From the IMG/VR virus record IMGVR_UViG_3300020462_000010, positions 1-44,766 of that record: a stretch of DNA of 44,766 nucleotides; one strand, 5' to 3'. Source of the stretch: a virus. Positions 1 to 44,766 of the stretch are shown here, one piece after another. Made by a program: the position numbers and the translations under genes. The notes under the pieces were generated by a model, which was given only the letters and a program-made list of their open reading frames with translations, searched no databases and had not been told where the DNA came from. Each line of letters starts with the position of its first letter. Position 1 is the stretch's first letter.

Positions 1-2
1 AA

Positions 3-134
3 GTTTGTGTAAGTCGTTTTGATGATGATACCAAGCAATCATTCTTGGAACTGTATGATAAAGTGGATGCCGACTTCCAAATGCCTGTGCCAGAAGTTAT
101 CTCTAATACTGGGACTGATGTAAATCTGTTGTGA
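3..134 (+). CDS. C-terminal end of an unknown protein (partial)
   Basis: An open frame enters from the left edge and ends at TGA 132-134. The visible 43 residues are acidic and polar and end in DVNLL. I see no recognisable motif. In T4-like phages the gene upstream of gp45 is often a recombination gene such as gp46, but the tail seen here does not let me assign it. The frame is followed at once by a strong terminator, which supports it being a genuine gene end. Confidence 0.6.
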   Translation, partial: VCVSRFDDDTKQSFLELYDKVDADFQMPVPEVISNTGTDVNLL

Positions 135-160
135 TATAAGAAAAAACTGAATAAGATTTT

Positions 161-187
161 AAGAGGAGTTGCGACTCCTCTTTTTTA
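161..187 (+). terminator. Intrinsic terminator after the first (partial) gene
   Basis: A perfect 9-bp stem (161-169 with 174-182) with loop TGCG is followed by a T-run. It closes the preceding transcription unit. The stem-loop region also carries the -35-like element of the next promoter. Confidence 0.85.
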
Positions 188-196
188 TGCTATAAT
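169..196 (+). promoter_or_regulatory. Sigma70-type promoter embedded in the terminator
   Basis: TTGCGA (169-174) lies across the terminator loop. A 16-bp spacer containing the T-tract leads to TATAAT (191-196), which is preceded by TGC, an extended -10. Transcription would start about 202, a few bases before the ATG at 209. Confidence 0.65.
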
Positions 197-208
197 ATAG
201 ATTAAAAT

Positions 209-604
209 ATGACTAACTCTTGGTCCATGTTATATGATGAAATTTTAAAAATGGATGAAAACACTAATTTGAATACGCAACAAAGTCCTATTGATTTTAT
301 TCCAAATTCAGCATCAACTCTTTTTAAATATAATGAAGATGAGATTGTAAAAGAACTTCTTGAGTATATTAGAGGAACTTATAGGCAACATTATTCTGCT
401 GGTGACGACAAAATTCAGACATTGGATTTGATTGAAGCTTGTGGAGATGGTGAACCATTCTGTAGATCTAATATTCTTAAGTATGCATCACGATACGATA
501 AGAAAGGTACGGCACGTCGTGATATAATGAAGATTCTTCATTATGCCGTTCTTCTTATGCATTTCAACGACAGGAATGCAAAACGTGAAATCTACCCTCA
601 ATAA
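209..604 (+). CDS. DUF3310-type protein
   Basis: This 131-residue protein has a divergent N-terminus and a C-terminal half (about residues 50-125) with the DUF3310 pattern: HYSAGDDKIQTLDLIEA, then NILKYASRYDKKG and DIMKILHYAVLLM. DUF3310 proteins are common small phage proteins, sometimes described as nucleotide-kinase-associated; their reaction is not established. It follows its own promoter with almost no leader, so the start could also be ATG 227. It ends three bases before an in-frame ATG of the clamp gene. The family call is from pattern memory; the function is unknown. Confidence 0.75.
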   Translation: MTNSWSMLYDEILKMDENTNLNTQQSPIDFIPNSASTLFKYNEDEIVKELLEYIRGTYRQHYSAGDDKIQTLDLIEACGDGEPFCRSNILKYASRYDKKGTARRDIMKILHYAVLLMHFNDRNAKREIYPQ

Positions 605-627
605 TAATGAAACTTAAAGAACAAACT

Positions 628-1296
628 ATGAAACTGTCTGATAATGCACTTGCTATCCTTAAGAATTTTGCGGGTATCAATAACTCTATTCTTGTAAAGC
701 AAGGCAACAAACTTCGCACTATTTCCGTGGCAAAGAACATTCTTGCCGAAGCAGAAATCAAGGAAGAGTTTCCCCGTGACTTTGCAATCTATGATCTAAA
801 CCAATTCTTGAACGGTTTGGGTCTTCATCATGAACCTGACCTTGATTTTAATCAAGACAGTTACTTGAGTATTAAAGAAGGCAAACGTCGTGTGAAGTAT
901 TTCTTTGCTGACCCAAATGTAATCGTTGCTCCTCCAGAGAAGGAAGTTGTATTACCATCTCAAGATGTATGTTTCCAGTTGGATAGTGTAACACTTGATA
1001 AACTTGTAAAGGCAGCAGCAGTATATCAACTTCCTGATATGTCTGCTATTGGTGAGAATGGTGTTATTAAACTGGTTGTTCGTGATAAGAAGAATGACAC
1101 TTCTAACGAGTATGCCATTGTTGTTGGTGAGACCAGTGATGACTTTGAATTTAACTTTAAGGTAGAAAACATCAAGATTATTCCTGGTGCCTATGAGGTA
1201 GTAGTATCTTCTAAACTTTTGTCACAATTCACGAATACACAGCACAATCTCAAGTATTTTATTGCACTGGAACCTGACTCAATAGGATTTAGATGA
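628..1296 (+). CDS. 45: Sliding clamp, DNA polymerase accessory protein gp45
   Basis: This is the phage PCNA-like ring that tethers gp43 to DNA and, in T4, also activates late transcription with gp55 and gp33. The N-terminus MKLSDNALAILKNFA matches the T4 gp45 start (MKLS...LLKNFA), and FAIYDLNQFLNGL and the C-terminal YFIALEPDS pattern also fit. The length of 222 residues is close to T4 gp45 (228). I chose ATG 628; an upstream in-frame ATG at 607 would add seven residues without family support. The next gene overlaps its stop by four bases, and gp44 follows 0.7 kb downstream. Confidence 0.93.
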   Translation: MKLSDNALAILKNFAGINNSILVKQGNKLRTISVAKNILAEAEIKEEFPRDFAIYDLNQFLNGLGLHHEPDLDFNQDSYLSIKEGKRRVKYFFADPNVIVAPPEKEVVLPSQDVCFQLDSVTLDKLVKAAAVYQLPDMSAIGENGVIKLVVRDKKNDTSNEYAIVVGETSDDFEFNFKVENIKIIPGAYEVVVSSKLLSQFTNTQHNLKYFIALEPDSIGFR

Positions 1297-1505
1297 AAAC
1301 ACTAACCACAATGAGAATTGTAGGTAGTGTTATGGTAATTGCTGCTTATTTTGTTGTTCTTCATGTAAATCTGACTTTTGGTGTTGTTATGAATACAATT
1401 GCAGATACCATGTCAATTCCATATTTTATCAAAACGAAATCGTGGGATATTGTTTTGATGTTGGGATTTCTTTTGGCAATTAGTTTTAGTAAACTTTTAA
1501 CCTGA
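1293..1505 (+). CDS. Small two-helix membrane protein
   Basis: This 70-residue protein starts with ATG in an ATGA overlap with the gp45 stop, so the two are translationally coupled. Two hydrophobic stretches (about residues 10-32 and 50-67) would span the membrane with a short loop between. I do not recognise a family. It sits inside the clamp/clamp-loader operon, which says little about its role. Confidence 0.7.
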   Translation: MKTLTTMRIVGSVMVIAAYFVVLHVNLTFGVVMNTIADTMSIPYFIKTKSWDIVLMLGFLLAISFSKLLT

Positions 1506-1515
1506 ATGGGTGTGA

Positions 1516-1881
1516 ATGGAAGAAAAATATGGTTGGGATACTAAAGATGAGTTCCCTGATGAAAGCACTGAGTTTCCTTCTTCCCGAAGAGTAAAGACAC
1601 TTTATCTTTATGCATTGGAAAGTGGTGGATGTATTATGCACGATGGATACATTCAAATAGGTATTATGAAACATAGTGTTGAGAAACATATGGAACTAAA
1701 TCCTACTATTAATTGGATTGTGACCTATTGGTGTCCTGATATATTCACTAACAGATATAAGAGGGCAACATTTCAGAAAACTGAAAAGAAAAATGAAGGT
1801 AGTCCAAGAACAGATAATCAGGGACAGGGTGTAGATTTAGACATAAAACCGAAAGGTTGTGGTATACTAGAGGACAAATGA
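1516..1881 (+). CDS. Hypothetical protein, 121 residues
   Basis: The protein begins MEEKYGWDTKDEFPDES and has a mixed hydrophobic middle (about residues 25-75) and a low-complexity, charged C-terminal 45 residues. No motif is recognised. It starts 11 bases after the previous stop. Its last codons overlap a small downstream ORF at 1878 by four bases, the coupled layout seen all along this operon, which supports it being translated. Confidence 0.6.
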   Translation: MEEKYGWDTKDEFPDESTEFPSSRRVKTLYLYALESGGCIMHDGYIQIGIMKHSVEKHMELNPTINWIVTYWCPDIFTNRYKRATFQKTEKKNEGSPRTDNQGQGVDLDIKPKGCGILEDK

Positions 1882-1946
1882 ACTTTATTGGAGAAGATGA
1901 AAGCACTGAGAGTCAATGTGAAAACTCAAGTCAATGTCCTCATTAA
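1878..1946 (+). CDS. Possible 22-residue peptide
   Basis: ATG 1878 overlaps the upstream stop (ATGA) and opens a 22-residue frame rich in Glu, Ser, Asn and Cys. It lies almost wholly under the start of the 51-residue ORF at 1897 in another frame. The coupling overlap is the only support; it may be a short leader that helps ribosomes reach the next gene. Confidence 0.3.
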   Translation: MNFIGEDESTESQCENSSQCPH

Positions 1947-2052
1947 CGATGATGATGATTACTGGGCAATTAAACATAATGCGATGCAGCAAGTGCATGA
2001 TGATATTCACTGGCACTTAAAGGAAAAATTTATGATTGAGTATGATGAGTGA
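1897..2052 (+). CDS. Small acidic protein, 51 residues
   Basis: The frame begins MKALRVNVKTQVNVLINDDD and continues with HNAMQQVHDDIHWHLK, an amphipathic pattern. GGAG lies just upstream of the ATG. Its stop overlaps the start of gp44 (ATGATGAGTGA), so it fills the only gap in the operon before gp44. No family is recognised. Confidence 0.55.
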   Translation: MKALRVNVKTQVNVLINDDDDYWAIKHNAMQQVHDDIHWHLKEKFMIEYDE

Positions 2053-2986
2053 TTTTATCTGGGTTGAGAAGTATCGACCACAAACTATTGAGGAATGTAT
2101 TCTTCCTGAGAGTACAAAGAAGACCTTTCAATCTTTCCTAGATAAGGGGGAGATACCTAATATGTTACTTGCCGGTCCTCCAGGCATCGGTAAAACAACA
2201 GTAGCAAAGGCACTCTGTAAAGAACTTGGAGTAGATGTATATGTCATCAACGGATCCGATGAAGGACGATTCCTTGATACCGTCAGAAATAATGCGAAAA
2301 ACTTTGCTTCGACCGTATCACTTACGTCAGATTCTAAACACAAAGTCATTATCATTGACGAAGCTGACAACACATCCAACGATGTACAACTCCTATTACG
2401 GGCGTTTATTGAGGAGTTCGCTGGCAATTGCAGATTCATCTTCACCTGCAACTACAAAAACAAAATCCTCGAACCTCTCCACTCCCGATGTGCCGTCGTT
2501 GAGTTTGGAATCAAAGGAAAAGAACGACAGAGTATTGCAGTACAATTCTTCAAACGTATCCAACAAATCTTGGATACAGAAGGTGTTGAATATGATAACA
2601 AGGTCCTGGTAGAATTAATCAATAAGCACTTCCCTGATTGGAGACGTGTTCTTAATGAATGCCAAAGATATTCCGTAAGTGGGAAAATCGACACTGGTAT
2701 TCTTGCAACTTTTTCGGATGTAGCAGTCAATGAACTGGTTAAAAACCTTAAAGAGAAGAATTTTCCCGAAGTACGTAAATGGGTTGTCAATAACCTGGAC
2801 AATGATACTACTGTCCTGTTGCGTCGTATTTACGATGCTTGTTATGATTCCTTGGTTCCGAATAGTATTCCTGCTGCTGTGCTTGTCCTTGCTAAGTATC
2901 AGTATCAAATGGCATTTGTGGCGGACCAGGAAATAAACTTACTTGCCTGTCTTACTGAAATTATGGTGGAGTGTGAATTCAAGTGA
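2045..2986 (+). CDS. 44: Clamp-loader ATPase large subunit gp44
   Basis: This AAA+ subunit forms the loader with gp62 and opens and closes the gp45 ring on primed DNA. The 313 residues show the N-terminal WVEKYRP box, Walker A GPPGIGKT (about 44-51), Walker B VIIIDEAD (about 101-108), sensor-1 region FIFTCN (131-136) and the SRC motif HSRC (146-149). Length matches T4 gp44 (319). I chose ATG 2045, which gives MSDFIWVEKYRP; ATG 2042 and TTG 2036 are also in frame. Its last 20 bases are the first copy of a junction repeat seen three times in 340 bp. Confidence 0.95.
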   Translation: MSDFIWVEKYRPQTIEECILPESTKKTFQSFLDKGEIPNMLLAGPPGIGKTTVAKALCKELGVDVYVINGSDEGRFLDTVRNNAKNFASTVSLTSDSKHKVIIIDEADNTSNDVQLLLRAFIEEFAGNCRFIFTCNYKNKILEPLHSRCAVVEFGIKGKERQSIAVQFFKRIQQILDTEGVEYDNKVLVELINKHFPDWRRVLNECQRYSVSGKIDTGILATFSDVAVNELVKNLKEKNFPEVRKWVVNNLDNDTTVLLRRIYDACYDSLVPNSIPAAVLVLAKYQYQMAFVADQEINLLACLTEIMVECEFK

Positions 2987-3307
2987 ACTACATGATTGTT
3001 TTTGAGGATTACACTGGTTTTCAACATAGTAAATCATCTAACTCTAGTGATTTGCATCAAGACCTTATAAATCTATTCAGTGATGAATACAATGTGATTG
3101 AAGTCTATGGGGATGATGATGGTGTATATTCTACTGTCGGTAATTATCCTACTATACCTAATGTCATGGAGTGTGAGTTTCAATGACAAGAATTCCAACT
3201 AAAATCGGTATGGCCCTTATTATGGTCTATTGGTTGTCTATGGCTGGTATGGTTGCCAATGCATATTTTCATTATAACTATAACGTATGGAGTGTGAATT
3301 TCAATGA
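2967..3307 (+). repeat. Three copies of a 20-bp gene-junction repeat
   Basis: TGGAGTGTGARTTTCAATGA occurs at 2967-2986 (variant), 3167-3186 and 3288-3307. Each copy spans a gene junction, supplying the end of one gene, a GGAG ribosome site and the start codon of the next. The first two are exactly 200 bp apart. Such copies could arise from, or promote, gene insertion by short-homology recombination. Confidence 0.8.
2983..3186 (+). CDS. Small acidic protein, 67 residues
   Basis: The frame starts with GTG 2983, overlapping the gp44 stop as GTGA. GGAG lies 11 bases upstream. The GTG choice is supported because it aligns with the ATG in the two other copies of the junction repeat. The protein is rich in Asp and Ser and ends MECEFQ, nearly identical to the gp44 tail VECEFK because both are encoded in the repeat. 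No function is recognised. Confidence 0.6.
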   Translation: MNYMIVFEDYTGFQHSKSSNSSDLHQDLINLFSDEYNVIEVYGDDDGVYSTVGNYPTIPNVMECEFQ

Positions 3308-3341
3308 GAATTGGAGTCATGTGTTCTGGAAACGGAACTAA
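3183..3341 (+). CDS. Small membrane protein, 52 residues
   Basis: ATG 3183 lies in an ATGA overlap with the preceding stop, with GGAG upstream. Residues about 8-30 form one hydrophobic helix with several Met (IGMALIMVYWLSMAGMVANA). The C-terminal 38 bases overlap the start of purN in another frame. The insertion between two copies of the junction repeat suggests it was added as a unit. Function unknown. Confidence 0.55.
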   Translation: MTRIPTKIGMALIMVYWLSMAGMVANAYFHYNYNVWSVNFNENWSHVFWKRN

Positions 3342-3840
3342 CTTTGAGAACATTGTTGAGAATTGTCCAGACCATGAAGTTGTAGTTATGATCTACAATG
3401 TCAAAGGATGTGGTGCTCAAGAAAGAGCAGAACGATTGGGTATTCCTAACTGTCGTATTAAGAGTATTGACGAACAAAAAATCATTGATAAACTTAATAG
3501 ACATAAAGTTGATTTAGTAGTTCTTGCAGGTTGGATGAGAATTGTTACACCGGGATTGATTAATGCTTTTCCGAATAAGATAATTAATATTCATCCATCA
3601 TTACTTCCAAAGTATAAAGGTCTTAATGCCGTTAAGCAGGCACTAGATAGTGGTGATAAAATCACTGGATGCACAGTTCATTATGTGACTGAAGAGTTAG
3701 ATTCTGGGGGATGTATTGATTCTTCTTCTGTTCCTATTTGTGTAGGAGATACAGAAGAGACCTTACATCATAGAGTTCAGAGAGCAGAACATCGTTTACT
3801 TCCTATGGTAATCAATAATTTATTAGAGATTGTAAATTAA
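3304..3840 (+). CDS. purN: Phosphoribosylglycinamide formyltransferase PurN
   Basis: PurN transfers a formyl group from 10-formyl-THF to GAR in step three of purine synthesis, in the cytoplasm. The 178 residues carry the phosphate-binding start GVMCSGNGTN, the catalytic NIHPSLLPKYKG (Asn95 and His97) and EELDSGG with the conserved Asp133. It is shorter than E. coli PurN (212 residues) but all active-site parts are present. Cyanophages are known to carry purine genes, presumably to raise nucleotide supply. A purS homologue follows one small gene downstream. Confidence 0.95.
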   Translation: MRIGVMCSGNGTNFENIVENCPDHEVVVMIYNVKGCGAQERAERLGIPNCRIKSIDEQKIIDKLNRHKVDLVVLAGWMRIVTPGLINAFPNKIINIHPSLLPKYKGLNAVKQALDSGDKITGCTVHYVTEELDSGGCIDSSSVPICVGDTEETLHHRVQRAEHRLLPMVINNLLEIVN

Positions 3841-3841
3841 A

Positions 3842-4012
3842 ATGAGACAAGATAAAATTGATACACAGGGTATGAGTCTTCCTGGTAAATCAAAAAAACC
3901 AAGTAGAACTGATCCTATGCCAGTAAAGCATCGTACAATCTTCACCACAGAAGAACGTGAAGAGTTAAAGCAAATTATTCATGAGGCACTTGATGAGAGG
4001 GAACGATTATGA
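3842..4012 (+). CDS. Small charged protein, 56 residues
   Basis: The frame begins at ATG 3842, right after the purN stop, and ends in an ATGA overlap with the purS start at 4009. It is Lys/Arg/Glu rich with a disordered first half (MSLPGKSKKPSRTDPMPV) and a predicted helix TTEEREELKQIIHEALDE at the C-terminus. No family is recognised. Position between purN and purS and coupling at both ends support expression. Confidence 0.6.
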   Translation: MRQDKIDTQGMSLPGKSKKPSRTDPMPVKHRTIFTTEEREELKQIIHEALDERERL

Positions 4013-4284
4013 AGTTTAAGGCATTAGTATTCATTCGATTAAGATCTCAGGTTGATGACTCTCCTGGTAATGCTGTTAGAGATGCCTGTAAGAGATTGTC
4101 AGATTTGGATGTTAAAAAGTTGAGGTTAGGTAAGGTCATTGATATTTGGATTGAGGCACCGGATAAAGAGTATGCTGCCAAAGAAGTGACAAGATTAAGT
4201 GATAGATTTCTTGCTAATACTGTAATGGAGGATTGGTATTATGAATTAACTGAGATTGAAAGTTTCCCTCCAGGAGTAGAATAA
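4009..4284 (+). CDS. purS: FGAM synthase subunit PurS
   Basis: The 91-residue protein matches the PurS pattern: beta strand MKFKALVFIRLR, then GNAVRDACKRL, KLRLGKVIDIWIEA, and the C-terminal DRFLANTVMEDWYYEL, where PurS has a conserved LANPVIEDY-like segment. PurS bridges PurL and PurQ in the three-part FGAM synthase of cyanobacteria and Gram-positives. Neither PurL nor PurQ is seen here, so the phage PurS probably joins the host enzyme. It is coupled to its neighbours at both ends. The assignment is from sequence pattern only. Confidence 0.82.
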   Translation: MKFKALVFIRLRSQVDDSPGNAVRDACKRLSDLDVKKLRLGKVIDIWIEAPDKEYAAKEVTRLSDRFLANTVMEDWYYELTEIESFPPGVE

Positions 4285-4469
4285 TGCCACATGAATTTGA
4301 TTACGTTGAGTCACCTACAAAAGGTGAAGTTGATCAATGGGGATTTACGATTAAACCTAAAATCAGTGATGCTGAGTGCATCTTAATTTGTTTAAGGAAT
4401 GCACCTTGTGGAATTGATAAAAAACAAGCAGAACGATTAGTAAAGGAGTTTGAGAATGAAAGGATTTAA
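4284..4469 (+). CDS. Hypothetical protein, 61 residues
   Basis: The start codon overlaps the purS stop (TAATG). The protein contains WGFTIKPKISDAECILICL and a charged helical C-terminus (KKQAERLVKEFENERI). No motif is recognised. Its end overlaps the next gene by 14 bases and contains that gene's AAGGAG ribosome site. Confidence 0.6.
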   Translation: MPHEFDYVESPTKGEVDQWGFTIKPKISDAECILICLRNAPCGIDKKQAERLVKEFENERI

Positions 4470-4644
4470 TGAACCCGGATCAAATAAGAATTGGGTTGAT
4501 GATGGATTTAAAAGGTATATAACACAATATCAACTAGATAATGTAGTTTCACTTTTAAATGGTAAGTTAGAGTATGCCTCTACTTACGATAACACGGGCA
4601 AAATCACTAAAAAAATTATTATTACTTACGATGAAACAAACTAA
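4456..4644 (+). CDS. Hypothetical protein, 62 residues
   Basis: I chose ATG 4456 (MKGFNEPGSNKNW) because AAGGAG lies about eight bases upstream; a TTG at 4450 is also in frame. The protein has a short helix YQLDNVVSLLNGKLEYA and a strand-rich C-terminus. It overlaps the next gene by 14 bases. Function unknown. Confidence 0.6.
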   Translation: MKGFNEPGSNKNWVDDGFKRYITQYQLDNVVSLLNGKLEYASTYDNTGKITKKIIITYDETN

Positions 4645-4822
4645 GAAATGTCAAGTTAAGTCCAAGTTCTACTATATCTTTTGGGGAACTGCTACAGCAT
4701 CAGTTTTGTTAGGGCAAATATATGTCGGAACTGGATATAGGGTAATGGCAGAAAGCACTTTAAGATTTCAAAATTATCTTGCAGAACTTTTAGACACTGC
4801 ATCAATTAATAAGGCTATTTGA
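4631..4822 (+). CDS. Small membrane protein, 63 residues
   Basis: From ATG 4631 the protein has a basic N-terminus (MKQTKKCQVKSK), one hydrophobic helix at about residues 13-32 (YYIFWGTATASVLLGQIYVG) and an amphipathic C-terminal helix. That is a single-span, positive-inside arrangement. Its stop overlaps the next start as TGATG. No family is recognised. Confidence 0.6.
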   Translation: MKQTKKCQVKSKFYYIFWGTATASVLLGQIYVGTGYRVMAESTLRFQNYLAELLDTASINKAI

Positions 4823-5082
4823 TGGGACTACTAAAAATTGATAAAAGCAAATTGATAGAGGAGAAAGTTAAAACTACTCCTCAGAATGTTCAAGAGGCAA
4901 ATGAAGCATTGTTTCATGCTACAATGAACTTACCTACTGCCGCAAAACATTGTGGTATGACTCAGAAGGAAATGAAATTGACCTTCTGGGAATTTTTGAA
5001 ATATCATCCCTGTGATTATGAAATCTCTGAAATCTTTGAAAACACCTCTTCGATATCCAGGAGGGAAGTCGAAAGCAATTAA
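4822..5082 (+). CDS. Hypothetical protein with a helix-turn-helix-like segment
   Basis: ATG 4822 (MGLLKIDKSKL) overlaps the previous stop; a TTG at 4819 is also in frame. The middle, LPTAAKHCGMTQKEMKLTF, resembles a small helix-turn-helix, but this is only a visual impression. The last 65 bases overlap the start of the methylase gene in another frame, an unusually long overlap for this operon. Confidence 0.55.
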   Translation: MGLLKIDKSKLIEEKVKTTPQNVQEANEALFHATMNLPTAAKHCGMTQKEMKLTFWEFLKYHPCDYEISEIFENTSSISRREVESN

Positions 5083-5902
5083 GACTCTTTCTCAATGGTA
5101 TCCAAAAGTAATCACTGAGTATCGTGAACCATTCATCGGTGGTGGATCTATTGCGATTGATGTGACCAAGGCAAATCCAGACATTCCTGTTTGGATCAAT
5201 GATCTGTATGTGCCCCTTTACAACTTCTGGGTGCAATTGCGTGATCATGGACAAGACCTCTCTGAGAGTGTTAGAGAGCAAAAAGAGAAGATGCTTGAGA
5301 GTGGGACACAGGATGAGAAAGACCAGTTTGCCAAGAACTTGTTCAATCAATATGCCAATGAAATAGACACTTATGATGACTTTCAGAAAGCAGTTGCTTT
5401 CTTTATCATGAATAAGTGTAGTTATTCTGGTCTGACAGAGAACAGCACTTTTTCACGGACTGCTGCTAATTCTAACTTCTCTCTGGTTGGTGCAGACAAA
5501 CTTGCACAATTTTCTGAACTAATTAAGAACTGGAAGATTACTAATATTGATTACTCTGAGGTAATGAATGCTGAGGGATCTGATAATACTTTTGTGTTTC
5601 TTGATCCTCCTTATGATATCAAAGACTTTCTTTATGGTAAAGATCGTCAAATGCATAAGTCATTCGATCATGATAAGTTTGCTAATGATGTTTATAAGTG
5701 TCCTCACAAGTTCATGATCACTTATAATGTGAATGATAGATTGCTTGAGTTGTATAAAGATTATCATCTTGAATATTGGAAACTGCGTTACTCCATGGTT
5801 CATCGTGGAGATAAGAATACCCAAGACAATGTAAAGACAGAACTTTTAGTTACTAACTATTCTCTTACACCAAAAACTCCGATTGAAGAACAATGGAACT
5901 GA
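5018..5902 (+). CDS. dam: DNA adenine N6-methyltransferase, D12/Dam type
   Basis: This enzyme would transfer a methyl group from SAM to adenine N6, probably in GATC as for T4 Dam. Residues show LRYPGGKSK (about 11-19), the SAM-binding motif EPFIGGGS (37-44) and the catalytic DPPY (196-199), in the order of the D12 class. The 294 residues fit the family (T4 Dam 259, E. coli Dam 278). I chose ATG 5018; a GTG at 5012 is possible. No restriction nuclease neighbours it, so it is a solitary methylase inside the replication operon. The target site is inferred. Confidence 0.9.
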   Translation: MKSLKSLKTPLRYPGGKSKAIKTLSQWYPKVITEYREPFIGGGSIAIDVTKANPDIPVWINDLYVPLYNFWVQLRDHGQDLSESVREQKEKMLESGTQDEKDQFAKNLFNQYANEIDTYDDFQKAVAFFIMNKCSYSGLTENSTFSRTAANSNFSLVGADKLAQFSELIKNWKITNIDYSEVMNAEGSDNTFVFLDPPYDIKDFLYGKDRQMHKSFDHDKFANDVYKCPHKFMITYNVNDRLLELYKDYHLEYWKLRYSMVHRGDKNTQDNVKTELLVTNYSLTPKTPIEEQWN

Positions 5903-6273
5903 AAGACTGGCTTAATTCTATCAATCAAACTAAGAAGCATTTGATTGATGAAGATCCTTCACTCGAAAAAGAATATCCTCCTTATATTATCAATCGTTGT
6001 TTCTCTGGACATCTTGATACTTTGATGTTTGTCAATGAGATGAATAAGTATAATTTCCTTCCTAAAAGGTTACAATACGACTTCCTTATAAATATTGTGA
6101 GGAAAAAGAAGAGATTTTCTCCCTGGCTCCGACAAGATAAGATCAAAGATCTAGATTATGTCAAACGTTATTATGGTTATAGTAATGAAAAGGCAAAACA
6201 GGCTTTGAAAATTCTAACAAAAGAACAACTTAATTTTATTAAATCAAAATTTGATACTGGAGGGAAAGGATGA
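5893..6273 (+). CDS. 62: Clamp-loader small subunit gp62
   Basis: The single gp62 subunit combines with four gp44 subunits to make the loader. At 126 residues it is shorter than T4 gp62 (187). It starts MELKDWLNSINQTKKHL and keeps the conserved YPPYIINRCFSGHLDT segment (about 29-44) and SPWLRQDK. It overlaps the methylase gene by ten bases and regA by four. The order 44...62-regA is the T4 order and supports the call. Confidence 0.9.
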   Translation: MELKDWLNSINQTKKHLIDEDPSLEKEYPPYIINRCFSGHLDTLMFVNEMNKYNFLPKRLQYDFLINIVRKKKRFSPWLRQDKIKDLDYVKRYYGYSNEKAKQALKILTKEQLNFIKSKFDTGGKG

Positions 6274-6710
6274 GTGTTGTTAGAGAAGCTGAAGTGAGAT
6301 GGACACCAGAACAAATGGTGGAAGTGGTTCTAGGAGAACCAGATGATTTTCTAAAAGTTCGTGAGACTTTGACTCGTATCGGAGTTGCGTCTAGAAAAGA
6401 AAAGAAAATCTATCAATCCTGTCACATTCTACACAAGCAAGGAAGATATTACCTTGTGCATTTTAAAGAACTATTTGCCCTTGATGGTAAACATGCAAAT
6501 CTAACATTGAATGATGTTCAGAGACGTAATCGTATTGCACAACTACTTGCCGACTGGGGTTTGATTAGTATTGTAGATGCCGATAAAATTCAAGACATCG
6601 CACCACTCAATCAGATTAAGGTTCTTGCATTTAGAGATAAGCAAGACTGGATCCTTGAGACCAAATACAATATTGGTTCGAAGAAGAAAAGGACAGAGGA
6701 AACCGAATAA
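6270..6710 (+). CDS. regA: Translational repressor RegA
   Basis: RegA binds start regions of early mRNAs and blocks their translation. The 146 residues include the conserved RETLTRIGVASRKEKKIYQSCHIL region (about 31-54), the YYLVHFKELFALDG strand pair and RRNRIAQLLADWGL. It is a little longer than T4 RegA (122) because of a charged Lys/Arg tail. It is coupled to gp62 (ATGA) and ended by a terminator at 6717, so it closes the clamp-loader operon. Confidence 0.92.
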   Translation: MSVVREAEVRWTPEQMVEVVLGEPDDFLKVRETLTRIGVASRKEKKIYQSCHILHKQGRYYLVHFKELFALDGKHANLTLNDVQRRNRIAQLLADWGLISIVDADKIQDIAPLNQIKVLAFRDKQDWILETKYNIGSKKKRTEETE

Positions 6711-6716
6711 AAATCT

Positions 6717-6741
6717 ACGGGGTTCAACACTCCGTTTTTTT
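6717..6741 (+). terminator. Terminator after regA
   Basis: ACGGGG (6717-6722) pairs with CTCCGT (6730-6735) with one G-T pair and a seven-base loop, followed by a T-run. The loop TTCAACA doubles as a -35-like element for the next promoter. Confidence 0.75.
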
Positions 6742-6758
6742 ATGCTATAATATAAATA
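6723..6758 (+). promoter_or_regulatory. Overlapping early-type and late-type promoters of hsp20
   Basis: TTCAAC (6723-6728), a 17-bp spacer and TATAAT (6746-6751, with upstream TGC) form a sigma70-type promoter. Sharing one base, the exact T4 late octamer TATAAATA lies at 6751-6758. The gene could be transcribed both early and late from this spot. Confidence 0.65.
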
Positions 6759-6761
6759 ATG

Positions 6762-6782
6762 GTGGATGCCTTCGGGGTCCAC
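6762..6782 (+). promoter_or_regulatory. Leader hairpin with UUCG tetraloop upstream of hsp20
   Basis: GTGGA (6762-6766) pairs with TCCAC (6778-6782). The inner part closes a C(UUCG)G tetraloop (6770-6775) with one bulged G. This exceptionally stable loop type lies about 20 bases before the AAGGAG ribosome site and could act as an mRNA stabiliser or temperature-sensing leader. The function is inferred. Confidence 0.6.
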
Positions 6783-6815
6783 ACAATCAAATCTCGCTTT
6801 AAAAGGAGAAGCACA

Positions 6816-7241
6816 ATGATCAAGTTTAATGCTGCCAATTTGGATCAGCTGGTAGATAGCATAAATAAGAATAGCATCCATATGGATGAATATTTCGAAA
6901 GGTTGTTTAATCTCCACGAAACAACAAAGAATTATCCACCATTTAATCTAGTCACAGTCAGTAAAGTAGAATCAAGACTAGAAATTGCACTTGCAGGATT
7001 TAGAAAGGCAGAAGTAAATGTCTACACACAAGACGGAAAACTCTTTGTTGAAGGACAAAAAAAGGACACCGAAACAGATACAGAGTATGTCCACAGAGGA
7101 ATGGCTCAACGATCTTTCACCAGATCTTGGACATTGGCAGAGGACACGGAAGTTAGATCAGTTGAATTTGAGGATGGGTTGTTGAGTATTGTTATGGGAA
7201 GAATTGTGCCCGAACATCATCAAAAGAAGGTATGGTTTTGA
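6816..7241 (+). CDS. hsp20: Small heat-shock protein Hsp20
   Basis: This alpha-crystallin chaperone holds unfolding proteins; T4-like cyanophages nearly always carry one. The 141 residues contain the alpha-crystallin core (about 45-135): FNLVTVSKVESRLEIALAGF, then VNVYTQDGKLFVEGQKK, FTRSWTLAEDTEV and EFEDGLLSIVM. I chose ATG 6816 because AAGGAG is ten bases upstream; the frame is open further left but would cross the leader hairpin. It sits, as in other cyanophages, between regA and gp43. It has its own promoter and leader. Confidence 0.9.
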   Translation: MIKFNAANLDQLVDSINKNSIHMDEYFERLFNLHETTKNYPPFNLVTVSKVESRLEIALAGFRKAEVNVYTQDGKLFVEGQKKDTETDTEYVHRGMAQRSFTRSWTLAEDTEVRSVEFEDGLLSIVMGRIVPEHHQKKVWF

Positions 7242-7266
7242 TATCCTGACTAATTTTTGCTGCGGT

Positions 7267-7301
7267 TGATACAGAAGTGTATCGTAGTGATACAGTATAA
7301 T
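7267..7301 (+). promoter_or_regulatory. Operator-like TGATACA triplet before a TATAAT
   Basis: TGATACA (7267-7273), its near-inverse TGTATC (7278-7283) and TGATACA again (7288-7294) are spaced 10-11 bp, one helical turn, and end directly before TATAAT (7296-7301). No good -35 stands 17 bp upstream, which fits an activator- or repressor-controlled promoter. The regulator is unknown. Confidence 0.5.
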
Positions 7302-7333
7302 CTATATAATTATGTAATCTGATGGAGACTATT

Positions 7334-7417
7334 ATGAACTTCACCATGACTACCATACTTTTTGGTACAACAGCATCTCTTTTTAGTTGGGGAGTGTTGT
7401 ACCCTGTTCTGTCCTAA
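7334..7417 (+). CDS. Hydrophobic micropeptide, 27 residues
   Basis: MNFTMTTILFGTTASLFSWG and seven more residues form a single hydrophobic segment. GGAG lies ten bases upstream of the ATG. It is the first ORF after the TGATACA promoter. The size and hydrophobicity recall tiny membrane subunits, but I could not match it to any photosystem or cytochrome subunit I know. Confidence 0.4.
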   Translation: MNFTMTTILFGTTASLFSWGVLYPVLS

Positions 7418-7430
7418 TACTTCCTGAACC

Positions 7431-7505
7431 ATGGAAATTATAGCAATCATCGCAGCAATCTCAGCAACATCATTCGGAGCATATTGGATGACACCAAAAC
7501 AATGA
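7431..7505 (+). CDS. Hydrophobic micropeptide, 24 residues
   Basis: The frame encodes MEIIAIIAAISATSFGAYWM plus TPKQ, again one membrane-length hydrophobic run with a short polar tail. It follows the first micro-ORF by 13 bases and precedes a terminator, so both could form a tiny two-gene unit. No ribosome site is obvious. Function unknown. Confidence 0.35.
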   Translation: MEIIAIIAAISATSFGAYWMTPKQ

Positions 7506-7522
7506 TAACTGAATGAAATGGT

Positions 7523-7543
7523 GGGCTTGACGCCCCCTTTTTT
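7523..7543 (+). terminator. Terminator after the micro-ORFs
   Basis: GGGC (7523-7526) pairs with GCCC (7532-7535), and further G-C pairs extend past one mismatch; the loop is TTGAC and a T-run follows. The loop is also the -35 of the next promoter. Confidence 0.7.
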
Positions 7544-7555
7544 ATGCTTTATAAT
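7527..7555 (+). promoter_or_regulatory. Promoter embedded in terminator, before the 358-residue protein
   Basis: TTGACG (7527-7532) starts at the terminator loop. Exactly 17 bp later comes TATAAT (7550-7555). This is a near-consensus host-type promoter reading into the gene at 7609. Confidence 0.75.
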
Positions 7556-7608
7556 ATGGGAGTGAACAGCAGTAGTCTGAACACACTGACCTCCATGCCA
7601 TTAAGAGT

Positions 7609-8685
7609 ATGTACAAAAAGAAAAAAGTCCCTCAAGATCGAGAGTTTCCACTAGATCTCTTGGGAGTTGAAGGCACGGATGGACCTGAATATCCGTTATA
7701 TGAATTTAAGGGGTTTGGATCTCGCCCGACCAATGAGATCAAGGCAACCACTGCAAATTACCCACGAAAAAGTGAGTTGGTTCAGAGTAAGTTAGAGATG
7801 CTAATTGCATCTACTGCCAACTTCATGTGGATGGTATTTGGTTGGCCGCTCAGTATTTTTGTTGATTCTGCTGGAAATGAATTTCAATTTGACCATCGAC
7901 ACCTTCTTCGAGCATTAATTGAGAACAAATGGATTCATGCTCCAGTCGCATTGTATGAACGTAAATCAACTGGCAATGAAGTTCTTGATCAATTGTCAGA
8001 CAACAGTGCTATGTCTCTTATGGGACTTCGTGCTAATGCTACAGACAATAGTGAGAATGCTGGAACTAAAGATTTTCATATTCTCCGACGATTAATGGAA
8101 GATGATGGTATTCCCATCACAAAGAAAAACGTAGATATTCTTCTTGATGCTGCTGGTATAAATGCTCGATACCCAAAGGGTGGACATAAAAGCACAATTG
8201 GTGCTATTCGTAATGCTATTCTTGAGACTAAAGTAAAATCACTTCGTGTTTTTAATACTTCTAAGGAAGAAGTAAAAGCATGGATTGCAAATCAACCAAA
8301 CTTTGCAAAGAACAAAGAAGCTGCTGATGGTGTGCTTTGCTACCACAAGGTTCTTGATGAAGGATTTTATTATCGATATGCTAACGATATCCTCCGATGG
8401 ACTTGGAAAGCATTTGCCACAGGATCTAAGGTTCGTGTTTGTGCTTCCAGTTATGCAATCTGCGAACATCAGATTGAAGCAGAACGTGAAGAAATGGTTG
8501 ATACTATCAAAGACATTCTTGATAACACTATCAACTGGTACATTTCTTGGGTTGAAGAACGGTTTTCTAATGTTGGAATGAAGATTCACCTTCCAAAAGT
8601 TGAACTTGCAAAACTACCTTTGGAACTCTTTTGGATTCCTCAAATTGAAGGTGAGACTGAAGCAATTCGTGTTGATCTTAAGTAA
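7609..8685 (+). CDS. Unknown protein, 358 residues
   Basis: I do not recognise this family. The protein is soluble-looking, with a basic start (MYKKKKVPQDREFPLD), a segment around residues 85-105 reading FQFDHRHLLRALIENKWIHA that faintly recalls ParB-like DRRH-type folds, and an amphipathic C-terminal region. It has its own promoter and terminator and lies between hsp20 and gp43, a variable insertion spot in cyanophages. It is a single-gene unit with early-type control, so an early takeover function is possible but unproven. Confidence 0.75.
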   Translation: MYKKKKVPQDREFPLDLLGVEGTDGPEYPLYEFKGFGSRPTNEIKATTANYPRKSELVQSKLEMLIASTANFMWMVFGWPLSIFVDSAGNEFQFDHRHLLRALIENKWIHAPVALYERKSTGNEVLDQLSDNSAMSLMGLRANATDNSENAGTKDFHILRRLMEDDGIPITKKNVDILLDAAGINARYPKGGHKSTIGAIRNAILETKVKSLRVFNTSKEEVKAWIANQPNFAKNKEAADGVLCYHKVLDEGFYYRYANDILRWTWKAFATGSKVRVCASSYAICEHQIEAEREEMVDTIKDILDNTINWYISWVEERFSNVGMKIHLPKVELAKLPLELFWIPQIEGETEAIRVDLK

Positions 8686-8729
8686 ACAAGAATCTATCTA
8701 AATACAATTGAATATCGTCGTCGCAGACG

Positions 8730-8772
8730 GAGGGGGAACTGGCCAAATCCAGTTGCAACCCCTCTTTTTTTA
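8730..8772 (+). terminator. Two-tier terminator after the 358-residue protein gene
   Basis: An outer GAGGGG/CCCCTC stem (8730-8735 with 8759-8764) encloses an inner AACTGG/CCAGTT stem (8737-8742 with 8749-8754), and seven T follow. The 3' side contains the -35-like TTGCAA. Confidence 0.85.
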
Positions 8773-8781
8773 TGCTATAAT
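8753..8781 (+). promoter_or_regulatory. Promoter embedded in terminator, before the 8803 gene
   Basis: TTGCAA (8753-8758) in the terminator 3' arm is followed by a 17-bp spacer and TATAAT (8776-8781) with an upstream TGC. GGAGAGG then serves as ribosome site for ATG 8803. Confidence 0.7.
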
Positions 8782-8802
8782 ACTCGGAGAGGTAAATTAA
8801 AA

Positions 8803-9123
8803 ATGTCAATTAGGATTGCATTATTGAAATCAGGTGAATCAGTAATTGCCGATATTAAAATTAAAGAACTGATTTCTGATAAAAATAATTATGTATATGT
8901 GTTCAAGAATCCTTATATTGTAGATCTAGCATCTAATGAAGAGGTTCTTCTTTTGGAAGAAGGGGAAACACCATCAGAAGATAGGAATGTAGGAGTTAAT
9001 TTTACACCGTGGATATGTCTTACAGCAGATACAGAGATGGATGTAAGACCTGACTGGATAGTTACTATTGTAACTCCAGTAAAAGAAATCGAAAAACTAT
9101 ACGAGGAAATGATTAATGGATGA
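8803..9123 (+). CDS. Conserved-type small beta protein, copy 1
   Basis: This 106-residue protein begins MSIRIALLKSGESVIADIKI, an opening that resembles Sm/LSm-like beta-barrel proteins. It continues with YVFKNPYIVDL, NFTPWICLTAD and the closing WIVTIVTPVKEIEKLYEE. The next gene has the same order of elements and is a diverged paralogue. Similar proteins precede gp43 in marine T4-like phages as far as I recall. RNA or DNA binding is only an inference from the possible Sm fold. Confidence 0.65.
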   Translation: MSIRIALLKSGESVIADIKIKELISDKNNYVYVFKNPYIVDLASNEEVLLLEEGETPSEDRNVGVNFTPWICLTADTEMDVRPDWIVTIVTPVKEIEKLYEEMING

Positions 9124-9373
9124 TGTAAATTTGATTGTATTAATCGATGGGACTATATTAGTTTCTCGAATTGATAGAACTGTTGCTGTGGAAATTGGTG
9201 ATCCAGATTATCTTTTTATAAGACCTTTTGTATCCGATTCCAGTGGAAAATTGACTCCATGGTTGGATGATTATACACTAGAAAGTGAACTTAAGATTGG
9301 TTCTGATAAAATCATTACAATGACAGTTCCTAAACCAGACTTGCTTAAAAATTACTTAGAAAAAATTAACTGA
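9116..9373 (+). CDS. Conserved-type small beta protein, copy 2
   Basis: At 85 residues it lines up with the previous gene: LIVLIDGTILVSRIDR matches the SGESVIADI strand pair, DPDYLFIRPFV matches VYVFKNPYIV, KLTPWLDDYT matches NFTPWICLTAD, and IITMTVPKPDLLKNYLEK matches the C-terminus. The two overlap by eight bases and the stop touches the gp43 start. This tandem duplication directly upstream of the polymerase suggests a replication link, which is an inference. Confidence 0.65.
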   Translation: MDDVNLIVLIDGTILVSRIDRTVAVEIGDPDYLFIRPFVSDSSGKLTPWLDDYTLESELKIGSDKIITMTVPKPDLLKNYLEKIN

Positions 9374-11874
9374 TGCGGTTCTACACAAACGTGCAAGTAG
9401 TTGGAGATAATGTTCTTGTACGTGGTTATGAGAATGGGCGGCATTTTGCCACAAGAGAAAAGTTTTATCCAACTCTTTTCGTTCCTTCAAAATCAAATAA
9501 AAAAACAGAATACAAAACATTAGAAGGTGATTATGTAGAACCTATTCAACCCGGTGGTATTCGTGATAGTAGAGAGTTTATCAAGAAATATGAAGGAGTA
9601 GAAGGATTTAAGATTTATGGTAATGAAAGATTTATCTATCAGTATATTTCAGAAATGTATTCTGGTGATGAAATTTTATTTGACACAAACAAAATTAAAA
9701 TATCAACAATTGATATTGAGGTTTCATCTGAAAATGGATTTCCTGATGTAGAGTCTGCTGCTGAGGAAGTCCTCTTGATTACTATTCAAGATTATACTAC
9801 AAAGCAAATTCGAACTTGGGGTAAAGGTCCATTTAAACATACTCAGAATAATCTCATTTACAAACAGTTTGAAACTGAAAAAGAACTTTTGAATGATTTT
9901 ATCAATTGGTGGATGATTGAAGAAAATTGTCCCGAAGTTATTACTGGATGGAATAGTGAGTTTTATGACATGCCTTATTTGGTTCGTCGTATTGACCGTA
10001 TTCTTGGTGAAAAGTTGATGAAACGTCTTTCTCCTTGGGGACTAGTAACTGAGAAAATGACTATCAGAAATCATCGTGAAACAATACACTATGATGTTGG
10101 TGGTGTTACTCAACTTGACTATTTGACTTTGTATCAAAAGTTCACCTACAAAAAACAAGAGTCTTATCGATTAGATTACATTGCTGATGTAGAACTAGGA
10201 CAGAAAAAACTTGATCACTCTGAGTTTGAAACATTCAAAGATTTTTATACTAAAGGGTGGCAAAAGTTTGTAGAATATAATATCATTGACGTGCAACTTG
10301 TTGACCGTATGGAAGACAAGATGAAACTGATTGAACTTGCAATTACCATGGCATATGATGCCAAAGTAAACTATAATGATGTATTCACTCAAGTTACGAT
10401 GTGGGATACTATTATCTACAATTACTTGAAAAATAAAAACATTGTGGTTCCACCAAAGAAAGCAAATAAAAAAGATGGAAAGTATGAGGGTGCTTTTGTA
10501 AAACCACCTACTCCAGGTACTTATGATTGGATTGTGTCTTTCGACCTTAATTCACTATATCCACATTTGATTATGCAGTATAATATTTCTCCAGAAACAC
10601 TCATGGAAAAAAAGCATCCAAGTGTTACTAAAGATAAGATTATCAATAAAGAGTTGAATTTTGAGATGTATAAGGACTATGCTGTATGTGCTAATGGTGC
10701 TATGTATCGTAAAGACTTCCGTGGGTTCTTACCAGAACTGATGGATAAGATTTATAAAGATCGTACCGTCTATAAAAAGAAGATGCTTAAGGCAAAGCAA
10801 GATTATGAAAAGACTCCAACTAAAGCACTTGAAAAAGAGATTGCCAGATGTAATAATATTCAGATGGCTCGCAAGATTCAACTCAACTCTGCATATGGTG
10901 CTATTGGTAATCAATATTTCCGTTACTACAAATTGGACAATGCGGAAGCGATTACGCTTTCTGGTGAAGTCTCTATCCGTTGGATTGAGAATAAACTGAA
11001 TGATCGTTTAAATAGCATTCTTAAATCAAGTGATGTCGATTATGTTATTGCCATGGACACTGACTCCATCTATCTCAATCTTGGTCCTCTTGTTGATAAA
11101 TTATTCGAAGGTAAAGATAAAGATCCTCTAAAGATTGTCTCTGCACTTGATAAAATTTGCCAATCAGATTTTGAGAAATACATTGAAAATTCTTACCAAG
11201 AACTTTCTGATTATGTGAATGCATATAGTCAGATGATGGTTATGAAACGTGAGAATATTGCTGAACGTGGAGTATGGACAGCAAAGAAAAAATATGCACT
11301 TAATGTATGGAATAGTGAAGGTGTTCAATATTCTGAACCAAAACTAAAGATTATGGGTCTTGAGGCAATTAAGTCTTCTACTCCTGCTCCATGTCGTGAT
11401 ATGATTAAAGATGCAGTTAGAATTATTTTGACCGGAACCAATGATGAAATTATTCAATACATTGAGGAGTGTAGGCAAAAATTTAATACTTTACCTGTAG
11501 AATATATTTCTTTCCCTCGTGGTGTGAGTGATGTAAATAAGTATAAATCTTACTCAAATATTTACATTAAAGGAACACCATGTCATACTAAAGGATGTCT
11601 TTTATTCAATCATTATATCAAAGAAAAAAAACTAACACATAAATATTCACTTATTCAGAATGGGGAGAAAATAAAATATACTTATTTAAAAACTCCCAAT
11701 ATATTTGGAGAAGAAGTTATTGCTTTTATTCAAGATTTTCCCAAAGAACTTGGAGTTAAAGCTGACTACGATATGCAGTTCGAAAAAGCATTTTTGAAAC
11801 CTGTAACTAGTATTCTAGACATAATAGGATGGGATGCTGAGAAGAAAATAACACTTGATTCATTCTTCGTTTAA
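9373..11874 (+). CDS. 43: DNA polymerase gp43, family B
   Basis: The replicative polymerase with proofreading has 833 residues (T4: 898). The 3'-5' exonuclease residues are visible as TIDIEVSS (Asp114, Glu116), NSEFYDMPY (Asp199) and the YNIIDVQLV block. Polymerase motif A is FDLNSLYP (Asp391 region), motif B KIQLNSAYGAIGN (501-513) and motif C DTDS (562-565). All catalytic parts are present in one unbroken frame. The stop of the upstream paralogue overlaps its start, so it is transcribed from 8776 or further upstream. uvsX follows after a 30-base gap. Confidence 0.97.
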   Translation: MRFYTNVQVVGDNVLVRGYENGRHFATREKFYPTLFVPSKSNKKTEYKTLEGDYVEPIQPGGIRDSREFIKKYEGVEGFKIYGNERFIYQYISEMYSGDEILFDTNKIKISTIDIEVSSENGFPDVESAAEEVLLITIQDYTTKQIRTWGKGPFKHTQNNLIYKQFETEKELLNDFINWWMIEENCPEVITGWNSEFYDMPYLVRRIDRILGEKLMKRLSPWGLVTEKMTIRNHRETIHYDVGGVTQLDYLTLYQKFTYKKQESYRLDYIADVELGQKKLDHSEFETFKDFYTKGWQKFVEYNIIDVQLVDRMEDKMKLIELAITMAYDAKVNYNDVFTQVTMWDTIIYNYLKNKNIVVPPKKANKKDGKYEGAFVKPPTPGTYDWIVSFDLNSLYPHLIMQYNISPETLMEKKHPSVTKDKIINKELNFEMYKDYAVCANGAMYRKDFRGFLPELMDKIYKDRTVYKKKMLKAKQDYEKTPTKALEKEIARCNNIQMARKIQLNSAYGAIGNQYFRYYKLDNAEAITLSGEVSIRWIENKLNDRLNSILKSSDVDYVIAMDTDSIYLNLGPLVDKLFEGKDKDPLKIVSALDKICQSDFEKYIENSYQELSDYVNAYSQMMVMKRENIAERGVWTAKKKYALNVWNSEGVQYSEPKLKIMGLEAIKSSTPAPCRDMIKDAVRIILTGTNDEIIQYIEECRQKFNTLPVEYISFPRGVSDVNKYKSYSNIYIKGTPCHTKGCLLFNHYIKEKKLTHKYSLIQNGEKIKYTYLKTPNIFGEEVIAFIQDFPKELGVKADYDMQFEKAFLKPVTSILDIIGWDAEKKITLDSFFV

Positions 11875-11904
11875 TGCTAAACTTATACTCTATTATTGAT
11901 TCAT

Positions 11905-12921
11905 ATGGATTTTTTAAAAGATATTGTAAAGGAAATCGGAGATGACTTTACCAAACTCGCAAGAGACATTGACGAAACTGAAACATACGTTGACACTGGT
12001 TCGTTCATCTTTAATGCTCTTGTATCTGGGTCTATCCGTGGGGGTGTTTCTGGGAATAAAATCACTGCAATTGCTGGGGAAAGTTCTACTGGAAAGACTT
12101 TTTTCTCACTCGCAGTGGTCAAGAACTTCTTGGATACTAATCCCGATGCATATTGCCTTTATTTTGATACTGAGGCAGCTATCACTAAGTCACTCTTAGA
12201 GAGTCGTGAAATCGACCTTAATCGTCTTGTCGTTGTTAATGTAGTGACTATCGAAGAGTTCCGTAGTAAGGCACTCAGGGCAGTTGATATGTATCAGAAA
12301 AAACCTGAAGAAGAACGTAAACCTTGTATGTTTGTGTTAGACTCTTTAGGTAATCTTTCAACTAATAAGGAGATTGAAGATACTCTGGCAGAAAAAAATA
12401 CTAGAGATATGACAAAGGCACAATTAATCAAAGGTGCTTTTAGAATGTTGACTCTTAAAATGGGACAAGCAAAGATACCTTTCATTGTAACTAATCATGT
12501 TTACGACTCAATGTCTTTATATGAAGCAAAGAAAATGGGTGGAGGATCGGGATTATTTTATGCTTCTTCTTCAGTTATTTTTCTTTCGAAGTCAAAAGAA
12601 AAAGAGGGAACATCAGTTGTTGGAAACCTTATTAAGGCAAAAACTATCAAGTCACGTTTGAGTAAGGAAAACAAGGATGTAACTGTTCGTTTATTTTATG
12701 ATCGTCGGGGACTTGATCGATATTATGGTTTACTTGAGTTAGGTGAACTTGCAGGAATGTGGAAGAATGTTGCCGGTCGTTATGAGATGACTGTCAATGG
12801 TGAGACTAAAAAAGTATATGCAAAGGCAATTCTAAAAGATCCTGAAGTATATTTTACCGAAGAAGTAATGCAGCAACTTGATGCTGCCGCGAAGAAAGAA
12901 TTCTCTTATGGAACGGATTGA
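11905..12921 (+). CDS. uvsX: RecA-like recombinase UvsX
   Basis: UvsX forms filaments on single-stranded DNA and drives strand exchange and recombination-dependent replication. The 338-residue protein has Walker A GESSTGKT (58-65), Walker B MFVLDSLGN (about 140) and a loop region GGGSGLFYASSSVIFLSKS typical of UvsX. T4 UvsX is 391 residues. I chose ATG 11905 (MDFLKDIVKEIG); a TTG at 11896 is also in frame. The last 14 bases overlap gp41. Confidence 0.95.
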   Translation: MDFLKDIVKEIGDDFTKLARDIDETETYVDTGSFIFNALVSGSIRGGVSGNKITAIAGESSTGKTFFSLAVVKNFLDTNPDAYCLYFDTEAAITKSLLESREIDLNRLVVVNVVTIEEFRSKALRAVDMYQKKPEEERKPCMFVLDSLGNLSTNKEIEDTLAEKNTRDMTKAQLIKGAFRMLTLKMGQAKIPFIVTNHVYDSMSLYEAKKMGGGSGLFYASSSVIFLSKSKEKEGTSVVGNLIKAKTIKSRLSKENKDVTVRLFYDRRGLDRYYGLLELGELAGMWKNVAGRYEMTVNGETKKVYAKAILKDPEVYFTEEVMQQLDAAAKKEFSYGTD

Positions 12922-14284
12922 GACTACAATTCTCAGAAATTTATTATGTAACGAAGATTATTCTCGTAAAGTCATTCCTTTTATAGAACCAACATATTTT
13001 GAGCAAAGAAGTGAAAAAGTAATCTTTGAAGAGATTACTAAGTTCATTGTAAATTATGGTTCTGCCATTACATCAGAAGCACTAAATATTGAGGTTGAGA
13101 ATCGGACAGATCTAAACGAGAGTGAGATTAAAGAAACCAGAAACATCTGCAATTCGTTTACAGATTTTCCAGTAGATAAACAATGGTTGTTAGACACTAC
13201 TGAAAATTGGTGTCGTGATCGTGCGATTTATCTTGCACTGATGGAATCTATTCATATTGCGGATGGAAACGATGAGAAGAAAAGTAGGGATGCTATTCCT
13301 TCTATTCTTTCTGATGCACTGGCAGTTTCTTTTGATAACAACATTGGACATGACTACTTAGAAAATTACGAAGAAAGGTATGAGTATTATCACAGGAAGG
13401 AAGAAAAAGTTCCATTTGATTTGGAATATTTTGACAAAATTTCGGACGGGGGCATATCTAATAAAACTCTTACTATCGCGCTTGCTGGTACTGGTGTCGG
13501 CAAGTCTTTATTCATGTGCAATTTTGCTAGCTCCGTGTTGCTCCAAGGGAAAAACGTTCTCTACATTACAATGGAGATGGCAGAAGAGAAAATTGCTGAA
13601 CGAATTGATGCGAATTTATTAGATGTTTCCATTAAGAGTATTAAAGATCTGCCTAAGTCAACGTTTGAAAATAAAATATCCAAGTTAGCAGCAAAAACAC
13701 AGGGAACACTTATAATTAAAGAATACCCTACTTCATCTGCACATAGTGGACATTTTAAAGCATTGCTTAGTGAACTTGCACTTAAGAAGTCATTTAGACC
13801 TGATATTATTTTCGTTGATTACCTTAATATATGTGCTTCCACAAAGTATAAGCAGGGTGGTTCTATTAATTCATATTCATATATTAAATCTATTGCAGAG
13901 GAGCTTAGAGGGTTGGCTTGCGAAGCCAAGGTCCCTATCGTATCTGCCACCCAGACCACTCGTTCTGGTTTTGGTAGCTCTGACGTTGACCTTACTGACA
14001 CTTCTGAGTCCTTTGGTCTCCCTGCTACTGCTGATCTTATGTTTGCCCTTATTAGCACTGAGGAACTTGAACAGATTGGACAGATAATGGTGAAGCAATT
14101 GAAGAACAGATACAATGATACTGTAGTCAATAAGAGATTTGTTGTTGGAATTGATCGTGCCAAGATGCGTATCTATGATTGTGAACAGTCGGCACAAGAT
14201 AATATACTTGACTCTGGACAAGAAGAAGAGTATAATAACGAGGATAGACCGAAGAAATCATTTGAGGGATTTAAATTTTCATGA
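12908..14284 (+). CDS. 41: Replicative DNA helicase gp41
   Basis: This DnaB-family hexameric helicase unwinds the fork and recruits the gp61 primase. The 458 residues (T4: 475) comprise an N-terminal helical domain and a RecA-like domain with Walker A GTGVGKS (about 194-200), the YITMEMAEEKIAERI region bearing the catalytic Glu, Walker B IIFVDYLN (about 300) and the KQLKNRYND arginine-finger segment. I chose ATG 12908 (MERIETTILRNLLC); an upstream ATG at 12878 lies inside uvsX. It overlaps uvsX by 14 bases and its own paralogue by four. Confidence 0.95.
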   Translation: MERIETTILRNLLCNEDYSRKVIPFIEPTYFEQRSEKVIFEEITKFIVNYGSAITSEALNIEVENRTDLNESEIKETRNICNSFTDFPVDKQWLLDTTENWCRDRAIYLALMESIHIADGNDEKKSRDAIPSILSDALAVSFDNNIGHDYLENYEERYEYYHRKEEKVPFDLEYFDKISDGGISNKTLTIALAGTGVGKSLFMCNFASSVLLQGKNVLYITMEMAEEKIAERIDANLLDVSIKSIKDLPKSTFENKISKLAAKTQGTLIIKEYPTSSAHSGHFKALLSELALKKSFRPDIIFVDYLNICASTKYKQGGSINSYSYIKSIAEELRGLACEAKVPIVSATQTTRSGFGSSDVDLTDTSESFGLPATADLMFALISTEELEQIGQIMVKQLKNRYNDTVVNKRFVVGIDRAKMRIYDCEQSAQDNILDSGQEEEYNNEDRPKKSFEGFKFS

Positions 14285-15054
14285 GGAAATTCGATTTGTT
14301 TAAATTTCGTAATTATAAAGAAACCCCAATTAGTTTTGAAGTTGACGTATTAGACAAAATTACAGATGGTGGTTTGCATGATAGATCCGTAAACTATCTT
14401 TTTTCAAGTACTGGTGCTGGAAAGACTTTGTTCCTGTGTCATGTTGCAGCTTCTGCTATGAGACAGAATAAAAATGTTCTTTTCATTACTGATGAATTAC
14501 CTCAAGAGAAAATTCATGAAAGGATTCAAGCAAATCTTTTAAATGATACTATTTTAAATTTATATGATAAAGAAACATCTTTTTACGATAGTTTAAATCT
14601 ACAATCTCTAAACACTCTTGGCAATCTTAGAGTTATTGACGACTATTATAATTACTCATCTTTTGCAGAATTTAGGAGTCAATTTGAACATGATATAAAA
14701 AATATCTTATTTAAACCTGATATTATCCTTATTGATGTGTTTAGTAATTCTAATGATTTAGAAAGTGATTATATGTATCATAAAACTTGTATAGATTATA
14801 AAATACCTATTTTAGTTTCTGCAGTGACACCGAGGAAAAATCCAGTAGAGTCGATCATAAGAACGATGAGTGTTGAGTCTGGTGCGTTAATGAGCTTTGG
14901 TATTGAAATTACAGATAAAACTACATCTTCTTATACAGTGACACAAGTAAAAAATAGATATACCCGCCCCGATAAAAATCGAAGATTTACAATCGGCGTT
15001 GACTATGATAAAATGAAACTATACAATGCAGAACAATCTAAATTAGAATTATGA
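14281..15054 (+). CDS. Paralogue of the gp41 ATPase domain lacking the N-terminal domain
   Basis: The 257 residues align with the C-terminal domain of the adjacent gp41: LDKITDGGLHDRS with FDKISDGGISNKT, Walker A SSTGAGKT (42-49) with AGTGVGKS, FITDELPQEKIHERIQANLL with YITMEMAEEKIAERIDANLL, and TQVKNRYTRPDKNRRFTIG with KQLKNRYNDTVVNKRFVVG. The Walker B region reads IILIDVFS rather than IIFVDYLN. Nucleotide binding looks intact. The missing primase-binding N-domain argues against an independent loader-dependent helicase; a partner or regulator of gp41, or a UvsX/Dda-type helper, is possible. Confidence 0.85.
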   Translation: MRKFDLFKFRNYKETPISFEVDVLDKITDGGLHDRSVNYLFSSTGAGKTLFLCHVAASAMRQNKNVLFITDELPQEKIHERIQANLLNDTILNLYDKETSFYDSLNLQSLNTLGNLRVIDDYYNYSSFAEFRSQFEHDIKNILFKPDIILIDVFSNSNDLESDYMYHKTCIDYKIPILVSAVTPRKNPVESIIRTMSVESGALMSFGIEITDKTTSSYTVTQVKNRYTRPDKNRRFTIGVDYDKMKLYNAEQSKLEL

Positions 15055-15458
15055 GTAAAGTAAACACTGATGCCTATCTTGAGTTTGTGAATGCCGTCAC
15101 ATCTCAACCCAGTCAAGATGCCGATGCCTTTGAGTATCGTATTCAAGAACTTCGTGGAGAAGGATTTGAAACACATCGACTTCTCACTGCCTCTGTTGGT
15201 ATGTGTGCCGAAGCAGGTGAGTTTACTGAAGTTGTAAAGAAGATTATCTTTCAGGGTAAACCAGTCACCGAAGAGAACTTGTTTCATCTCAAACGTGAAC
15301 TTGGAGATATTATGTGGTATGTGGCACAGGCATGTATGGGACTCAATATTTCTCTTGATGATATCATTGAGATGAATGTTGATAAACTCAAGTCACGATA
15401 TCCTGGTGGTGAGTTTGATGTCCATTATTCTGAAAACCGTGTTGAGGGAGACTTGTAA
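15051..15458 (+). CDS. mazG: MazG-type nucleotide pyrophosphohydrolase
   Basis: MazG proteins hydrolyse nucleoside triphosphates to monophosphates, and cyanophage MazG has been discussed as a modulator of (p)ppGpp or as a recycler of host nucleotides. The 135-residue protein has the metal-binding pattern ExxE at Glu54/Glu57 (AEAGEFTE) and ExxD at Glu83/Asp86 (ELGDIMWY). It is coupled to the helicase paralogue (ATGA) and to the next gene (TAATG). The true substrate in this phage cannot be told from sequence. Confidence 0.92.
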   Translation: MSKVNTDAYLEFVNAVTSQPSQDADAFEYRIQELRGEGFETHRLLTASVGMCAEAGEFTEVVKKIIFQGKPVTEENLFHLKRELGDIMWYVAQACMGLNISLDDIIEMNVDKLKSRYPGGEFDVHYSENRVEGDL

Positions 15459-15688
15459 TGGATTGGAGTGAATTCTTCGCATCCTTTTCGCGGGGATTTA
15501 TAATTGGAATTATACTTTATTTTTCATATTCTATAAAAAATAAAATTATGTATCTTGAAAAACGTGTTAGTACATTTGAGGAAAGAATAAAAAATCAAAA
15601 TAATACTGTACATAAACATAGAGATTTTTTTGAGATTGAAATCTCAAAAATTTACGATAAATTAGAAAACCACAATGGAGAATTATGA
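15458..15688 (+). CDS. Single-span membrane protein with coiled coil
   Basis: The 76 residues begin MDWSEFFASFSRGFIIGIIL with a transmembrane helix at about 13-27, followed by a long charged helix with heptad-like pattern (YLEKRVSTFEERIKNQNN). Such N-anchored coiled coils are frequent small phage proteins of unknown role. Start overlaps the mazG stop by one base and the end overlaps the next gene by four. Confidence 0.6.
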   Translation: MDWSEFFASFSRGFIIGIILYFSYSIKNKIMYLEKRVSTFEERIKNQNNTVHKHRDFFEIEISKIYDKLENHNGEL

Positions 15689-15870
15689 CTGAAAATCAAA
15701 ATGTAACAATAGAACTGTCTAATAGTGATTGTGTAATTATCAAGGACTTACTATCTGAAATAGCTCTTCCTGAAGAACTAGAAGAAGGCACTGCGGACGA
15801 AGTAATGTTAGAAAGATTACAAGCATTAAAAAATCTAAGACTGAAAATAGAAGGAGCAATAGCACAATGA
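15685..15870 (+). CDS. Small helical protein, 61 residues
   Basis: A strand NVTIELSNSDC is followed by two helices (IIKDLLSEIA and ERLQALKNLRLKIEGAIA). The same strand-helix-helix plan appears in the next gene, so the two may be diverged duplicates. It is coupled by ATGA on both sides. Function unknown. Confidence 0.6.
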   Translation: MTENQNVTIELSNSDCVIIKDLLSEIALPEELEEGTADEVMLERLQALKNLRLKIEGAIAQ

Positions 15871-16049
15871 GTAAAAAAGTAACATTAGAACTATCTGTCT
15901 ATCAGGCAGCAGCAGTTCGTCAGTCATTATTTACTGATACGAAAGAATATACTTATGATCCCACATGTTGTCCGCAACGTGTGATTGATATTCGTCAGGC
16001 AATTACAAGTATTGATGAACAAATCGAAGAGGCACTTAAGGAAGAATAA
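15867..16049 (+). CDS. Small helical protein, 60 residues, similar plan to its neighbour
   Basis: The strand KVTLELSVYQA parallels NVTIELSNSDC in the preceding protein, and the C-terminal helix RQAITSIDEQIEEALK parallels its last helix. A CCP motif in the middle has no partner in the neighbour. Start and stop overlap the adjacent genes. Function unknown. Confidence 0.6.
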   Translation: MSKKVTLELSVYQAAAVRQSLFTDTKEYTYDPTCCPQRVIDIRQAITSIDEQIEEALKEE

Positions 16050-16249
16050 TGTATACAATTCTCAACTATCTCATATCATTCTGGACGGTAGTTGTGATGA
16101 ATTGTATACAACCTGTGAACTGGAAATATTGTTATCGTGTTGACCAATGGTTAGTTCCAGATATTCAAGAAGGATGGAAACATTATACCGGTGAGATAGT
16201 TCCATATCAAACAGAGAAGGACTATCTTAATCAAGATGGTCCTTTCTAA
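16049..16249 (+). CDS. Small aromatic-rich protein, 66 residues
   Basis: The protein has a hydrophobic N-terminus (MYTILNYLISFWTVVVMN), which could be one membrane helix, and a Trp/Tyr-rich C-terminal half. It starts in a TAATG overlap. No family is recognised. Confidence 0.55.
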   Translation: MYTILNYLISFWTVVVMNCIQPVNWKYCYRVDQWLVPDIQEGWKHYTGEIVPYQTEKDYLNQDGPF

Positions 16250-16496
16250 ATATTTTATAAAATATATGATTAACGAAATTTTAAAAGAATTGATATTATC
16301 TTTTGAAACTGAATCAAAGTACCCACAAAAAATAAAGTATAAACATTTTCTTACTCATGTTTATACAACTTTCGATAAAAAGATAGTATCATCTAAAGTA
16401 GATCGGGAAATGAATAAATATAAGAAAATGAGAATAGATGTGATCAACTATATCGTTGCACATGAAAATCAGATAATAAAACAATTAAGTAAGTAA
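16236..16496 (+). CDS. Hypothetical basic protein, 86 residues
   Basis: The frame is open from ATG 16236, but ATG 16266 (MINEILKELIL) may be the real start because the segment between holds an AT-rich TTTATAAAATATA stretch resembling a late-promoter -10. The protein is Lys/Tyr rich with helices over its full length. Its stop overlaps the start of the next, late-type gene. Function unknown. Confidence 0.5.
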   Translation: MVLSKYFIKYMINEILKELILSFETESKYPQKIKYKHFLTHVYTTFDKKIVSSKVDREMNKYKKMRIDVINYIVAHENQIIKQLSK

Positions 16497-17107
16497 TGAA
16501 AAATTTCTCTCAATTTATTATCGAAGCACCCGATGCCGCAACTCAAGCAAAGGCACTTGGATTTAAAAGTGATGGTCATGGTGGTTGGGGAAGAGTTATT
16601 AGAGGTACTTGGGAGTTTATGGGTAAAACCTTTACCAACCCAAAAACAGGAAGAACATCAATTGAGTATTCAAATAAAGGAACGAAACTAGGAGGACAAG
16701 ATCGTAGACAAACTCCAAGAGAAAAAAGAATATCAGGAACAACATATGCTCCAATAGCAGCATCATATGAATATGGAACTAATGACTACGAAAAAGAATT
16801 GAGAGAAAAATACATCAATAAAGAAATTTTTAATATTGATGAATGGGTGAAGTGTGATGTTAGTGAAAGTATTGGAAAAATTATCCGAAGAGGAACAAAC
16901 TATCTAATCTGTGTAACTGAAGATGGTGAGATGTTTAAACCTTGGATTAAAGATGTATTAGAATCAGTAACTAATAGTAATGCACCTTCTGGGGTTCCTG
17001 CCGATCAGAGACTTGTAGGAACTGATGCTCATAGAAAGTATGTGGAGAAAATGGTTCCTGGAAGTGAATGGGGCAAACAATTTATAAATAAATATAAGAA
17101 AAAGTAA
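16496..17107 (+). CDS. Probable virion-associated protein, 203 residues
   Basis: The opening MKNFSQFIIEAP is a pattern I associate with virion proteins of cyanomyoviruses. A middle segment with Gly, Arg and Lys looks flexible, and a compact region around residues 120-165 (KCDVSESIGKIIRRGTNYLI) looks like a small beta fold. It stands at the head of the late block and ends with the TATAAATA that precedes the next gene. The virion role is inferred from context. Confidence 0.55.
   Translation: MKNFSQFIIEAPDAATQAKALGFKSDGHGGWGRVIRGTWEFMGKTFTNPKTGRTSIEYSNKGTKLGGQDRRQTPREKRISGTTYAPIAASYEYGTNDYEKELREKYINKEIFNIDEWVKCDVSESIGKIIRRGTNYLICVTEDGEMFKPWIKDVLESVTNSNAPSGVPADQRLVGTDAHRKYVEKMVPGSEWGKQFINKYKKK
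17083..17090 (+). promoter_or_regulatory. Late promoter octamer before the 636-residue gene
   Basis: TATAAATA, the exact T4 gp55-type late promoter sequence, lies 36 bases before ATG 17126, inside the end of the previous gene. Confidence 0.5.
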
Positions 17108-17125
17108 GAATTATTAGATCTTCCG

Positions 17126-19036
17126 ATGAGTAATAAAGTATTTGAAGAAGCTCCTCAGGCACCTCAACCCTCTGGTGGTGCAGTAGATAAATTAAGAAAG
17201 GCTGCAAGGCAACTTGCTTATGATACTCGTTATAAAGTAAAAGGTAAGTTTAAGGAAGGTCAGAAAACTGATCCTGCATCACTTCAACGTGCTTATATGC
17301 AGCAGTTGGGTGCATCATCTGCACCTGGTCCTGTCAAGTTGCTTGCTAAAAAGATGTTGATGGGTGAACAGTATGATTTTGCTATGGTCGAATCTTCACT
17401 TCCTCGGATTTTCAATAAAGTATTTGTAGAAGGTGTTGGAGAATATGTATTAAGAGTAAAAGATCCTAATGCAGGTTCGCAGTATACAAGATCTTATGGC
17501 ACTTATGCTGCTGCAGAAGCAAAGGCAACTGAACTTAGGAAAAAAGGTTTACGTGTAGAACTTGCTACTGCTAGTAGTAGTGCAAAGAAAGGGACTTATG
17601 ATAATAAGGGTGAGGGAAAGAAAGATTATGATGGTGATGGAAAAATTGAAAGTGGTTCTAAAGAACATGCTGGAGCAGTCCATAATGCTATCCAACGTAA
17701 GAAGGGTGGAGTTGCTGATGGTAAAGATACCAGAAAAGAAGAGTATGTTGAAGAAGTCATCTATGAAACAGAAGATGAGCAAGGTAAAAAACTTGATGTA
17801 ATGAAAGGTAAAAATAAAGTCACAATTAATCCTAATGTTTTAGAGAATGCAACACAATATTTTTATGATCAGGGATATAAGGAGGAAGATATTGCACTAA
17901 TCTCTGAAGGAATGGGTTATGATATGTTCCTTGAATTTGTTAATGAGGTTGGATCTACAATATGTCTTTATGAAGATGTTCAGGGAGAACTATTAACAAA
18001 AGCAGGTAAAGCAAGAAAGAATCCAAAGATTACTAAATCTGCCGGAACAGCAAGTGAAATTTCACCCAACAAACCAAAAGAAAATAAAAAACCTGAAGCA
18101 AAGAAGTCTTCTCCTGGACAACTTTCAATTAATTATAATAAGAAACCATCTCCTCCAGGACAAGAAAGAATTAAGCAGGGAATACAAACTGCAGTAAAAA
18201 AAGCAACTTCTCCAGAAGCAAAGAAAAAAGTTGGACGTGAAGTTAAAGGTGCTGCAGATACTGTTGCAAGAGTTGCACTTTCTGCTTGGAAAGGTCATAA
18301 AGCGGCAATGAAGAAGAAAAAAGAAGGTGGATCAATTGCTCAACAAATTGGTTCTGGTGCAGGTAAAGCAGTTGGATCTTTCTTTAAGAAAGGAAAAAGT
18401 CATTTAGAAAATTATGAACCTACTGTTCGTGAGGGAATTAAAGCAGAACTTGATGCACTGAAGGCACAAAAAGTTGAGGAAGCAATGGCCGCGGCAAAAG
18501 CAGCAGGTCCTTCTCCTGAAGAAAAACAGGAACTTGCTAATAAGGATAAGATATTGAAGAAAAAAATGATGTTGCAGAAGCAACAAATGGCTTTGCAGAG
18601 GTCGGGAAAACTTGCTTTGAATTATAGTGAGGAATCGGAAGGAACGATTCGTTATTGTCCTGCCTGCGATAAAAATGAAACTAGATATGAGTGTAAGGTA
18701 AGTCCACAGTATTGGGATGAAAATTCTCAACCTAAAAAGGAAGATCAAACAACTGAAGAAGATCCAAGATCTATGAAAACAAAGATTAATCTTGCAAAGA
18801 ACAAGTTAAGAGCAATGGGTCTCAAGATGTCTTATGATATGGAAGGTGATATGGTTGAAGAATTGAGTGTTAAAGATCAGATGAAAGTAAGTCAAGAATA
18901 CTTTAAAAAACGTAATTCTCGTTCCCCCGAAGAGAAGGAAGCAGAGAAACGGAAGAATGCTAAGGATCGTGCAAAGAATTATGCGATGCACAAAAAACCA
19001 GACCCATACAGATCACGTCCAGGAGAGAGTGATTGA
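17126..19036 (+). CDS. Large Lys-rich virion protein with an EF-hand-like loop
   Basis: The 636-residue protein starts MSNKVFEEAPQAP. An N-terminal block (AYMQQLGASSAPGPVKLLAK, about residues 52-71) and a calcium-loop-like DYDGDGKIESGSKEHAG (about 167-183) are features I recall from internal head proteins of marine T4-like phages. A long Lys/Ala/Pro-rich middle (about 285-500) looks disordered, and CPACDKNETRYEC near residue 511 resembles a small zinc site. A capsid-interior or prohead-core role is likely, but unproven. It follows a late promoter and overlaps the next gene by one base. Confidence 0.65.
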   Translation: MSNKVFEEAPQAPQPSGGAVDKLRKAARQLAYDTRYKVKGKFKEGQKTDPASLQRAYMQQLGASSAPGPVKLLAKKMLMGEQYDFAMVESSLPRIFNKVFVEGVGEYVLRVKDPNAGSQYTRSYGTYAAAEAKATELRKKGLRVELATASSSAKKGTYDNKGEGKKDYDGDGKIESGSKEHAGAVHNAIQRKKGGVADGKDTRKEEYVEEVIYETEDEQGKKLDVMKGKNKVTINPNVLENATQYFYDQGYKEEDIALISEGMGYDMFLEFVNEVGSTICLYEDVQGELLTKAGKARKNPKITKSAGTASEISPNKPKENKKPEAKKSSPGQLSINYNKKPSPPGQERIKQGIQTAVKKATSPEAKKKVGREVKGAADTVARVALSAWKGHKAAMKKKKEGGSIAQQIGSGAGKAVGSFFKKGKSHLENYEPTVREGIKAELDALKAQKVEEAMAAAKAAGPSPEEKQELANKDKILKKKMMLQKQQMALQRSGKLALNYSEESEGTIRYCPACDKNETRYECKVSPQYWDENSQPKKEDQTTEEDPRSMKTKINLAKNKLRAMGLKMSYDMEGDMVEELSVKDQMKVSQEYFKKRNSRSPEEKEAEKRKNAKDRAKNYAMHKKPDPYRSRPGESD

Positions 19037-19410
19037 TGCCTGCAGTATCACAAAAACAACAGAAGTTCTTTGGAATAGTTCGTGCCATCCAAAAAGGAGA
19101 AATGGCACCTACTACTCCTGAGACTGCAAAGGCAGCTGCTGATATGAAGAAGAGTGATGTAAAAGATTTTGCATCCACTAAACATAAAGGTCTTCCTGAA
19201 AAGAAAAAGGTTGAAGAAAGAATTGATTATGCTGACTCTAATCAAATGAAACAATTTGCTGATGAGAAAAAGAAGCATAAAGAACAAGATAATAGAATGA
19301 AGTTTGGTAAGTTTTACGATAAGGCTAAAGAGGCAAAAGATAGATTGCGTCCTGGTGAAGTTAAGAAGTGGGACAAGGAAAAGAAAAAGTGGGTATCAAA
19401 TAAAGATTAA
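19036..19410 (+). CDS. DUF3008-type protein
   Basis: The start MPAVSQKQQKFFGIVRAIQKG and the block AADMKKSDVKDFASTKHKGL (about residues 34-53) match the DUF3008 signature found in many marine phages. A Lys/Glu-rich C-terminal half follows. The function is unknown; the location among late genes suggests a virion or assembly role. I chose ATG 19036, which overlaps the previous stop, over TTG 19033. Confidence 0.75.
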   Translation: MPAVSQKQQKFFGIVRAIQKGEMAPTTPETAKAAADMKKSDVKDFASTKHKGLPEKKKVEERIDYADSNQMKQFADEKKKHKEQDNRMKFGKFYDKAKEAKDRLRPGEVKKWDKEKKKWVSNKD

Positions 19411-19444
19411 ATTTCCTATATAGATTAGACTTCTGGTTTAAACC

Positions 19445-19648
19445 ATGTTAGCATTTCTTCTTCCATTAGCATCAAAAATTATTGGTGATGCAGTTTCTAA
19501 GATTCCTGAAAATGAGGAACTTGGAGAAAAACTGATTGATATTTGTCTGGTTATTCTAGGTAAGGCAGTTAAACTGACCAAAACTGATATGGATGATCAA
19601 CTTCTTGAATCCGTTTCTGCCGCAATTCGTGCCAGAGAAGCAGAGTAA
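19445..19648 (+). CDS. Small amphipathic protein, 67 residues
   Basis: The protein begins MLAFLLPLASKIIGDAVSKI, with a hydrophobic N-terminal stretch too short for a certain transmembrane helix, and continues with an acidic-amphipathic C-terminus (KTDMDDQLLESVSAAIRA). It stands alone between two late genes. Similar short proteins accompany cyanophage structural genes as far as I recall. A membrane-active role is possible. Confidence 0.6.
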   Translation: MLAFLLPLASKIIGDAVSKIPENEELGEKLIDICLVILGKAVKLTKTDMDDQLLESVSAAIRAREAE

Positions 19649-19651
19649 TTT

Positions 19652-19659
19652 TATAAATA
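19652..19659 (+). promoter_or_regulatory. Late promoter octamer before the first MSLWG protein
   Basis: TATAAATA stands 32 bases before ATG 19691, in the non-coding gap after the previous stop. Spacing fits a gp55-type late promoter with a short leader. Confidence 0.75.
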
Positions 19660-19690
19660 TCTTTATAAAAGAACTCAAAGGTAAGAGAAA

Positions 19691-20791
19691 ATGTCTCTAT
19701 GGGGTAAGAATGATAATAAACTTTCGGATGGAACAGTTTCTGTAAATCATGCTAATAGAACTGTAACCGGAAGTGGAACAACTTTTGGATCTGTTGGTTG
19801 TGGTGCCACTGGAGACATTATCAGATTTGGTGAACCATTAAGTGGACCTGAAGGTTACTTCGGTGAAGCAGTGATTATCGGTATTGCAGGAACACAGTCG
19901 ATTGTAATTGACTCTACTGCAGGTTTAAGTGCTCAAGAAATTACGAATAAAAATTATCAAATAACACAAACTCCAAAGTCTACCGTTACTAATTCAGCTT
20001 TTAATAAATTTTCGAGATCAATATCACAAGCTGGTGATGTAAAAATGACAACTACCGTTGTTGGAGACGTTGCAGTTGGTGGAACATCTATTACTATTGC
20101 AGGTAATGCTACAGGATCCAATGTTACTGCAGGTAATATTGTAATTATAACTCATGGAGATCTTATTCCTAGACTTCAATTTAGTGAAGTTCATTCGGTT
20201 GTGAGTGGTGGAAGTACTATTCTATTAAAGAATGGTTTAAAATCTACACATAATGCATTTAAAACTGATGGTGAGGCATACACAACTGCTGTTTCTGTAG
20301 TCAATGTGCAAGAAGCACCTCTTCGTGCTCTTCTTGATGGAGGATCTGCAGGAGCAAAATTAACTGATATTAAAAAAGGAGATACCTTCACTATTGGTAC
20401 TAATAGTATTGGTATTGGAACTGTTACACCAGTCTTTTTAAATGGTGTGGATACAAGAATTCTTACATTAGATGGTAATCTCACACAACCTATTGCAGAA
20501 ACTCCTGGTGGAGCAACTGTTATTTTGAAGAGGGGAGCAATTGATGGTTCTAAACTTGTAGTTCGTGCTATTGAAGATGTATCGGGAGATGAGACACAAA
20601 CACTTGGTGTTTCTACTGCAGGAGTTGCTGCTGCAAATAAAACTGCATTTGAAACCGGAGCAGGATGGGTAGGTGTTCAAACTTACACTGATATGCACGG
20701 TAATGCGAGAGTTAAGAAAGAAGTTTTTGTTGCGATGTCAGGAATTCAAACTGGTAATGCACCAATCTATGATGGAAACCCATATGCATAA
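19691..20791 (+). CDS. Virion surface/structural protein, long paralogue
   Basis: This 366-residue protein is beta-rich, with many Gly, Thr, Ser and Val, and starts MSLWGKNDNKLSDGTVSVN. The ends (first 100 residues and the last 40, with GWVGVQTYTDMHGNARVKKE) match the next gene closely. The central 200 residues are extra. Proteins with this MSLWG start and GW-G-TYIDMHGN end are common virion components of cyanomyoviruses. No enzymatic motif is seen. It has its own late promoter. Confidence 0.75.
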   Translation: MSLWGKNDNKLSDGTVSVNHANRTVTGSGTTFGSVGCGATGDIIRFGEPLSGPEGYFGEAVIIGIAGTQSIVIDSTAGLSAQEITNKNYQITQTPKSTVTNSAFNKFSRSISQAGDVKMTTTVVGDVAVGGTSITIAGNATGSNVTAGNIVIITHGDLIPRLQFSEVHSVVSGGSTILLKNGLKSTHNAFKTDGEAYTTAVSVVNVQEAPLRALLDGGSAGAKLTDIKKGDTFTIGTNSIGIGTVTPVFLNGVDTRILTLDGNLTQPIAETPGGATVILKRGAIDGSKLVVRAIEDVSGDETQTLGVSTAGVAAANKTAFETGAGWVGVQTYTDMHGNARVKKEVFVAMSGIQTGNAPIYDGNPYA

Positions 20792-20813
20792 TTCTTTTCT
20801 TTTTATAAATATT

Positions 20814-20821
20814 TGTATAAA
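20814..20821 (+). promoter_or_regulatory. Late promoter octamer before the second MSLWG protein
   Basis: TATAAATA lies 21 bases before ATG 20842, in the gap between the two paralogues, mirroring the arrangement before the first copy. Confidence 0.75.
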
Positions 20822-20841
20822 AAATTGTAAGGTATAATAAT

Positions 20842-21399
20842 ATGTCTCTTTGGGGCAATAAAGATTTAGTATATAATGCTGGAAATATTCAGGTAAATCT
20901 TGGTACTTCAACTGAGCAAATAACTGGTTCAGTTGGAGTGGTTACATTTACTACTTCTGGTATCAGTACTGGTGACGTTGTGACAGTTGGCACTGGAGCA
21001 ACTTATGGTTATGCATTTGTAACTGGATTTACATCTACAACAATTTCGATTGCAGATACTGCTAATTTTGTTTCTGGATTGACGACAGTTCCTTCAACCA
21101 CATATTTTGTTTCGCAAGAACCAAATTATACTCTTGGAGATTCTACTTACGATCCACCAGAAACAAAGACAGTTGGTTTTTCAACAAGTCCAGTATTTAC
21201 TGGAGTTTTTGGTGTTGACAGACTTGAAGTTGGTATTGCTTCTGGAACTAAGTATGAAGTAGCACACCAGGGTTGGGTAGGTCTTACAACTTACATTGAT
21301 ATGCATGGTAACCTTAGAGTTAAATCTGAGGTATTAGTTGCTGGTGGTATCCTAACTACATCAGATGCTCCAGATGATGGTCCTTTCCCAGATAGTTGA
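20842..21399 (+). CDS. Virion surface/structural protein, short paralogue
   Basis: The 185 residues begin MSLWGNKDLVYNAGNIQVN and end with GWVGLTTYIDMHGNLRVKSE before an acidic tail. Compared with its neighbour it lacks the 200-residue middle, so the pair represent a basic unit and a unit with an inserted domain. A structural role in the late virion is likely from the family pattern and the late promoter. Confidence 0.75.
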   Translation: MSLWGNKDLVYNAGNIQVNLGTSTEQITGSVGVVTFTTSGISTGDVVTVGTGATYGYAFVTGFTSTTISIADTANFVSGLTTVPSTTYFVSQEPNYTLGDSTYDPPETKTVGFSTSPVFTGVFGVDRLEVGIASGTKYEVAHQGWVGLTTYIDMHGNLRVKSEVLVAGGILTTSDAPDDGPFPDS

Positions 21400-21408
21400 T
21401 AATGTAGT

Positions 21409-21780
21409 ATGAGATTTGATGAGTTGAATGAGAGTAATTATTTACTCTTTGCTATAAAATTTTATAATAATCCTCAGGCAGTCACAAAAGATGACTTTGA
21501 AGATGACTTAAAAAGAATTAAGTACATCAAAAGATTATTAAAAAGATATAAAAATACTGGAGAACTTAAAACGCATTTAATACTCAATCATCTGACTGTG
21601 TTATTTAATGTTTTTAATGATGCGACAATTCCTTTATTATTTTATAATCTTGAAGATGAACTTTGGCCTTACATAAAAAGTTTTTTCGTATTTTTAAATA
21701 GGATACCTGAATATCCTAAAACAAAAATTACTGAATTGAAAGAAGATGAATATTGTCTCCAACAATTAAAAGAAATCTGA
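21409..21780 (+). CDS. Conserved-type helical protein, 123 residues
   Basis: The protein starts MRFDELNESNYLLFAIKFYN, then KRIKYIKRLLKRYKNTGELK and HLILNHLTVLFNVF, a compact all-helical pattern I recall from a conserved family of marine T4-like phages without assigned function. The stop overlaps the next ATG (TGATG). No catalytic motif is seen. Confidence 0.65.
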   Translation: MRFDELNESNYLLFAIKFYNNPQAVTKDDFEDDLKRIKYIKRLLKRYKNTGELKTHLILNHLTVLFNVFNDATIPLLFYNLEDELWPYIKSFFVFLNRIPEYPKTKITELKEDEYCLQQLKEI

Positions 21781-22241
21781 TGGATATTGATAGAGTTATC
21801 TCCAGAATAAAAATTATAAAAGAAACACCTACTAATAATATTGGTGGTGGAGATATTGGAACGTATGATAAATTTTTGTTCCCTCCTTCTGAAGATTTAT
21901 TATCACAAGATTATCAAACTCCTGGAGAATCTGGTGAGTCGAAGTGGAGATTTTCTAATGTTTATCCAGTTCAAAAATTATCATTATCAGATATAGATAA
22001 TATGGTAGATGCATCTAAGGAGTATACAAATATGATAGATGATAGAAGAATAAAGAATATAATGAATATGGTTAGATCCATTAAGGAAGAAGCAATTGCT
22101 AATTCTGTTGGAGATGGTAGTGGTGTTGCTGGACTAACTGGAGAACCACCGGTAAATTTGAAAAAGAAAAAGAGACCAACTATTATTGCCAGGGGTCTTA
22201 TGCCCGGTGCTAGAAAGAGATGGAGTAATGGAAGACAATAA
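21780..22241 (+). CDS. Hypothetical late protein, 153 residues
   Basis: I chose ATG 21780 (MDIDRVISRIKIIKE), which overlaps the previous stop; ATG 21753 is in frame but lies inside that gene. A Gly-rich linker (NNIGGGDIG), a middle with PSEDLLSQDYQTPGESGES and a basic C-terminus (KKKKRPTIIARGLMPGARKR) suggest a flexible virion or scaffold protein. Function unknown. Confidence 0.55.
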   Translation: MDIDRVISRIKIIKETPTNNIGGGDIGTYDKFLFPPSEDLLSQDYQTPGESGESKWRFSNVYPVQKLSLSDIDNMVDASKEYTNMIDDRRIKNIMNMVRSIKEEAIANSVGDGSGVAGLTGEPPVNLKKKKRPTIIARGLMPGARKRWSNGRQ

Positions 22242-22623
22242 TAGTAATAATGTCAATTCAGCAATACTAGAAAGGGTTGAGAGGATTGTAGAGGCACTGC
22301 AAGATAACTCTATTAAGATGGGTGAATTGTTAGCAGTTCATAATGAGAAGTTAGATAAACAAGATCGTATTGATGCTGTTCTTTTCGAGAAAATAGAATT
22401 TCTTTATAAAGAAATGCAAAGATCTACGGAAGAAATAAAGAAAGGATGTGAAAGAGATATAAGAAAAATTGATGAACGTCTTCGTCTTATGGAAAAGAAG
22501 ATGTGGAGTATTGCTGGTTCTCTTGTGGTAATATCATTCTTGGTCAGTATGCCAGGTCAAAAACTACTACAAAGTTTCTTGACTCCAGTCTCACAACCGG
22601 TTATAATAGACACAACAAATTAG
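22228..22623 (+). CDS. Coiled-coil protein with C-terminal membrane anchor
   Basis: From ATG 22228 (MEDNNSNNVNSAILER) the 131-residue protein has a long helix with heptad pattern (about 12-95, for example RVERIVEALQDNSIKMGELL) and a membrane helix near residues 97-117 (WSIAGSLVVISFLVSMPG). This coil-then-anchor plan resembles XhlA-like holin partners, so a lysis-related role is possible. It overlaps the previous gene by 14 bases. Confidence 0.6.
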   Translation: MEDNNSNNVNSAILERVERIVEALQDNSIKMGELLAVHNEKLDKQDRIDAVLFEKIEFLYKEMQRSTEEIKKGCERDIRKIDERLRLMEKKMWSIAGSLVVISFLVSMPGQKLLQSFLTPVSQPVIIDTTN

Positions 22624-22635
22624 TCTTCAAGCATA

Positions 22636-23607
22636 ATGGATTTGGTTGATTCCAAGTATATTGGATTAGTATCTTCTCGACTCCAGAAGTTTAAGAGGGT
22701 TAAAGACAATCTCTACAACTTTCGTTGTCCCATTTGTGGTGACTCACAGACGAATAAAAATAAGGCACGGGGATATATCTACCAGGTCAAAAATAATACT
22801 AACTTCAAGTGCCACAACTGTGGTGCAAGTATGTCTTTCAGTAATTTGCTAAAGGAGATTGATGTAAATCTCCACAAGCAATATACTCTTGAGAAGTTTA
22901 AGGAAGGTCATACTGGTAAAAACTTTGTTGTGGAATCACCAAAGTTTGAATTTAAGAAACCAATATTTAAAAAATCTATTGATCTTCCAAAGGCATCTAC
23001 GAATTCTTTTGCCAATGATTATCTTGTAAATCGTAAGATAGATGCAGATAAGTTTTATTATGCTGACAAGTTCATGGAGTGGACGAATACGCAAAAACAA
23101 ACGTTCGACACTATCACTAGGGATGAGAGTCGCATTGTGATACCAATGTATGATGAGAACAAAAATCTCATTGGATTTCAGGGTAGAGCACTGGGAAAAT
23201 CATTCACTAAATATATCACTGTGATGTTGGATGAGGAAGCACCAAAGGTTTATGGACTTGAAACTATCAATAAAAAATTATCTATCTACGTGGTCGAAGG
23301 ACCCTTTGACAGCACTTTCATCACTAATAGTGTTGCTTTGTGTGGTAGTGATGGTGACTTGGGTTATCTTAAGGGAAGCAACATTATTTTTGTTTACGAT
23401 AACGAACCCCGCAATAGAGAAATTGTTAGAAGGGTTGAAGGATGTATCAATAGAAATGAAAAAGTCGTCATCTGGCCAAATAACATAGTCGATAAAGATA
23501 TTAATGACATGGTTCTTGCTGGACATGATGTTATGTCTGTGGTAGAATTAAATACCTATTCAGGATTAGAAGCAAAAATTAAATTTAACAACTGGAAAAA
23601 AATATGA
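22636..23607 (+). CDS. 61: DNA primase gp61
   Basis: Gp61 makes RNA primers and works with the gp41 helicase. The 323 residues show a zinc site (Cys31, Cys34, Cys59, Cys62: CPIC and CHNC) and TOPRIM elements: IYVVEGPFDSTF (about 217-228), CGSDGDLGYL and FVYDNEPRNRE (about 253-263). Length is close to T4 gp61 (342). The last bases overlap nrdA by four, so primase and RNR are co-transcribed. Confidence 0.93.
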   Translation: MDLVDSKYIGLVSSRLQKFKRVKDNLYNFRCPICGDSQTNKNKARGYIYQVKNNTNFKCHNCGASMSFSNLLKEIDVNLHKQYTLEKFKEGHTGKNFVVESPKFEFKKPIFKKSIDLPKASTNSFANDYLVNRKIDADKFYYADKFMEWTNTQKQTFDTITRDESRIVIPMYDENKNLIGFQGRALGKSFTKYITVMLDEEAPKVYGLETINKKLSIYVVEGPFDSTFITNSVALCGSDGDLGYLKGSNIIFVYDNEPRNREIVRRVEGCINRNEKVVIWPNNIVDKDINDMVLAGHDVMSVVELNTYSGLEAKIKFNNWKKI

Positions 23608-25901
23608 CCAATGGAACAAAGGTAACTAAAAGAAATGGAAAAAATGAACCTCTTGATTTAAATAAACTACATGTAATGGTAGAAGAGGCATGTAAACATC
23701 TTGCCGGTGTATCTGCAAGTCAGGTTGAGATTCAATCTGGTATTCAGTTTTATGATGGTATCACAACAGATGAGATTCAAGAGATTTTAATTCGTTCCGC
23801 ATCAGACTTAGTAAGTTTGGACCATCCAAATTATCAGTTTGTTGCTGCACGACTTCTTTTGTTTGCTGTTCGTAAGCAACTGTATGGTCGTATGCACGAA
23901 ACACCAACGGTGAAAGAGCAAGTTGAGAGATGTGTTGCTAAAGAAGTTTATGATTCAGAAATACTTGACCTGTATTCTGACGAAGAATTTGATAAACTTC
24001 AGTCGTTTATTGATCACGATAGAGATTATTTGTTCACTTATGCAGGTTTGCGTCAAGTATGTGATAAGTATCTTGTCCAGGACAGGAGTAATGGTAAAGT
24101 ATATGAGACTCCACAGTTCATGTATTTGTTGATTGCTGCAACCATATTCTCTAAATATCCAAAAGAGACAAGACTAGATTACGTTAAAAAATATTACGAT
24201 GCAATCTCAAGACACAAAATCAACATTCCCACACCTATCATGGCGGGAGTGCGGACACCACTTCGACAATATGCTAGTTGTGTTTTGGTTGATGTTGATG
24301 ACACCCTCCGTAGTATCGAGTCTAGTGATGCTGCAATTTTTAGGTATGTTGCTCAAAGGGCGGGAATCGGTATCAACGCAGGCAGAATCCGTGGCATCAA
24401 CAGTAGAATCAGAGGCGGAGAAGTTATTCATACAGGTGTTGTCCCATTCCTCAAAAAATTTGAGTCAACTGTCAGAAGTTGTACACAAAACGGGATTCGT
24501 GGTGGAAGTGCTACTGTCCACTTTCCAATCTGGCACATCGAAATCGAAGACATCCTAGTTCTTAAGAACAATAAGGGTACAGAAGACAACCGAGTGAGGA
24601 AACTTGATTACTCTATCCAAATCTCAAAAATCTTTTATGAAAGATTTATCAAAAACGAAAAAATCACACTCTTCAGCCCTAACGATGTTCCAGGTCTGTA
24701 TGATGCTTTTGGCACTCCTGAGTTTGATGACATCTATTTGGGTTATGAACAAGATGGATCAATTCCTCGCAAGACTATCGGAGGTCAAGAATTATTTTTC
24801 GACCTCTTGAAAGAACGTGCCGAAACTGGTAGAATCTACATCATGAACATTGACCATTGCAATTCTCACTCATCCTTTATGGATAAGATTGAGATGAGCA
24901 ATCTGTGTCAAGAGATTACTTTGCCTACCAAACCTTTACAGCATATTGATGATGAAACTGGGGAAATTGCTCTGTGTATCCTTTCTGCTATTAATGTTGG
25001 TAAAATTAGGGATCTTGAGGATCTTGATGTTCTTTGTGATCTTGCTGTCAGGAGTCTTGATGAACTCATTGATTTTCAGGGATATCCCGTCAGAGCAGCA
25101 GAGATTGCCACAAGAGCACGTCGTTCGTTAGGTATTGGTTATATTGGACTGGCACATTACCTTGCCAAGAACGGGCATAGGTATGAGGATCCTGAAGCAT
25201 GGAAGTCTATTCATGACTTAACCGAAGCATTCCAATACTATCTCATACAGGCAACTGTTAATCTTGCGAAAGAAAAAGGTGCATGTGAATACAGTCATCG
25301 CACTAAGTATGGTAATGGAATTCTGCCGATTGATACATATAAGAATGAGGTAGATGAGATTGTTCCAAATGAGCTTCACTATGATTGGGAGGGTCTTAGG
25401 GCACAAGTTAATCAATACGGAGTTAGGAACTCAACGTTGTCCGCACAGATGCCTTCAGAGAGCAGTTCCGTTGTGTCAAACGCAACAAATGGAATTGAAC
25501 CACCTAGAGGTTACTTGTCCATTAAGAAGTCCAAAAAAGGACCTCTTAAGCAGATTGTTCCACAATACGGAACACTAAAGAACAATTATGATCTTCTATG
25601 GGAAATGAAATCCAATAAAGGATACATTAATATTGTTGCCGTAATGCAAAAATTCTTTGACCAGGCAATTTCTGGTAATTGGAGTTACAATCCAGAACAT
25701 TATCCCAATAATGAAATTCCAGTGTCTATCATGGCACAGGACCTATTAACTACATACAAGTATGGATGGAAGACATCCTACTATCAAAATACATATGACA
25801 TCAAGACTGACGAAATGGATGATTCCAATGAGTCACTTGATAGTTTAATTTCTCAAATAGAAACCGAAGAGGAGGAAGACTGTGAGTCTTGTAAGATTTA
25901 A
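23604..25901 (+). CDS. nrdA: Ribonucleotide reductase large subunit NrdA, class Ia
   Basis: NrdA reduces ribonucleoside diphosphates to deoxy forms. The 765 residues start with an ATP-cone domain (TKRNGKNEPLDLNKLHVMVE). The active-site set is intact: Cys226 (ASCVLVD), Asn433, Cys435 and Glu437 (NLCQEI) and Cys458 (EIALCILSAIN), equivalent to E. coli Cys225, Asn437, Cys439, Glu441 and Cys462. The substrate loop MPSESSSVVSNATNGIEPP and C-terminal CESC redox pair are also present. The frame overlaps nrdB by 20 bases. Confidence 0.96.
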   Translation: MTNGTKVTKRNGKNEPLDLNKLHVMVEEACKHLAGVSASQVEIQSGIQFYDGITTDEIQEILIRSASDLVSLDHPNYQFVAARLLLFAVRKQLYGRMHETPTVKEQVERCVAKEVYDSEILDLYSDEEFDKLQSFIDHDRDYLFTYAGLRQVCDKYLVQDRSNGKVYETPQFMYLLIAATIFSKYPKETRLDYVKKYYDAISRHKINIPTPIMAGVRTPLRQYASCVLVDVDDTLRSIESSDAAIFRYVAQRAGIGINAGRIRGINSRIRGGEVIHTGVVPFLKKFESTVRSCTQNGIRGGSATVHFPIWHIEIEDILVLKNNKGTEDNRVRKLDYSIQISKIFYERFIKNEKITLFSPNDVPGLYDAFGTPEFDDIYLGYEQDGSIPRKTIGGQELFFDLLKERAETGRIYIMNIDHCNSHSSFMDKIEMSNLCQEITLPTKPLQHIDDETGEIALCILSAINVGKIRDLEDLDVLCDLAVRSLDELIDFQGYPVRAAEIATRARRSLGIGYIGLAHYLAKNGHRYEDPEAWKSIHDLTEAFQYYLIQATVNLAKEKGACEYSHRTKYGNGILPIDTYKNEVDEIVPNELHYDWEGLRAQVNQYGVRNSTLSAQMPSESSSVVSNATNGIEPPRGYLSIKKSKKGPLKQIVPQYGTLKNNYDLLWEMKSNKGYINIVAVMQKFFDQAISGNWSYNPEHYPNNEIPVSIMAQDLLTTYKYGWKTSYYQNTYDIKTDEMDDSNESLDSLISQIETEEEEDCESCKI

Positions 25902-27066
25902 GACAAATAGAGAGGAAAGCCCTGTGGTCGATTCTATGACCGTGTTCAATGCAGAAGAGGTAGACACTAAAAAGCAACCAATGTTCTTTGGAAAACCATT
26001 AGGTATTCAGAGATACGATTCTTACAAGTATCCAATTTTTGATAAGTTAACCACTCAGCAACTAGGATATTTCTGGAGACCCGAAGAGGTATCTCTCCAG
26101 AAAGACCGTGCTGATTATCAGACATTACGTCCAGAACAAAAGCATATCTTTACTTCTAATTTGAAGTATCAGATTATGCTTGATTCGGTTCAGGGTCGTG
26201 GTCCTGGGATGGCTTTTATCCCTTACTGTTCATTACCTGAATTAGAGGCATGTATGGAGGTCTGGGGGTTCATGGAGATGATTCATAGTCGTTCATATAC
26301 TCATATCATTAAGAATGTTTATTCAGATCCTTCAGATGTGTTTGATCATATTCTGAATGATGAACGTATTGTTGAACGTGCGATGAGTGTGACTGAAGCA
26401 TATAATGATTTTATTAATGCAGCACATCATTATGATAGTACTAATGATTGGCAACATGCAATAGAAGGAGTTCCTTATGCACAAGTTTCAAGATATGAAC
26501 TCAAACGCAAACTCTTCAAAGCAGTTGCAAATGTTAATATCCTTGAAGGTATTCGATTTTACGTATCATTTGCTTGCAGTTTTGCTTTTGGTGAACTCAA
26601 ACTTATGGAAGGAAGTGCAAAAATCATCTCACTGATTGCCAGAGATGAGAATCAACACCTTGCCATTACTCAGAATATTATGAAGAAGTGGAGAGAAGGT
26701 GATGATCCTGATATGGCAAAAATCTTCAAAGAAGAAGAGCAGTGGTTGATTCAAACTTTTGAGAAAACTGTAAATCAAGAAAAACTTTGGGCAGAGTATC
26801 TGTTCAAGGATGGTTCGATGATTGGTCTGAATGATAAACTGCTTCAGCAGTATGTGGAATGGATTGCCAATCGTAGAATGAAATCAATTGGACTTAAACC
26901 GATCTATGACATACCCGCAAAGAATAACCCACTCCCCTGGACAGAACATTGGATTTCGTCGAAGGGTCTCCAAGTTGCTCCTCAAGAAACAGAAGTTGAA
27001 TCCTACATCGTCGGAGGAATCAAACAAGATGTTACCGAAAATACGTTTGCAGGGTTCTCCCTGTAA
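25882..27066 (+). CDS. nrdB: Ribonucleotide reductase small subunit NrdB
   Basis: NrdB carries the diiron-tyrosyl cofactor for NrdA. The 394 residues include the iron-ligand helices around LEACMEVWGFMEMIHSRSY (Glu and ExxH), GIRFYVSFACSFAFGELKLM and ARDENQHLAIT (ExxH). I chose GTG 25882 because GGAGGA lies about six bases upstream inside nrdA; the first ATG would be 25936. The 3' end overlaps the next small gene in another frame. Confidence 0.95.
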   Translation: MSLVRFKTNREESPVVDSMTVFNAEEVDTKKQPMFFGKPLGIQRYDSYKYPIFDKLTTQQLGYFWRPEEVSLQKDRADYQTLRPEQKHIFTSNLKYQIMLDSVQGRGPGMAFIPYCSLPELEACMEVWGFMEMIHSRSYTHIIKNVYSDPSDVFDHILNDERIVERAMSVTEAYNDFINAAHHYDSTNDWQHAIEGVPYAQVSRYELKRKLFKAVANVNILEGIRFYVSFACSFAFGELKLMEGSAKIISLIARDENQHLAITQNIMKKWREGDDPDMAKIFKEEEQWLIQTFEKTVNQEKLWAEYLFKDGSMIGLNDKLLQQYVEWIANRRMKSIGLKPIYDIPAKNNPLPWTEHWISSKGLQVAPQETEVESYIVGGIKQDVTENTFAGFSL

Positions 27067-27205
27067 AGGAAATTGTAAGTGTAACTGTATAAAAACTGAA
27101 GATGCTTTAGAGATGTATAGAGAAGCAGCAAAATCTGATGCTTTTCTATTTGGTGATTATGATGGGTATAAAGCATTTGAAGATTTAGATCAAGAGGACT
27201 CCTAG
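27029..27205 (+). CDS. Cysteine-rich small protein, 58 residues
   Basis: ATG 27029 has GGAGGA upstream and opens MLPKIRLQGSPCKGNCKCNC, with four Cys in nine residues, followed by an acidic helix-rich tail ending DLDQEDS. The start lies within the nrdB C-terminus. The position after nrdA/nrdB is where many phages carry a glutaredoxin, but the length and Cys pattern (CxxxCxCxC) do not fit one. Metal binding or a redox role is inferred. The stop codon sits in the loop of a terminator. Confidence 0.6.
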   Translation: MLPKIRLQGSPCKGNCKCNCIKTEDALEMYREAAKSDAFLFGDYDGYKAFEDLDQEDS

Positions 27206-27221
27206 GGGGGGTCCTTTTTTT
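27195..27221 (+). terminator. Terminator after the RNR operon, containing the stop codon
   Basis: AGGACTCC (27195-27202) pairs with GGGGGTCCT-type bases ending at 27215, with the TAG stop in the loop, followed by seven T. It ends the gp61-nrdA-nrdB unit. Confidence 0.8.
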
Positions 27222-27228
27222 ATAAATA
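27221..27228 (+). promoter_or_regulatory. Late promoter octamer abutting the terminator
   Basis: TATAAATA begins at the last T of the terminator tract, 37 bases before ATG 27258. It would restart late transcription immediately after the early/middle unit ends. Confidence 0.75.
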
Positions 27229-27257
27229 TTCTTATAAAGAGTTAATTAAGAATTACG

Positions 27258-28361
27258 ATGAGAGCTTTATCGCAGTCCGAGTACGGAGAAATCAGAAGTT
27301 TGTATGAGAGTATCTATGCTCCTCAAGTAGATGAAGAACTAGAACTTTCTGATGAAGAGTTGACAGAAGCAGTGGAAGATGCTGTTTCTGAACTTATCGA
27401 AGAAGGATATGATATTGATGACATCGAAGATGCATTTGATGATGAATTAATTGAAGAAATCCTTGATGAAGCAAAGATTACTTATGGTAGTGATACCGAG
27501 AGTCCTGAAGACAGACGTACTCGTGCCAAAGCAAAAGTTGGTGAGAAGAGATCAGCAGCACGTAAGGCAGCAGTCAAAGGTGCTGTAAAGGCAGCAGGAG
27601 AGAAGGCAAAAGAAGTAAAGAGTGAAGTTGGTCGTCGTGCTGGAAACGTTGCTGTAAGAGCAAAAGCAGGTGCTACTAAAACTGCTATGAAGGCAACTGG
27701 AGTGTCCCCAATGGATGTTCCTACAAAGGCAGGTAAGCAGCGTAAGTCGGCAGATACTTTTGTTGCTGGTCGTAAGGCAGATAGAGATTCTGCTAAGGCA
27801 GTCATCAAAAAGAAAGTTGGTGATAAGTATAGAGGTGCTAAAGCAGCAGTAGGAATTGCTGGTTCAATTGCAAAAGACGAAGCAAGAAGAGCAGGACGTA
27901 AAGCAAAACTTGCTGGTGGTAAAGCAGTAACGGCAGTCAAGAATGCTCCTGAAAGAGCAGGATCTGCTGCTAGAAAAGGACTTAAGGGTCTAATCAGAAG
28001 AGGTGCCGAGAAGGTTGCTTCAGGGGCATCTAAGGTTGCTAAGAGGATGTCTGAAGAGGTTGAAACCTATGATGTAGTGGTCGAGTTCCTGTGCGACTAC
28101 GGCATCGCAGAGAACCTTCAAGAGGCACAAATGGTGATGGTCAATGAGATTGACTCTGAGGACATTGAGAGCATTCTAGAGGCATATGCTAATGCTAAAC
28201 TTCCTCTTTCCAGAGAAAAAAAAACTAAAAAAGTAGATGACTGGAAAGAAGATCCAAATAGAGACTTTGGTGTGAGAGGAACTGCTGCTAAAAATCTAGC
28301 GTCTAGAGCAACTACCGTTGTAGGAACACAACGTCGTCAGGATAAAGATGCTGGAATGTAA
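27258..28361 (+). CDS. Ala/Lys/Arg-rich virion-type protein with acidic N-terminus
   Basis: The 367 residues fall into an acidic start (about 1-75, SDEELTEAVEDAVSELIEEG and DIDDIEDAFDDELIEEILDE), a histone-like core rich in Ala, Lys, Arg and Gly (about 85-265) and an acidic-helical end (SEEVETYDVVVEFLCDYGIA). The middle could bind DNA; the acidic parts could mask it during assembly. A packaged head-interior or prohead core role fits the late promoter. It ends VVGTQRRQDKDAGM and is closed by a terminator. Confidence 0.65.
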   Translation: MRALSQSEYGEIRSLYESIYAPQVDEELELSDEELTEAVEDAVSELIEEGYDIDDIEDAFDDELIEEILDEAKITYGSDTESPEDRRTRAKAKVGEKRSAARKAAVKGAVKAAGEKAKEVKSEVGRRAGNVAVRAKAGATKTAMKATGVSPMDVPTKAGKQRKSADTFVAGRKADRDSAKAVIKKKVGDKYRGAKAAVGIAGSIAKDEARRAGRKAKLAGGKAVTAVKNAPERAGSAARKGLKGLIRRGAEKVASGASKVAKRMSEEVETYDVVVEFLCDYGIAENLQEAQMVMVNEIDSEDIESILEAYANAKLPLSREKKTKKVDDWKEDPNRDFGVRGTAAKNLASRATTVVGTQRRQDKDAGM

Positions 28362-28384
28362 TATAAAACTCACATAATCTATCA

Positions 28385-28412
28385 AGGGGGTTGACAACAA
28401 CCCTCTTTTTTA
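28385..28412 (+). terminator. Terminator after the Ala/Lys-rich protein gene
   Basis: A 9-bp stem (28385-28393 with 28398-28406, one G-T pair) with loop ACAA is followed by a T-run to 28412. The stem top contains TTGACA. Confidence 0.85.
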
Positions 28413-28445
28413 TTAGACTAGGTTTGTCCCCGTTAAAGATAAATA
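28391..28445 (+). promoter_or_regulatory. Promoter in terminator plus late-like site
   Basis: TTGACA (28391-28396) in the hairpin stands 17 bp before TAGACT (28414-28419), a weak -10. A one-mismatch late octamer, GATAAATA, lies at 28438-28445, 23 bases before the next ATG. Confidence 0.5.
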
Positions 28446-28467
28446 ATAGCTCATTGAGTTCTATACA

Positions 28468-28917
28468 ATGAGCTATGAGAATTCTTGGATATACAATAAT
28501 GAACCTTTTGAGTCTGATGCTATTGGGAACCACTTTGGTTTTGTTTATTGTATTACCAATAAGTCCAACAAACGACAATACATTGGGAGAAAGTATTTTT
28601 GGTCGTTCAGAACACCAAAAGGAAAAAAGAGAAAAGTAAAACAAGAATCTGATTGGAAGAAGTATTATGGTTCTTGTCCTGAGTTGAAGGAAGATATAAA
28701 AAGATACGGCAAAGAGTTCTTCAGTAGAGTAATATTAAGTCTTCATGAGAAGAAGGGAGATTGTAACTTTGAGGAGACTAAGCAGTTGTTTCTAAATAAT
28801 GTGCTATCAGAGGCACTTGACAACGGAGCACCGGCATACTACAATAGCAACATTCTCGGCCGTTACATGCGGAAAGATTATGGAAACTTTGGAAAAGACC
28901 CTGCAGGTGACTCATGA
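28468..28917 (+). CDS. GIY-YIG family nuclease
   Basis: The 149-residue protein has the GIY-YIG hallmarks: GFVYCITN (24-31) stands for GIY, QYIGRKYF (37-44) for YIG with the following Arg, and YYGSCPELKEDIKRYG with FSRVIL for the next elements. These enzymes cleave DNA and occur as homing endonucleases or repair/recombination nucleases. A free-standing homing endonuclease is plausible, since it is a single gene between terminator and lysis-type genes. No DNA-binding tail is obvious. It overlaps the next gene by 38 bases. Confidence 0.8.
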   Translation: MSYENSWIYNNEPFESDAIGNHFGFVYCITNKSNKRQYIGRKYFWSFRTPKGKKRKVKQESDWKKYYGSCPELKEDIKRYGKEFFSRVILSLHEKKGDCNFEETKQLFLNNVLSEALDNGAPAYYNSNILGRYMRKDYGNFGKDPAGDS

Positions 28918-29083
28918 GTGGGCAGTTGACAGACTGCACATCCTCTGTGATATGAAGACGGATGATGTGCTAAAATCTATTGAAGATGCTCATGCGATCC
29001 GGTCAGAGTTTGCCGAATGGTTAGACCCTAATCTCGAAGACCATGAAATCTACTCACTCGAATACCTTGGAGACAATGATTAA
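28880..29083 (+). CDS. Small acidic protein, 67 residues
   Basis: From ATG 28880 the sequence reads METLEKTLQVTHEWAVDRLH and continues with acidic helices (DDVLKSIEDAHAIRSEFAEW). The start is placed here because GGAAAG lies just upstream; ATG 28952 is an alternative. It overlaps the nuclease gene by 38 bases and the next gene by eight. Function unknown. Confidence 0.5.
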   Translation: METLEKTLQVTHEWAVDRLHILCDMKTDDVLKSIEDAHAIRSEFAEWLDPNLEDHEIYSLEYLGDND

Positions 29084-29672
29084 ATCACTTTTTGGAATCG
29101 GAGTTCTTGCAAGTTTAATTGCAATTCCTTCTTCATCAGAACCTGAACAAATCAAAGTACAACCCGTATCAGAACCAGCAAAAGAAACTACTGTCTTAGA
29201 AAAAGAGCAGGAAACTTGGAAGTGTCCTAGTTGTACTCCCAATGAAAAAGTTGTTCTAGCAGCATTACAAGAGCACACAAAGATCTCTGATCGTAATGCA
29301 CTTGCAACAATCATGGGAAACATTCAGCAAGAATCTAAATTCATCTCTAACATCTGTGAAGGTGGTGCTCGTGTTACTTATGAGAACTGTCTGCGAGGTG
29401 GTTATGGATTGATTCAGTGGACTTCTATCAATCGTTATAAAGGACTTGGAGACTTTGCAGTAAAGTATGATTGCAATCCAAGTGAATTGGAATGCCAAGT
29501 TCGTTGGATGATTAATGAACCTATCTTCCAACGTGTACTTCCACAATTTGAAGGTGGTGGACAAACAGTATCTTATTACATGAGACCTGCATACTACTGG
29601 TTAGGATGGGGTATCAAAGGTAATAGGGAAATCTATGCATATGACTACACTAAGAAAATGGTATGGGTATGA
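29076..29672 (+). CDS. Exported tail-lysozyme-like protein
   Basis: I chose ATG 29076 (MIKSLFGIGVLASLIAIPSS), which has GGAG upstream and gives an N-terminal signal or anchor helix. Residues from about 70 match the phage tail lysozyme pattern: NALATIMGNIQQESKFISNI, then GGYGLIQWT and a closing YYWLGWGIKGNRE region. The Glu in QQESKF would be catalytic. It probably cleaves peptidoglycan during infection or release; with a signal anchor, a role as an exported endolysin is possible. Confidence 0.75.
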   Translation: MIKSLFGIGVLASLIAIPSSSEPEQIKVQPVSEPAKETTVLEKEQETWKCPSCTPNEKVVLAALQEHTKISDRNALATIMGNIQQESKFISNICEGGARVTYENCLRGGYGLIQWTSINRYKGLGDFAVKYDCNPSELECQVRWMINEPIFQRVLPQFEGGGQTVSYYMRPAYYWLGWGIKGNREIYAYDYTKKMVWV

Positions 29673-30010
29673 CATTAGAATCAATTGAAAACTTGGAGGC
29701 ACCATTATTTGAATGTGGTTTTGGTCATTTAACTCAGGGGTATGGTTCTTTTGTAGGATCTCTTGCTCCTGAGTATTTGGAAGATGATTCCTGGTTTGGT
29801 CCTGCAGTTTTATCTGAACGACAAATGACTATTAAAGAAGCATATGAACATGCAGTATCCGAAAGGCAATTACTGCATGAGGATGATACAGTAGAACCGA
29901 AAGATATTCATGAGACTATCTATCGTATTGCTACAAGTAGTGGTAAAACTACCACACAACTTGATCAATCTAGTGTTGGTGGATGGCAATCTGGATCTGG
30001 TTTGGATTAA
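29669..30010 (+). CDS. Hypothetical protein, 113 residues
   Basis: I chose ATG 29669 (MTLESIENLEAPLFE), which overlaps the lysozyme stop as ATGA; ATG 29663 is also in frame. The protein is acidic with Gly/Ser-rich ends (GGWQSGSGLD). No motif is seen. Coupling to the lysozyme gene may reflect a related role. Confidence 0.55.
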   Translation: MTLESIENLEAPLFECGFGHLTQGYGSFVGSLAPEYLEDDSWFGPAVLSERQMTIKEAYEHAVSERQLLHEDDTVEPKDIHETIYRIATSSGKTTTQLDQSSVGGWQSGSGLD

Positions 30011-30049
30011 AGTTCTTTCAATAAATAATGTCATTATTAAATATTATTC

Positions 30050-30721
30050 ATGAAAAAAATTATTGCATCTCTGGTTGCTGCGGCAGCGGTTGCCCTACCT
30101 GCCCTTTCAGACCCCCTAAAAGATAATGAATTCAATACTATGCACTCTATGGGTTGTATGTTACTTCGAGAGTGTACAGATGGAATTAATAAAGTCAAAA
30201 ATATCTCTAATATTTCTGATGAGTATTCCTATAATGATTATACTATTGTTGCTGATGAGTTCAACTCAATGCTCATTGCCTTGGAGCAAGTTGGAGTTGG
30301 GGTGTTTCTAGCAGAATCAAAGTACTTTCCTGTTGGTAATCGTGGTGTTTACCATACTGTTGGTAATAACATCTTTTTGAATAAGGATTACATGGATAGT
30401 AATGCTTTCTTGATGCAAGTAATGAGGCATGAAGGATGGCACGCTGCACAAGATTGTATGGCAGGAACTATTGAAAATAGTTTAATTGCTATCATCAAAC
30501 CAGAGGATGAAGTTCCTATAATATGGCGTGTTATGGCAGAGAGAACTTATCCAAAATCTGTTGTTCCATGGGAAGCAGAAGCAGGTTGGGCAGGTCGTAC
30601 TGAAAAAATGACTATGGAGGCACTTCAAGCATGTGCTTCCGATACTCCTATGTGGGAAGTATATGAACCTACTCCTTTAACCCGTGAGTACTTGGTCAAA
30701 GAAGGTTACATTACTAAATAA
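30050..30721 (+). CDS. Secreted zinc metallopeptidase-like protein
   Basis: The 223 residues begin with a clear signal peptide (MKKIIASLVAAAAVALPALS, cleavage near 20). An HExxH motif is present as HEGWH (127-131, after LMQVMR), and Glu175 or Glu177 in WEAEAGW could be the third ligand. Four or more Cys may form disulfides in the periplasm. A gluzincin-like peptidase exported late in infection is the best reading. Substrate unknown. A weak late-like ATAAATA-type site lies about 30 bases upstream. Confidence 0.7.
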   Translation: MKKIIASLVAAAAVALPALSDPLKDNEFNTMHSMGCMLLRECTDGINKVKNISNISDEYSYNDYTIVADEFNSMLIALEQVGVGVFLAESKYFPVGNRGVYHTVGNNIFLNKDYMDSNAFLMQVMRHEGWHAAQDCMAGTIENSLIAIIKPEDEVPIIWRVMAERTYPKSVVPWEAEAGWAGRTEKMTMEALQACASDTPMWEVYEPTPLTREYLVKEGYITK

Positions 30722-30814
30722 TATCATCCTAAACAGATAACCTACCAAGAAGAGTTTTGTGAAACCTCTTGTGTTATAATGGTGAACTCTTTGTTGGATA
30801 ACAAAAAATCAAGT

Positions 30815-31009
30815 ATGACATCTTTAACTAGAGATATACTAATCAAGACTATCGTTGCCGAAGAAATGAAACTGTGCGATAGTTCTGATTATAAAGAACA
30901 ATTACAAAAAACATATCACAAATGGGAACATGAATCCAGTGATAGATTGTGCCAAAAATTTAACCAAATAGAGAAAACAAGTATCACAGTTGACCTTTTG
31001 AAACCATAA
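30815..31009 (+). CDS. Small helical protein, 64 residues
   Basis: I chose ATG 30815 (MTSLTRDILIKTIVAEEMKL), because TATAAT at 30775-30780 would start RNA after an upstream in-frame ATG at 30779. The protein is charged and helical with two Cys. It forms a one-gene unit between the peptidase and the holin-like gene. Function unknown. Confidence 0.55.
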   Translation: MTSLTRDILIKTIVAEEMKLCDSSDYKEQLQKTYHKWEHESSDRLCQKFNQIEKTSITVDLLKP

Positions 31010-31015
31010 ATATAA
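31008..31015 (+). promoter_or_regulatory. Late-like promoter octamer
   Basis: CATAAATA, one mismatch from the T4 late octamer, lies 19 bases before ATG 31034 and overlaps the end of the preceding gene. Confidence 0.5.
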
Positions 31016-31033
31016 GAACCCTGCTGGTTTTTA

Positions 31034-31492
31034 ATGGAAGAAGAAGTTAAGAATCAAGAAATAAAAAATAAAAATATTTTTAAAAAACTTAAAGAATCTG
31101 TTGATGATAAAGAAGAACAATTAGAGATATTATCAACTTTTGTTCGACTTGCTATTTTAGTATGGAGTGGTGGAATACTTACACTTGCGTATATTAAGTT
31201 ACCTGCTGCTTTAGGTATTCCTGAACAGAAACTCGATCCCACCTTTATTGCCAGTGTGTTTACTGGGGTTTTGGCAACCTTTGGTGTTCAGGCAGCAAAG
31301 AAAGCAGGAGAAAGTGGTGGTAATGGTGGTGGAATTAGTAAAGAAGATCTTGAAAAATTAATTGATGCTGCCGCACAAACTGCACCTGCTCAAACAATAA
31401 GAGTTGAGCAAGGTCCAATTAGAATTGCAAATGGTGAACCAATAGTTAAACCTGTACCAACAGATCCTCCTCAACCTCCTTATTCTTTATAG
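31034..31492 (+). CDS. Two-span membrane protein, holin candidate
   Basis: The 152-residue protein has a charged helical N-terminus (about 1-30), two membrane helices (about 37-55, RLAILVWSGGILTLAYI, and 67-88, FIASVFTGVLATFGVQAA), a Gly-rich hinge and a Pro-rich C-terminus. Size, late-type promoter and neighbours with cell-wall functions fit a holin, but no sequence family is recognised. Start overlaps nothing, and the next gene follows after three bases. Confidence 0.55.
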   Translation: MEEEVKNQEIKNKNIFKKLKESVDDKEEQLEILSTFVRLAILVWSGGILTLAYIKLPAALGIPEQKLDPTFIASVFTGVLATFGVQAAKKAGESGGNGGGISKEDLEKLIDAAAQTAPAQTIRVEQGPIRIANGEPIVKPVPTDPPQPPYSL

Positions 31493-31495
31493 TAA

Positions 31496-31705
31496 ATGAA
31501 TTTATTATTGCGTCCACTTGATAATGTTGCCGATCCTGTGTGGTCAGTAATTATTCTAGTAATTATTGCTGTTGGATTAGCATTAGGTTATGTTATATAC
31601 ATACTAAATATATCATCTAAGGAGATGAACGATGGGGCAGATGACACCACCGAGCAGGAAGAGTTGTTACAACTTCCGAGTGACGGAGATCAATCGTGTC
31701 CTTGA
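31496..31705 (+). CDS. Single-span membrane protein with acidic tail
   Basis: The 69-residue protein has one membrane helix at about 17-39 (WSVIILVIIAVGLALGYVIY) and an acidic C-terminal tail. The last 74 bases overlap the thermonuclease gene in another frame. The holin-like gene just upstream suggests a lysis accessory role, which is inference. Confidence 0.6.
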   Translation: MNLLLRPLDNVADPVWSVIILVIIAVGLALGYVIYILNISSKEMNDGADDTTEQEELLQLPSDGDQSCP

Positions 31706-32093
31706 TGGTGATACTATTGATGTTACTATCGACCTCGGGTTTGATCTATACAAGAAAGAAAGAGTTAGAGTTGCAGGAGTTGATACACCGGAAAAGAGGA
31801 CGAAGAACTTAGAGGAGAAGGCACTTGGAATCGACGCAACCAACTGGCTTAAAGAAAAGTTGGAGAGTACTATCGCTGGTGATGATGAGTTGTCTGTTAG
31901 GACTGAACTTGTTGGTGGGGTCGGTAAATATGGTCGCCTTCTCGGTTGGTTATATATTGGGGACGACTTGGTGTCCCTCAACGAACAAATGATTACCGAA
32001 GGATATGCTCATGCATATGATGGAGGTACTAAAGATATGAACCTTGAAGCACTTCGTGAAATTCGTAGAGCACACGGCACATTAGTGGACTAA
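31632..32093 (+). CDS. Staphylococcal-nuclease-like thermonuclease
   Basis: The SNase fold is seen in 153 residues: NRVLDGDTIDVTID (catalytic Asp near 25), RVRVAGVDTPE (about 44-54, conserved Arg and Asp) and GKYGRLLGWLY (about 98-108, catalytic Arg102). Such enzymes cut single- and double-stranded DNA or RNA with Ca2+. No signal peptide is visible. The role could be host DNA degradation or virion entry. It overlaps the preceding membrane gene by 74 bases, and the stop overlaps the next start. Confidence 0.85.
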   Translation: MGQMTPPSRKSCYNFRVTEINRVLDGDTIDVTIDLGFDLYKKERVRVAGVDTPEKRTKNLEEKALGIDATNWLKEKLESTIAGDDELSVRTELVGGVGKYGRLLGWLYIGDDLVSLNEQMITEGYAHAYDGGTKDMNLEALREIRRAHGTLVD

Positions 32094-32389
32094 TGGAAAA
32101 CGATAAACATGTATCTGTATCTGATGATTCAAAAGTAGCAATACCACTCAGAAACCTTATCAGTATCTTAGGTGCCGTTGCTGTATCTACCTGGGCATAC
32201 TATGGTGTTATTGAAAGACTTAACTCTTTAGAAAGCACTGTTAATAGTCATTGGGAAGAGATTGAAGAAAATGATGATTGGATTGATGGGTTTGAACCAC
32301 CTAAGGCAGTTCAAGATACTGTGGAAAGAGTTAGACAACTGGAACTCAGACTGGTTAAAATAGAAACTATTATTAATATGGGGAAGTAA
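32093..32389 (+). CDS. Membrane-anchored coiled-coil protein, 98 residues
   Basis: A hydrophobic helix lies at about residues 18-40 (LRNLISILGAVAVSTWAYYG), followed by a coiled coil (VIERLNSLESTVNSHWEEIE) and a second charged helix near the end. It is coupled to the nuclease gene (TAATG). The anchored-coil plan resembles phage spanin or XhlA-like helpers. Function not proven. Confidence 0.6.
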   Translation: MENDKHVSVSDDSKVAIPLRNLISILGAVAVSTWAYYGVIERLNSLESTVNSHWEEIEENDDWIDGFEPPKAVQDTVERVRQLELRLVKIETIINMGK

Positions 32390-32390
32390 A

Positions 32391-32480
32391 ATGATGAGTG
32401 GTTTATTTGTATTTGGATTTATTACTTTATTAACTTATACACTACATATTACATGGCCTATAAAAAAAGGTAAAAATTAA
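32391..32480 (+). CDS. Membrane micropeptide, 29 residues
   Basis: ATG 32391 begins one base after the previous stop. The peptide (MMSGLFVFGFITLLTYTLHI plus nine residues) is one hydrophobic helix with a basic tail KKGKN, a positive-inside C-terminus. The next gene starts two bases after its stop. It may be a lysis or envelope micropeptide. Confidence 0.5.
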   Translation: MMSGLFVFGFITLLTYTLHITWPIKKGKN

Positions 32481-32481
32481 A

Positions 32482-32751
32482 ATGCAAAAATTAATTAACG
32501 GAATCGCATTACTTTCGGGACTTGTAACACTATCCATTGTTGGTGCCGGAGCATATCTTTATCTCAATAAGGATGCAATGATTGAGCAAGTAAAGGAACA
32601 AGCAACAGAACAAATTACTAAAACAATTACGGAAGCACTTCCTGGTATGATTAATTCTTCACTACCAGAAATGCCTAGTATGACTGGTAATGTCCTTCCA
32701 GAATCTTCTCAATCAGTTCCTCCGATGACTGGTGGAGCATTGCCTTTCTGA
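32482..32751 (+). CDS. Small anchored protein, 89 residues
   Basis: An N-terminal hydrophobic segment (MQKLINGIALLSGLVTLSIV, about 1-28) would be a signal anchor. A charged helix (MIEQVKEQATEQITKTITEA) and a Pro/Ser/Met-rich low-complexity tail follow. No family is recognised. Its position in a run of membrane micro-genes suggests envelope interaction. Confidence 0.55.
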   Translation: MQKLINGIALLSGLVTLSIVGAGAYLYLNKDAMIEQVKEQATEQITKTITEALPGMINSSLPEMPSMTGNVLPESSQSVPPMTGGALPF

Positions 32752-32798
32752 AAACTTTATGAGAATTGTTAAATATATAATAGTAGATGTGAATTCGT

Positions 32799-32930
32799 AT
32801 GACTGTTTCTAATTCGAAAAGAAAAAGATCAACTGTAAAGAAAAAATCTGATAATGAAAATAGATTTTTTCTTTATGTGATTTTTTATCACTTGTTTACA
32901 GGTATTGCTGGAATTTTTAAGAATGATTGA
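32799..32930 (+). CDS. Basic small protein with a membrane-like C-terminus, 43 residues
   Basis: MTVSNSKRKRSTVKKKSDNE is strongly basic, followed by an aromatic hydrophobic stretch (FFLYVIFYHLFTGIAGIF). The stop overlaps the next ATG as TGATG. An AT-rich TATAAT (32776-32781) upstream could be a -10. Function unknown. Confidence 0.5.
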   Translation: MTVSNSKRKRSTVKKKSDNENRFFLYVIFYHLFTGIAGIFKND

Positions 32931-33637
32931 TGGAGAATATTCCTAATATTGATATTGGTATACGTCCGATATTCATAAGACCGATTGGAACTATGGATAT
33001 TCCTAAGTATGTGATTGCACCATCACAATCAATACCAACTGCTGTACCTGTAACAGTTCAACTTGGTGTTCCTATTGTCAATCTTCCTGGATGTGTAGAA
33101 TCTAATAAGGAAAATAATCCAAAGAATACTGCTCTTATTCAAGATGATCCGAATGGAACATTAACTTTTTGTGATGGATCATTACCATCATATAAACCTA
33201 TAGATTTTAATGCTGAAGAATATCTTCAACCATCAAAAGCACCTGTCCCTCCTTATAAACCTCCGGAGACAGATTTTAAATCACCCCAAATTAAACCACC
33301 TATTATACCCAAAACTGAAATACCTGTAATTACGACTGAAGAAAAAGAAGAACCTGTAATAGAAGAAACTGTTAATATCGTAGATTACTTACCTCCATTA
33401 GAAGCAGTTGTATCAACTACTGTTATTGCTGCTGCTGCGGCAACTAGTGCATTAGTTGCTAGACCATTAGCAAATTTTCTTTTGAAAATTATTAGACCTG
33501 TTGTTAAGAAATTAATTAAAACTACTTCTACTAAATTGGGTAAAGAAGAAGTTATATTAAGTGTCGTTGAACGAAGAGAAGTTCAAAGAGAGAAAAGTGA
33601 AGCAGTGAGAGCAATTAGGAAATTAAGGGGACGTTGA
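32930..33637 (+). CDS. Pro-rich protein with a C-terminal hydrophobic helix
   Basis: I chose ATG 32930 (MENIPNIDIGIRPIFI). The 235-residue protein has a strand-rich start with many Ile and Pro, two Cys (about 55 and 81), a long Pro-rich linker (about 95-145), a hydrophobic Ala-rich helix (about 158-180) and a basic helical tail. It looks extended and membrane-tethered. A tail or envelope-associated late protein is possible. The 3' end overlaps the convergent minus-strand gene by 15 bases with no terminator between. Confidence 0.6.
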   Translation: MENIPNIDIGIRPIFIRPIGTMDIPKYVIAPSQSIPTAVPVTVQLGVPIVNLPGCVESNKENNPKNTALIQDDPNGTLTFCDGSLPSYKPIDFNAEEYLQPSKAPVPPYKPPETDFKSPQIKPPIIPKTEIPVITTEEKEEPVIEETVNIVDYLPPLEAVVSTTVIAAAAATSALVARPLANFLLKIIRPVVKKLIKTTSTKLGKEEVILSVVERREVQREKSEAVRAIRKLRGR

Positions 33638-34471
33638 TATAGTACCACCAAGATCTTCTGCTTTCTTTGATACTGGTGATGGAATAGAATGTTTATGTTG
33701 TGGAATTACTCCGCCTGGATTAGTGACTATAATATCTGCACACACTGAGTAATACGGACTTTTGGGGTGGAAATAAATTCCTTGTTTCTTAAGTTCTCCA
33801 CAATTCTTAAGTCTGGCAATTTCAAAGTCTAATCTTTTATTTGCAATCATTTGTTGCTGCATTTCAATTTGAGTTGCAACTGCTTCTTTACATTGATTTT
33901 GTAATTTACTATCTAATGGTTTAGACCAAGTAGCAGAAAATCCAAGACTCAAACTATAGTTATCTTTCTGTCCTGTTCTTATTGGAACTTGGTATAATAT
34001 ATTTCCAGGATTATCTAAAGAACCATCTTCATTAAGGTCTCTTAAATCATACACTGGGTCATCATAAAAATCTTCAAATGGTTTCTGTGCTGATACGGCA
34101 CCTGTTACATAGGGTGTAAAGTTGAGAGTGGGACCTTGACATTGTATACCTCCACCGTAGGTGTTTGTAATGTAAGGTCCCTGAAGGACTTGTATAGCCT
34201 GGTTTGTAACGGAACCTGAAGAGTTAGCAACAGGAGCAGCAGTAGCAGAGACACCACCAACAGTTTCAGCATAAGAAGGAGTTGCAAATAATAATGTAAT
34301 TACTGGGAGAAGATACTTGTAGTAGTTGTAACGCTGTCTAATTCTGTTGTTCTTTGTATGATTGTTTGATTTGAAATTCCAGGACCTTGATAGGTTTCTG
34401 TAAATTGAAATGCCTGTCCTGGTTTTGTTACTGACCAGTTGGGTTTGTTGTTTAGATTTAGATTCGTCCAT
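33623..34471 (-). CDS. Exported protein, third gene of the minus-strand unit; start uncertain
   Basis: The frame is open to ATG 34471, but the signal peptide (YKYLLPVITLLFATPSYA) begins about 55 residues inside it and the first 171 bases lie under the upstream gene. No ATG, GTG or TTG exists near the signal peptide. The upstream stop forms TAATT (34302-34298), where the other junction in this unit has TAATG, and another ATT at 34342-34340 would give a normal basic n-region. A rare AUU start, a sequencing change or use of the long form are all possible. The mature part has four Cys and a Gln/Lys-rich helix (about 190-220). Function unknown. Confidence 0.65.
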   Translation of the reverse strand: MDESKSKQQTQLVSNKTRTGISIYRNLSRSWNFKSNNHTKNNRIRQRYNYYKYLLPVITLLFATPSYAETVGGVSATAAPVANSSGSVTNQAIQVLQGPYITNTYGGGIQCQGPTLNFTPYVTGAVSAQKPFEDFYDDPVYDLRDLNEDGSLDNPGNILYQVPIRTGQKDNYSLSLGFSATWSKPLDSKLQNQCKEAVATQIEMQQQMIANKRLDFEIARLKNCGELKKQGIYFHPKSPYYSVCADIIVTNPGGVIPQHKHSIPSPVSKKAEDLGGTISTSP

Positions 34472-34743
34472 GATGAAGTCACCCCATCGATGTTATTAGG
34501 TGTAGAACTAGTTCCTGGTGTTATACTAGAACCATCCATTTGGACATTGGTTCCAGTTACACTATATTGGTATCCTGTATTATAATTTATAGAATTTATA
34601 GTTTCACTTACTGTAGTTTTTGTTTCTGTTGTGGATGTTTGGGATCCTTGTGTGAAATTAGGAACAACTGGGACTGCTCCTACTGGTTGAAGCAGTCCAT
34701 GTATAATACCTAAAATTAAACCCAATCCAATTGATTCTCTCAT
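34300..34743 (-). CDS. Exported Thr/Ser-rich protein
   Basis: The 147 residues start with a signal peptide (MRESIGLGLILGIIHGLLQP, cleavage near 23) and continue as a Thr, Ser, Asn and Gln-rich beta-type chain (TETKTTVSETINSINYNTGY). No Cys is present. The start overlaps the upstream stop as TAATG (34745-34741). It probably acts outside the cytoplasm, like its two neighbours. Confidence 0.65.
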   Translation of the reverse strand: MRESIGLGLILGIIHGLLQPVGAVPVVPNFTQGSQTSTTETKTTVSETINSINYNTGYQYSVTGTNVQMDGSSITPGTSSTPNNIDGVTSSWTNLNLNNKPNWSVTKPGQAFQFTETYQGPGISNQTIIQRTTELDSVTTTTSIFSQ

Positions 34744-35246
34744 TATCTTATTGTAATTTCAGATACAAACTGTCCTGTTGCACTTGTTCCTGCACCACCG
34801 GCAGTTAGAGTTCCGATAGCACCAGAAGAATCAATAGAACCTGCAAGAGTTCCTGCAACACCACCGGCAGTTGTAGTAACTTCTCCATAAGCAGGGAGAG
34901 AACCTACAACACCTGAAGTAACATCTGTTCCAGAGTTGATTACATTAACGGCATCTCCTTGTGTAAATGCCTCAGTGAAGGTGATTGCTGCACCATCGTT
35001 TGTTTGTGTATATGTGCCAGCATTCATTGTTGCAGCATCTGTTGCACCTGCTGGTGCTGTGAGACCACCAAGAGTTGCTGAAACATTACTACCACTTACG
35101 GAGTATGAACTTCCAATTCTTGTTGCTTGTGATGCTGCTGCATCAACAGTTAATTGAACACTTGAAGATAATCTACTTGTAATATCGGCATGTGCTGAAG
35201 GTGCCATCAAAAACATAATACCAAAAAACAGCAGAGATTTTTTCAT
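34743..35246 (-). CDS. Exported Gly/Ala/Thr-rich protein, first gene of the minus-strand unit
   Basis: I chose ATG 35246 (MKKSLLFFGIMFLMAPSAHA), a textbook signal peptide cleaved near residue 20; a TTG at 35258 is also in frame. The mature part is Gly/Ala/Thr/Ser-rich and beta-like (SSYSVSGSNVSATLGGLTAP). The second protein has a similar YSVTGTNV motif, so the two may share a fold. Such exported trios lie in reverse orientation in cyanomyoviruses as I recall, without assigned function. Confidence 0.7.
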   Translation of the reverse strand: MKKSLLFFGIMFLMAPSAHADITSRLSSSVQLTVDAAASQATRIGSSYSVSGSNVSATLGGLTAPAGATDAATMNAGTYTQTNDGAAITFTEAFTQGDAVNVINSGTDVTSGVVGSLPAYGEVTTTAGGVAGTLAGSIDSSGAIGTLTAGGAGTSATGQFVSEITIR

Positions 35247-35309
35247 TTTTCGATGCAATTGTTTTACAATTATTTAGTTATAAATAATGTGAAACAAAAA
35301 TGATATGAA
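35247..35309. promoter_or_regulatory. Divergent control region between minus and plus units
   Basis: This short gap holds a perfect palindrome AATTGT-TTT-ACAATT (35257-35271) and the exact late octamer TATAAATA (35279-35286) on the + strand, 24 bases before ATG 35310. The palindrome lies where a minus-strand promoter or operator would be expected. Confidence 0.55.
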
Positions 35310-35522
35310 ATGAACGAACAGCAAAATCACCTTTCGCAATTATTGGAACAGAGAAATAATCTTGCATCTAAGTTAGAAAATATTAATAGTGAATCTACAA
35401 GAACAAGAGAACTGATGTTTAAAACTCAGGGTGCTATTGAGTATCTGGAGGCAACCGGAGTCAAATTGCCGGAACCTGAACCAGAAGCAGAAGTGTCTGA
35501 GACGGAAGTCGTAGAGGGTTGA
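35310..35522 (+). CDS. Small coiled-coil protein, 70 residues
   Basis: Residues about 1-50 form a continuous helix with heptad spacing (LSQLLEQRNNLASKLENINS), followed by a Pro/Glu tail (LPEPEPEAEVSE). It is driven by a late promoter and its 3' end contains the -35 of the tRNA promoter. Similar proteins occur widely in cyanophages in my recollection. Function unknown. Confidence 0.65.
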   Translation: MNEQQNHLSQLLEQRNNLASKLENINSESTRTRELMFKTQGAIEYLEATGVKLPEPEPEAEVSETEVVEG

Positions 35523-35547
35523 CGCACAGACCATAAGGAATTATAAT
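35519..35547 (+). promoter_or_regulatory. Sigma70-type promoter of the RNA and tRNA cluster
   Basis: TTGACG (35519-35524), a 17-bp spacer and TATAAT (35542-35547) form a near-consensus promoter. Transcription would begin about 35554, ten bases before the structured RNA. Confidence 0.8.
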
Positions 35548-35563
35548 ATGAGGGTACACATAT

Positions 35564-35661
35564 GTGGAGGGGACACAGACGCTAGAGAAAAGGCATTTTC
35601 TCATTACAGTAGTAGTTAGTTCCGTAAAGGAGGGTCGGGAATCTGTATACCCCGCCTCCAC
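35564..35661 (+). ncRNA. Candidate structured RNA upstream of tRNA-Arg
   Basis: GTGGAGG (35564-35570) pairs with CCTCCAC (35655-35661). GG (35571-35572) pairs with CC (35652-35653) past a bulged G, and ACAGA (35575-35579) pairs with TCTGT (35642-35646). Inside are a perfect 7-bp hairpin GAGAAAA-GGCA-TTTTCTC (35585-35602) and a TTCC/GGAA stem (35620-35641). The element ends two bases before tRNA-Arg and follows a strong promoter. No coding frame explains it. It lacks a TTC-type T-loop, so it is not a normal tRNA. Function unknown. Confidence 0.55.
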
Positions 35662-35663
35662 GT

Positions 35664-35737
35664 GGGCAAGTAGCTCAGATGGACAGAGCCACGCACTTCT
35701 AATGCGTTGGTCGGGGGTTCGAGTCCCTCCTTGCCTG
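35664..35737 (+). tRNA. tRNA-Arg (anticodon TCT)
   Basis: The cloverleaf has acceptor GGGCAAG/CTTGCCT with a terminal G-T pair, anticodon loop CTTCTAA and T-loop TTCGAGT. CCA is not encoded. It reads AGA, a codon common in AT-rich phage genes. Confidence 0.95.
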
Positions 35738-35739
35738 TC

Positions 35740-35761
35740 GTAGATGTATAAATATATCTAC
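35740..35761 (+). promoter_or_regulatory. Late promoter octamer inside a palindrome between tRNAs
   Basis: GTAGAT (35740-35745) and ATCTAC (35756-35761) flank TATAAATA (35747-35754). The octamer would allow late transcription of tRNA-Asn and the genes beyond, separate from tRNA-Arg. Confidence 0.55.
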
Positions 35762-35768
35762 TTTACAA

Positions 35769-35842
35769 TCCCCTGTAGCTCAATCAGGCAGAGCACGAAG
35801 CTGTTAACTTTGGGGTTACTGGTTCGATTCCAGTCGGGGGAG
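35769..35842 (+). tRNA. tRNA-Asn (anticodon GTT)
   Basis: Acceptor TCCCCTG pairs with CGGGGGA (one T-G pair). The anticodon loop is CTGTTAA and the T-loop TTCGATT. Length is 74 bases. Confidence 0.95.
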
Positions 35843-35844
35843 TT

Positions 35845-35920
35845 GCCAGTGTAGCTCAGTTGGTAGAGCAGGGTACTTGTAATACTCAGGTCGGGCGTTC
35901 AAATCGTCTCACTGGCTCCA
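35845..35920 (+). tRNA. tRNA-Thr (anticodon TGT) with encoded CCA
   Basis: Acceptor GCCAGTG pairs perfectly with CACTGGC. The anticodon loop is CTTGTAA and the T-loop TTCAAAT. CCA is encoded at 35918-35920, unlike the other tRNAs here, and the next tRNA begins at the following base. Confidence 0.95.
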
Positions 35921-35993
35921 GGGGTTTTAGCTCAGTTGGTAGAGCGCCTGCTTTGCAAGCAGGATGTCATCGGTTCGAGTCCGATATTCTCCA
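35921..35993 (+). tRNA. tRNA-Ala (anticodon TGC) with imperfect acceptor stem
   Basis: The anticodon arm CCTGC-TTTGCAA-GCAGG and T-loop TTCGAGT are clear. The acceptor GGGGTTT against ATTCTCC leaves two T-T mismatches and one G-T pair. It may be partly degraded, or the mismatches may be tolerated or edited. Confidence 0.9.
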
Positions 35994-35994
35994 C

Positions 35995-36023
35995 TTGACA
36001 AGATTGAATTCTTGTCATATAAT
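35995..36023 (+). promoter_or_regulatory. Perfect consensus promoter with internal palindrome
   Basis: TTGACA (35995-36000), 17 bp and TATAAT (36018-36023) match sigma70 consensus at every base. An 8-bp inverted repeat, TGACAAGA (35996-36003) and TCTTGTCA (36010-36017), fills the -35 and spacer, suggesting an operator. It drives tRNA-Gly and perhaps the outer-membrane gene. Confidence 0.85.
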
Positions 36024-36048
36024 ACTTCTTGTGTGAAGGAAGTGTGTC

Positions 36049-36064
36049 GGGAGAGTAATCTCCC
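36049..36064 (+). promoter_or_regulatory. Hairpin in the tRNA-Gly leader
   Basis: GGGAGA-GTAA-TCTCCC is a perfect 6-bp stem with a GNRA-type tetraloop, ending five bases before tRNA-Gly. It may guide 5' processing; no T-run follows, so it is not a terminator. Confidence 0.6.
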
Positions 36065-36069
36065 ACTAT

Positions 36070-36141
36070 GCGGGTGTAGTTCAGTGGTAGAACGTCAGCC
36101 TTCCAAGCTGAATGTCGTCGGTTCGAATCCGATCACCCGCT
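36070..36141 (+). tRNA. tRNA-Gly (anticodon TCC)
   Basis: Acceptor GCGGGTG pairs with CACCCGC. The anticodon loop is CTTCCAA and the T-loop TTCGAAT. It is the last of the five tRNAs and has its own promoter. Confidence 0.95.
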
Positions 36142-36172
36142 TTCGGGTTATCCGAATACCCGAAAAAATGAT

Positions 36173-36186
36173 GAGTATAAATACTC
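36173..36186 (+). promoter_or_regulatory. Late promoter octamer in a palindrome before the outer-membrane protein gene
   Basis: GAGTATAAATACTC is a perfect 5-bp inverted repeat holding TATAAATA (36176-36183). It precedes a 95-base leader of the gene at 36280. Confidence 0.65.
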
Positions 36187-36190
36187 TGAA

Positions 36191-36258
36191 GTTACTCTGG
36201 TAACGAATTACAACAGAACCAGTCGAGGTTCTTAACATCTGCGGGTAACCATTCCGCA
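36191..36258 (+). promoter_or_regulatory. Triple-hairpin leader of the outer-membrane protein gene
   Basis: Three stems follow each other: GTTAC/GTAAC (36191-36204), GAACC/GGTTC (36216-36231) and TGCGG/CCGCA (36240-36258). Then comes GAGG, the ribosome site of ATG 36280. The leader would be present in the late transcript and could stabilise it or control translation. Confidence 0.55.
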
Positions 36259-36279
36259 AGTAAAAAACGAGGAAAACAA

Positions 36280-36663
36280 ATGTTTAAAACGACTATCGCT
36301 GCAGCTGCCGCTGCAATTGCTCTTGCCCCTGCTGCCGCCCTAGCCGGACCCTATGTAAATGTAGAAACGAACGCTGGTTGGACCGGTGACGACTACACTG
36401 GTGCCGTTACCGATTTTGGAATCGGATATGAAGGTAATATTGGTGATGGTGGTTCTGCCTGGTATATCCAGGGAGGCCCTGCACTAGTCTCTCCTGATGG
36501 TGAAGAAACTGAAACACGTTTCTCTGGTAAGGTTGGAGTATCTGCTGCTCTTTCCAGTTCTGTCGGTGTATACGGAGAACTGAGTGCTTTAACTGCTGAC
36601 ACTGATCTTTCTTTCGATGATCTAAACGTTGGTGGTAAGTTGGGTCTTAAGTATTCCTTCTGA
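36280..36663 (+). CDS. Small outer-membrane barrel-like protein 1
   Basis: The 127 residues start with a signal peptide (MFKTTIAAAAAAIALAPAAA, cleavage near LAG/PYV). Alternating strands such as TDFGIGYEGNIG, AWYIQGGPALVS, FSGKVGVSAALS and SVGVYGELSAL follow, with a terminal LGLKYSF ending in Phe, the usual mark of outer-membrane barrels. It is too short for a full porin and may be a small eight-strand barrel. The host outer membrane is the likely destination. A terminator follows. Confidence 0.75.
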   Translation: MFKTTIAAAAAAIALAPAAALAGPYVNVETNAGWTGDDYTGAVTDFGIGYEGNIGDGGSAWYIQGGPALVSPDGEETETRFSGKVGVSAALSSSVGVYGELSALTADTDLSFDDLNVGGKLGLKYSF

Positions 36664-36696
36664 TCTTCTATATAAAATAAACATCTAGATGTTCGG

Positions 36697-36725
36697 AGAT
36701 CCTGACGAGGGTCTCCTTTTTTATG
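36697..36725 (+). terminator. Terminator after outer-membrane protein 1
   Basis: GGAGATCC pairs with GGGTCTCC (8 bp, one T-G pair, loop TGACGA), followed by a T-run. No -10 follows at the usual distance, unlike the composite elements elsewhere. Confidence 0.85.
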
Positions 36726-36780
36726 CTTTGGTTTAGGGGTGGTTAAAATTAGTATAACCCACTCTATATACTGAGGTTTA

Positions 36781-36835
36781 CTTTAAGTCAACTTAATTTT
36801 TACTTAAAGACAGATCTGAATGGGTCTGTTATAAT
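36781..36835 (+). promoter_or_regulatory. Pho-box-like direct repeats and -10 before the barrel-pstS genes
   Basis: CTTTAAGT (36781), CTTAATTT (36792) and CTTAAAGA (36803) recur exactly every 11 bp, the layout of a cyanobacterial Pho box (8-bp repeats with 3-bp gaps, CTTAACCT-like). TATAAT follows at 36830-36835. The first and last repeats also form an inverted pair. Host PhoB control of the pstS unit is a reasonable inference. Confidence 0.6.
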
Positions 36836-36866
36836 AACCAAGTAATCACAAAACAAGAAAAAACAA

Positions 36867-37223
36867 ATGAAAGCATTCGCAGTTGCCCTGCTCGGTCTGG
36901 CGATCTCCGCCCCCGCCATGGCAGGTCCATATGTAGAGTCCAAGTCCGAGTTCAAAGGAACTGATGAGGAGTTCAGTAAGCAAGTCCACCAAGGACGTAT
37001 AGGATATGAGTGGAAGACAGGAAACTTTGCTCCATACATCGAAGGTGGTGCTGGAGTATCTGTTCCTGATGGTGGTGAGCAAGAAGGTTTTACTGCTCTT
37101 GAACTTGGTAGTAAAGTAAAGATCACTGATAATTTCAGTGCTTATGGTAAGTGGGAGAACATTTTCCAAGAAGATTCTACCCGAGATTGGAAAGTAGAAG
37201 TCGGCACCAAGTATAAGTTCTGA
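36867..37223 (+). CDS. Small outer-membrane barrel-like protein 2
   Basis: The 118 residues open with a signal peptide (MKAFAVALLGLAISAPAMAG) and share the GPYVES/GPYVNV mature start with protein 1. Strands include GRIGYEWKTGNFAPYIEGGA and FSAYGKWENIF, and the protein ends VGTKYKF with C-terminal Phe. It lies 10 bases upstream of pstS under the Pho-box-like promoter, so it may be a phosphate-related outer-membrane channel or surface protein. Confidence 0.75.
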   Translation: MKAFAVALLGLAISAPAMAGPYVESKSEFKGTDEEFSKQVHQGRIGYEWKTGNFAPYIEGGAGVSVPDGGEQEGFTALELGSKVKITDNFSAYGKWENIFQEDSTRDWKVEVGTKYKF

Positions 37224-37233
37224 GCATTAGATA

Positions 37234-38193
37234 ATGAAAATCAAAGCAATCGCAGCAGCTACAGCAACTATTCCTCTTATGGTTGCCTGTGGTGGATCTA
37301 AGGAAACATTTCAACTAAGTGGAGCAGGTGCTACATTCCCTGCTCCTTTGTATCAAGCATGGTTTCAAACCATGGCAGGTGAAACTGGTAACCAAGTAAA
37401 CTATCAAGCAGTTGGTAGTGGTTCTGGTGTCCGTCAGTATATGGCTGGCACAGTTGATTTTGGTGCCTCTGATGGTGCTGTAAGTGATGAGAAGCAGAAG
37501 ATTCCAATGCTCCACATTCCTATGACTGGTGGTGCTATTGTTCCTGCTTACAATATGCCTGGTTGTGATGTCAAGATGACACAGACACAACTTGTTGATG
37601 TATATCTTGGTAAGATTACTAACTGGTCTACCTTTGGATGTGAAAGTGAAACTATTCTTCCTGTCTTCCGTTCTGATGGTAGTGGCACCACAAAAGGTTT
37701 CACTAACTCCCTGTCAGCATTCTCTCCTGAATGGAAAGAAACTGTTGGCACTGGTAAGGCAGTGAAGTGGCCCACTGGTGTTGGTGGTAAAGGTAACTCT
37801 GGTGTTGCCGCACAGATTAAACAGGTTCGGGGCAGTATCGGGTATCTGAACTATGGTTATGTGAATGGTGATAAGTTTCAACAAGTATCACTACAAAACA
37901 AGGAAGGTAACTATGTCACAGCAAATGCCGAAACATCTGCTGCTGGTTTGAGTAAGATTGTCTTGGACGATCAACTTCGTGGTGCTGATGCTAATCCTGC
38001 TGGTGCCAATGCATACCCTATTGTCTCCCTTACTTGGGTTCTAGCATATCCTGAGTCTAAGACTGGTGTGAAGGAGACTCTTCGTTATATGTTGAGTGAG
38101 AAAGCACAGGCAATGTCTGACGGTCTTGGTTATGTTCCTCTTCCTGAGGACCTGAGACAGAAAGCACTTGCTGCTGTTGACAGTATCGAATAA
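37234..38193 (+). CDS. pstS: Phosphate-binding protein PstS
   Basis: PstS captures phosphate in the periplasm for the host Pst ABC transporter. The 319 residues begin with a lipoprotein-type signal (LMVACGGS, Cys19). Phosphate-contact segments are visible: GAGATFPAPLYQAW, GSGSGVRQYMAGTVDFGASD and FRSDGSGTTKGFT. Length is typical. Cyanophage pstS genes are known to respond to host phosphate stress. No pstA, B or C is present, so it must use host transport proteins. A strong terminator follows. Confidence 0.96.
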   Translation: MKIKAIAAATATIPLMVACGGSKETFQLSGAGATFPAPLYQAWFQTMAGETGNQVNYQAVGSGSGVRQYMAGTVDFGASDGAVSDEKQKIPMLHIPMTGGAIVPAYNMPGCDVKMTQTQLVDVYLGKITNWSTFGCESETILPVFRSDGSGTTKGFTNSLSAFSPEWKETVGTGKAVKWPTGVGGKGNSGVAAQIKQVRGSIGYLNYGYVNGDKFQQVSLQNKEGNYVTANAETSAAGLSKIVLDDQLRGADANPAGANAYPIVSLTWVLAYPESKTGVKETLRYMLSEKAQAMSDGLGYVPLPEDLRQKALAAVDSIE

Positions 38194-38203
38194 TATAAGT
38201 ATA

Positions 38204-38230
38204 GTGGGGGACAATAGTCCCCCTTTTTTT
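38204..38230 (+). terminator. Terminator after pstS
   Basis: GGGGGAC-AATA-GTCCCCC is a perfect 7-bp stem followed by seven T. The next ATG (38231) directly follows the T-run, so the downstream gene has no room for a leader unless read-through occurs. Confidence 0.9.
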
Positions 38231-38407
38231 ATGAAAAAGAAAATGAAAAAGTCGGAACAAAAAACCGCAGATTGTGATAACCTTTATGATATGATTGAGT
38301 TATTACATAGTCGTATTGAGGAAATAGAAAATGAACATACACAATTGATTCGTAAGATGGGAGAACTAAATAGTCGAGTAGATAACTTTTCTACAAATGA
38401 AAATTAA
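38231..38407 (+). CDS. Small coiled-coil protein, 58 residues
   Basis: I chose ATG 38231 (MKKKMKKSEQKTADCDNLYD); the open frame extends into pstS but that part crosses the terminator. A basic start leads into a helix with heptad pattern (MIELLHSRIEEIENEHTQLI). ATG 38246 is an alternative. Expression probably depends on partial read-through of the terminator. Function unknown. Confidence 0.6.
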   Translation: MKKKMKKSEQKTADCDNLYDMIELLHSRIEEIENEHTQLIRKMGELNSRVDNFSTNEN

Positions 38408-38570
38408 TCTTTGGTACTCTAAGAGTATGAGTCAATGGAGATGGACTCTCTGTGAAGAATTTAAAAATGGTGTTACTAAAGTAGAACAACATTCTGGACA
38501 ACGTGAGGAATTGCGAGATGCAATGAATGATGTTGCTAATACGGTAGAGTATATGTTAGATGATAAATAA
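38397..38570 (+). CDS. Small protein with Trp-rich start, 57 residues
   Basis: The frame begins MKINLWYSKSMSQWRWTLCE and continues as an acidic helix (EELRDAMNDVANTVEYMLDD). It overlaps the preceding gene by 11 bases. The pattern recalls a conserved small family of marine T4-like phages. Function unknown. Confidence 0.6.
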   Translation: MKINLWYSKSMSQWRWTLCEEFKNGVTKVEQHSGQREELRDAMNDVANTVEYMLDDK

Positions 38571-38602
38571 CTGAAAACTGAAGACGTATAAAGTATTATA
38601 CA

Positions 38603-38860
38603 ATGGAAAATATAAAGATTAGGTGTCGTTCCTGTGGAAAGGAATTGGAAGGACACCCGAGTAAGACAGTTTCTTGTGGTTGTCCGAATATGGCAACCAT
38701 TCGTGGTGATAAGATTTCGGCAGTTGATTTGTCGAATATTGTTATGTTAAACACCTATCGATCTAAAAATAAAAAGTCATTTCTTTCGCAAGAAGATATT
38801 TTGTGGCAGGAACAGAGAAAACAACGCAAAGTTCGTAAAATGAATTTTGAGGTTAGGTAA
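38603..38860 (+). CDS. Zinc-ribbon-like small protein, 85 residues
   Basis: Four Cys are spaced as CRSCGKEL and CGCPN (about residues 8, 11, 25 and 27), a compact knuckle-like zinc site at the N-terminus. A second half rich in Lys, Arg and Gln (QEQRKQRKVRKMNFE) could bind nucleic acid. No partner motif is recognised. Confidence 0.65.
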   Translation: MENIKIRCRSCGKELEGHPSKTVSCGCPNMATIRGDKISAVDLSNIVMLNTYRSKNKKSFLSQEDILWQEQRKQRKVRKMNFEVR

Positions 38861-38880
38861 TATTAGGAAATCAAAATAAG

Positions 38881-38908
38881 TTGACAAATGCAAATTAGTA
38901 ACTATTAT
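38881..38908 (+). promoter_or_regulatory. Sigma70-type promoter
   Basis: A perfect TTGACA (38881-38886) stands 16 bp before TATTAT (38903-38908). Transcription would start close to 38916. Confidence 0.6.
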
Positions 38909-38915
38909 AGCTAAT

Positions 38916-39098
38916 ATGTATTTCAATCAAAAAACCATGGACGAGCATACCTATAATAACTGGGTAAAAGTCAAAGAAACATTTGAAGAATCTGGAAATA
39001 CTGAAAACTTTTTCTATCAAAGAGCATGTGCTATAGTTGGTGGAGCACCAGATCCTATTGATAAAATTATAAAACAAGACAATGCCGCATCGGATTGA
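38916..39098 (+). CDS. Small protein, 60 residues (or 53 from the second ATG)
   Basis: The frame is open from ATG 38916, close to the predicted RNA start, so ATG 38937 (MDEHTYNNWVKVKETFEESG) is the likelier start unless the message is leaderless. The protein ends with CAIVGGAPDPIDKIIKQ. It overlaps the next gene by 17 bases. Function unknown. Confidence 0.6.
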   Translation: MYFNQKTMDEHTYNNWVKVKETFEESGNTENFFYQRACAIVGGAPDPIDKIIKQDNAASD

Positions 39099-39297
39099 TG
39101 AAATAAAATCAGAACAATATGTCACTCAAAAAGAGTGCCAGGAGATGATTGATGATGCTATTCGGAGACACAATAGAAACGCAAGTATTATCAGCATGTG
39201 TGTTGGGTGGGTTGTCTTATGTTTATTTGCTGAGGGCCTTCTCAGATTAATTGGTGTTATTCCACCACTATTACCATGGTTACAAATTAAATTGTAG
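39082..39297 (+). CDS. Single-span membrane protein, 71 residues
   Basis: A charged N-terminal helix (CQEMIDDAIRRHNRNAS) is followed by a membrane segment (IISMCVGWVVLCLFAEGLLR, about 36-55) and a second hydrophobic stretch with two prolines. No family is recognised. GGAG for the following gene lies just after its stop. Confidence 0.6.
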   Translation: MPHRIDEIKSEQYVTQKECQEMIDDAIRRHNRNASIISMCVGWVVLCLFAEGLLRLIGVIPPLLPWLQIKL

Positions 39298-39306
39298 GAG
39301 AATTTT

Positions 39307-39786
39307 ATGAAAGTTGGATTGATTGGATTGCATCCTATTTCGATAGATATGTCCCGTAACATGATTGAAAATGGAATTGAAGTTTGGGGGTATAGTAGTA
39401 ACTATGATCTTGCCTGTAAAGAATATGAAAACGGTTATATTAGTGGATGTGTAACCTCACTAGAGTATCTTGTTCAGTCAGTTAAATCTGATAGTCTTAG
39501 GTATACTAGTGCAGGGAAGGTTCCTGGTATCTTTCAAATTACACTTCCAGTATCACAGGTAGAAGATACATTTGATGAGTTACTACCTTTACTTGAAGAG
39601 GGTGATATTATTATTGATTACAGTAGTAATGACATAGAAAAATGTCTGGAACTGGAAAAGTATTGTGCTAAGTTAGGTATATCTTATATCTTTGTTGGTA
39701 TATTTGGATCAAAACATACTATTAATGTTTGTTCTGAAATTTTTAAACGTACCATGTACAAATCACCTTTCTGTATCGGAAATTAA
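39307..39786 (+). CDS. Truncated 6-phosphogluconate dehydrogenase-like protein
   Basis: The 159 residues resemble the NAD(P)-binding domain of Gnd: MKVGLIGLHPISIDMSRNMI, NGIEVWGYS, then VEDTFDELLPLLEEGDIIID and GISYIFVGIFG. Full Gnd enzymes are about 300-480 residues, and the catalytic C-terminal domain is absent. The dinucleotide loop reads GLHPIS where GLGxMG is expected, and IIIDYSSND replaces the usual DGGNS. NADP use is therefore doubtful. Cyanophages often carry gnd; this may be a decayed or repurposed copy. Confidence 0.65.
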   Translation: MKVGLIGLHPISIDMSRNMIENGIEVWGYSSNYDLACKEYENGYISGCVTSLEYLVQSVKSDSLRYTSAGKVPGIFQITLPVSQVEDTFDELLPLLEEGDIIIDYSSNDIEKCLELEKYCAKLGISYIFVGIFGSKHTINVCSEIFKRTMYKSPFCIGN

Positions 39787-39918
39787 ATGACTTTAGCTGA
39801 TGTCTTACTCTGGGGAACAATACCCTTTCTATGTGCCACCATTTATTTCGGGCACAGAAAAGGTGAAAATATCTATTACGAAAGTGACAAATATGACGGA
39901 AATGGAACAGCGCATTAA
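39787..39918 (+). CDS. Small membrane protein, 43 residues
   Basis: ATG 39787 overlaps the stop of the previous gene closely (TAAATG). The protein (MTLADVLLWGTIPFLCATIY, then FGHRKGENIYYES) has one N-terminal membrane helix and a polar tail. Its end overlaps the next gene by 26 bases. Function unknown. Confidence 0.5.
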   Translation: MTLADVLLWGTIPFLCATIYFGHRKGENIYYESDKYDGNGTAH

Positions 39919-40108
39919 GATGAGATATGCGTTTGCCATGTCTTCATTTGGTAGAATGTTTACCCCAAATAAAATCTCATGTGAGATGAGATTATTATGT
40001 GAAGAGTGGTCAAAAAACATTGATGAAATTCCACCCACTAAAGACTTATATCAAGTTGATCGTTATTTTCTAGAATTTTGGAAAACGAGGGAGATTACTT
40101 ATGAGTAA
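39893..40108 (+). CDS. Small helical protein, 71 residues
   Basis: I chose ATG 39893 (MTEMEQRIKMRYAFAMSSFG); the frame is open further upstream to ATG 39800, but that part covers the previous small gene. The protein includes NKISCEMRLLCEEWSKNIDE and LYQVDRYFLEFWKTRE, a compact helical pattern. Its end overlaps the next ATG by eight bases. Function unknown. Confidence 0.55.
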   Translation: MTEMEQRIKMRYAFAMSSFGRMFTPNKISCEMRLLCEEWSKNIDEIPPTKDLYQVDRYFLEFWKTREITYE

Positions 40109-40268
40109 CATAGCACTCAAAGCAGCACACTTTGCCTCTGCAACACTCAATAATCCGTGGGGTGTTGGTAGTTTAAGTTTCATATTGATCTTTGTTCCTA
40201 TCATAGGAATGTGGGCAGTTCACAAATACAACTGGGAGCATTGGGCACCATTTGACAGAGGGCACTAG
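40101..40268 (+). CDS. Small membrane protein, 55 residues
   Basis: MSNIALKAAHFASATLNNPW is followed by a membrane helix (SLSFILIFVPIIGMWAVHKY, about 24-43) and an aromatic, charged tail. A perfect promoter lies inside the last codons (40252-40280). I do not recognise a family; such proteins occur in this block of small cyanophage genes. Confidence 0.6.
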   Translation: MSNIALKAAHFASATLNNPWGVGSLSFILIFVPIIGMWAVHKYNWEHWAPFDRGH

Positions 40269-40280
40269 AGGTAGTATAAT
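40252..40280 (+). promoter_or_regulatory. Perfect consensus promoter inside the 3' end of a gene
   Basis: TTGACA (40252-40257), 17 bp and TATAAT (40275-40280) match consensus fully. RNA would start about 40287 and run through a non-coding stretch to the next promoter. Confidence 0.8.
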
Positions 40281-40286
40281 GTATAA

Positions 40287-40365
40287 GATAGGTAAGGAAA
40301 GAAAAAGGAGCATGGGAACCGACCGGACGTAATCTGGAAGGAGATACCGCACCTGCCTTGACAAC
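40287..40365 (+). ncRNA. Candidate small RNA or leader between two promoters
   Basis: The stretch follows a perfect promoter. It contains GGAG with an immediate ATG and only a six-codon frame (MGTDRT), a CCGGA/TCTGG hairpin (40323-40337) and a second GGAG. No gene is encoded. It could be a long leader of the gene at 40417 or a small RNA. Confidence 0.35.
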
Positions 40366-40394
40366 TTGACTACATAATCACAACACCGTATAAT
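40366..40394 (+). promoter_or_regulatory. Sigma70-type promoter of the 73-residue protein gene
   Basis: TTGACT (40366-40371), a 17-bp spacer and TATAAT (40389-40394) stand 23 bases before ATG 40417. Together with the promoter at 40252 the gene has tandem strong promoters. Confidence 0.75.
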
Positions 40395-40416
40395 ATACAG
40401 GTAATCAAAACGGACA

Positions 40417-40638
40417 ATGGCACTGACTGAAAAATTCAAAACCAAGGATTTAGATACCCTTCGTAATGCTGCAAAAGGTGAAATTTTCTTAGATGTAAAA
40501 AGTCCGAAATTATTTAAGAAGGTTCGTAAATATTATGAATCTAATGGAGTAATTTTTTCTGGTGATCCACTTGATGATTATGAAATCATGATGGACTGTT
40601 TGTATTCTGATTTAGAAATTTCTGTTGAGGTTGTTTGA
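40417..40638 (+). CDS. Small protein, 73 residues
   Basis: The frame (MALTEKFKTKDLDTLRNAAK, then GEIFLDVKSPKLFKKVRKYY and acidic DDYEIMMDCLYSD) looks like a small mixed alpha/beta fold. Two strong host-type promoters precede it and a terminator follows, so it is expressed as a single-gene, probably early, unit. Function unknown. Confidence 0.65.
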   Translation: MALTEKFKTKDLDTLRNAAKGEIFLDVKSPKLFKKVRKYYESNGVIFSGDPLDDYEIMMDCLYSDLEISVEVV

Positions 40639-40663
40639 TTTTATTCATAGCAAGACCCCCTAT

Positions 40664-40690
40664 AAGGAGAGTTGCATAAACTCTCCTTTT
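40664..40690 (+). terminator. Terminator before the sugar cluster
   Basis: AAGGAGAG (40664-40671) pairs perfectly with CTCTCCTT (40681-40688) with a nine-base loop, followed by T residues. The loop begins with TTGCAT, the -35 of the next promoter. Confidence 0.85.
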
Positions 40691-40700
40691 CTAGTATAAT
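40672..40700 (+). promoter_or_regulatory. Promoter embedded in terminator, driving the sugar cluster
   Basis: TTGCAT (40672-40677) in the hairpin loop, a 17-bp spacer and TATAAT (40695-40700) precede ATG 40724. Confidence 0.75.
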
Positions 40701-40723
40701 AATTACTATAGTAAAATATTAAA

Positions 40724-41749
40724 ATGAAAAGAGTTTTAGTAACTGGTGGTGCGGGATTTATTGCACATCATTTAATCTCTCAGATAATCAAGAACACTGA
40801 TTGGGAGATTATTTGTCTTGATAGATTAGATTTTAGTGGTAATTTAAATCGTCTACAAGATATCATGCAGGAATTCTCTCAAGAGAATCGTTCTCGTGTA
40901 AAAATAGTATTTCATGATTTGAGAGCAGCAATCAATCCACTTATTGCATCTGATATTGGTAAGGTTGATTATATTCTACATCTCGCTGCCGGTTCTCATG
41001 TTGATCGTAGTATTGAATATCCAATGGAATTTGTTTTGGATAATGTTGTAGCCACTGGACACATCCTTGATTATGCTCGTGGTCTAGATCATCTTGAAAG
41101 GTTTGTTTATTTTAGCACTGATGAAGTATTCGGACCTGCTCCATCTGGCATTTTTTATGGTGAGTATGATCGTTATAATGCCACCAATCCTTATAGTGCC
41201 ACCAAAGCAGGTGGTGAAGAATTAGCAGTAGCATTTGAGAACTCTTACTCTCTACCTGTGTATATTACACACACAATGAATGTTTTTGGACAAAGGCAGC
41301 ATCCAGAAAAATTTATTCCTATGTGTATTAAGAATATTCGTGATGGTATGGAAATTACTATTCATTGTGATGAGACAAAAACTATCCCTGGATCACGTCA
41401 TTATGTTCATGCGGAAGATGTTTCTGATGCAATATTGTTTTTACTGGACCAAGATACATATGTTGAAACTGGAAACTATGGTAATGCTAAGTGTCCTAAG
41501 TTCAATATTGTTGGTGGGGAAGAAGTCAATAACCTTGATCTAGCACAAATGATTGCTGATACTCAGGGTAAAGAATTAAAGTATAATATGGTTGACTTTC
41601 ATTCTGCTCGACCTGGACATGACCTTCGGTATGCACTCTCTGGAGAAAAGATGGCAAAGATGGGTTGGAAACCCACTAGATCTTTGAGTGAACGCATTTT
41701 TGAGGTTACTAGATGGACCCTTGACAATGAACGTTGGATTGCACTATAA
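40724..41749 (+). CDS. NAD-dependent nucleotide-sugar dehydratase/epimerase, RfbB-like
   Basis: This extended short-chain dehydrogenase resembles dTDP-glucose 4,6-dehydratase. The 341 residues have the dinucleotide loop GGAGFIAHH (8-16), FSTDEVFG (about 133-140) and the catalytic YSATK (157-161), plus the NHYGP-like NVFGQRQHPEKF. The variation in the sugar-binding loop leaves the exact substrate open. It is the first gene of a unit with an epimerase, two methyltransferases and a HAD phosphatase, pointing to synthesis of a modified sugar. Confidence 0.85.
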   Translation: MKRVLVTGGAGFIAHHLISQIIKNTDWEIICLDRLDFSGNLNRLQDIMQEFSQENRSRVKIVFHDLRAAINPLIASDIGKVDYILHLAAGSHVDRSIEYPMEFVLDNVVATGHILDYARGLDHLERFVYFSTDEVFGPAPSGIFYGEYDRYNATNPYSATKAGGEELAVAFENSYSLPVYITHTMNVFGQRQHPEKFIPMCIKNIRDGMEITIHCDETKTIPGSRHYVHAEDVSDAILFLLDQDTYVETGNYGNAKCPKFNIVGGEEVNNLDLAQMIADTQGKELKYNMVDFHSARPGHDLRYALSGEKMAKMGWKPTRSLSERIFEVTRWTLDNERWIAL

Positions 41750-41777
41750 TACATAGTATAGGTTAAATTAATTTTTA

Positions 41778-42818
41778 ATGTCTGATTATAAGAAGACTGC
41801 ACTTGTGCTTGGTGCAGGTGGATTTATTGGAAGTCACATGGTTAAACGACTTCGTTCTGAAGGATACTGGGTTCGGGGAGTTGATCTTAAACATCCTGAA
41901 TATTCAGCATCTCATGCGAATGAATTTATTATTGGTGACCTGAGAGATGTTAATTTTGTAAAACGATGTGTTCGTTTTACTGGATACCTTGGAAACTTCT
42001 ACAAAGATATTGTAGATAAGTTTGCAGAACCTTTTGATGAGATTTATCAGTTTGCTGCTGATATGGGTGGTGCAGGATTTGTATTCACTGGTGAGAATGA
42101 TGCAGACATCATGCACAATTCTGTATCCATTAATCTGAATGTTCTTGAGGAACAACGTAAACTGAATGAAATTACAGAACAAAATAAAACTAAAATCTTT
42201 TACTCTGGGTCGGCATGTATGTATCCGGAGCACAATCAACTAGACCCTGATAATCCTGACTGCCGTGAAGAATCAGCATACCCTGCTAACCCTGACTCAG
42301 AATATGGATGGGAGAAACTATTCTCCGAGAGACTCTACTTTGCCTACAATCGTAACCATAGTATTCCTGTTCGGATTGCTCGTTACCACAACATCTTTGG
42401 TCCTGAAGGAACCTGGGACGGTGGCAGAGAGAAGGCACCAGCTGCAATATGCCGCAAGGTTGCTTTCCTTCCGGAGTCAGGTGGATCTATCGAGGTGTGG
42501 GGAGATGGTTTACAAACTCGTTCCTTCCTGTTCGTTGATGAATGCATCGAAGCAACTAGAAGACTAATGGAGAGTGACTTTATAGGTCCTGTGAATATTG
42601 GTTCTGAAGAGATGGTTAGTATCAATCAGTTGGTAGATATTACTGCTAAAGTTGCAGAAAAAGAAGTTTCTAAAAATCATATTGATGGACCTTTAGGTGT
42701 TCGTGGTCGTAACTCTAACAATGATTTGATTCGTGAAAAACTAGGATGGGATTATTCTCAAACCCTTGAAGAGGGTATTTGTATTACATATAACTGGATT
42801 AGTGGACAAATTTCATGA
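41778..42818 (+). CDS. GDP-mannose 3,5-epimerase-like protein
   Basis: The 346 residues show GAGGFIGSH (12-20), the GYWVRGVDLKHPEY segment typical of GDP-mannose 3,5-epimerase, SACMYPE (active-site region), YGWEK (176-180, catalytic Tyr/Lys) and GPEGTWDGGREKAPAA. GDP-L-galactose or GDP-gulose-type sugars would be the product. Located 28 bases after the dehydratase, its stop overlaps the next gene. Family is clear; true substrate is inferred. Confidence 0.85.
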   Translation: MSDYKKTALVLGAGGFIGSHMVKRLRSEGYWVRGVDLKHPEYSASHANEFIIGDLRDVNFVKRCVRFTGYLGNFYKDIVDKFAEPFDEIYQFAADMGGAGFVFTGENDADIMHNSVSINLNVLEEQRKLNEITEQNKTKIFYSGSACMYPEHNQLDPDNPDCREESAYPANPDSEYGWEKLFSERLYFAYNRNHSIPVRIARYHNIFGPEGTWDGGREKAPAAICRKVAFLPESGGSIEVWGDGLQTRSFLFVDECIEATRRLMESDFIGPVNIGSEEMVSINQLVDITAKVAEKEVSKNHIDGPLGVRGRNSNNDLIREKLGWDYSQTLEEGICITYNWISGQIS

Positions 42819-43513
42819 ATATAAAAGATATTGAAATCATAGAATCCTTAGGTCAAGATTTTTATGATAGTTTTAATAAATTTATTCTTAGTTCTGACCT
42901 GAAGGTATTTGGAAAACTTCTTGCTAGATTTCAGTTATTTGAAATGGTCAAGGATGTTCCTGGAGATATTGTTGAGTGTGGTGTCTTCAAAGGAACAGGT
43001 CTCTTTACCTTTTTGAAATTAAAAAGATACTATTGTCCTAATAGTTTAAAAAAAGTTATTGGGTTTGATTTCTTTGATACAGAAGCACTTGTAGATAGTT
43101 TGTCTAATCAAGATAAAGATGCAATGAGCATACTTTTTTCTGGTAGAGACTTCAAGCACGATGAATCATTTAAAGAGGCACTTGAGTATCAAATTCTTAA
43201 GTCTGGATTTCAAGATCATGAATTTGAATTAATTCAAGGTAACATTAGTAAAACTGTTGTTGATTTCGTTAAAACAAAACCAGGTGCAAAAATATCCTTA
43301 CTCTATATGGATCTAGATGTAGAAAAACCAACTTATGATGCTTTGAATTCTTTATGGGATAGAGTTAGTAGTGGTGGTGTTGTTGTATTTGATGAGTATG
43401 CATATCATAATTGGTCAGAGTCTGTAGGAGTTGATAAATATTTTGAAAATAAAAGTGTAAAAATTAATTCAATGAACTTTATTGCTCCATCGGCATATGT
43501 AATTAAACCATGA
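42815..43513 (+). CDS. TylF-type O-methyltransferase
   Basis: The 232 residues match TylF/macrocin-like SAM methyltransferases: PGDIVECGVFKGTG (about 48-61), KKVIGFDFFDT (SAM-binding acid), ISLLYMDLDVEKPTYDAL and SGGVVVFDEYAYHNW (metal-binding Asp and Glu). These enzymes methylate hydroxyls of sugars. ATGA overlaps the upstream stop, so it is part of the sugar operon. It probably methylates a glycan made by its neighbours. Confidence 0.85.
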   Translation: MNIKDIEIIESLGQDFYDSFNKFILSSDLKVFGKLLARFQLFEMVKDVPGDIVECGVFKGTGLFTFLKLKRYYCPNSLKKVIGFDFFDTEALVDSLSNQDKDAMSILFSGRDFKHDESFKEALEYQILKSGFQDHEFELIQGNISKTVVDFVKTKPGAKISLLYMDLDVEKPTYDALNSLWDRVSSGGVVVFDEYAYHNWSESVGVDKYFENKSVKINSMNFIAPSAYVIKP

Positions 43514-44175
43514 AAAATTTAAATAGACTAGTTCGTAAATCTGATCTTAAGTGGATCAGTGATGTGAGAGATGAAAACAATTGGATTGAAAAATATCCAC
43601 ACTCAACTTGTTTGGGTAATCACTGGGTTAGGGATGAAGCACTCTACAAGTGGGTCTTTGCTCTGCTCAACTTTGGTATTGGGACAACAGGACAAAAGGT
43701 GATTGACCTTGGAGTTCAGAATGGATGTGTTCCTGCTGTTGTAGCAGACTGGGGTAACGAAACTATCGCTCTGGACATTAAGGAGGCACCTTGGGATCAA
43801 CCAGAATCTTCTGCTGAGTTGGTCATTGCAGATGCTTTTGAATGGTTGCCTGAACTTGAGGATGAATCCATCGACACTTTCTTTGACATCTGTGCTGTTC
43901 ACTGCTTTGAACCATCCTATGATGAGAAATGTGGTAACTATGGGTTACTGAGGATCTCAGAACTGGTGTATCAGAAACTGAAACCAGGTGGTAAGTTCAT
44001 CGTGACCTCTGATGTTGGTGATGCAACAGAGGGATCTTATATCAAAGCAGAGACATTCATTGAAATTGTTGAGAGAACTGGACTTAATCTAACTTCTGAG
44101 TTTGATGGTATAATAGATGGGGACACCTTCTACAACGAAAAACTAAAAGTAGTTTCTTTGGAATTTATAAAATAA
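43510..44175 (+). CDS. SAM-dependent methyltransferase
   Basis: A class I fold is seen in 221 residues: motif I VIDLGVQNGCVPAVV (about 62-76), the acidic TIALDIKEA strand, DTFFDICAVHCFEPSY and LKPGGKFIVTSDVG. The N-terminal part (KWISDVRDENNWIEKYPHST) is characteristic of sugar-modifying methyltransferases of cyanophage clusters, as far as I can tell. It is coupled to the TylF-type gene by four bases. Confidence 0.8.
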   Translation: MKNLNRLVRKSDLKWISDVRDENNWIEKYPHSTCLGNHWVRDEALYKWVFALLNFGIGTTGQKVIDLGVQNGCVPAVVADWGNETIALDIKEAPWDQPESSAELVIADAFEWLPELEDESIDTFFDICAVHCFEPSYDEKCGNYGLLRISELVYQKLKPGGKFIVTSDVGDATEGSYIKAETFIEIVERTGLNLTSEFDGIIDGDTFYNEKLKVVSLEFIK

Positions 44176-44178
44176 CAC

Positions 44179-44766
44179 ATGAACAAACTCGTTATATTTG
44201 ACCTTGATGGAGTTCTTATTGATAGTAGAGATATGCATTATGAAGCACTTAATCATGCTTTGAGTAATGTAGATCGAAAATATGCAATCGGTAGAGAAGA
44301 ACATCTCAGTATTTACGATGGTCTTCCTACATCTAGAAAACTTAATCTTCTCACCGAAAGAAAAGGACTACCCGTCGATCAGCATCAGCAGGTATGGGAA
44401 GATAAGCAAGTTGAAACTCTTAATATTTTTGGTAAACTAGGACAAGATTACCAGTTGATGCATTATTTCAAGCAACTTAAGGATAAGGGATATCAGGTTG
44501 CTGTAGCTAGTAATAGTATACGTAATACTGTTAAACTTGTTCTTCTTAAGTTGGGATTGCTTGAATTTATTGATTACTACATGAGTAATGAGGATGTTCA
44601 TAGAAACAAACCTTTTCCAGAAATGTATTGGAACTGTATGACTGCTTGCAATGCACTTCCTAAAGATACTGTTATCTTGGAGGATAGTCATATTGGTAGG
44701 CAGGGTGCTCTTGATAGTGGATCTCATTTAATTGCTATTGAAAATCGTGATCATTTAAATCAAGAT
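44179..44766 (+). CDS. HAD-superfamily phosphatase (partial, runs off the window)
   Basis: From ATG 44179 the frame stays open to the end of the window (196 codons without a stop). HAD motifs are in order: I FDLDGVLIDS (nucleophile Asp8, Asp10), II VAVASNS, III NKPFPEMY (Lys) and IV ILEDSHIGRQGA. Such small-cap HAD enzymes dephosphorylate sugar phosphates, fitting the sugar cluster. The C-terminus is missing. Confidence 0.85.
   Translation, partial: MNKLVIFDLDGVLIDSRDMHYEALNHALSNVDRKYAIGREEHLSIYDGLPTSRKLNLLTERKGLPVDQHQQVWEDKQVETLNIFGKLGQDYQLMHYFKQLKDKGYQVAVASNSIRNTVKLVLLKLGLLEFIDYYMSNEDVHRNKPFPEMYWNCMTACNALPKDTVILEDSHIGRQGALDSGSHLIAIENRDHLNQD

Follow-up and report, generated by a model that had tools for sequence, protein, structure and literature searches.

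Promoter early stem-loops (PeSLs) have been described in T4-type phages (Arbiol et al. 2010 and Comeau et al. 2014, Genome Biol Evol, as cited in PMC4503421). In the available text of that source they are a composite promoter-terminator motif of T4-like phages, tied to modular gene shuffling, a link also made in the title of the 2014 paper; in S-PM2, according to the same portion, PeSL-like elements were judged too sparse to account for gene acquisition. The accessible part of a report on the haloarchaeal virus HGTV-1 (PMC3950731) tells of a PeSL-like TATA-box-like region and inverted repeat before many genes, for which a role in transcription control and shuffling was suggested; this is an archaeal virus, and its likeness to the elements treated here is one of description.

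The DNA studied here (IMG/VR record IMGVR_UViG_3300020462_000010, positions 1 to 44,766; hereafter the window) is that of a T4-like cyanophage, close to S-SKS1. An earlier note, made from the letters alone, had placed composite terminator-promoter elements at six of its gene boundaries. All six sites are real: each lies between two co-directional genes and, on direct reading, carries a hairpin, a T-tract and a -10 hexamer at the spacing given below. Within about 40 bases, the element has the look of a stop signal for one gene unit and, at the same time, of a start signal for its successor. The kind of element is known, since accounts of PeSLs in T4-type phages use the same terms. The features are as follows.

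161-196, forward strand: composite 1 (site 161); hairpin 161-182, -35 TTGCGA 169-174, T-tract, extended -10 TGCTATAAT (TATAAT 191-196); the upstream reading frame stops at about 134 and the next ORF runs from 209 (DUF3310).
6717-6751, forward strand: composite 2 (site 6717); hairpin 6717-6735, -35-like TTCAAC 6723-6728, -10 6746-6751; separates regA (stop 6710) from hsp20.
7238-8717, forward strand: stretch from hsp20 to composite 4, carrying composite 3 and a 358-aa ORFan (7609-8685).
7520-7555, forward strand: composite 3 (site 7523); hairpin 7520-7537, -35 TTGACG 7527-7532, -10 7550-7555; precedes the 358-aa ORFan at 7609.
8729-8781, forward strand: composite 4 (site 8730); two-part hairpin 8729-8765, -35 TTGCAA 8753-8758 (3' internal loop), -10 8776-8781; precedes the DUF6561 gene at 8803.
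27192-27228, forward strand: related composite; terminator hairpin with the late-promoter-like TATAAATA (27221-27228) immediately behind it.
28384-28419, forward strand: composite 5 (site 28385); hairpin 28384-28407, -35 TTGACA 28391-28396, weak -10 TAGACT 28414-28419; precedes a SegE-like GIY-YIG gene.
40664-40700, forward strand: composite 6 (site 40664); hairpin 40664-40688, -35 TTGCAT 40672-40677, -10 40695-40700; precedes a sugar-epimerase gene at 40724.

In site order, the hairpins fold at -12.1, -8.1, -9.7, -18.1, -14.0 and -14.2 kcal/mol (z from -2.1 to -5.5), with one stem mismatch at 7523. The GC-rich hairpins, with T-tracts behind them, show the sequence signature of intrinsic terminators, and the hexamers, lying within the 16-18 bp range of sigma-70-type promoters, match that class, weakly at 6717 and 28385. 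The -35/-10 pairs at 161, 6717, 7523, 8730 and 28385 were listed by the promoter scan; 40664 lay outside the scanned ranges and was read directly. The claimed distance of 16-17 bp between -35 and -10 is exact at all six sites, and the sequence said to be shared by three copies, TTTTTATGCTATAAT, is found at 182, 6737 and 8767. The -35 was said to sit in the loop or 3' arm; this is generally so (at 8730, at the 3' internal loop of the two-part hairpin), except at 28385 and 40664, where it starts in the 5' arm and extends into the loop. Likewise, the -10 is TATAAT-like at the other sites but weak at 28385, where TAGACT matches the consensus in 4/6 positions. Site 6717 has a weak -35 (TTCAAC, or TCAACA with a 16 bp spacer), yet its -10 is extended (TGCTATAAT). 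Taken as a whole, the interpretation offered in the earlier note is partly supported; its core, that terminator and promoter signals share one segment with the T-tract as spacer, is borne out by direct reading, folds and enrichment, while the competition between hairpin and promoter binding that it also suggested is hypothetical.

The shuffled-genome comparison proposed at that time used a strict nested rule (hairpin at or below -8.5, -10 matching at least 5/6, -35 within the hairpin). The window holds three such sites; among 120 dinucleotide shuffles, 103 had none and 17 had one. Under a relaxed rule the window holds five, a number reached by 1/120 shuffles. Because the strict scan misses three of the six sites (6717, 7523 and 28385), the window by itself is modest evidence, and the related genomes carry the weight. 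Ten cyanophage sequences yielded 36 nested sites against 3.3 expected from shuffles, strict-scan counts being lower bounds for real sites that nevertheless include some spurious ones. This agrees with the claim that recurrence in unrelated gene contexts is not accidental, and pure chance is rejected by the shuffle tests together with orthology. S-SKS1 has ten strict matches, two of them irregular, S-RIM2 has one, and the strict scan found none in Syn9. Some of the 36 matches are long irregular hairpins, probably spurious. In 30 of the 36 the -35 starts 10-15 nt before the hairpin end. The -35 quality and the extended -10 gave no trade-off across sites: the -35 scores of the 15 TG-bearing sites overlap those of the other 21.

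A blind 15-mer search of IMG/VR loci found a hairpin (at or below -6) directly upstream in 94 of 116 distinct testable matches. The controls gave 37/116 for TTTTTATG without CTATAAT, 77/400 for other T runs and 84/400 for TATAAT without a T-run.

It is very improbable that the elements are terminators only, their -10-like hexamers unused as promoters. That reading has in its favour the weakness of several -35 hexamers and the lack of known 5' ends, but the hexamers fall where a promoter needs them. When 515 terminators are taken together, -10-like hexamers are commonest at 8-15 nt past the hairpin (the two 4-nt bins there hold 54 and 36, all others 11-23), and TATAAT, often TG-extended, co-occurs with TTG at the right spacing: of the 77 terminators with a -10, 33 carry TTG at the -35 place, a larger share than the 77 of 438 among those that lack one (p = 3e-6). 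Ahead of the homologs of the gene that follows 8730, moreover, the -10 ends 20-22 nt before the start codon in every one of the 50 rows that have one.

Those homologs show how the element is maintained at one site. Of the 52 distinct upstream regions, 50 satisfy a rule that asks for hairpin, T-tract and -10 but not for the -35; the rows come from related phages and are not independent. The hairpin is two-part in 43 of the 52 rows, with TTG at the junction of 3' inner stem and internal loop in 42 of these 43. Pairing was scored by an anchored script, as a MAFFT alignment of the site puts the 3' outer arm in the wrong place. Each of the 28 distinct arm pairs makes at least six base pairs; of 666 swaps with re-optimised offset, 49.5% do so, and the mean number of pairs is 7.5 for true and 5.5 for swapped arms. 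This fair control is much weaker than a first one (6.9 true against 1.36 swapped pairs), since all stems set a G-rich against a C-rich arm; the first was unfair, favouring true pairs because the arms had been picked for pairing, and was replaced.

The same rows bear on whether the inverted repeat could be a DNA operator, bound by a dimeric repressor or activator over the -35, with no terminator at all. Operators are often located over the -35, and here the dyad does overlap it. A protein site would, however, keep its sequence, whereas 14 different 8-mers serve as the outer arm among the 28 distinct rows, with pairing always retained, and in some rows the hairpin is replaced wholesale; T-tracts follow the hairpins, and the predicted RNA folds are stable. 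With stem sequence varying while pairing persists, we judge an operator highly unlikely.

Terminators and promoters might also be mere neighbours in short AT-rich gaps, overlapping by chance or compaction with no selection for the nested form. The gaps are indeed short, and in RB49 and T4 a promoter mostly follows a terminator in tandem, so that adjacency is common. Yet shuffles yield about one tenth of the nested count, the offsets and TTG placement are fixed, and the arrangement before the DUF6561 gene persists even where its hairpin has been exchanged; we regard this explanation as unlikely.

Absent from the earlier note were the PeSL cassettes already described in T4-type phages, and the observation that the sites look like boundaries where gene modules were gained, lost or moved. 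As with PeSLs, the composites mark insertion, loss or exchange of genes among related phages in three instances. First, composite 1 stands at a non-orthologous boundary: window 139-206 and S-SKS1 82654-82588, which follows regA, share a 68-bp match at 91%, whereas S-SKS1 has a plain promoter at the orthologous spot. In Syn1 the cassette also follows regA. Second, two BLAST matches overlap inside composite 2, where the window lacks an S-SKS1 gene, and the S-SKS1 copy lies downstream of an extra gene. Third, in gaps between regA and hsp20, two or more composites occur in 11 of 29 with an inserted ORF of at least 60 aa and in 0 of 35 without; gaps lacking any composite number 13/35 without insert and 6/29 with it. 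These gaps, too, are from related phages and not independent.

At the other sites, S-SKS1 keeps the -35 and -10 of composite 5 with a different stem, also has composite 6, and has the related composite with an altered stem. The stretch 7238-8717 gave no BLAST match (E <= 1e-8) in S-SKS1 1-200,000. The gap between hsp20 and the DUF6561 gene gives little support for module boundaries: an inserted ORF is present in only 6 of 65 (two composites in three, one in two, none in one), and 8 of the 59 gaps without one hold two composites, most of these coming from closely related phages in which hsp20 is followed by an additional hairpin. Requiring an inserted ORF replaced a 250-nt length cut that had scored these relatives as insertions; it made this case weaker and the regA-hsp20 case sharper. 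Finally, similarity ends gather at composites (30.5%, in the 100 nt before the -10), and also at plain terminators (22%) and ORF starts (16%); this clustering is suggestive only, as plain terminators show the same and the rows are not independent.

We think it probable that every site represents a PeSL-type boundary cassette in nested form, terminating, initiating and open to module recombination. At the RNA level, hairpin and U-tract would terminate the upstream unit. At the DNA level, a putative host sigma-70-type promoter overlaps the hairpin, with its -35 in the loop, a bulge or the adjoining arm, the T-tract serving as 16-17 bp spacer and the -10, often extended, directly after; host RNA polymerase may initiate there early in infection. 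Given the overlap, one short segment could insulate one unit and start the next. Since the cassettes are recurrent and alike, recombination within them could gain, lose or move gene modules, and we infer that it caused the rearrangements above.

RNA polymerase retained after intrinsic termination can restart at nearby promoters, according to the available text of PMC6978322 and PMC6978380, and the former proposes gene coupling through a sense promoter near a terminator; as far as that text goes, the work concerns other templates and bacteria and does not deal with these elements. A polymerase just releasing RNA in the T-tract would already occupy the spacer of the promoter that follows, so that the phage might hand the same polymerase from unit to unit without re-recruitment; conversely, upstream transcription might occlude the promoter until it stops. 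That nesting is functional in this way, the cassette being a natural relay from terminator to promoter that arose separately in cyanophages and in Lactococcus phages, is a speculation we hold to be doubtful.

The composites bring PeSL-like boundary elements to marine cyanophages, in a nested geometry that is defined and can be scanned for. They offer a way to read from phage genome sequences where transcription units are likely to border on each other and genes to be exchanged, and a natural set of fused terminator-promoters, many sequences in one layout, as a testbed for polymerase recycling.

With PeSLs the composites share a stem-loop terminator and a sigma-70-like promoter joined, by sequence, in a short intergenic cassette, and recurrence at many boundaries per genome (six in the window). 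They differ from RB49, which we take to be one of the PeSL-type phages. In its whole genome we count 17 tandem against 2 nested elements, the promoter mostly past the terminator; in two regions the -35 lies 8-35 nt past the hairpin in 8 of 11 pairs, the other three, weaker matches, overlapping it. The composites lack this tandem layout, with the promoter downstream of the stem-loop. As the layout is an RB49 measurement and not a definition from the PeSL papers, it serves to call a variant and not to exclude membership: the composites are, to judge from their layout, a PeSL variant with the -35 inside the hairpin and the T-tract as spacer. KVP40 has five nested-like matches. In titles and abstract openings of the PeSL, cyanophage-promoter, overlapping promoter-terminator and WRP3 literature, we found no description of a -35 nested in a terminator, which does not amount to absence from print. 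The same form does occur in Lactococcus phage WRP3, with TTGACA in the hairpin loop, a T-tract spacer and TATAAT: 10 nested elements against 1.0 in shuffles. WRP3 is an unrelated phage of a Gram-positive host and also has tandem elements (10 against 0.67 in shuffles); its nested form and that of the cyanophages would therefore seem to have arisen by convergence.

Composite sites, in which a putative terminator and a putative promoter share one DNA segment, are real and occur beyond chance. The window spans the 44,766 bases of a virus record. Among the annotated relatives found, the closest is the T4-like cyanophage Synechococcus phage S-SKS1 (88% identity over 69% of window bases 1-25,000). 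An earlier note had placed composites 1-6 at 161, 6717, 7523, 8730, 28385 and 40664. By direct inspection and hairpin folding, each of the six lies between two genes of the same direction and consists of a hairpin and T-tract; a -35-like hexamer sits within the hairpin, and a -10 past the T-tract at a spacing of 16-17 bp. The proposed layout thus stands throughout; the TATAAT-like -10 does not at 28385, which has only TAGACT, and the -35 is weak at 6717.

Genes near the six sites, and two further features of the window
209, DUF3310 gene
6270-6710, regA
6759, hsp20
7609-8685, ORFan of 358 aa
8803, DUF6561 gene
28468, SegE-like GIY-YIG gene
40724, sugar epimerase
27192-27228, late-promoter-like NATAAATA at a terminator
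35663-36141, five tRNA genes (Arg, Asn, Thr, Ala, Gly)

In composite 2 (TATAATATAAATA) an early -10 and a late-like -10 overlap. Directly after it, at 6759-6785, comes a small hairpin whose loop is TTCG (GTGGATGCCTTCGGGGTCCAC), found in S-SKS1 too; hsp20 may actually begin downstream of this hairpin. An AAACYGAATAA-like box lies upstream of the hairpins at 161, 6717 and 7523; seven matches to the 15-mer TTTTTATGCTATAAT have TGAATAA 39-42 nt before the -10, against an expectation of 0.9 over the 50 nt inspected.

Under a strict nested rule (hairpin at most -8.5, -10 matching at least 5/6, -35 within the hairpin) the window holds three sites, whereas each of 120 shuffles had none or one; a relaxed count of five was equalled by one shuffle of the 120. 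Over ten cyanophage sequences, 36 nested sites compare with 3.3 in shuffles (three per genome): window 3, S-SKS1 10, S-PM2 4, Syn9 0, S-RIM2 1, Syn1 3, P-SSM2 7, S-SM2 3, S-CAM1 3 and part of Bellamy 2. The earlier argument against chance is borne out by these shuffles. Tandem sites, with the promoter after the terminator, numbered 28 versus 17. A few of the 36 are probably spurious (long, irregular hairpins). Among 515 strict cyanophage terminators, -10-like hexamers are most frequent 8-15 nt past the hairpin, and a TTG starts at -17 to -11 in 33 of the 77 with a -10 versus 77 of the 438 without. In IMG/VR, at least 120 stretches match the pattern TTTTTATGCTATAAT. Among the matches listed, a hairpin of -6 or below lies directly upstream in 94 of 116 distinct testable ones, against 37 of 116 for the control TTTTTATG, which lacks CTATAAT, and 80 of the 120 loci show DNA similarity to eight cyanomyovirus genomes.

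Composite 4 is conserved across relatives. The best 80 of 158 IMG/VR loci with DUF6561 homologs, together with the window and S-SKS1, gave 52 distinct upstream regions, 50 of which carry hairpin, T-tract and a -10 ending 20-22 nt ahead of the start codon. The remaining two are a region cut by its contig end (L174) and one with -35 and -10 but a hairpin below the rule's strength (L138). Most of the hairpins (43 of 52) are bipartite: the inner stem is conserved, the outer one variable. The TTG of the -35 sits at the junction of the 3' inner stem and the internal loop in 42 of these; the single exception, L177, has TTAACA. In several rows a simple hairpin with TTG in its loop stands instead of the two-part one, with unchanged spacing. 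The outer arms of the 43 form 28 distinct pairs with 14 different 5' 8-mers, every pair with at least 6 contiguous base pairs (mean 7.5). Arms swapped between rows, with the offset re-optimised, average 5.5 pairs, and 49.5% of 666 reach 6. Pairing of the outer stem is therefore maintained above expectation, but its G-rich/C-rich make-up alone accounts for much of it; a larger contrast (6.9 vs 1.36 pairs) rested on an unfair control.

One cassette is displaced. Composite 1 (window 139-206) matches S-SKS1 82654-82588 at 91% over 68 bp, after regA, where Syn1 also has it; the orthologous S-SKS1 spot holds a plain TTGACG-17-TATAAT promoter with no visible terminator. Composite 2 directly follows regA in the window and lies one gene further on in S-SKS1, and the BLAST matches of window 5039-6759 and 6700-7237 to S-SKS1 overlap inside it. 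Between its two cassettes S-SKS1 has a gene that was not detected in the window and, in the sets searched, was seen in S-SKS1 only. No part of S-SKS1 1-200,000 matched window 7238-8717, where composite 3 and the 358-aa ORFan lie; in the sets searched, that ORFan turned up nowhere but in the window and one contig identical to it.

Insertion and cassette number are linked in the regA-hsp20 gap. Counting any hairpin, T-tract and -10 as a composite (-35 not required), of the 29 gaps with an inserted ORF of at least 60 aa, 1 holds three, 10 hold two, 12 hold one and 6 lack any; of the 35 without, 22 hold one and 13 lack any. Two or more composites thus occur in 11/29 versus 0/35 (one-sided hypergeometric ~5e-5, a guide only, as the rows are related). 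The hsp20-DUF6561 gap is less telling: of 6 gaps with an insert, 3 hold two composites, 2 hold one and 1 lacks any; of 59 without, 51 hold one and 8 hold two, these eight being mostly close relatives with an extra hairpin after hsp20. In large gaps of this kind inserts lie on both sides of composite 4, upstream in L133, a twin of the window, and downstream in L099 and L138. With moderate confidence, nested composites would, judging from sequence, be module boundaries.

In the mechanism we propose, the cassette would terminate the upstream unit, host polymerase would initiate at it, and recombination might occur there. In single-molecule studies (PMC6978380, PMC6978322), polymerase that has terminated at an intrinsic site often remains on the DNA and is able to restart at promoters close by; a passage of the latter proposes gene coupling through a sense promoter near a terminator. 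The polymerase-restart idea is testable here because a nested cassette would set the restart promoter at zero distance from the terminator; such a restart at these cassettes is a proposal.

Late promoters, too, are located on terminators, since NATAAATA exceeds expectation near hairpin ends: within -2 to +21 nt, the 515 cyanophage terminators yield 19 occurrences (at 18 terminators) and the 246 of T4, RB49 and KVP40 yield 9, where the expectation is ~0.5 and ~0.2, respectively, in each 8-nt bin. At 28446-28476 (region 28435-28480) an 11-bp perfect palindrome, preceded by GATAAATA, spans the SegE-like gene's start codon; S-SKS1 is similarly arranged. This resembles the T4 scheme, in which a start is hidden in early transcripts and exposed in late ones. 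The tRNA cluster has a consensus TTGACA-17-TATAAT promoter at 35995 and no terminator hairpin listed in the promoter and hairpin scans.

The 111 [CG]TGTCACA boxes in nine cyanophages (the named genomes, S-SKS1, Syn1, P-SSM2 and S-RIM2 among them) give 24 hits with a TATAAT-like hexamer 36-39 nt further downstream, against ~0.35 per offset elsewhere; the 12 boxes of T4, RB49 and KVP40 yield no such hit, and in the window no GTCACA stands at this distance. A terminator-like hairpin separates box and -10 in 5 of the 19 cases listed at offsets 35-38. The box may define a cyanophage activator-dependent promoter class; TGTCACA appears within a sigma-70 promoter sequence in a passage of PMC5587285.

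The balance of the two types differs between phages, as the counts against shuffles tell: the excess is mainly nested in cyanophages, tandem in RB49, and both in the unrelated Lactococcus phage WRP3 (tandem 10 versus 0.67, nested 10 versus 1.0; for example AGAGGACTTGACAAGTCCTCTTTTTTATGGTATAAT). Across the whole RB49 genome, tandem sites number 17 against 2.33 in shuffles, and nested sites 2 against 0. In its pairs listed from 1-50 kb and 120-164 kb, the -35 lies 8-35 nt past the hairpin in 8 of 11, and the 3 that overlap match more weakly. T4 has 7 tandem (3.33) and 1 nested (0.33), and KVP40 (1-240 kb) 8 tandem (2.33) and 5 nested-like (0.33) with weak -10s. These five KVP40 hairpins (L321, L323, L325 and L326), in forms such as GGGTTGC...GCAGCCC, may be a composite type of its own. 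The RB49 elements counted here are presumably the published promoter early stem-loops (PeSLs). For the S-PM2 ORFanage region, a passage of PMC4503421 holds PeSL density too low to account for the region. The cyanophage cassette is a nested variant of the known PeSL-type composite promoter-terminator.
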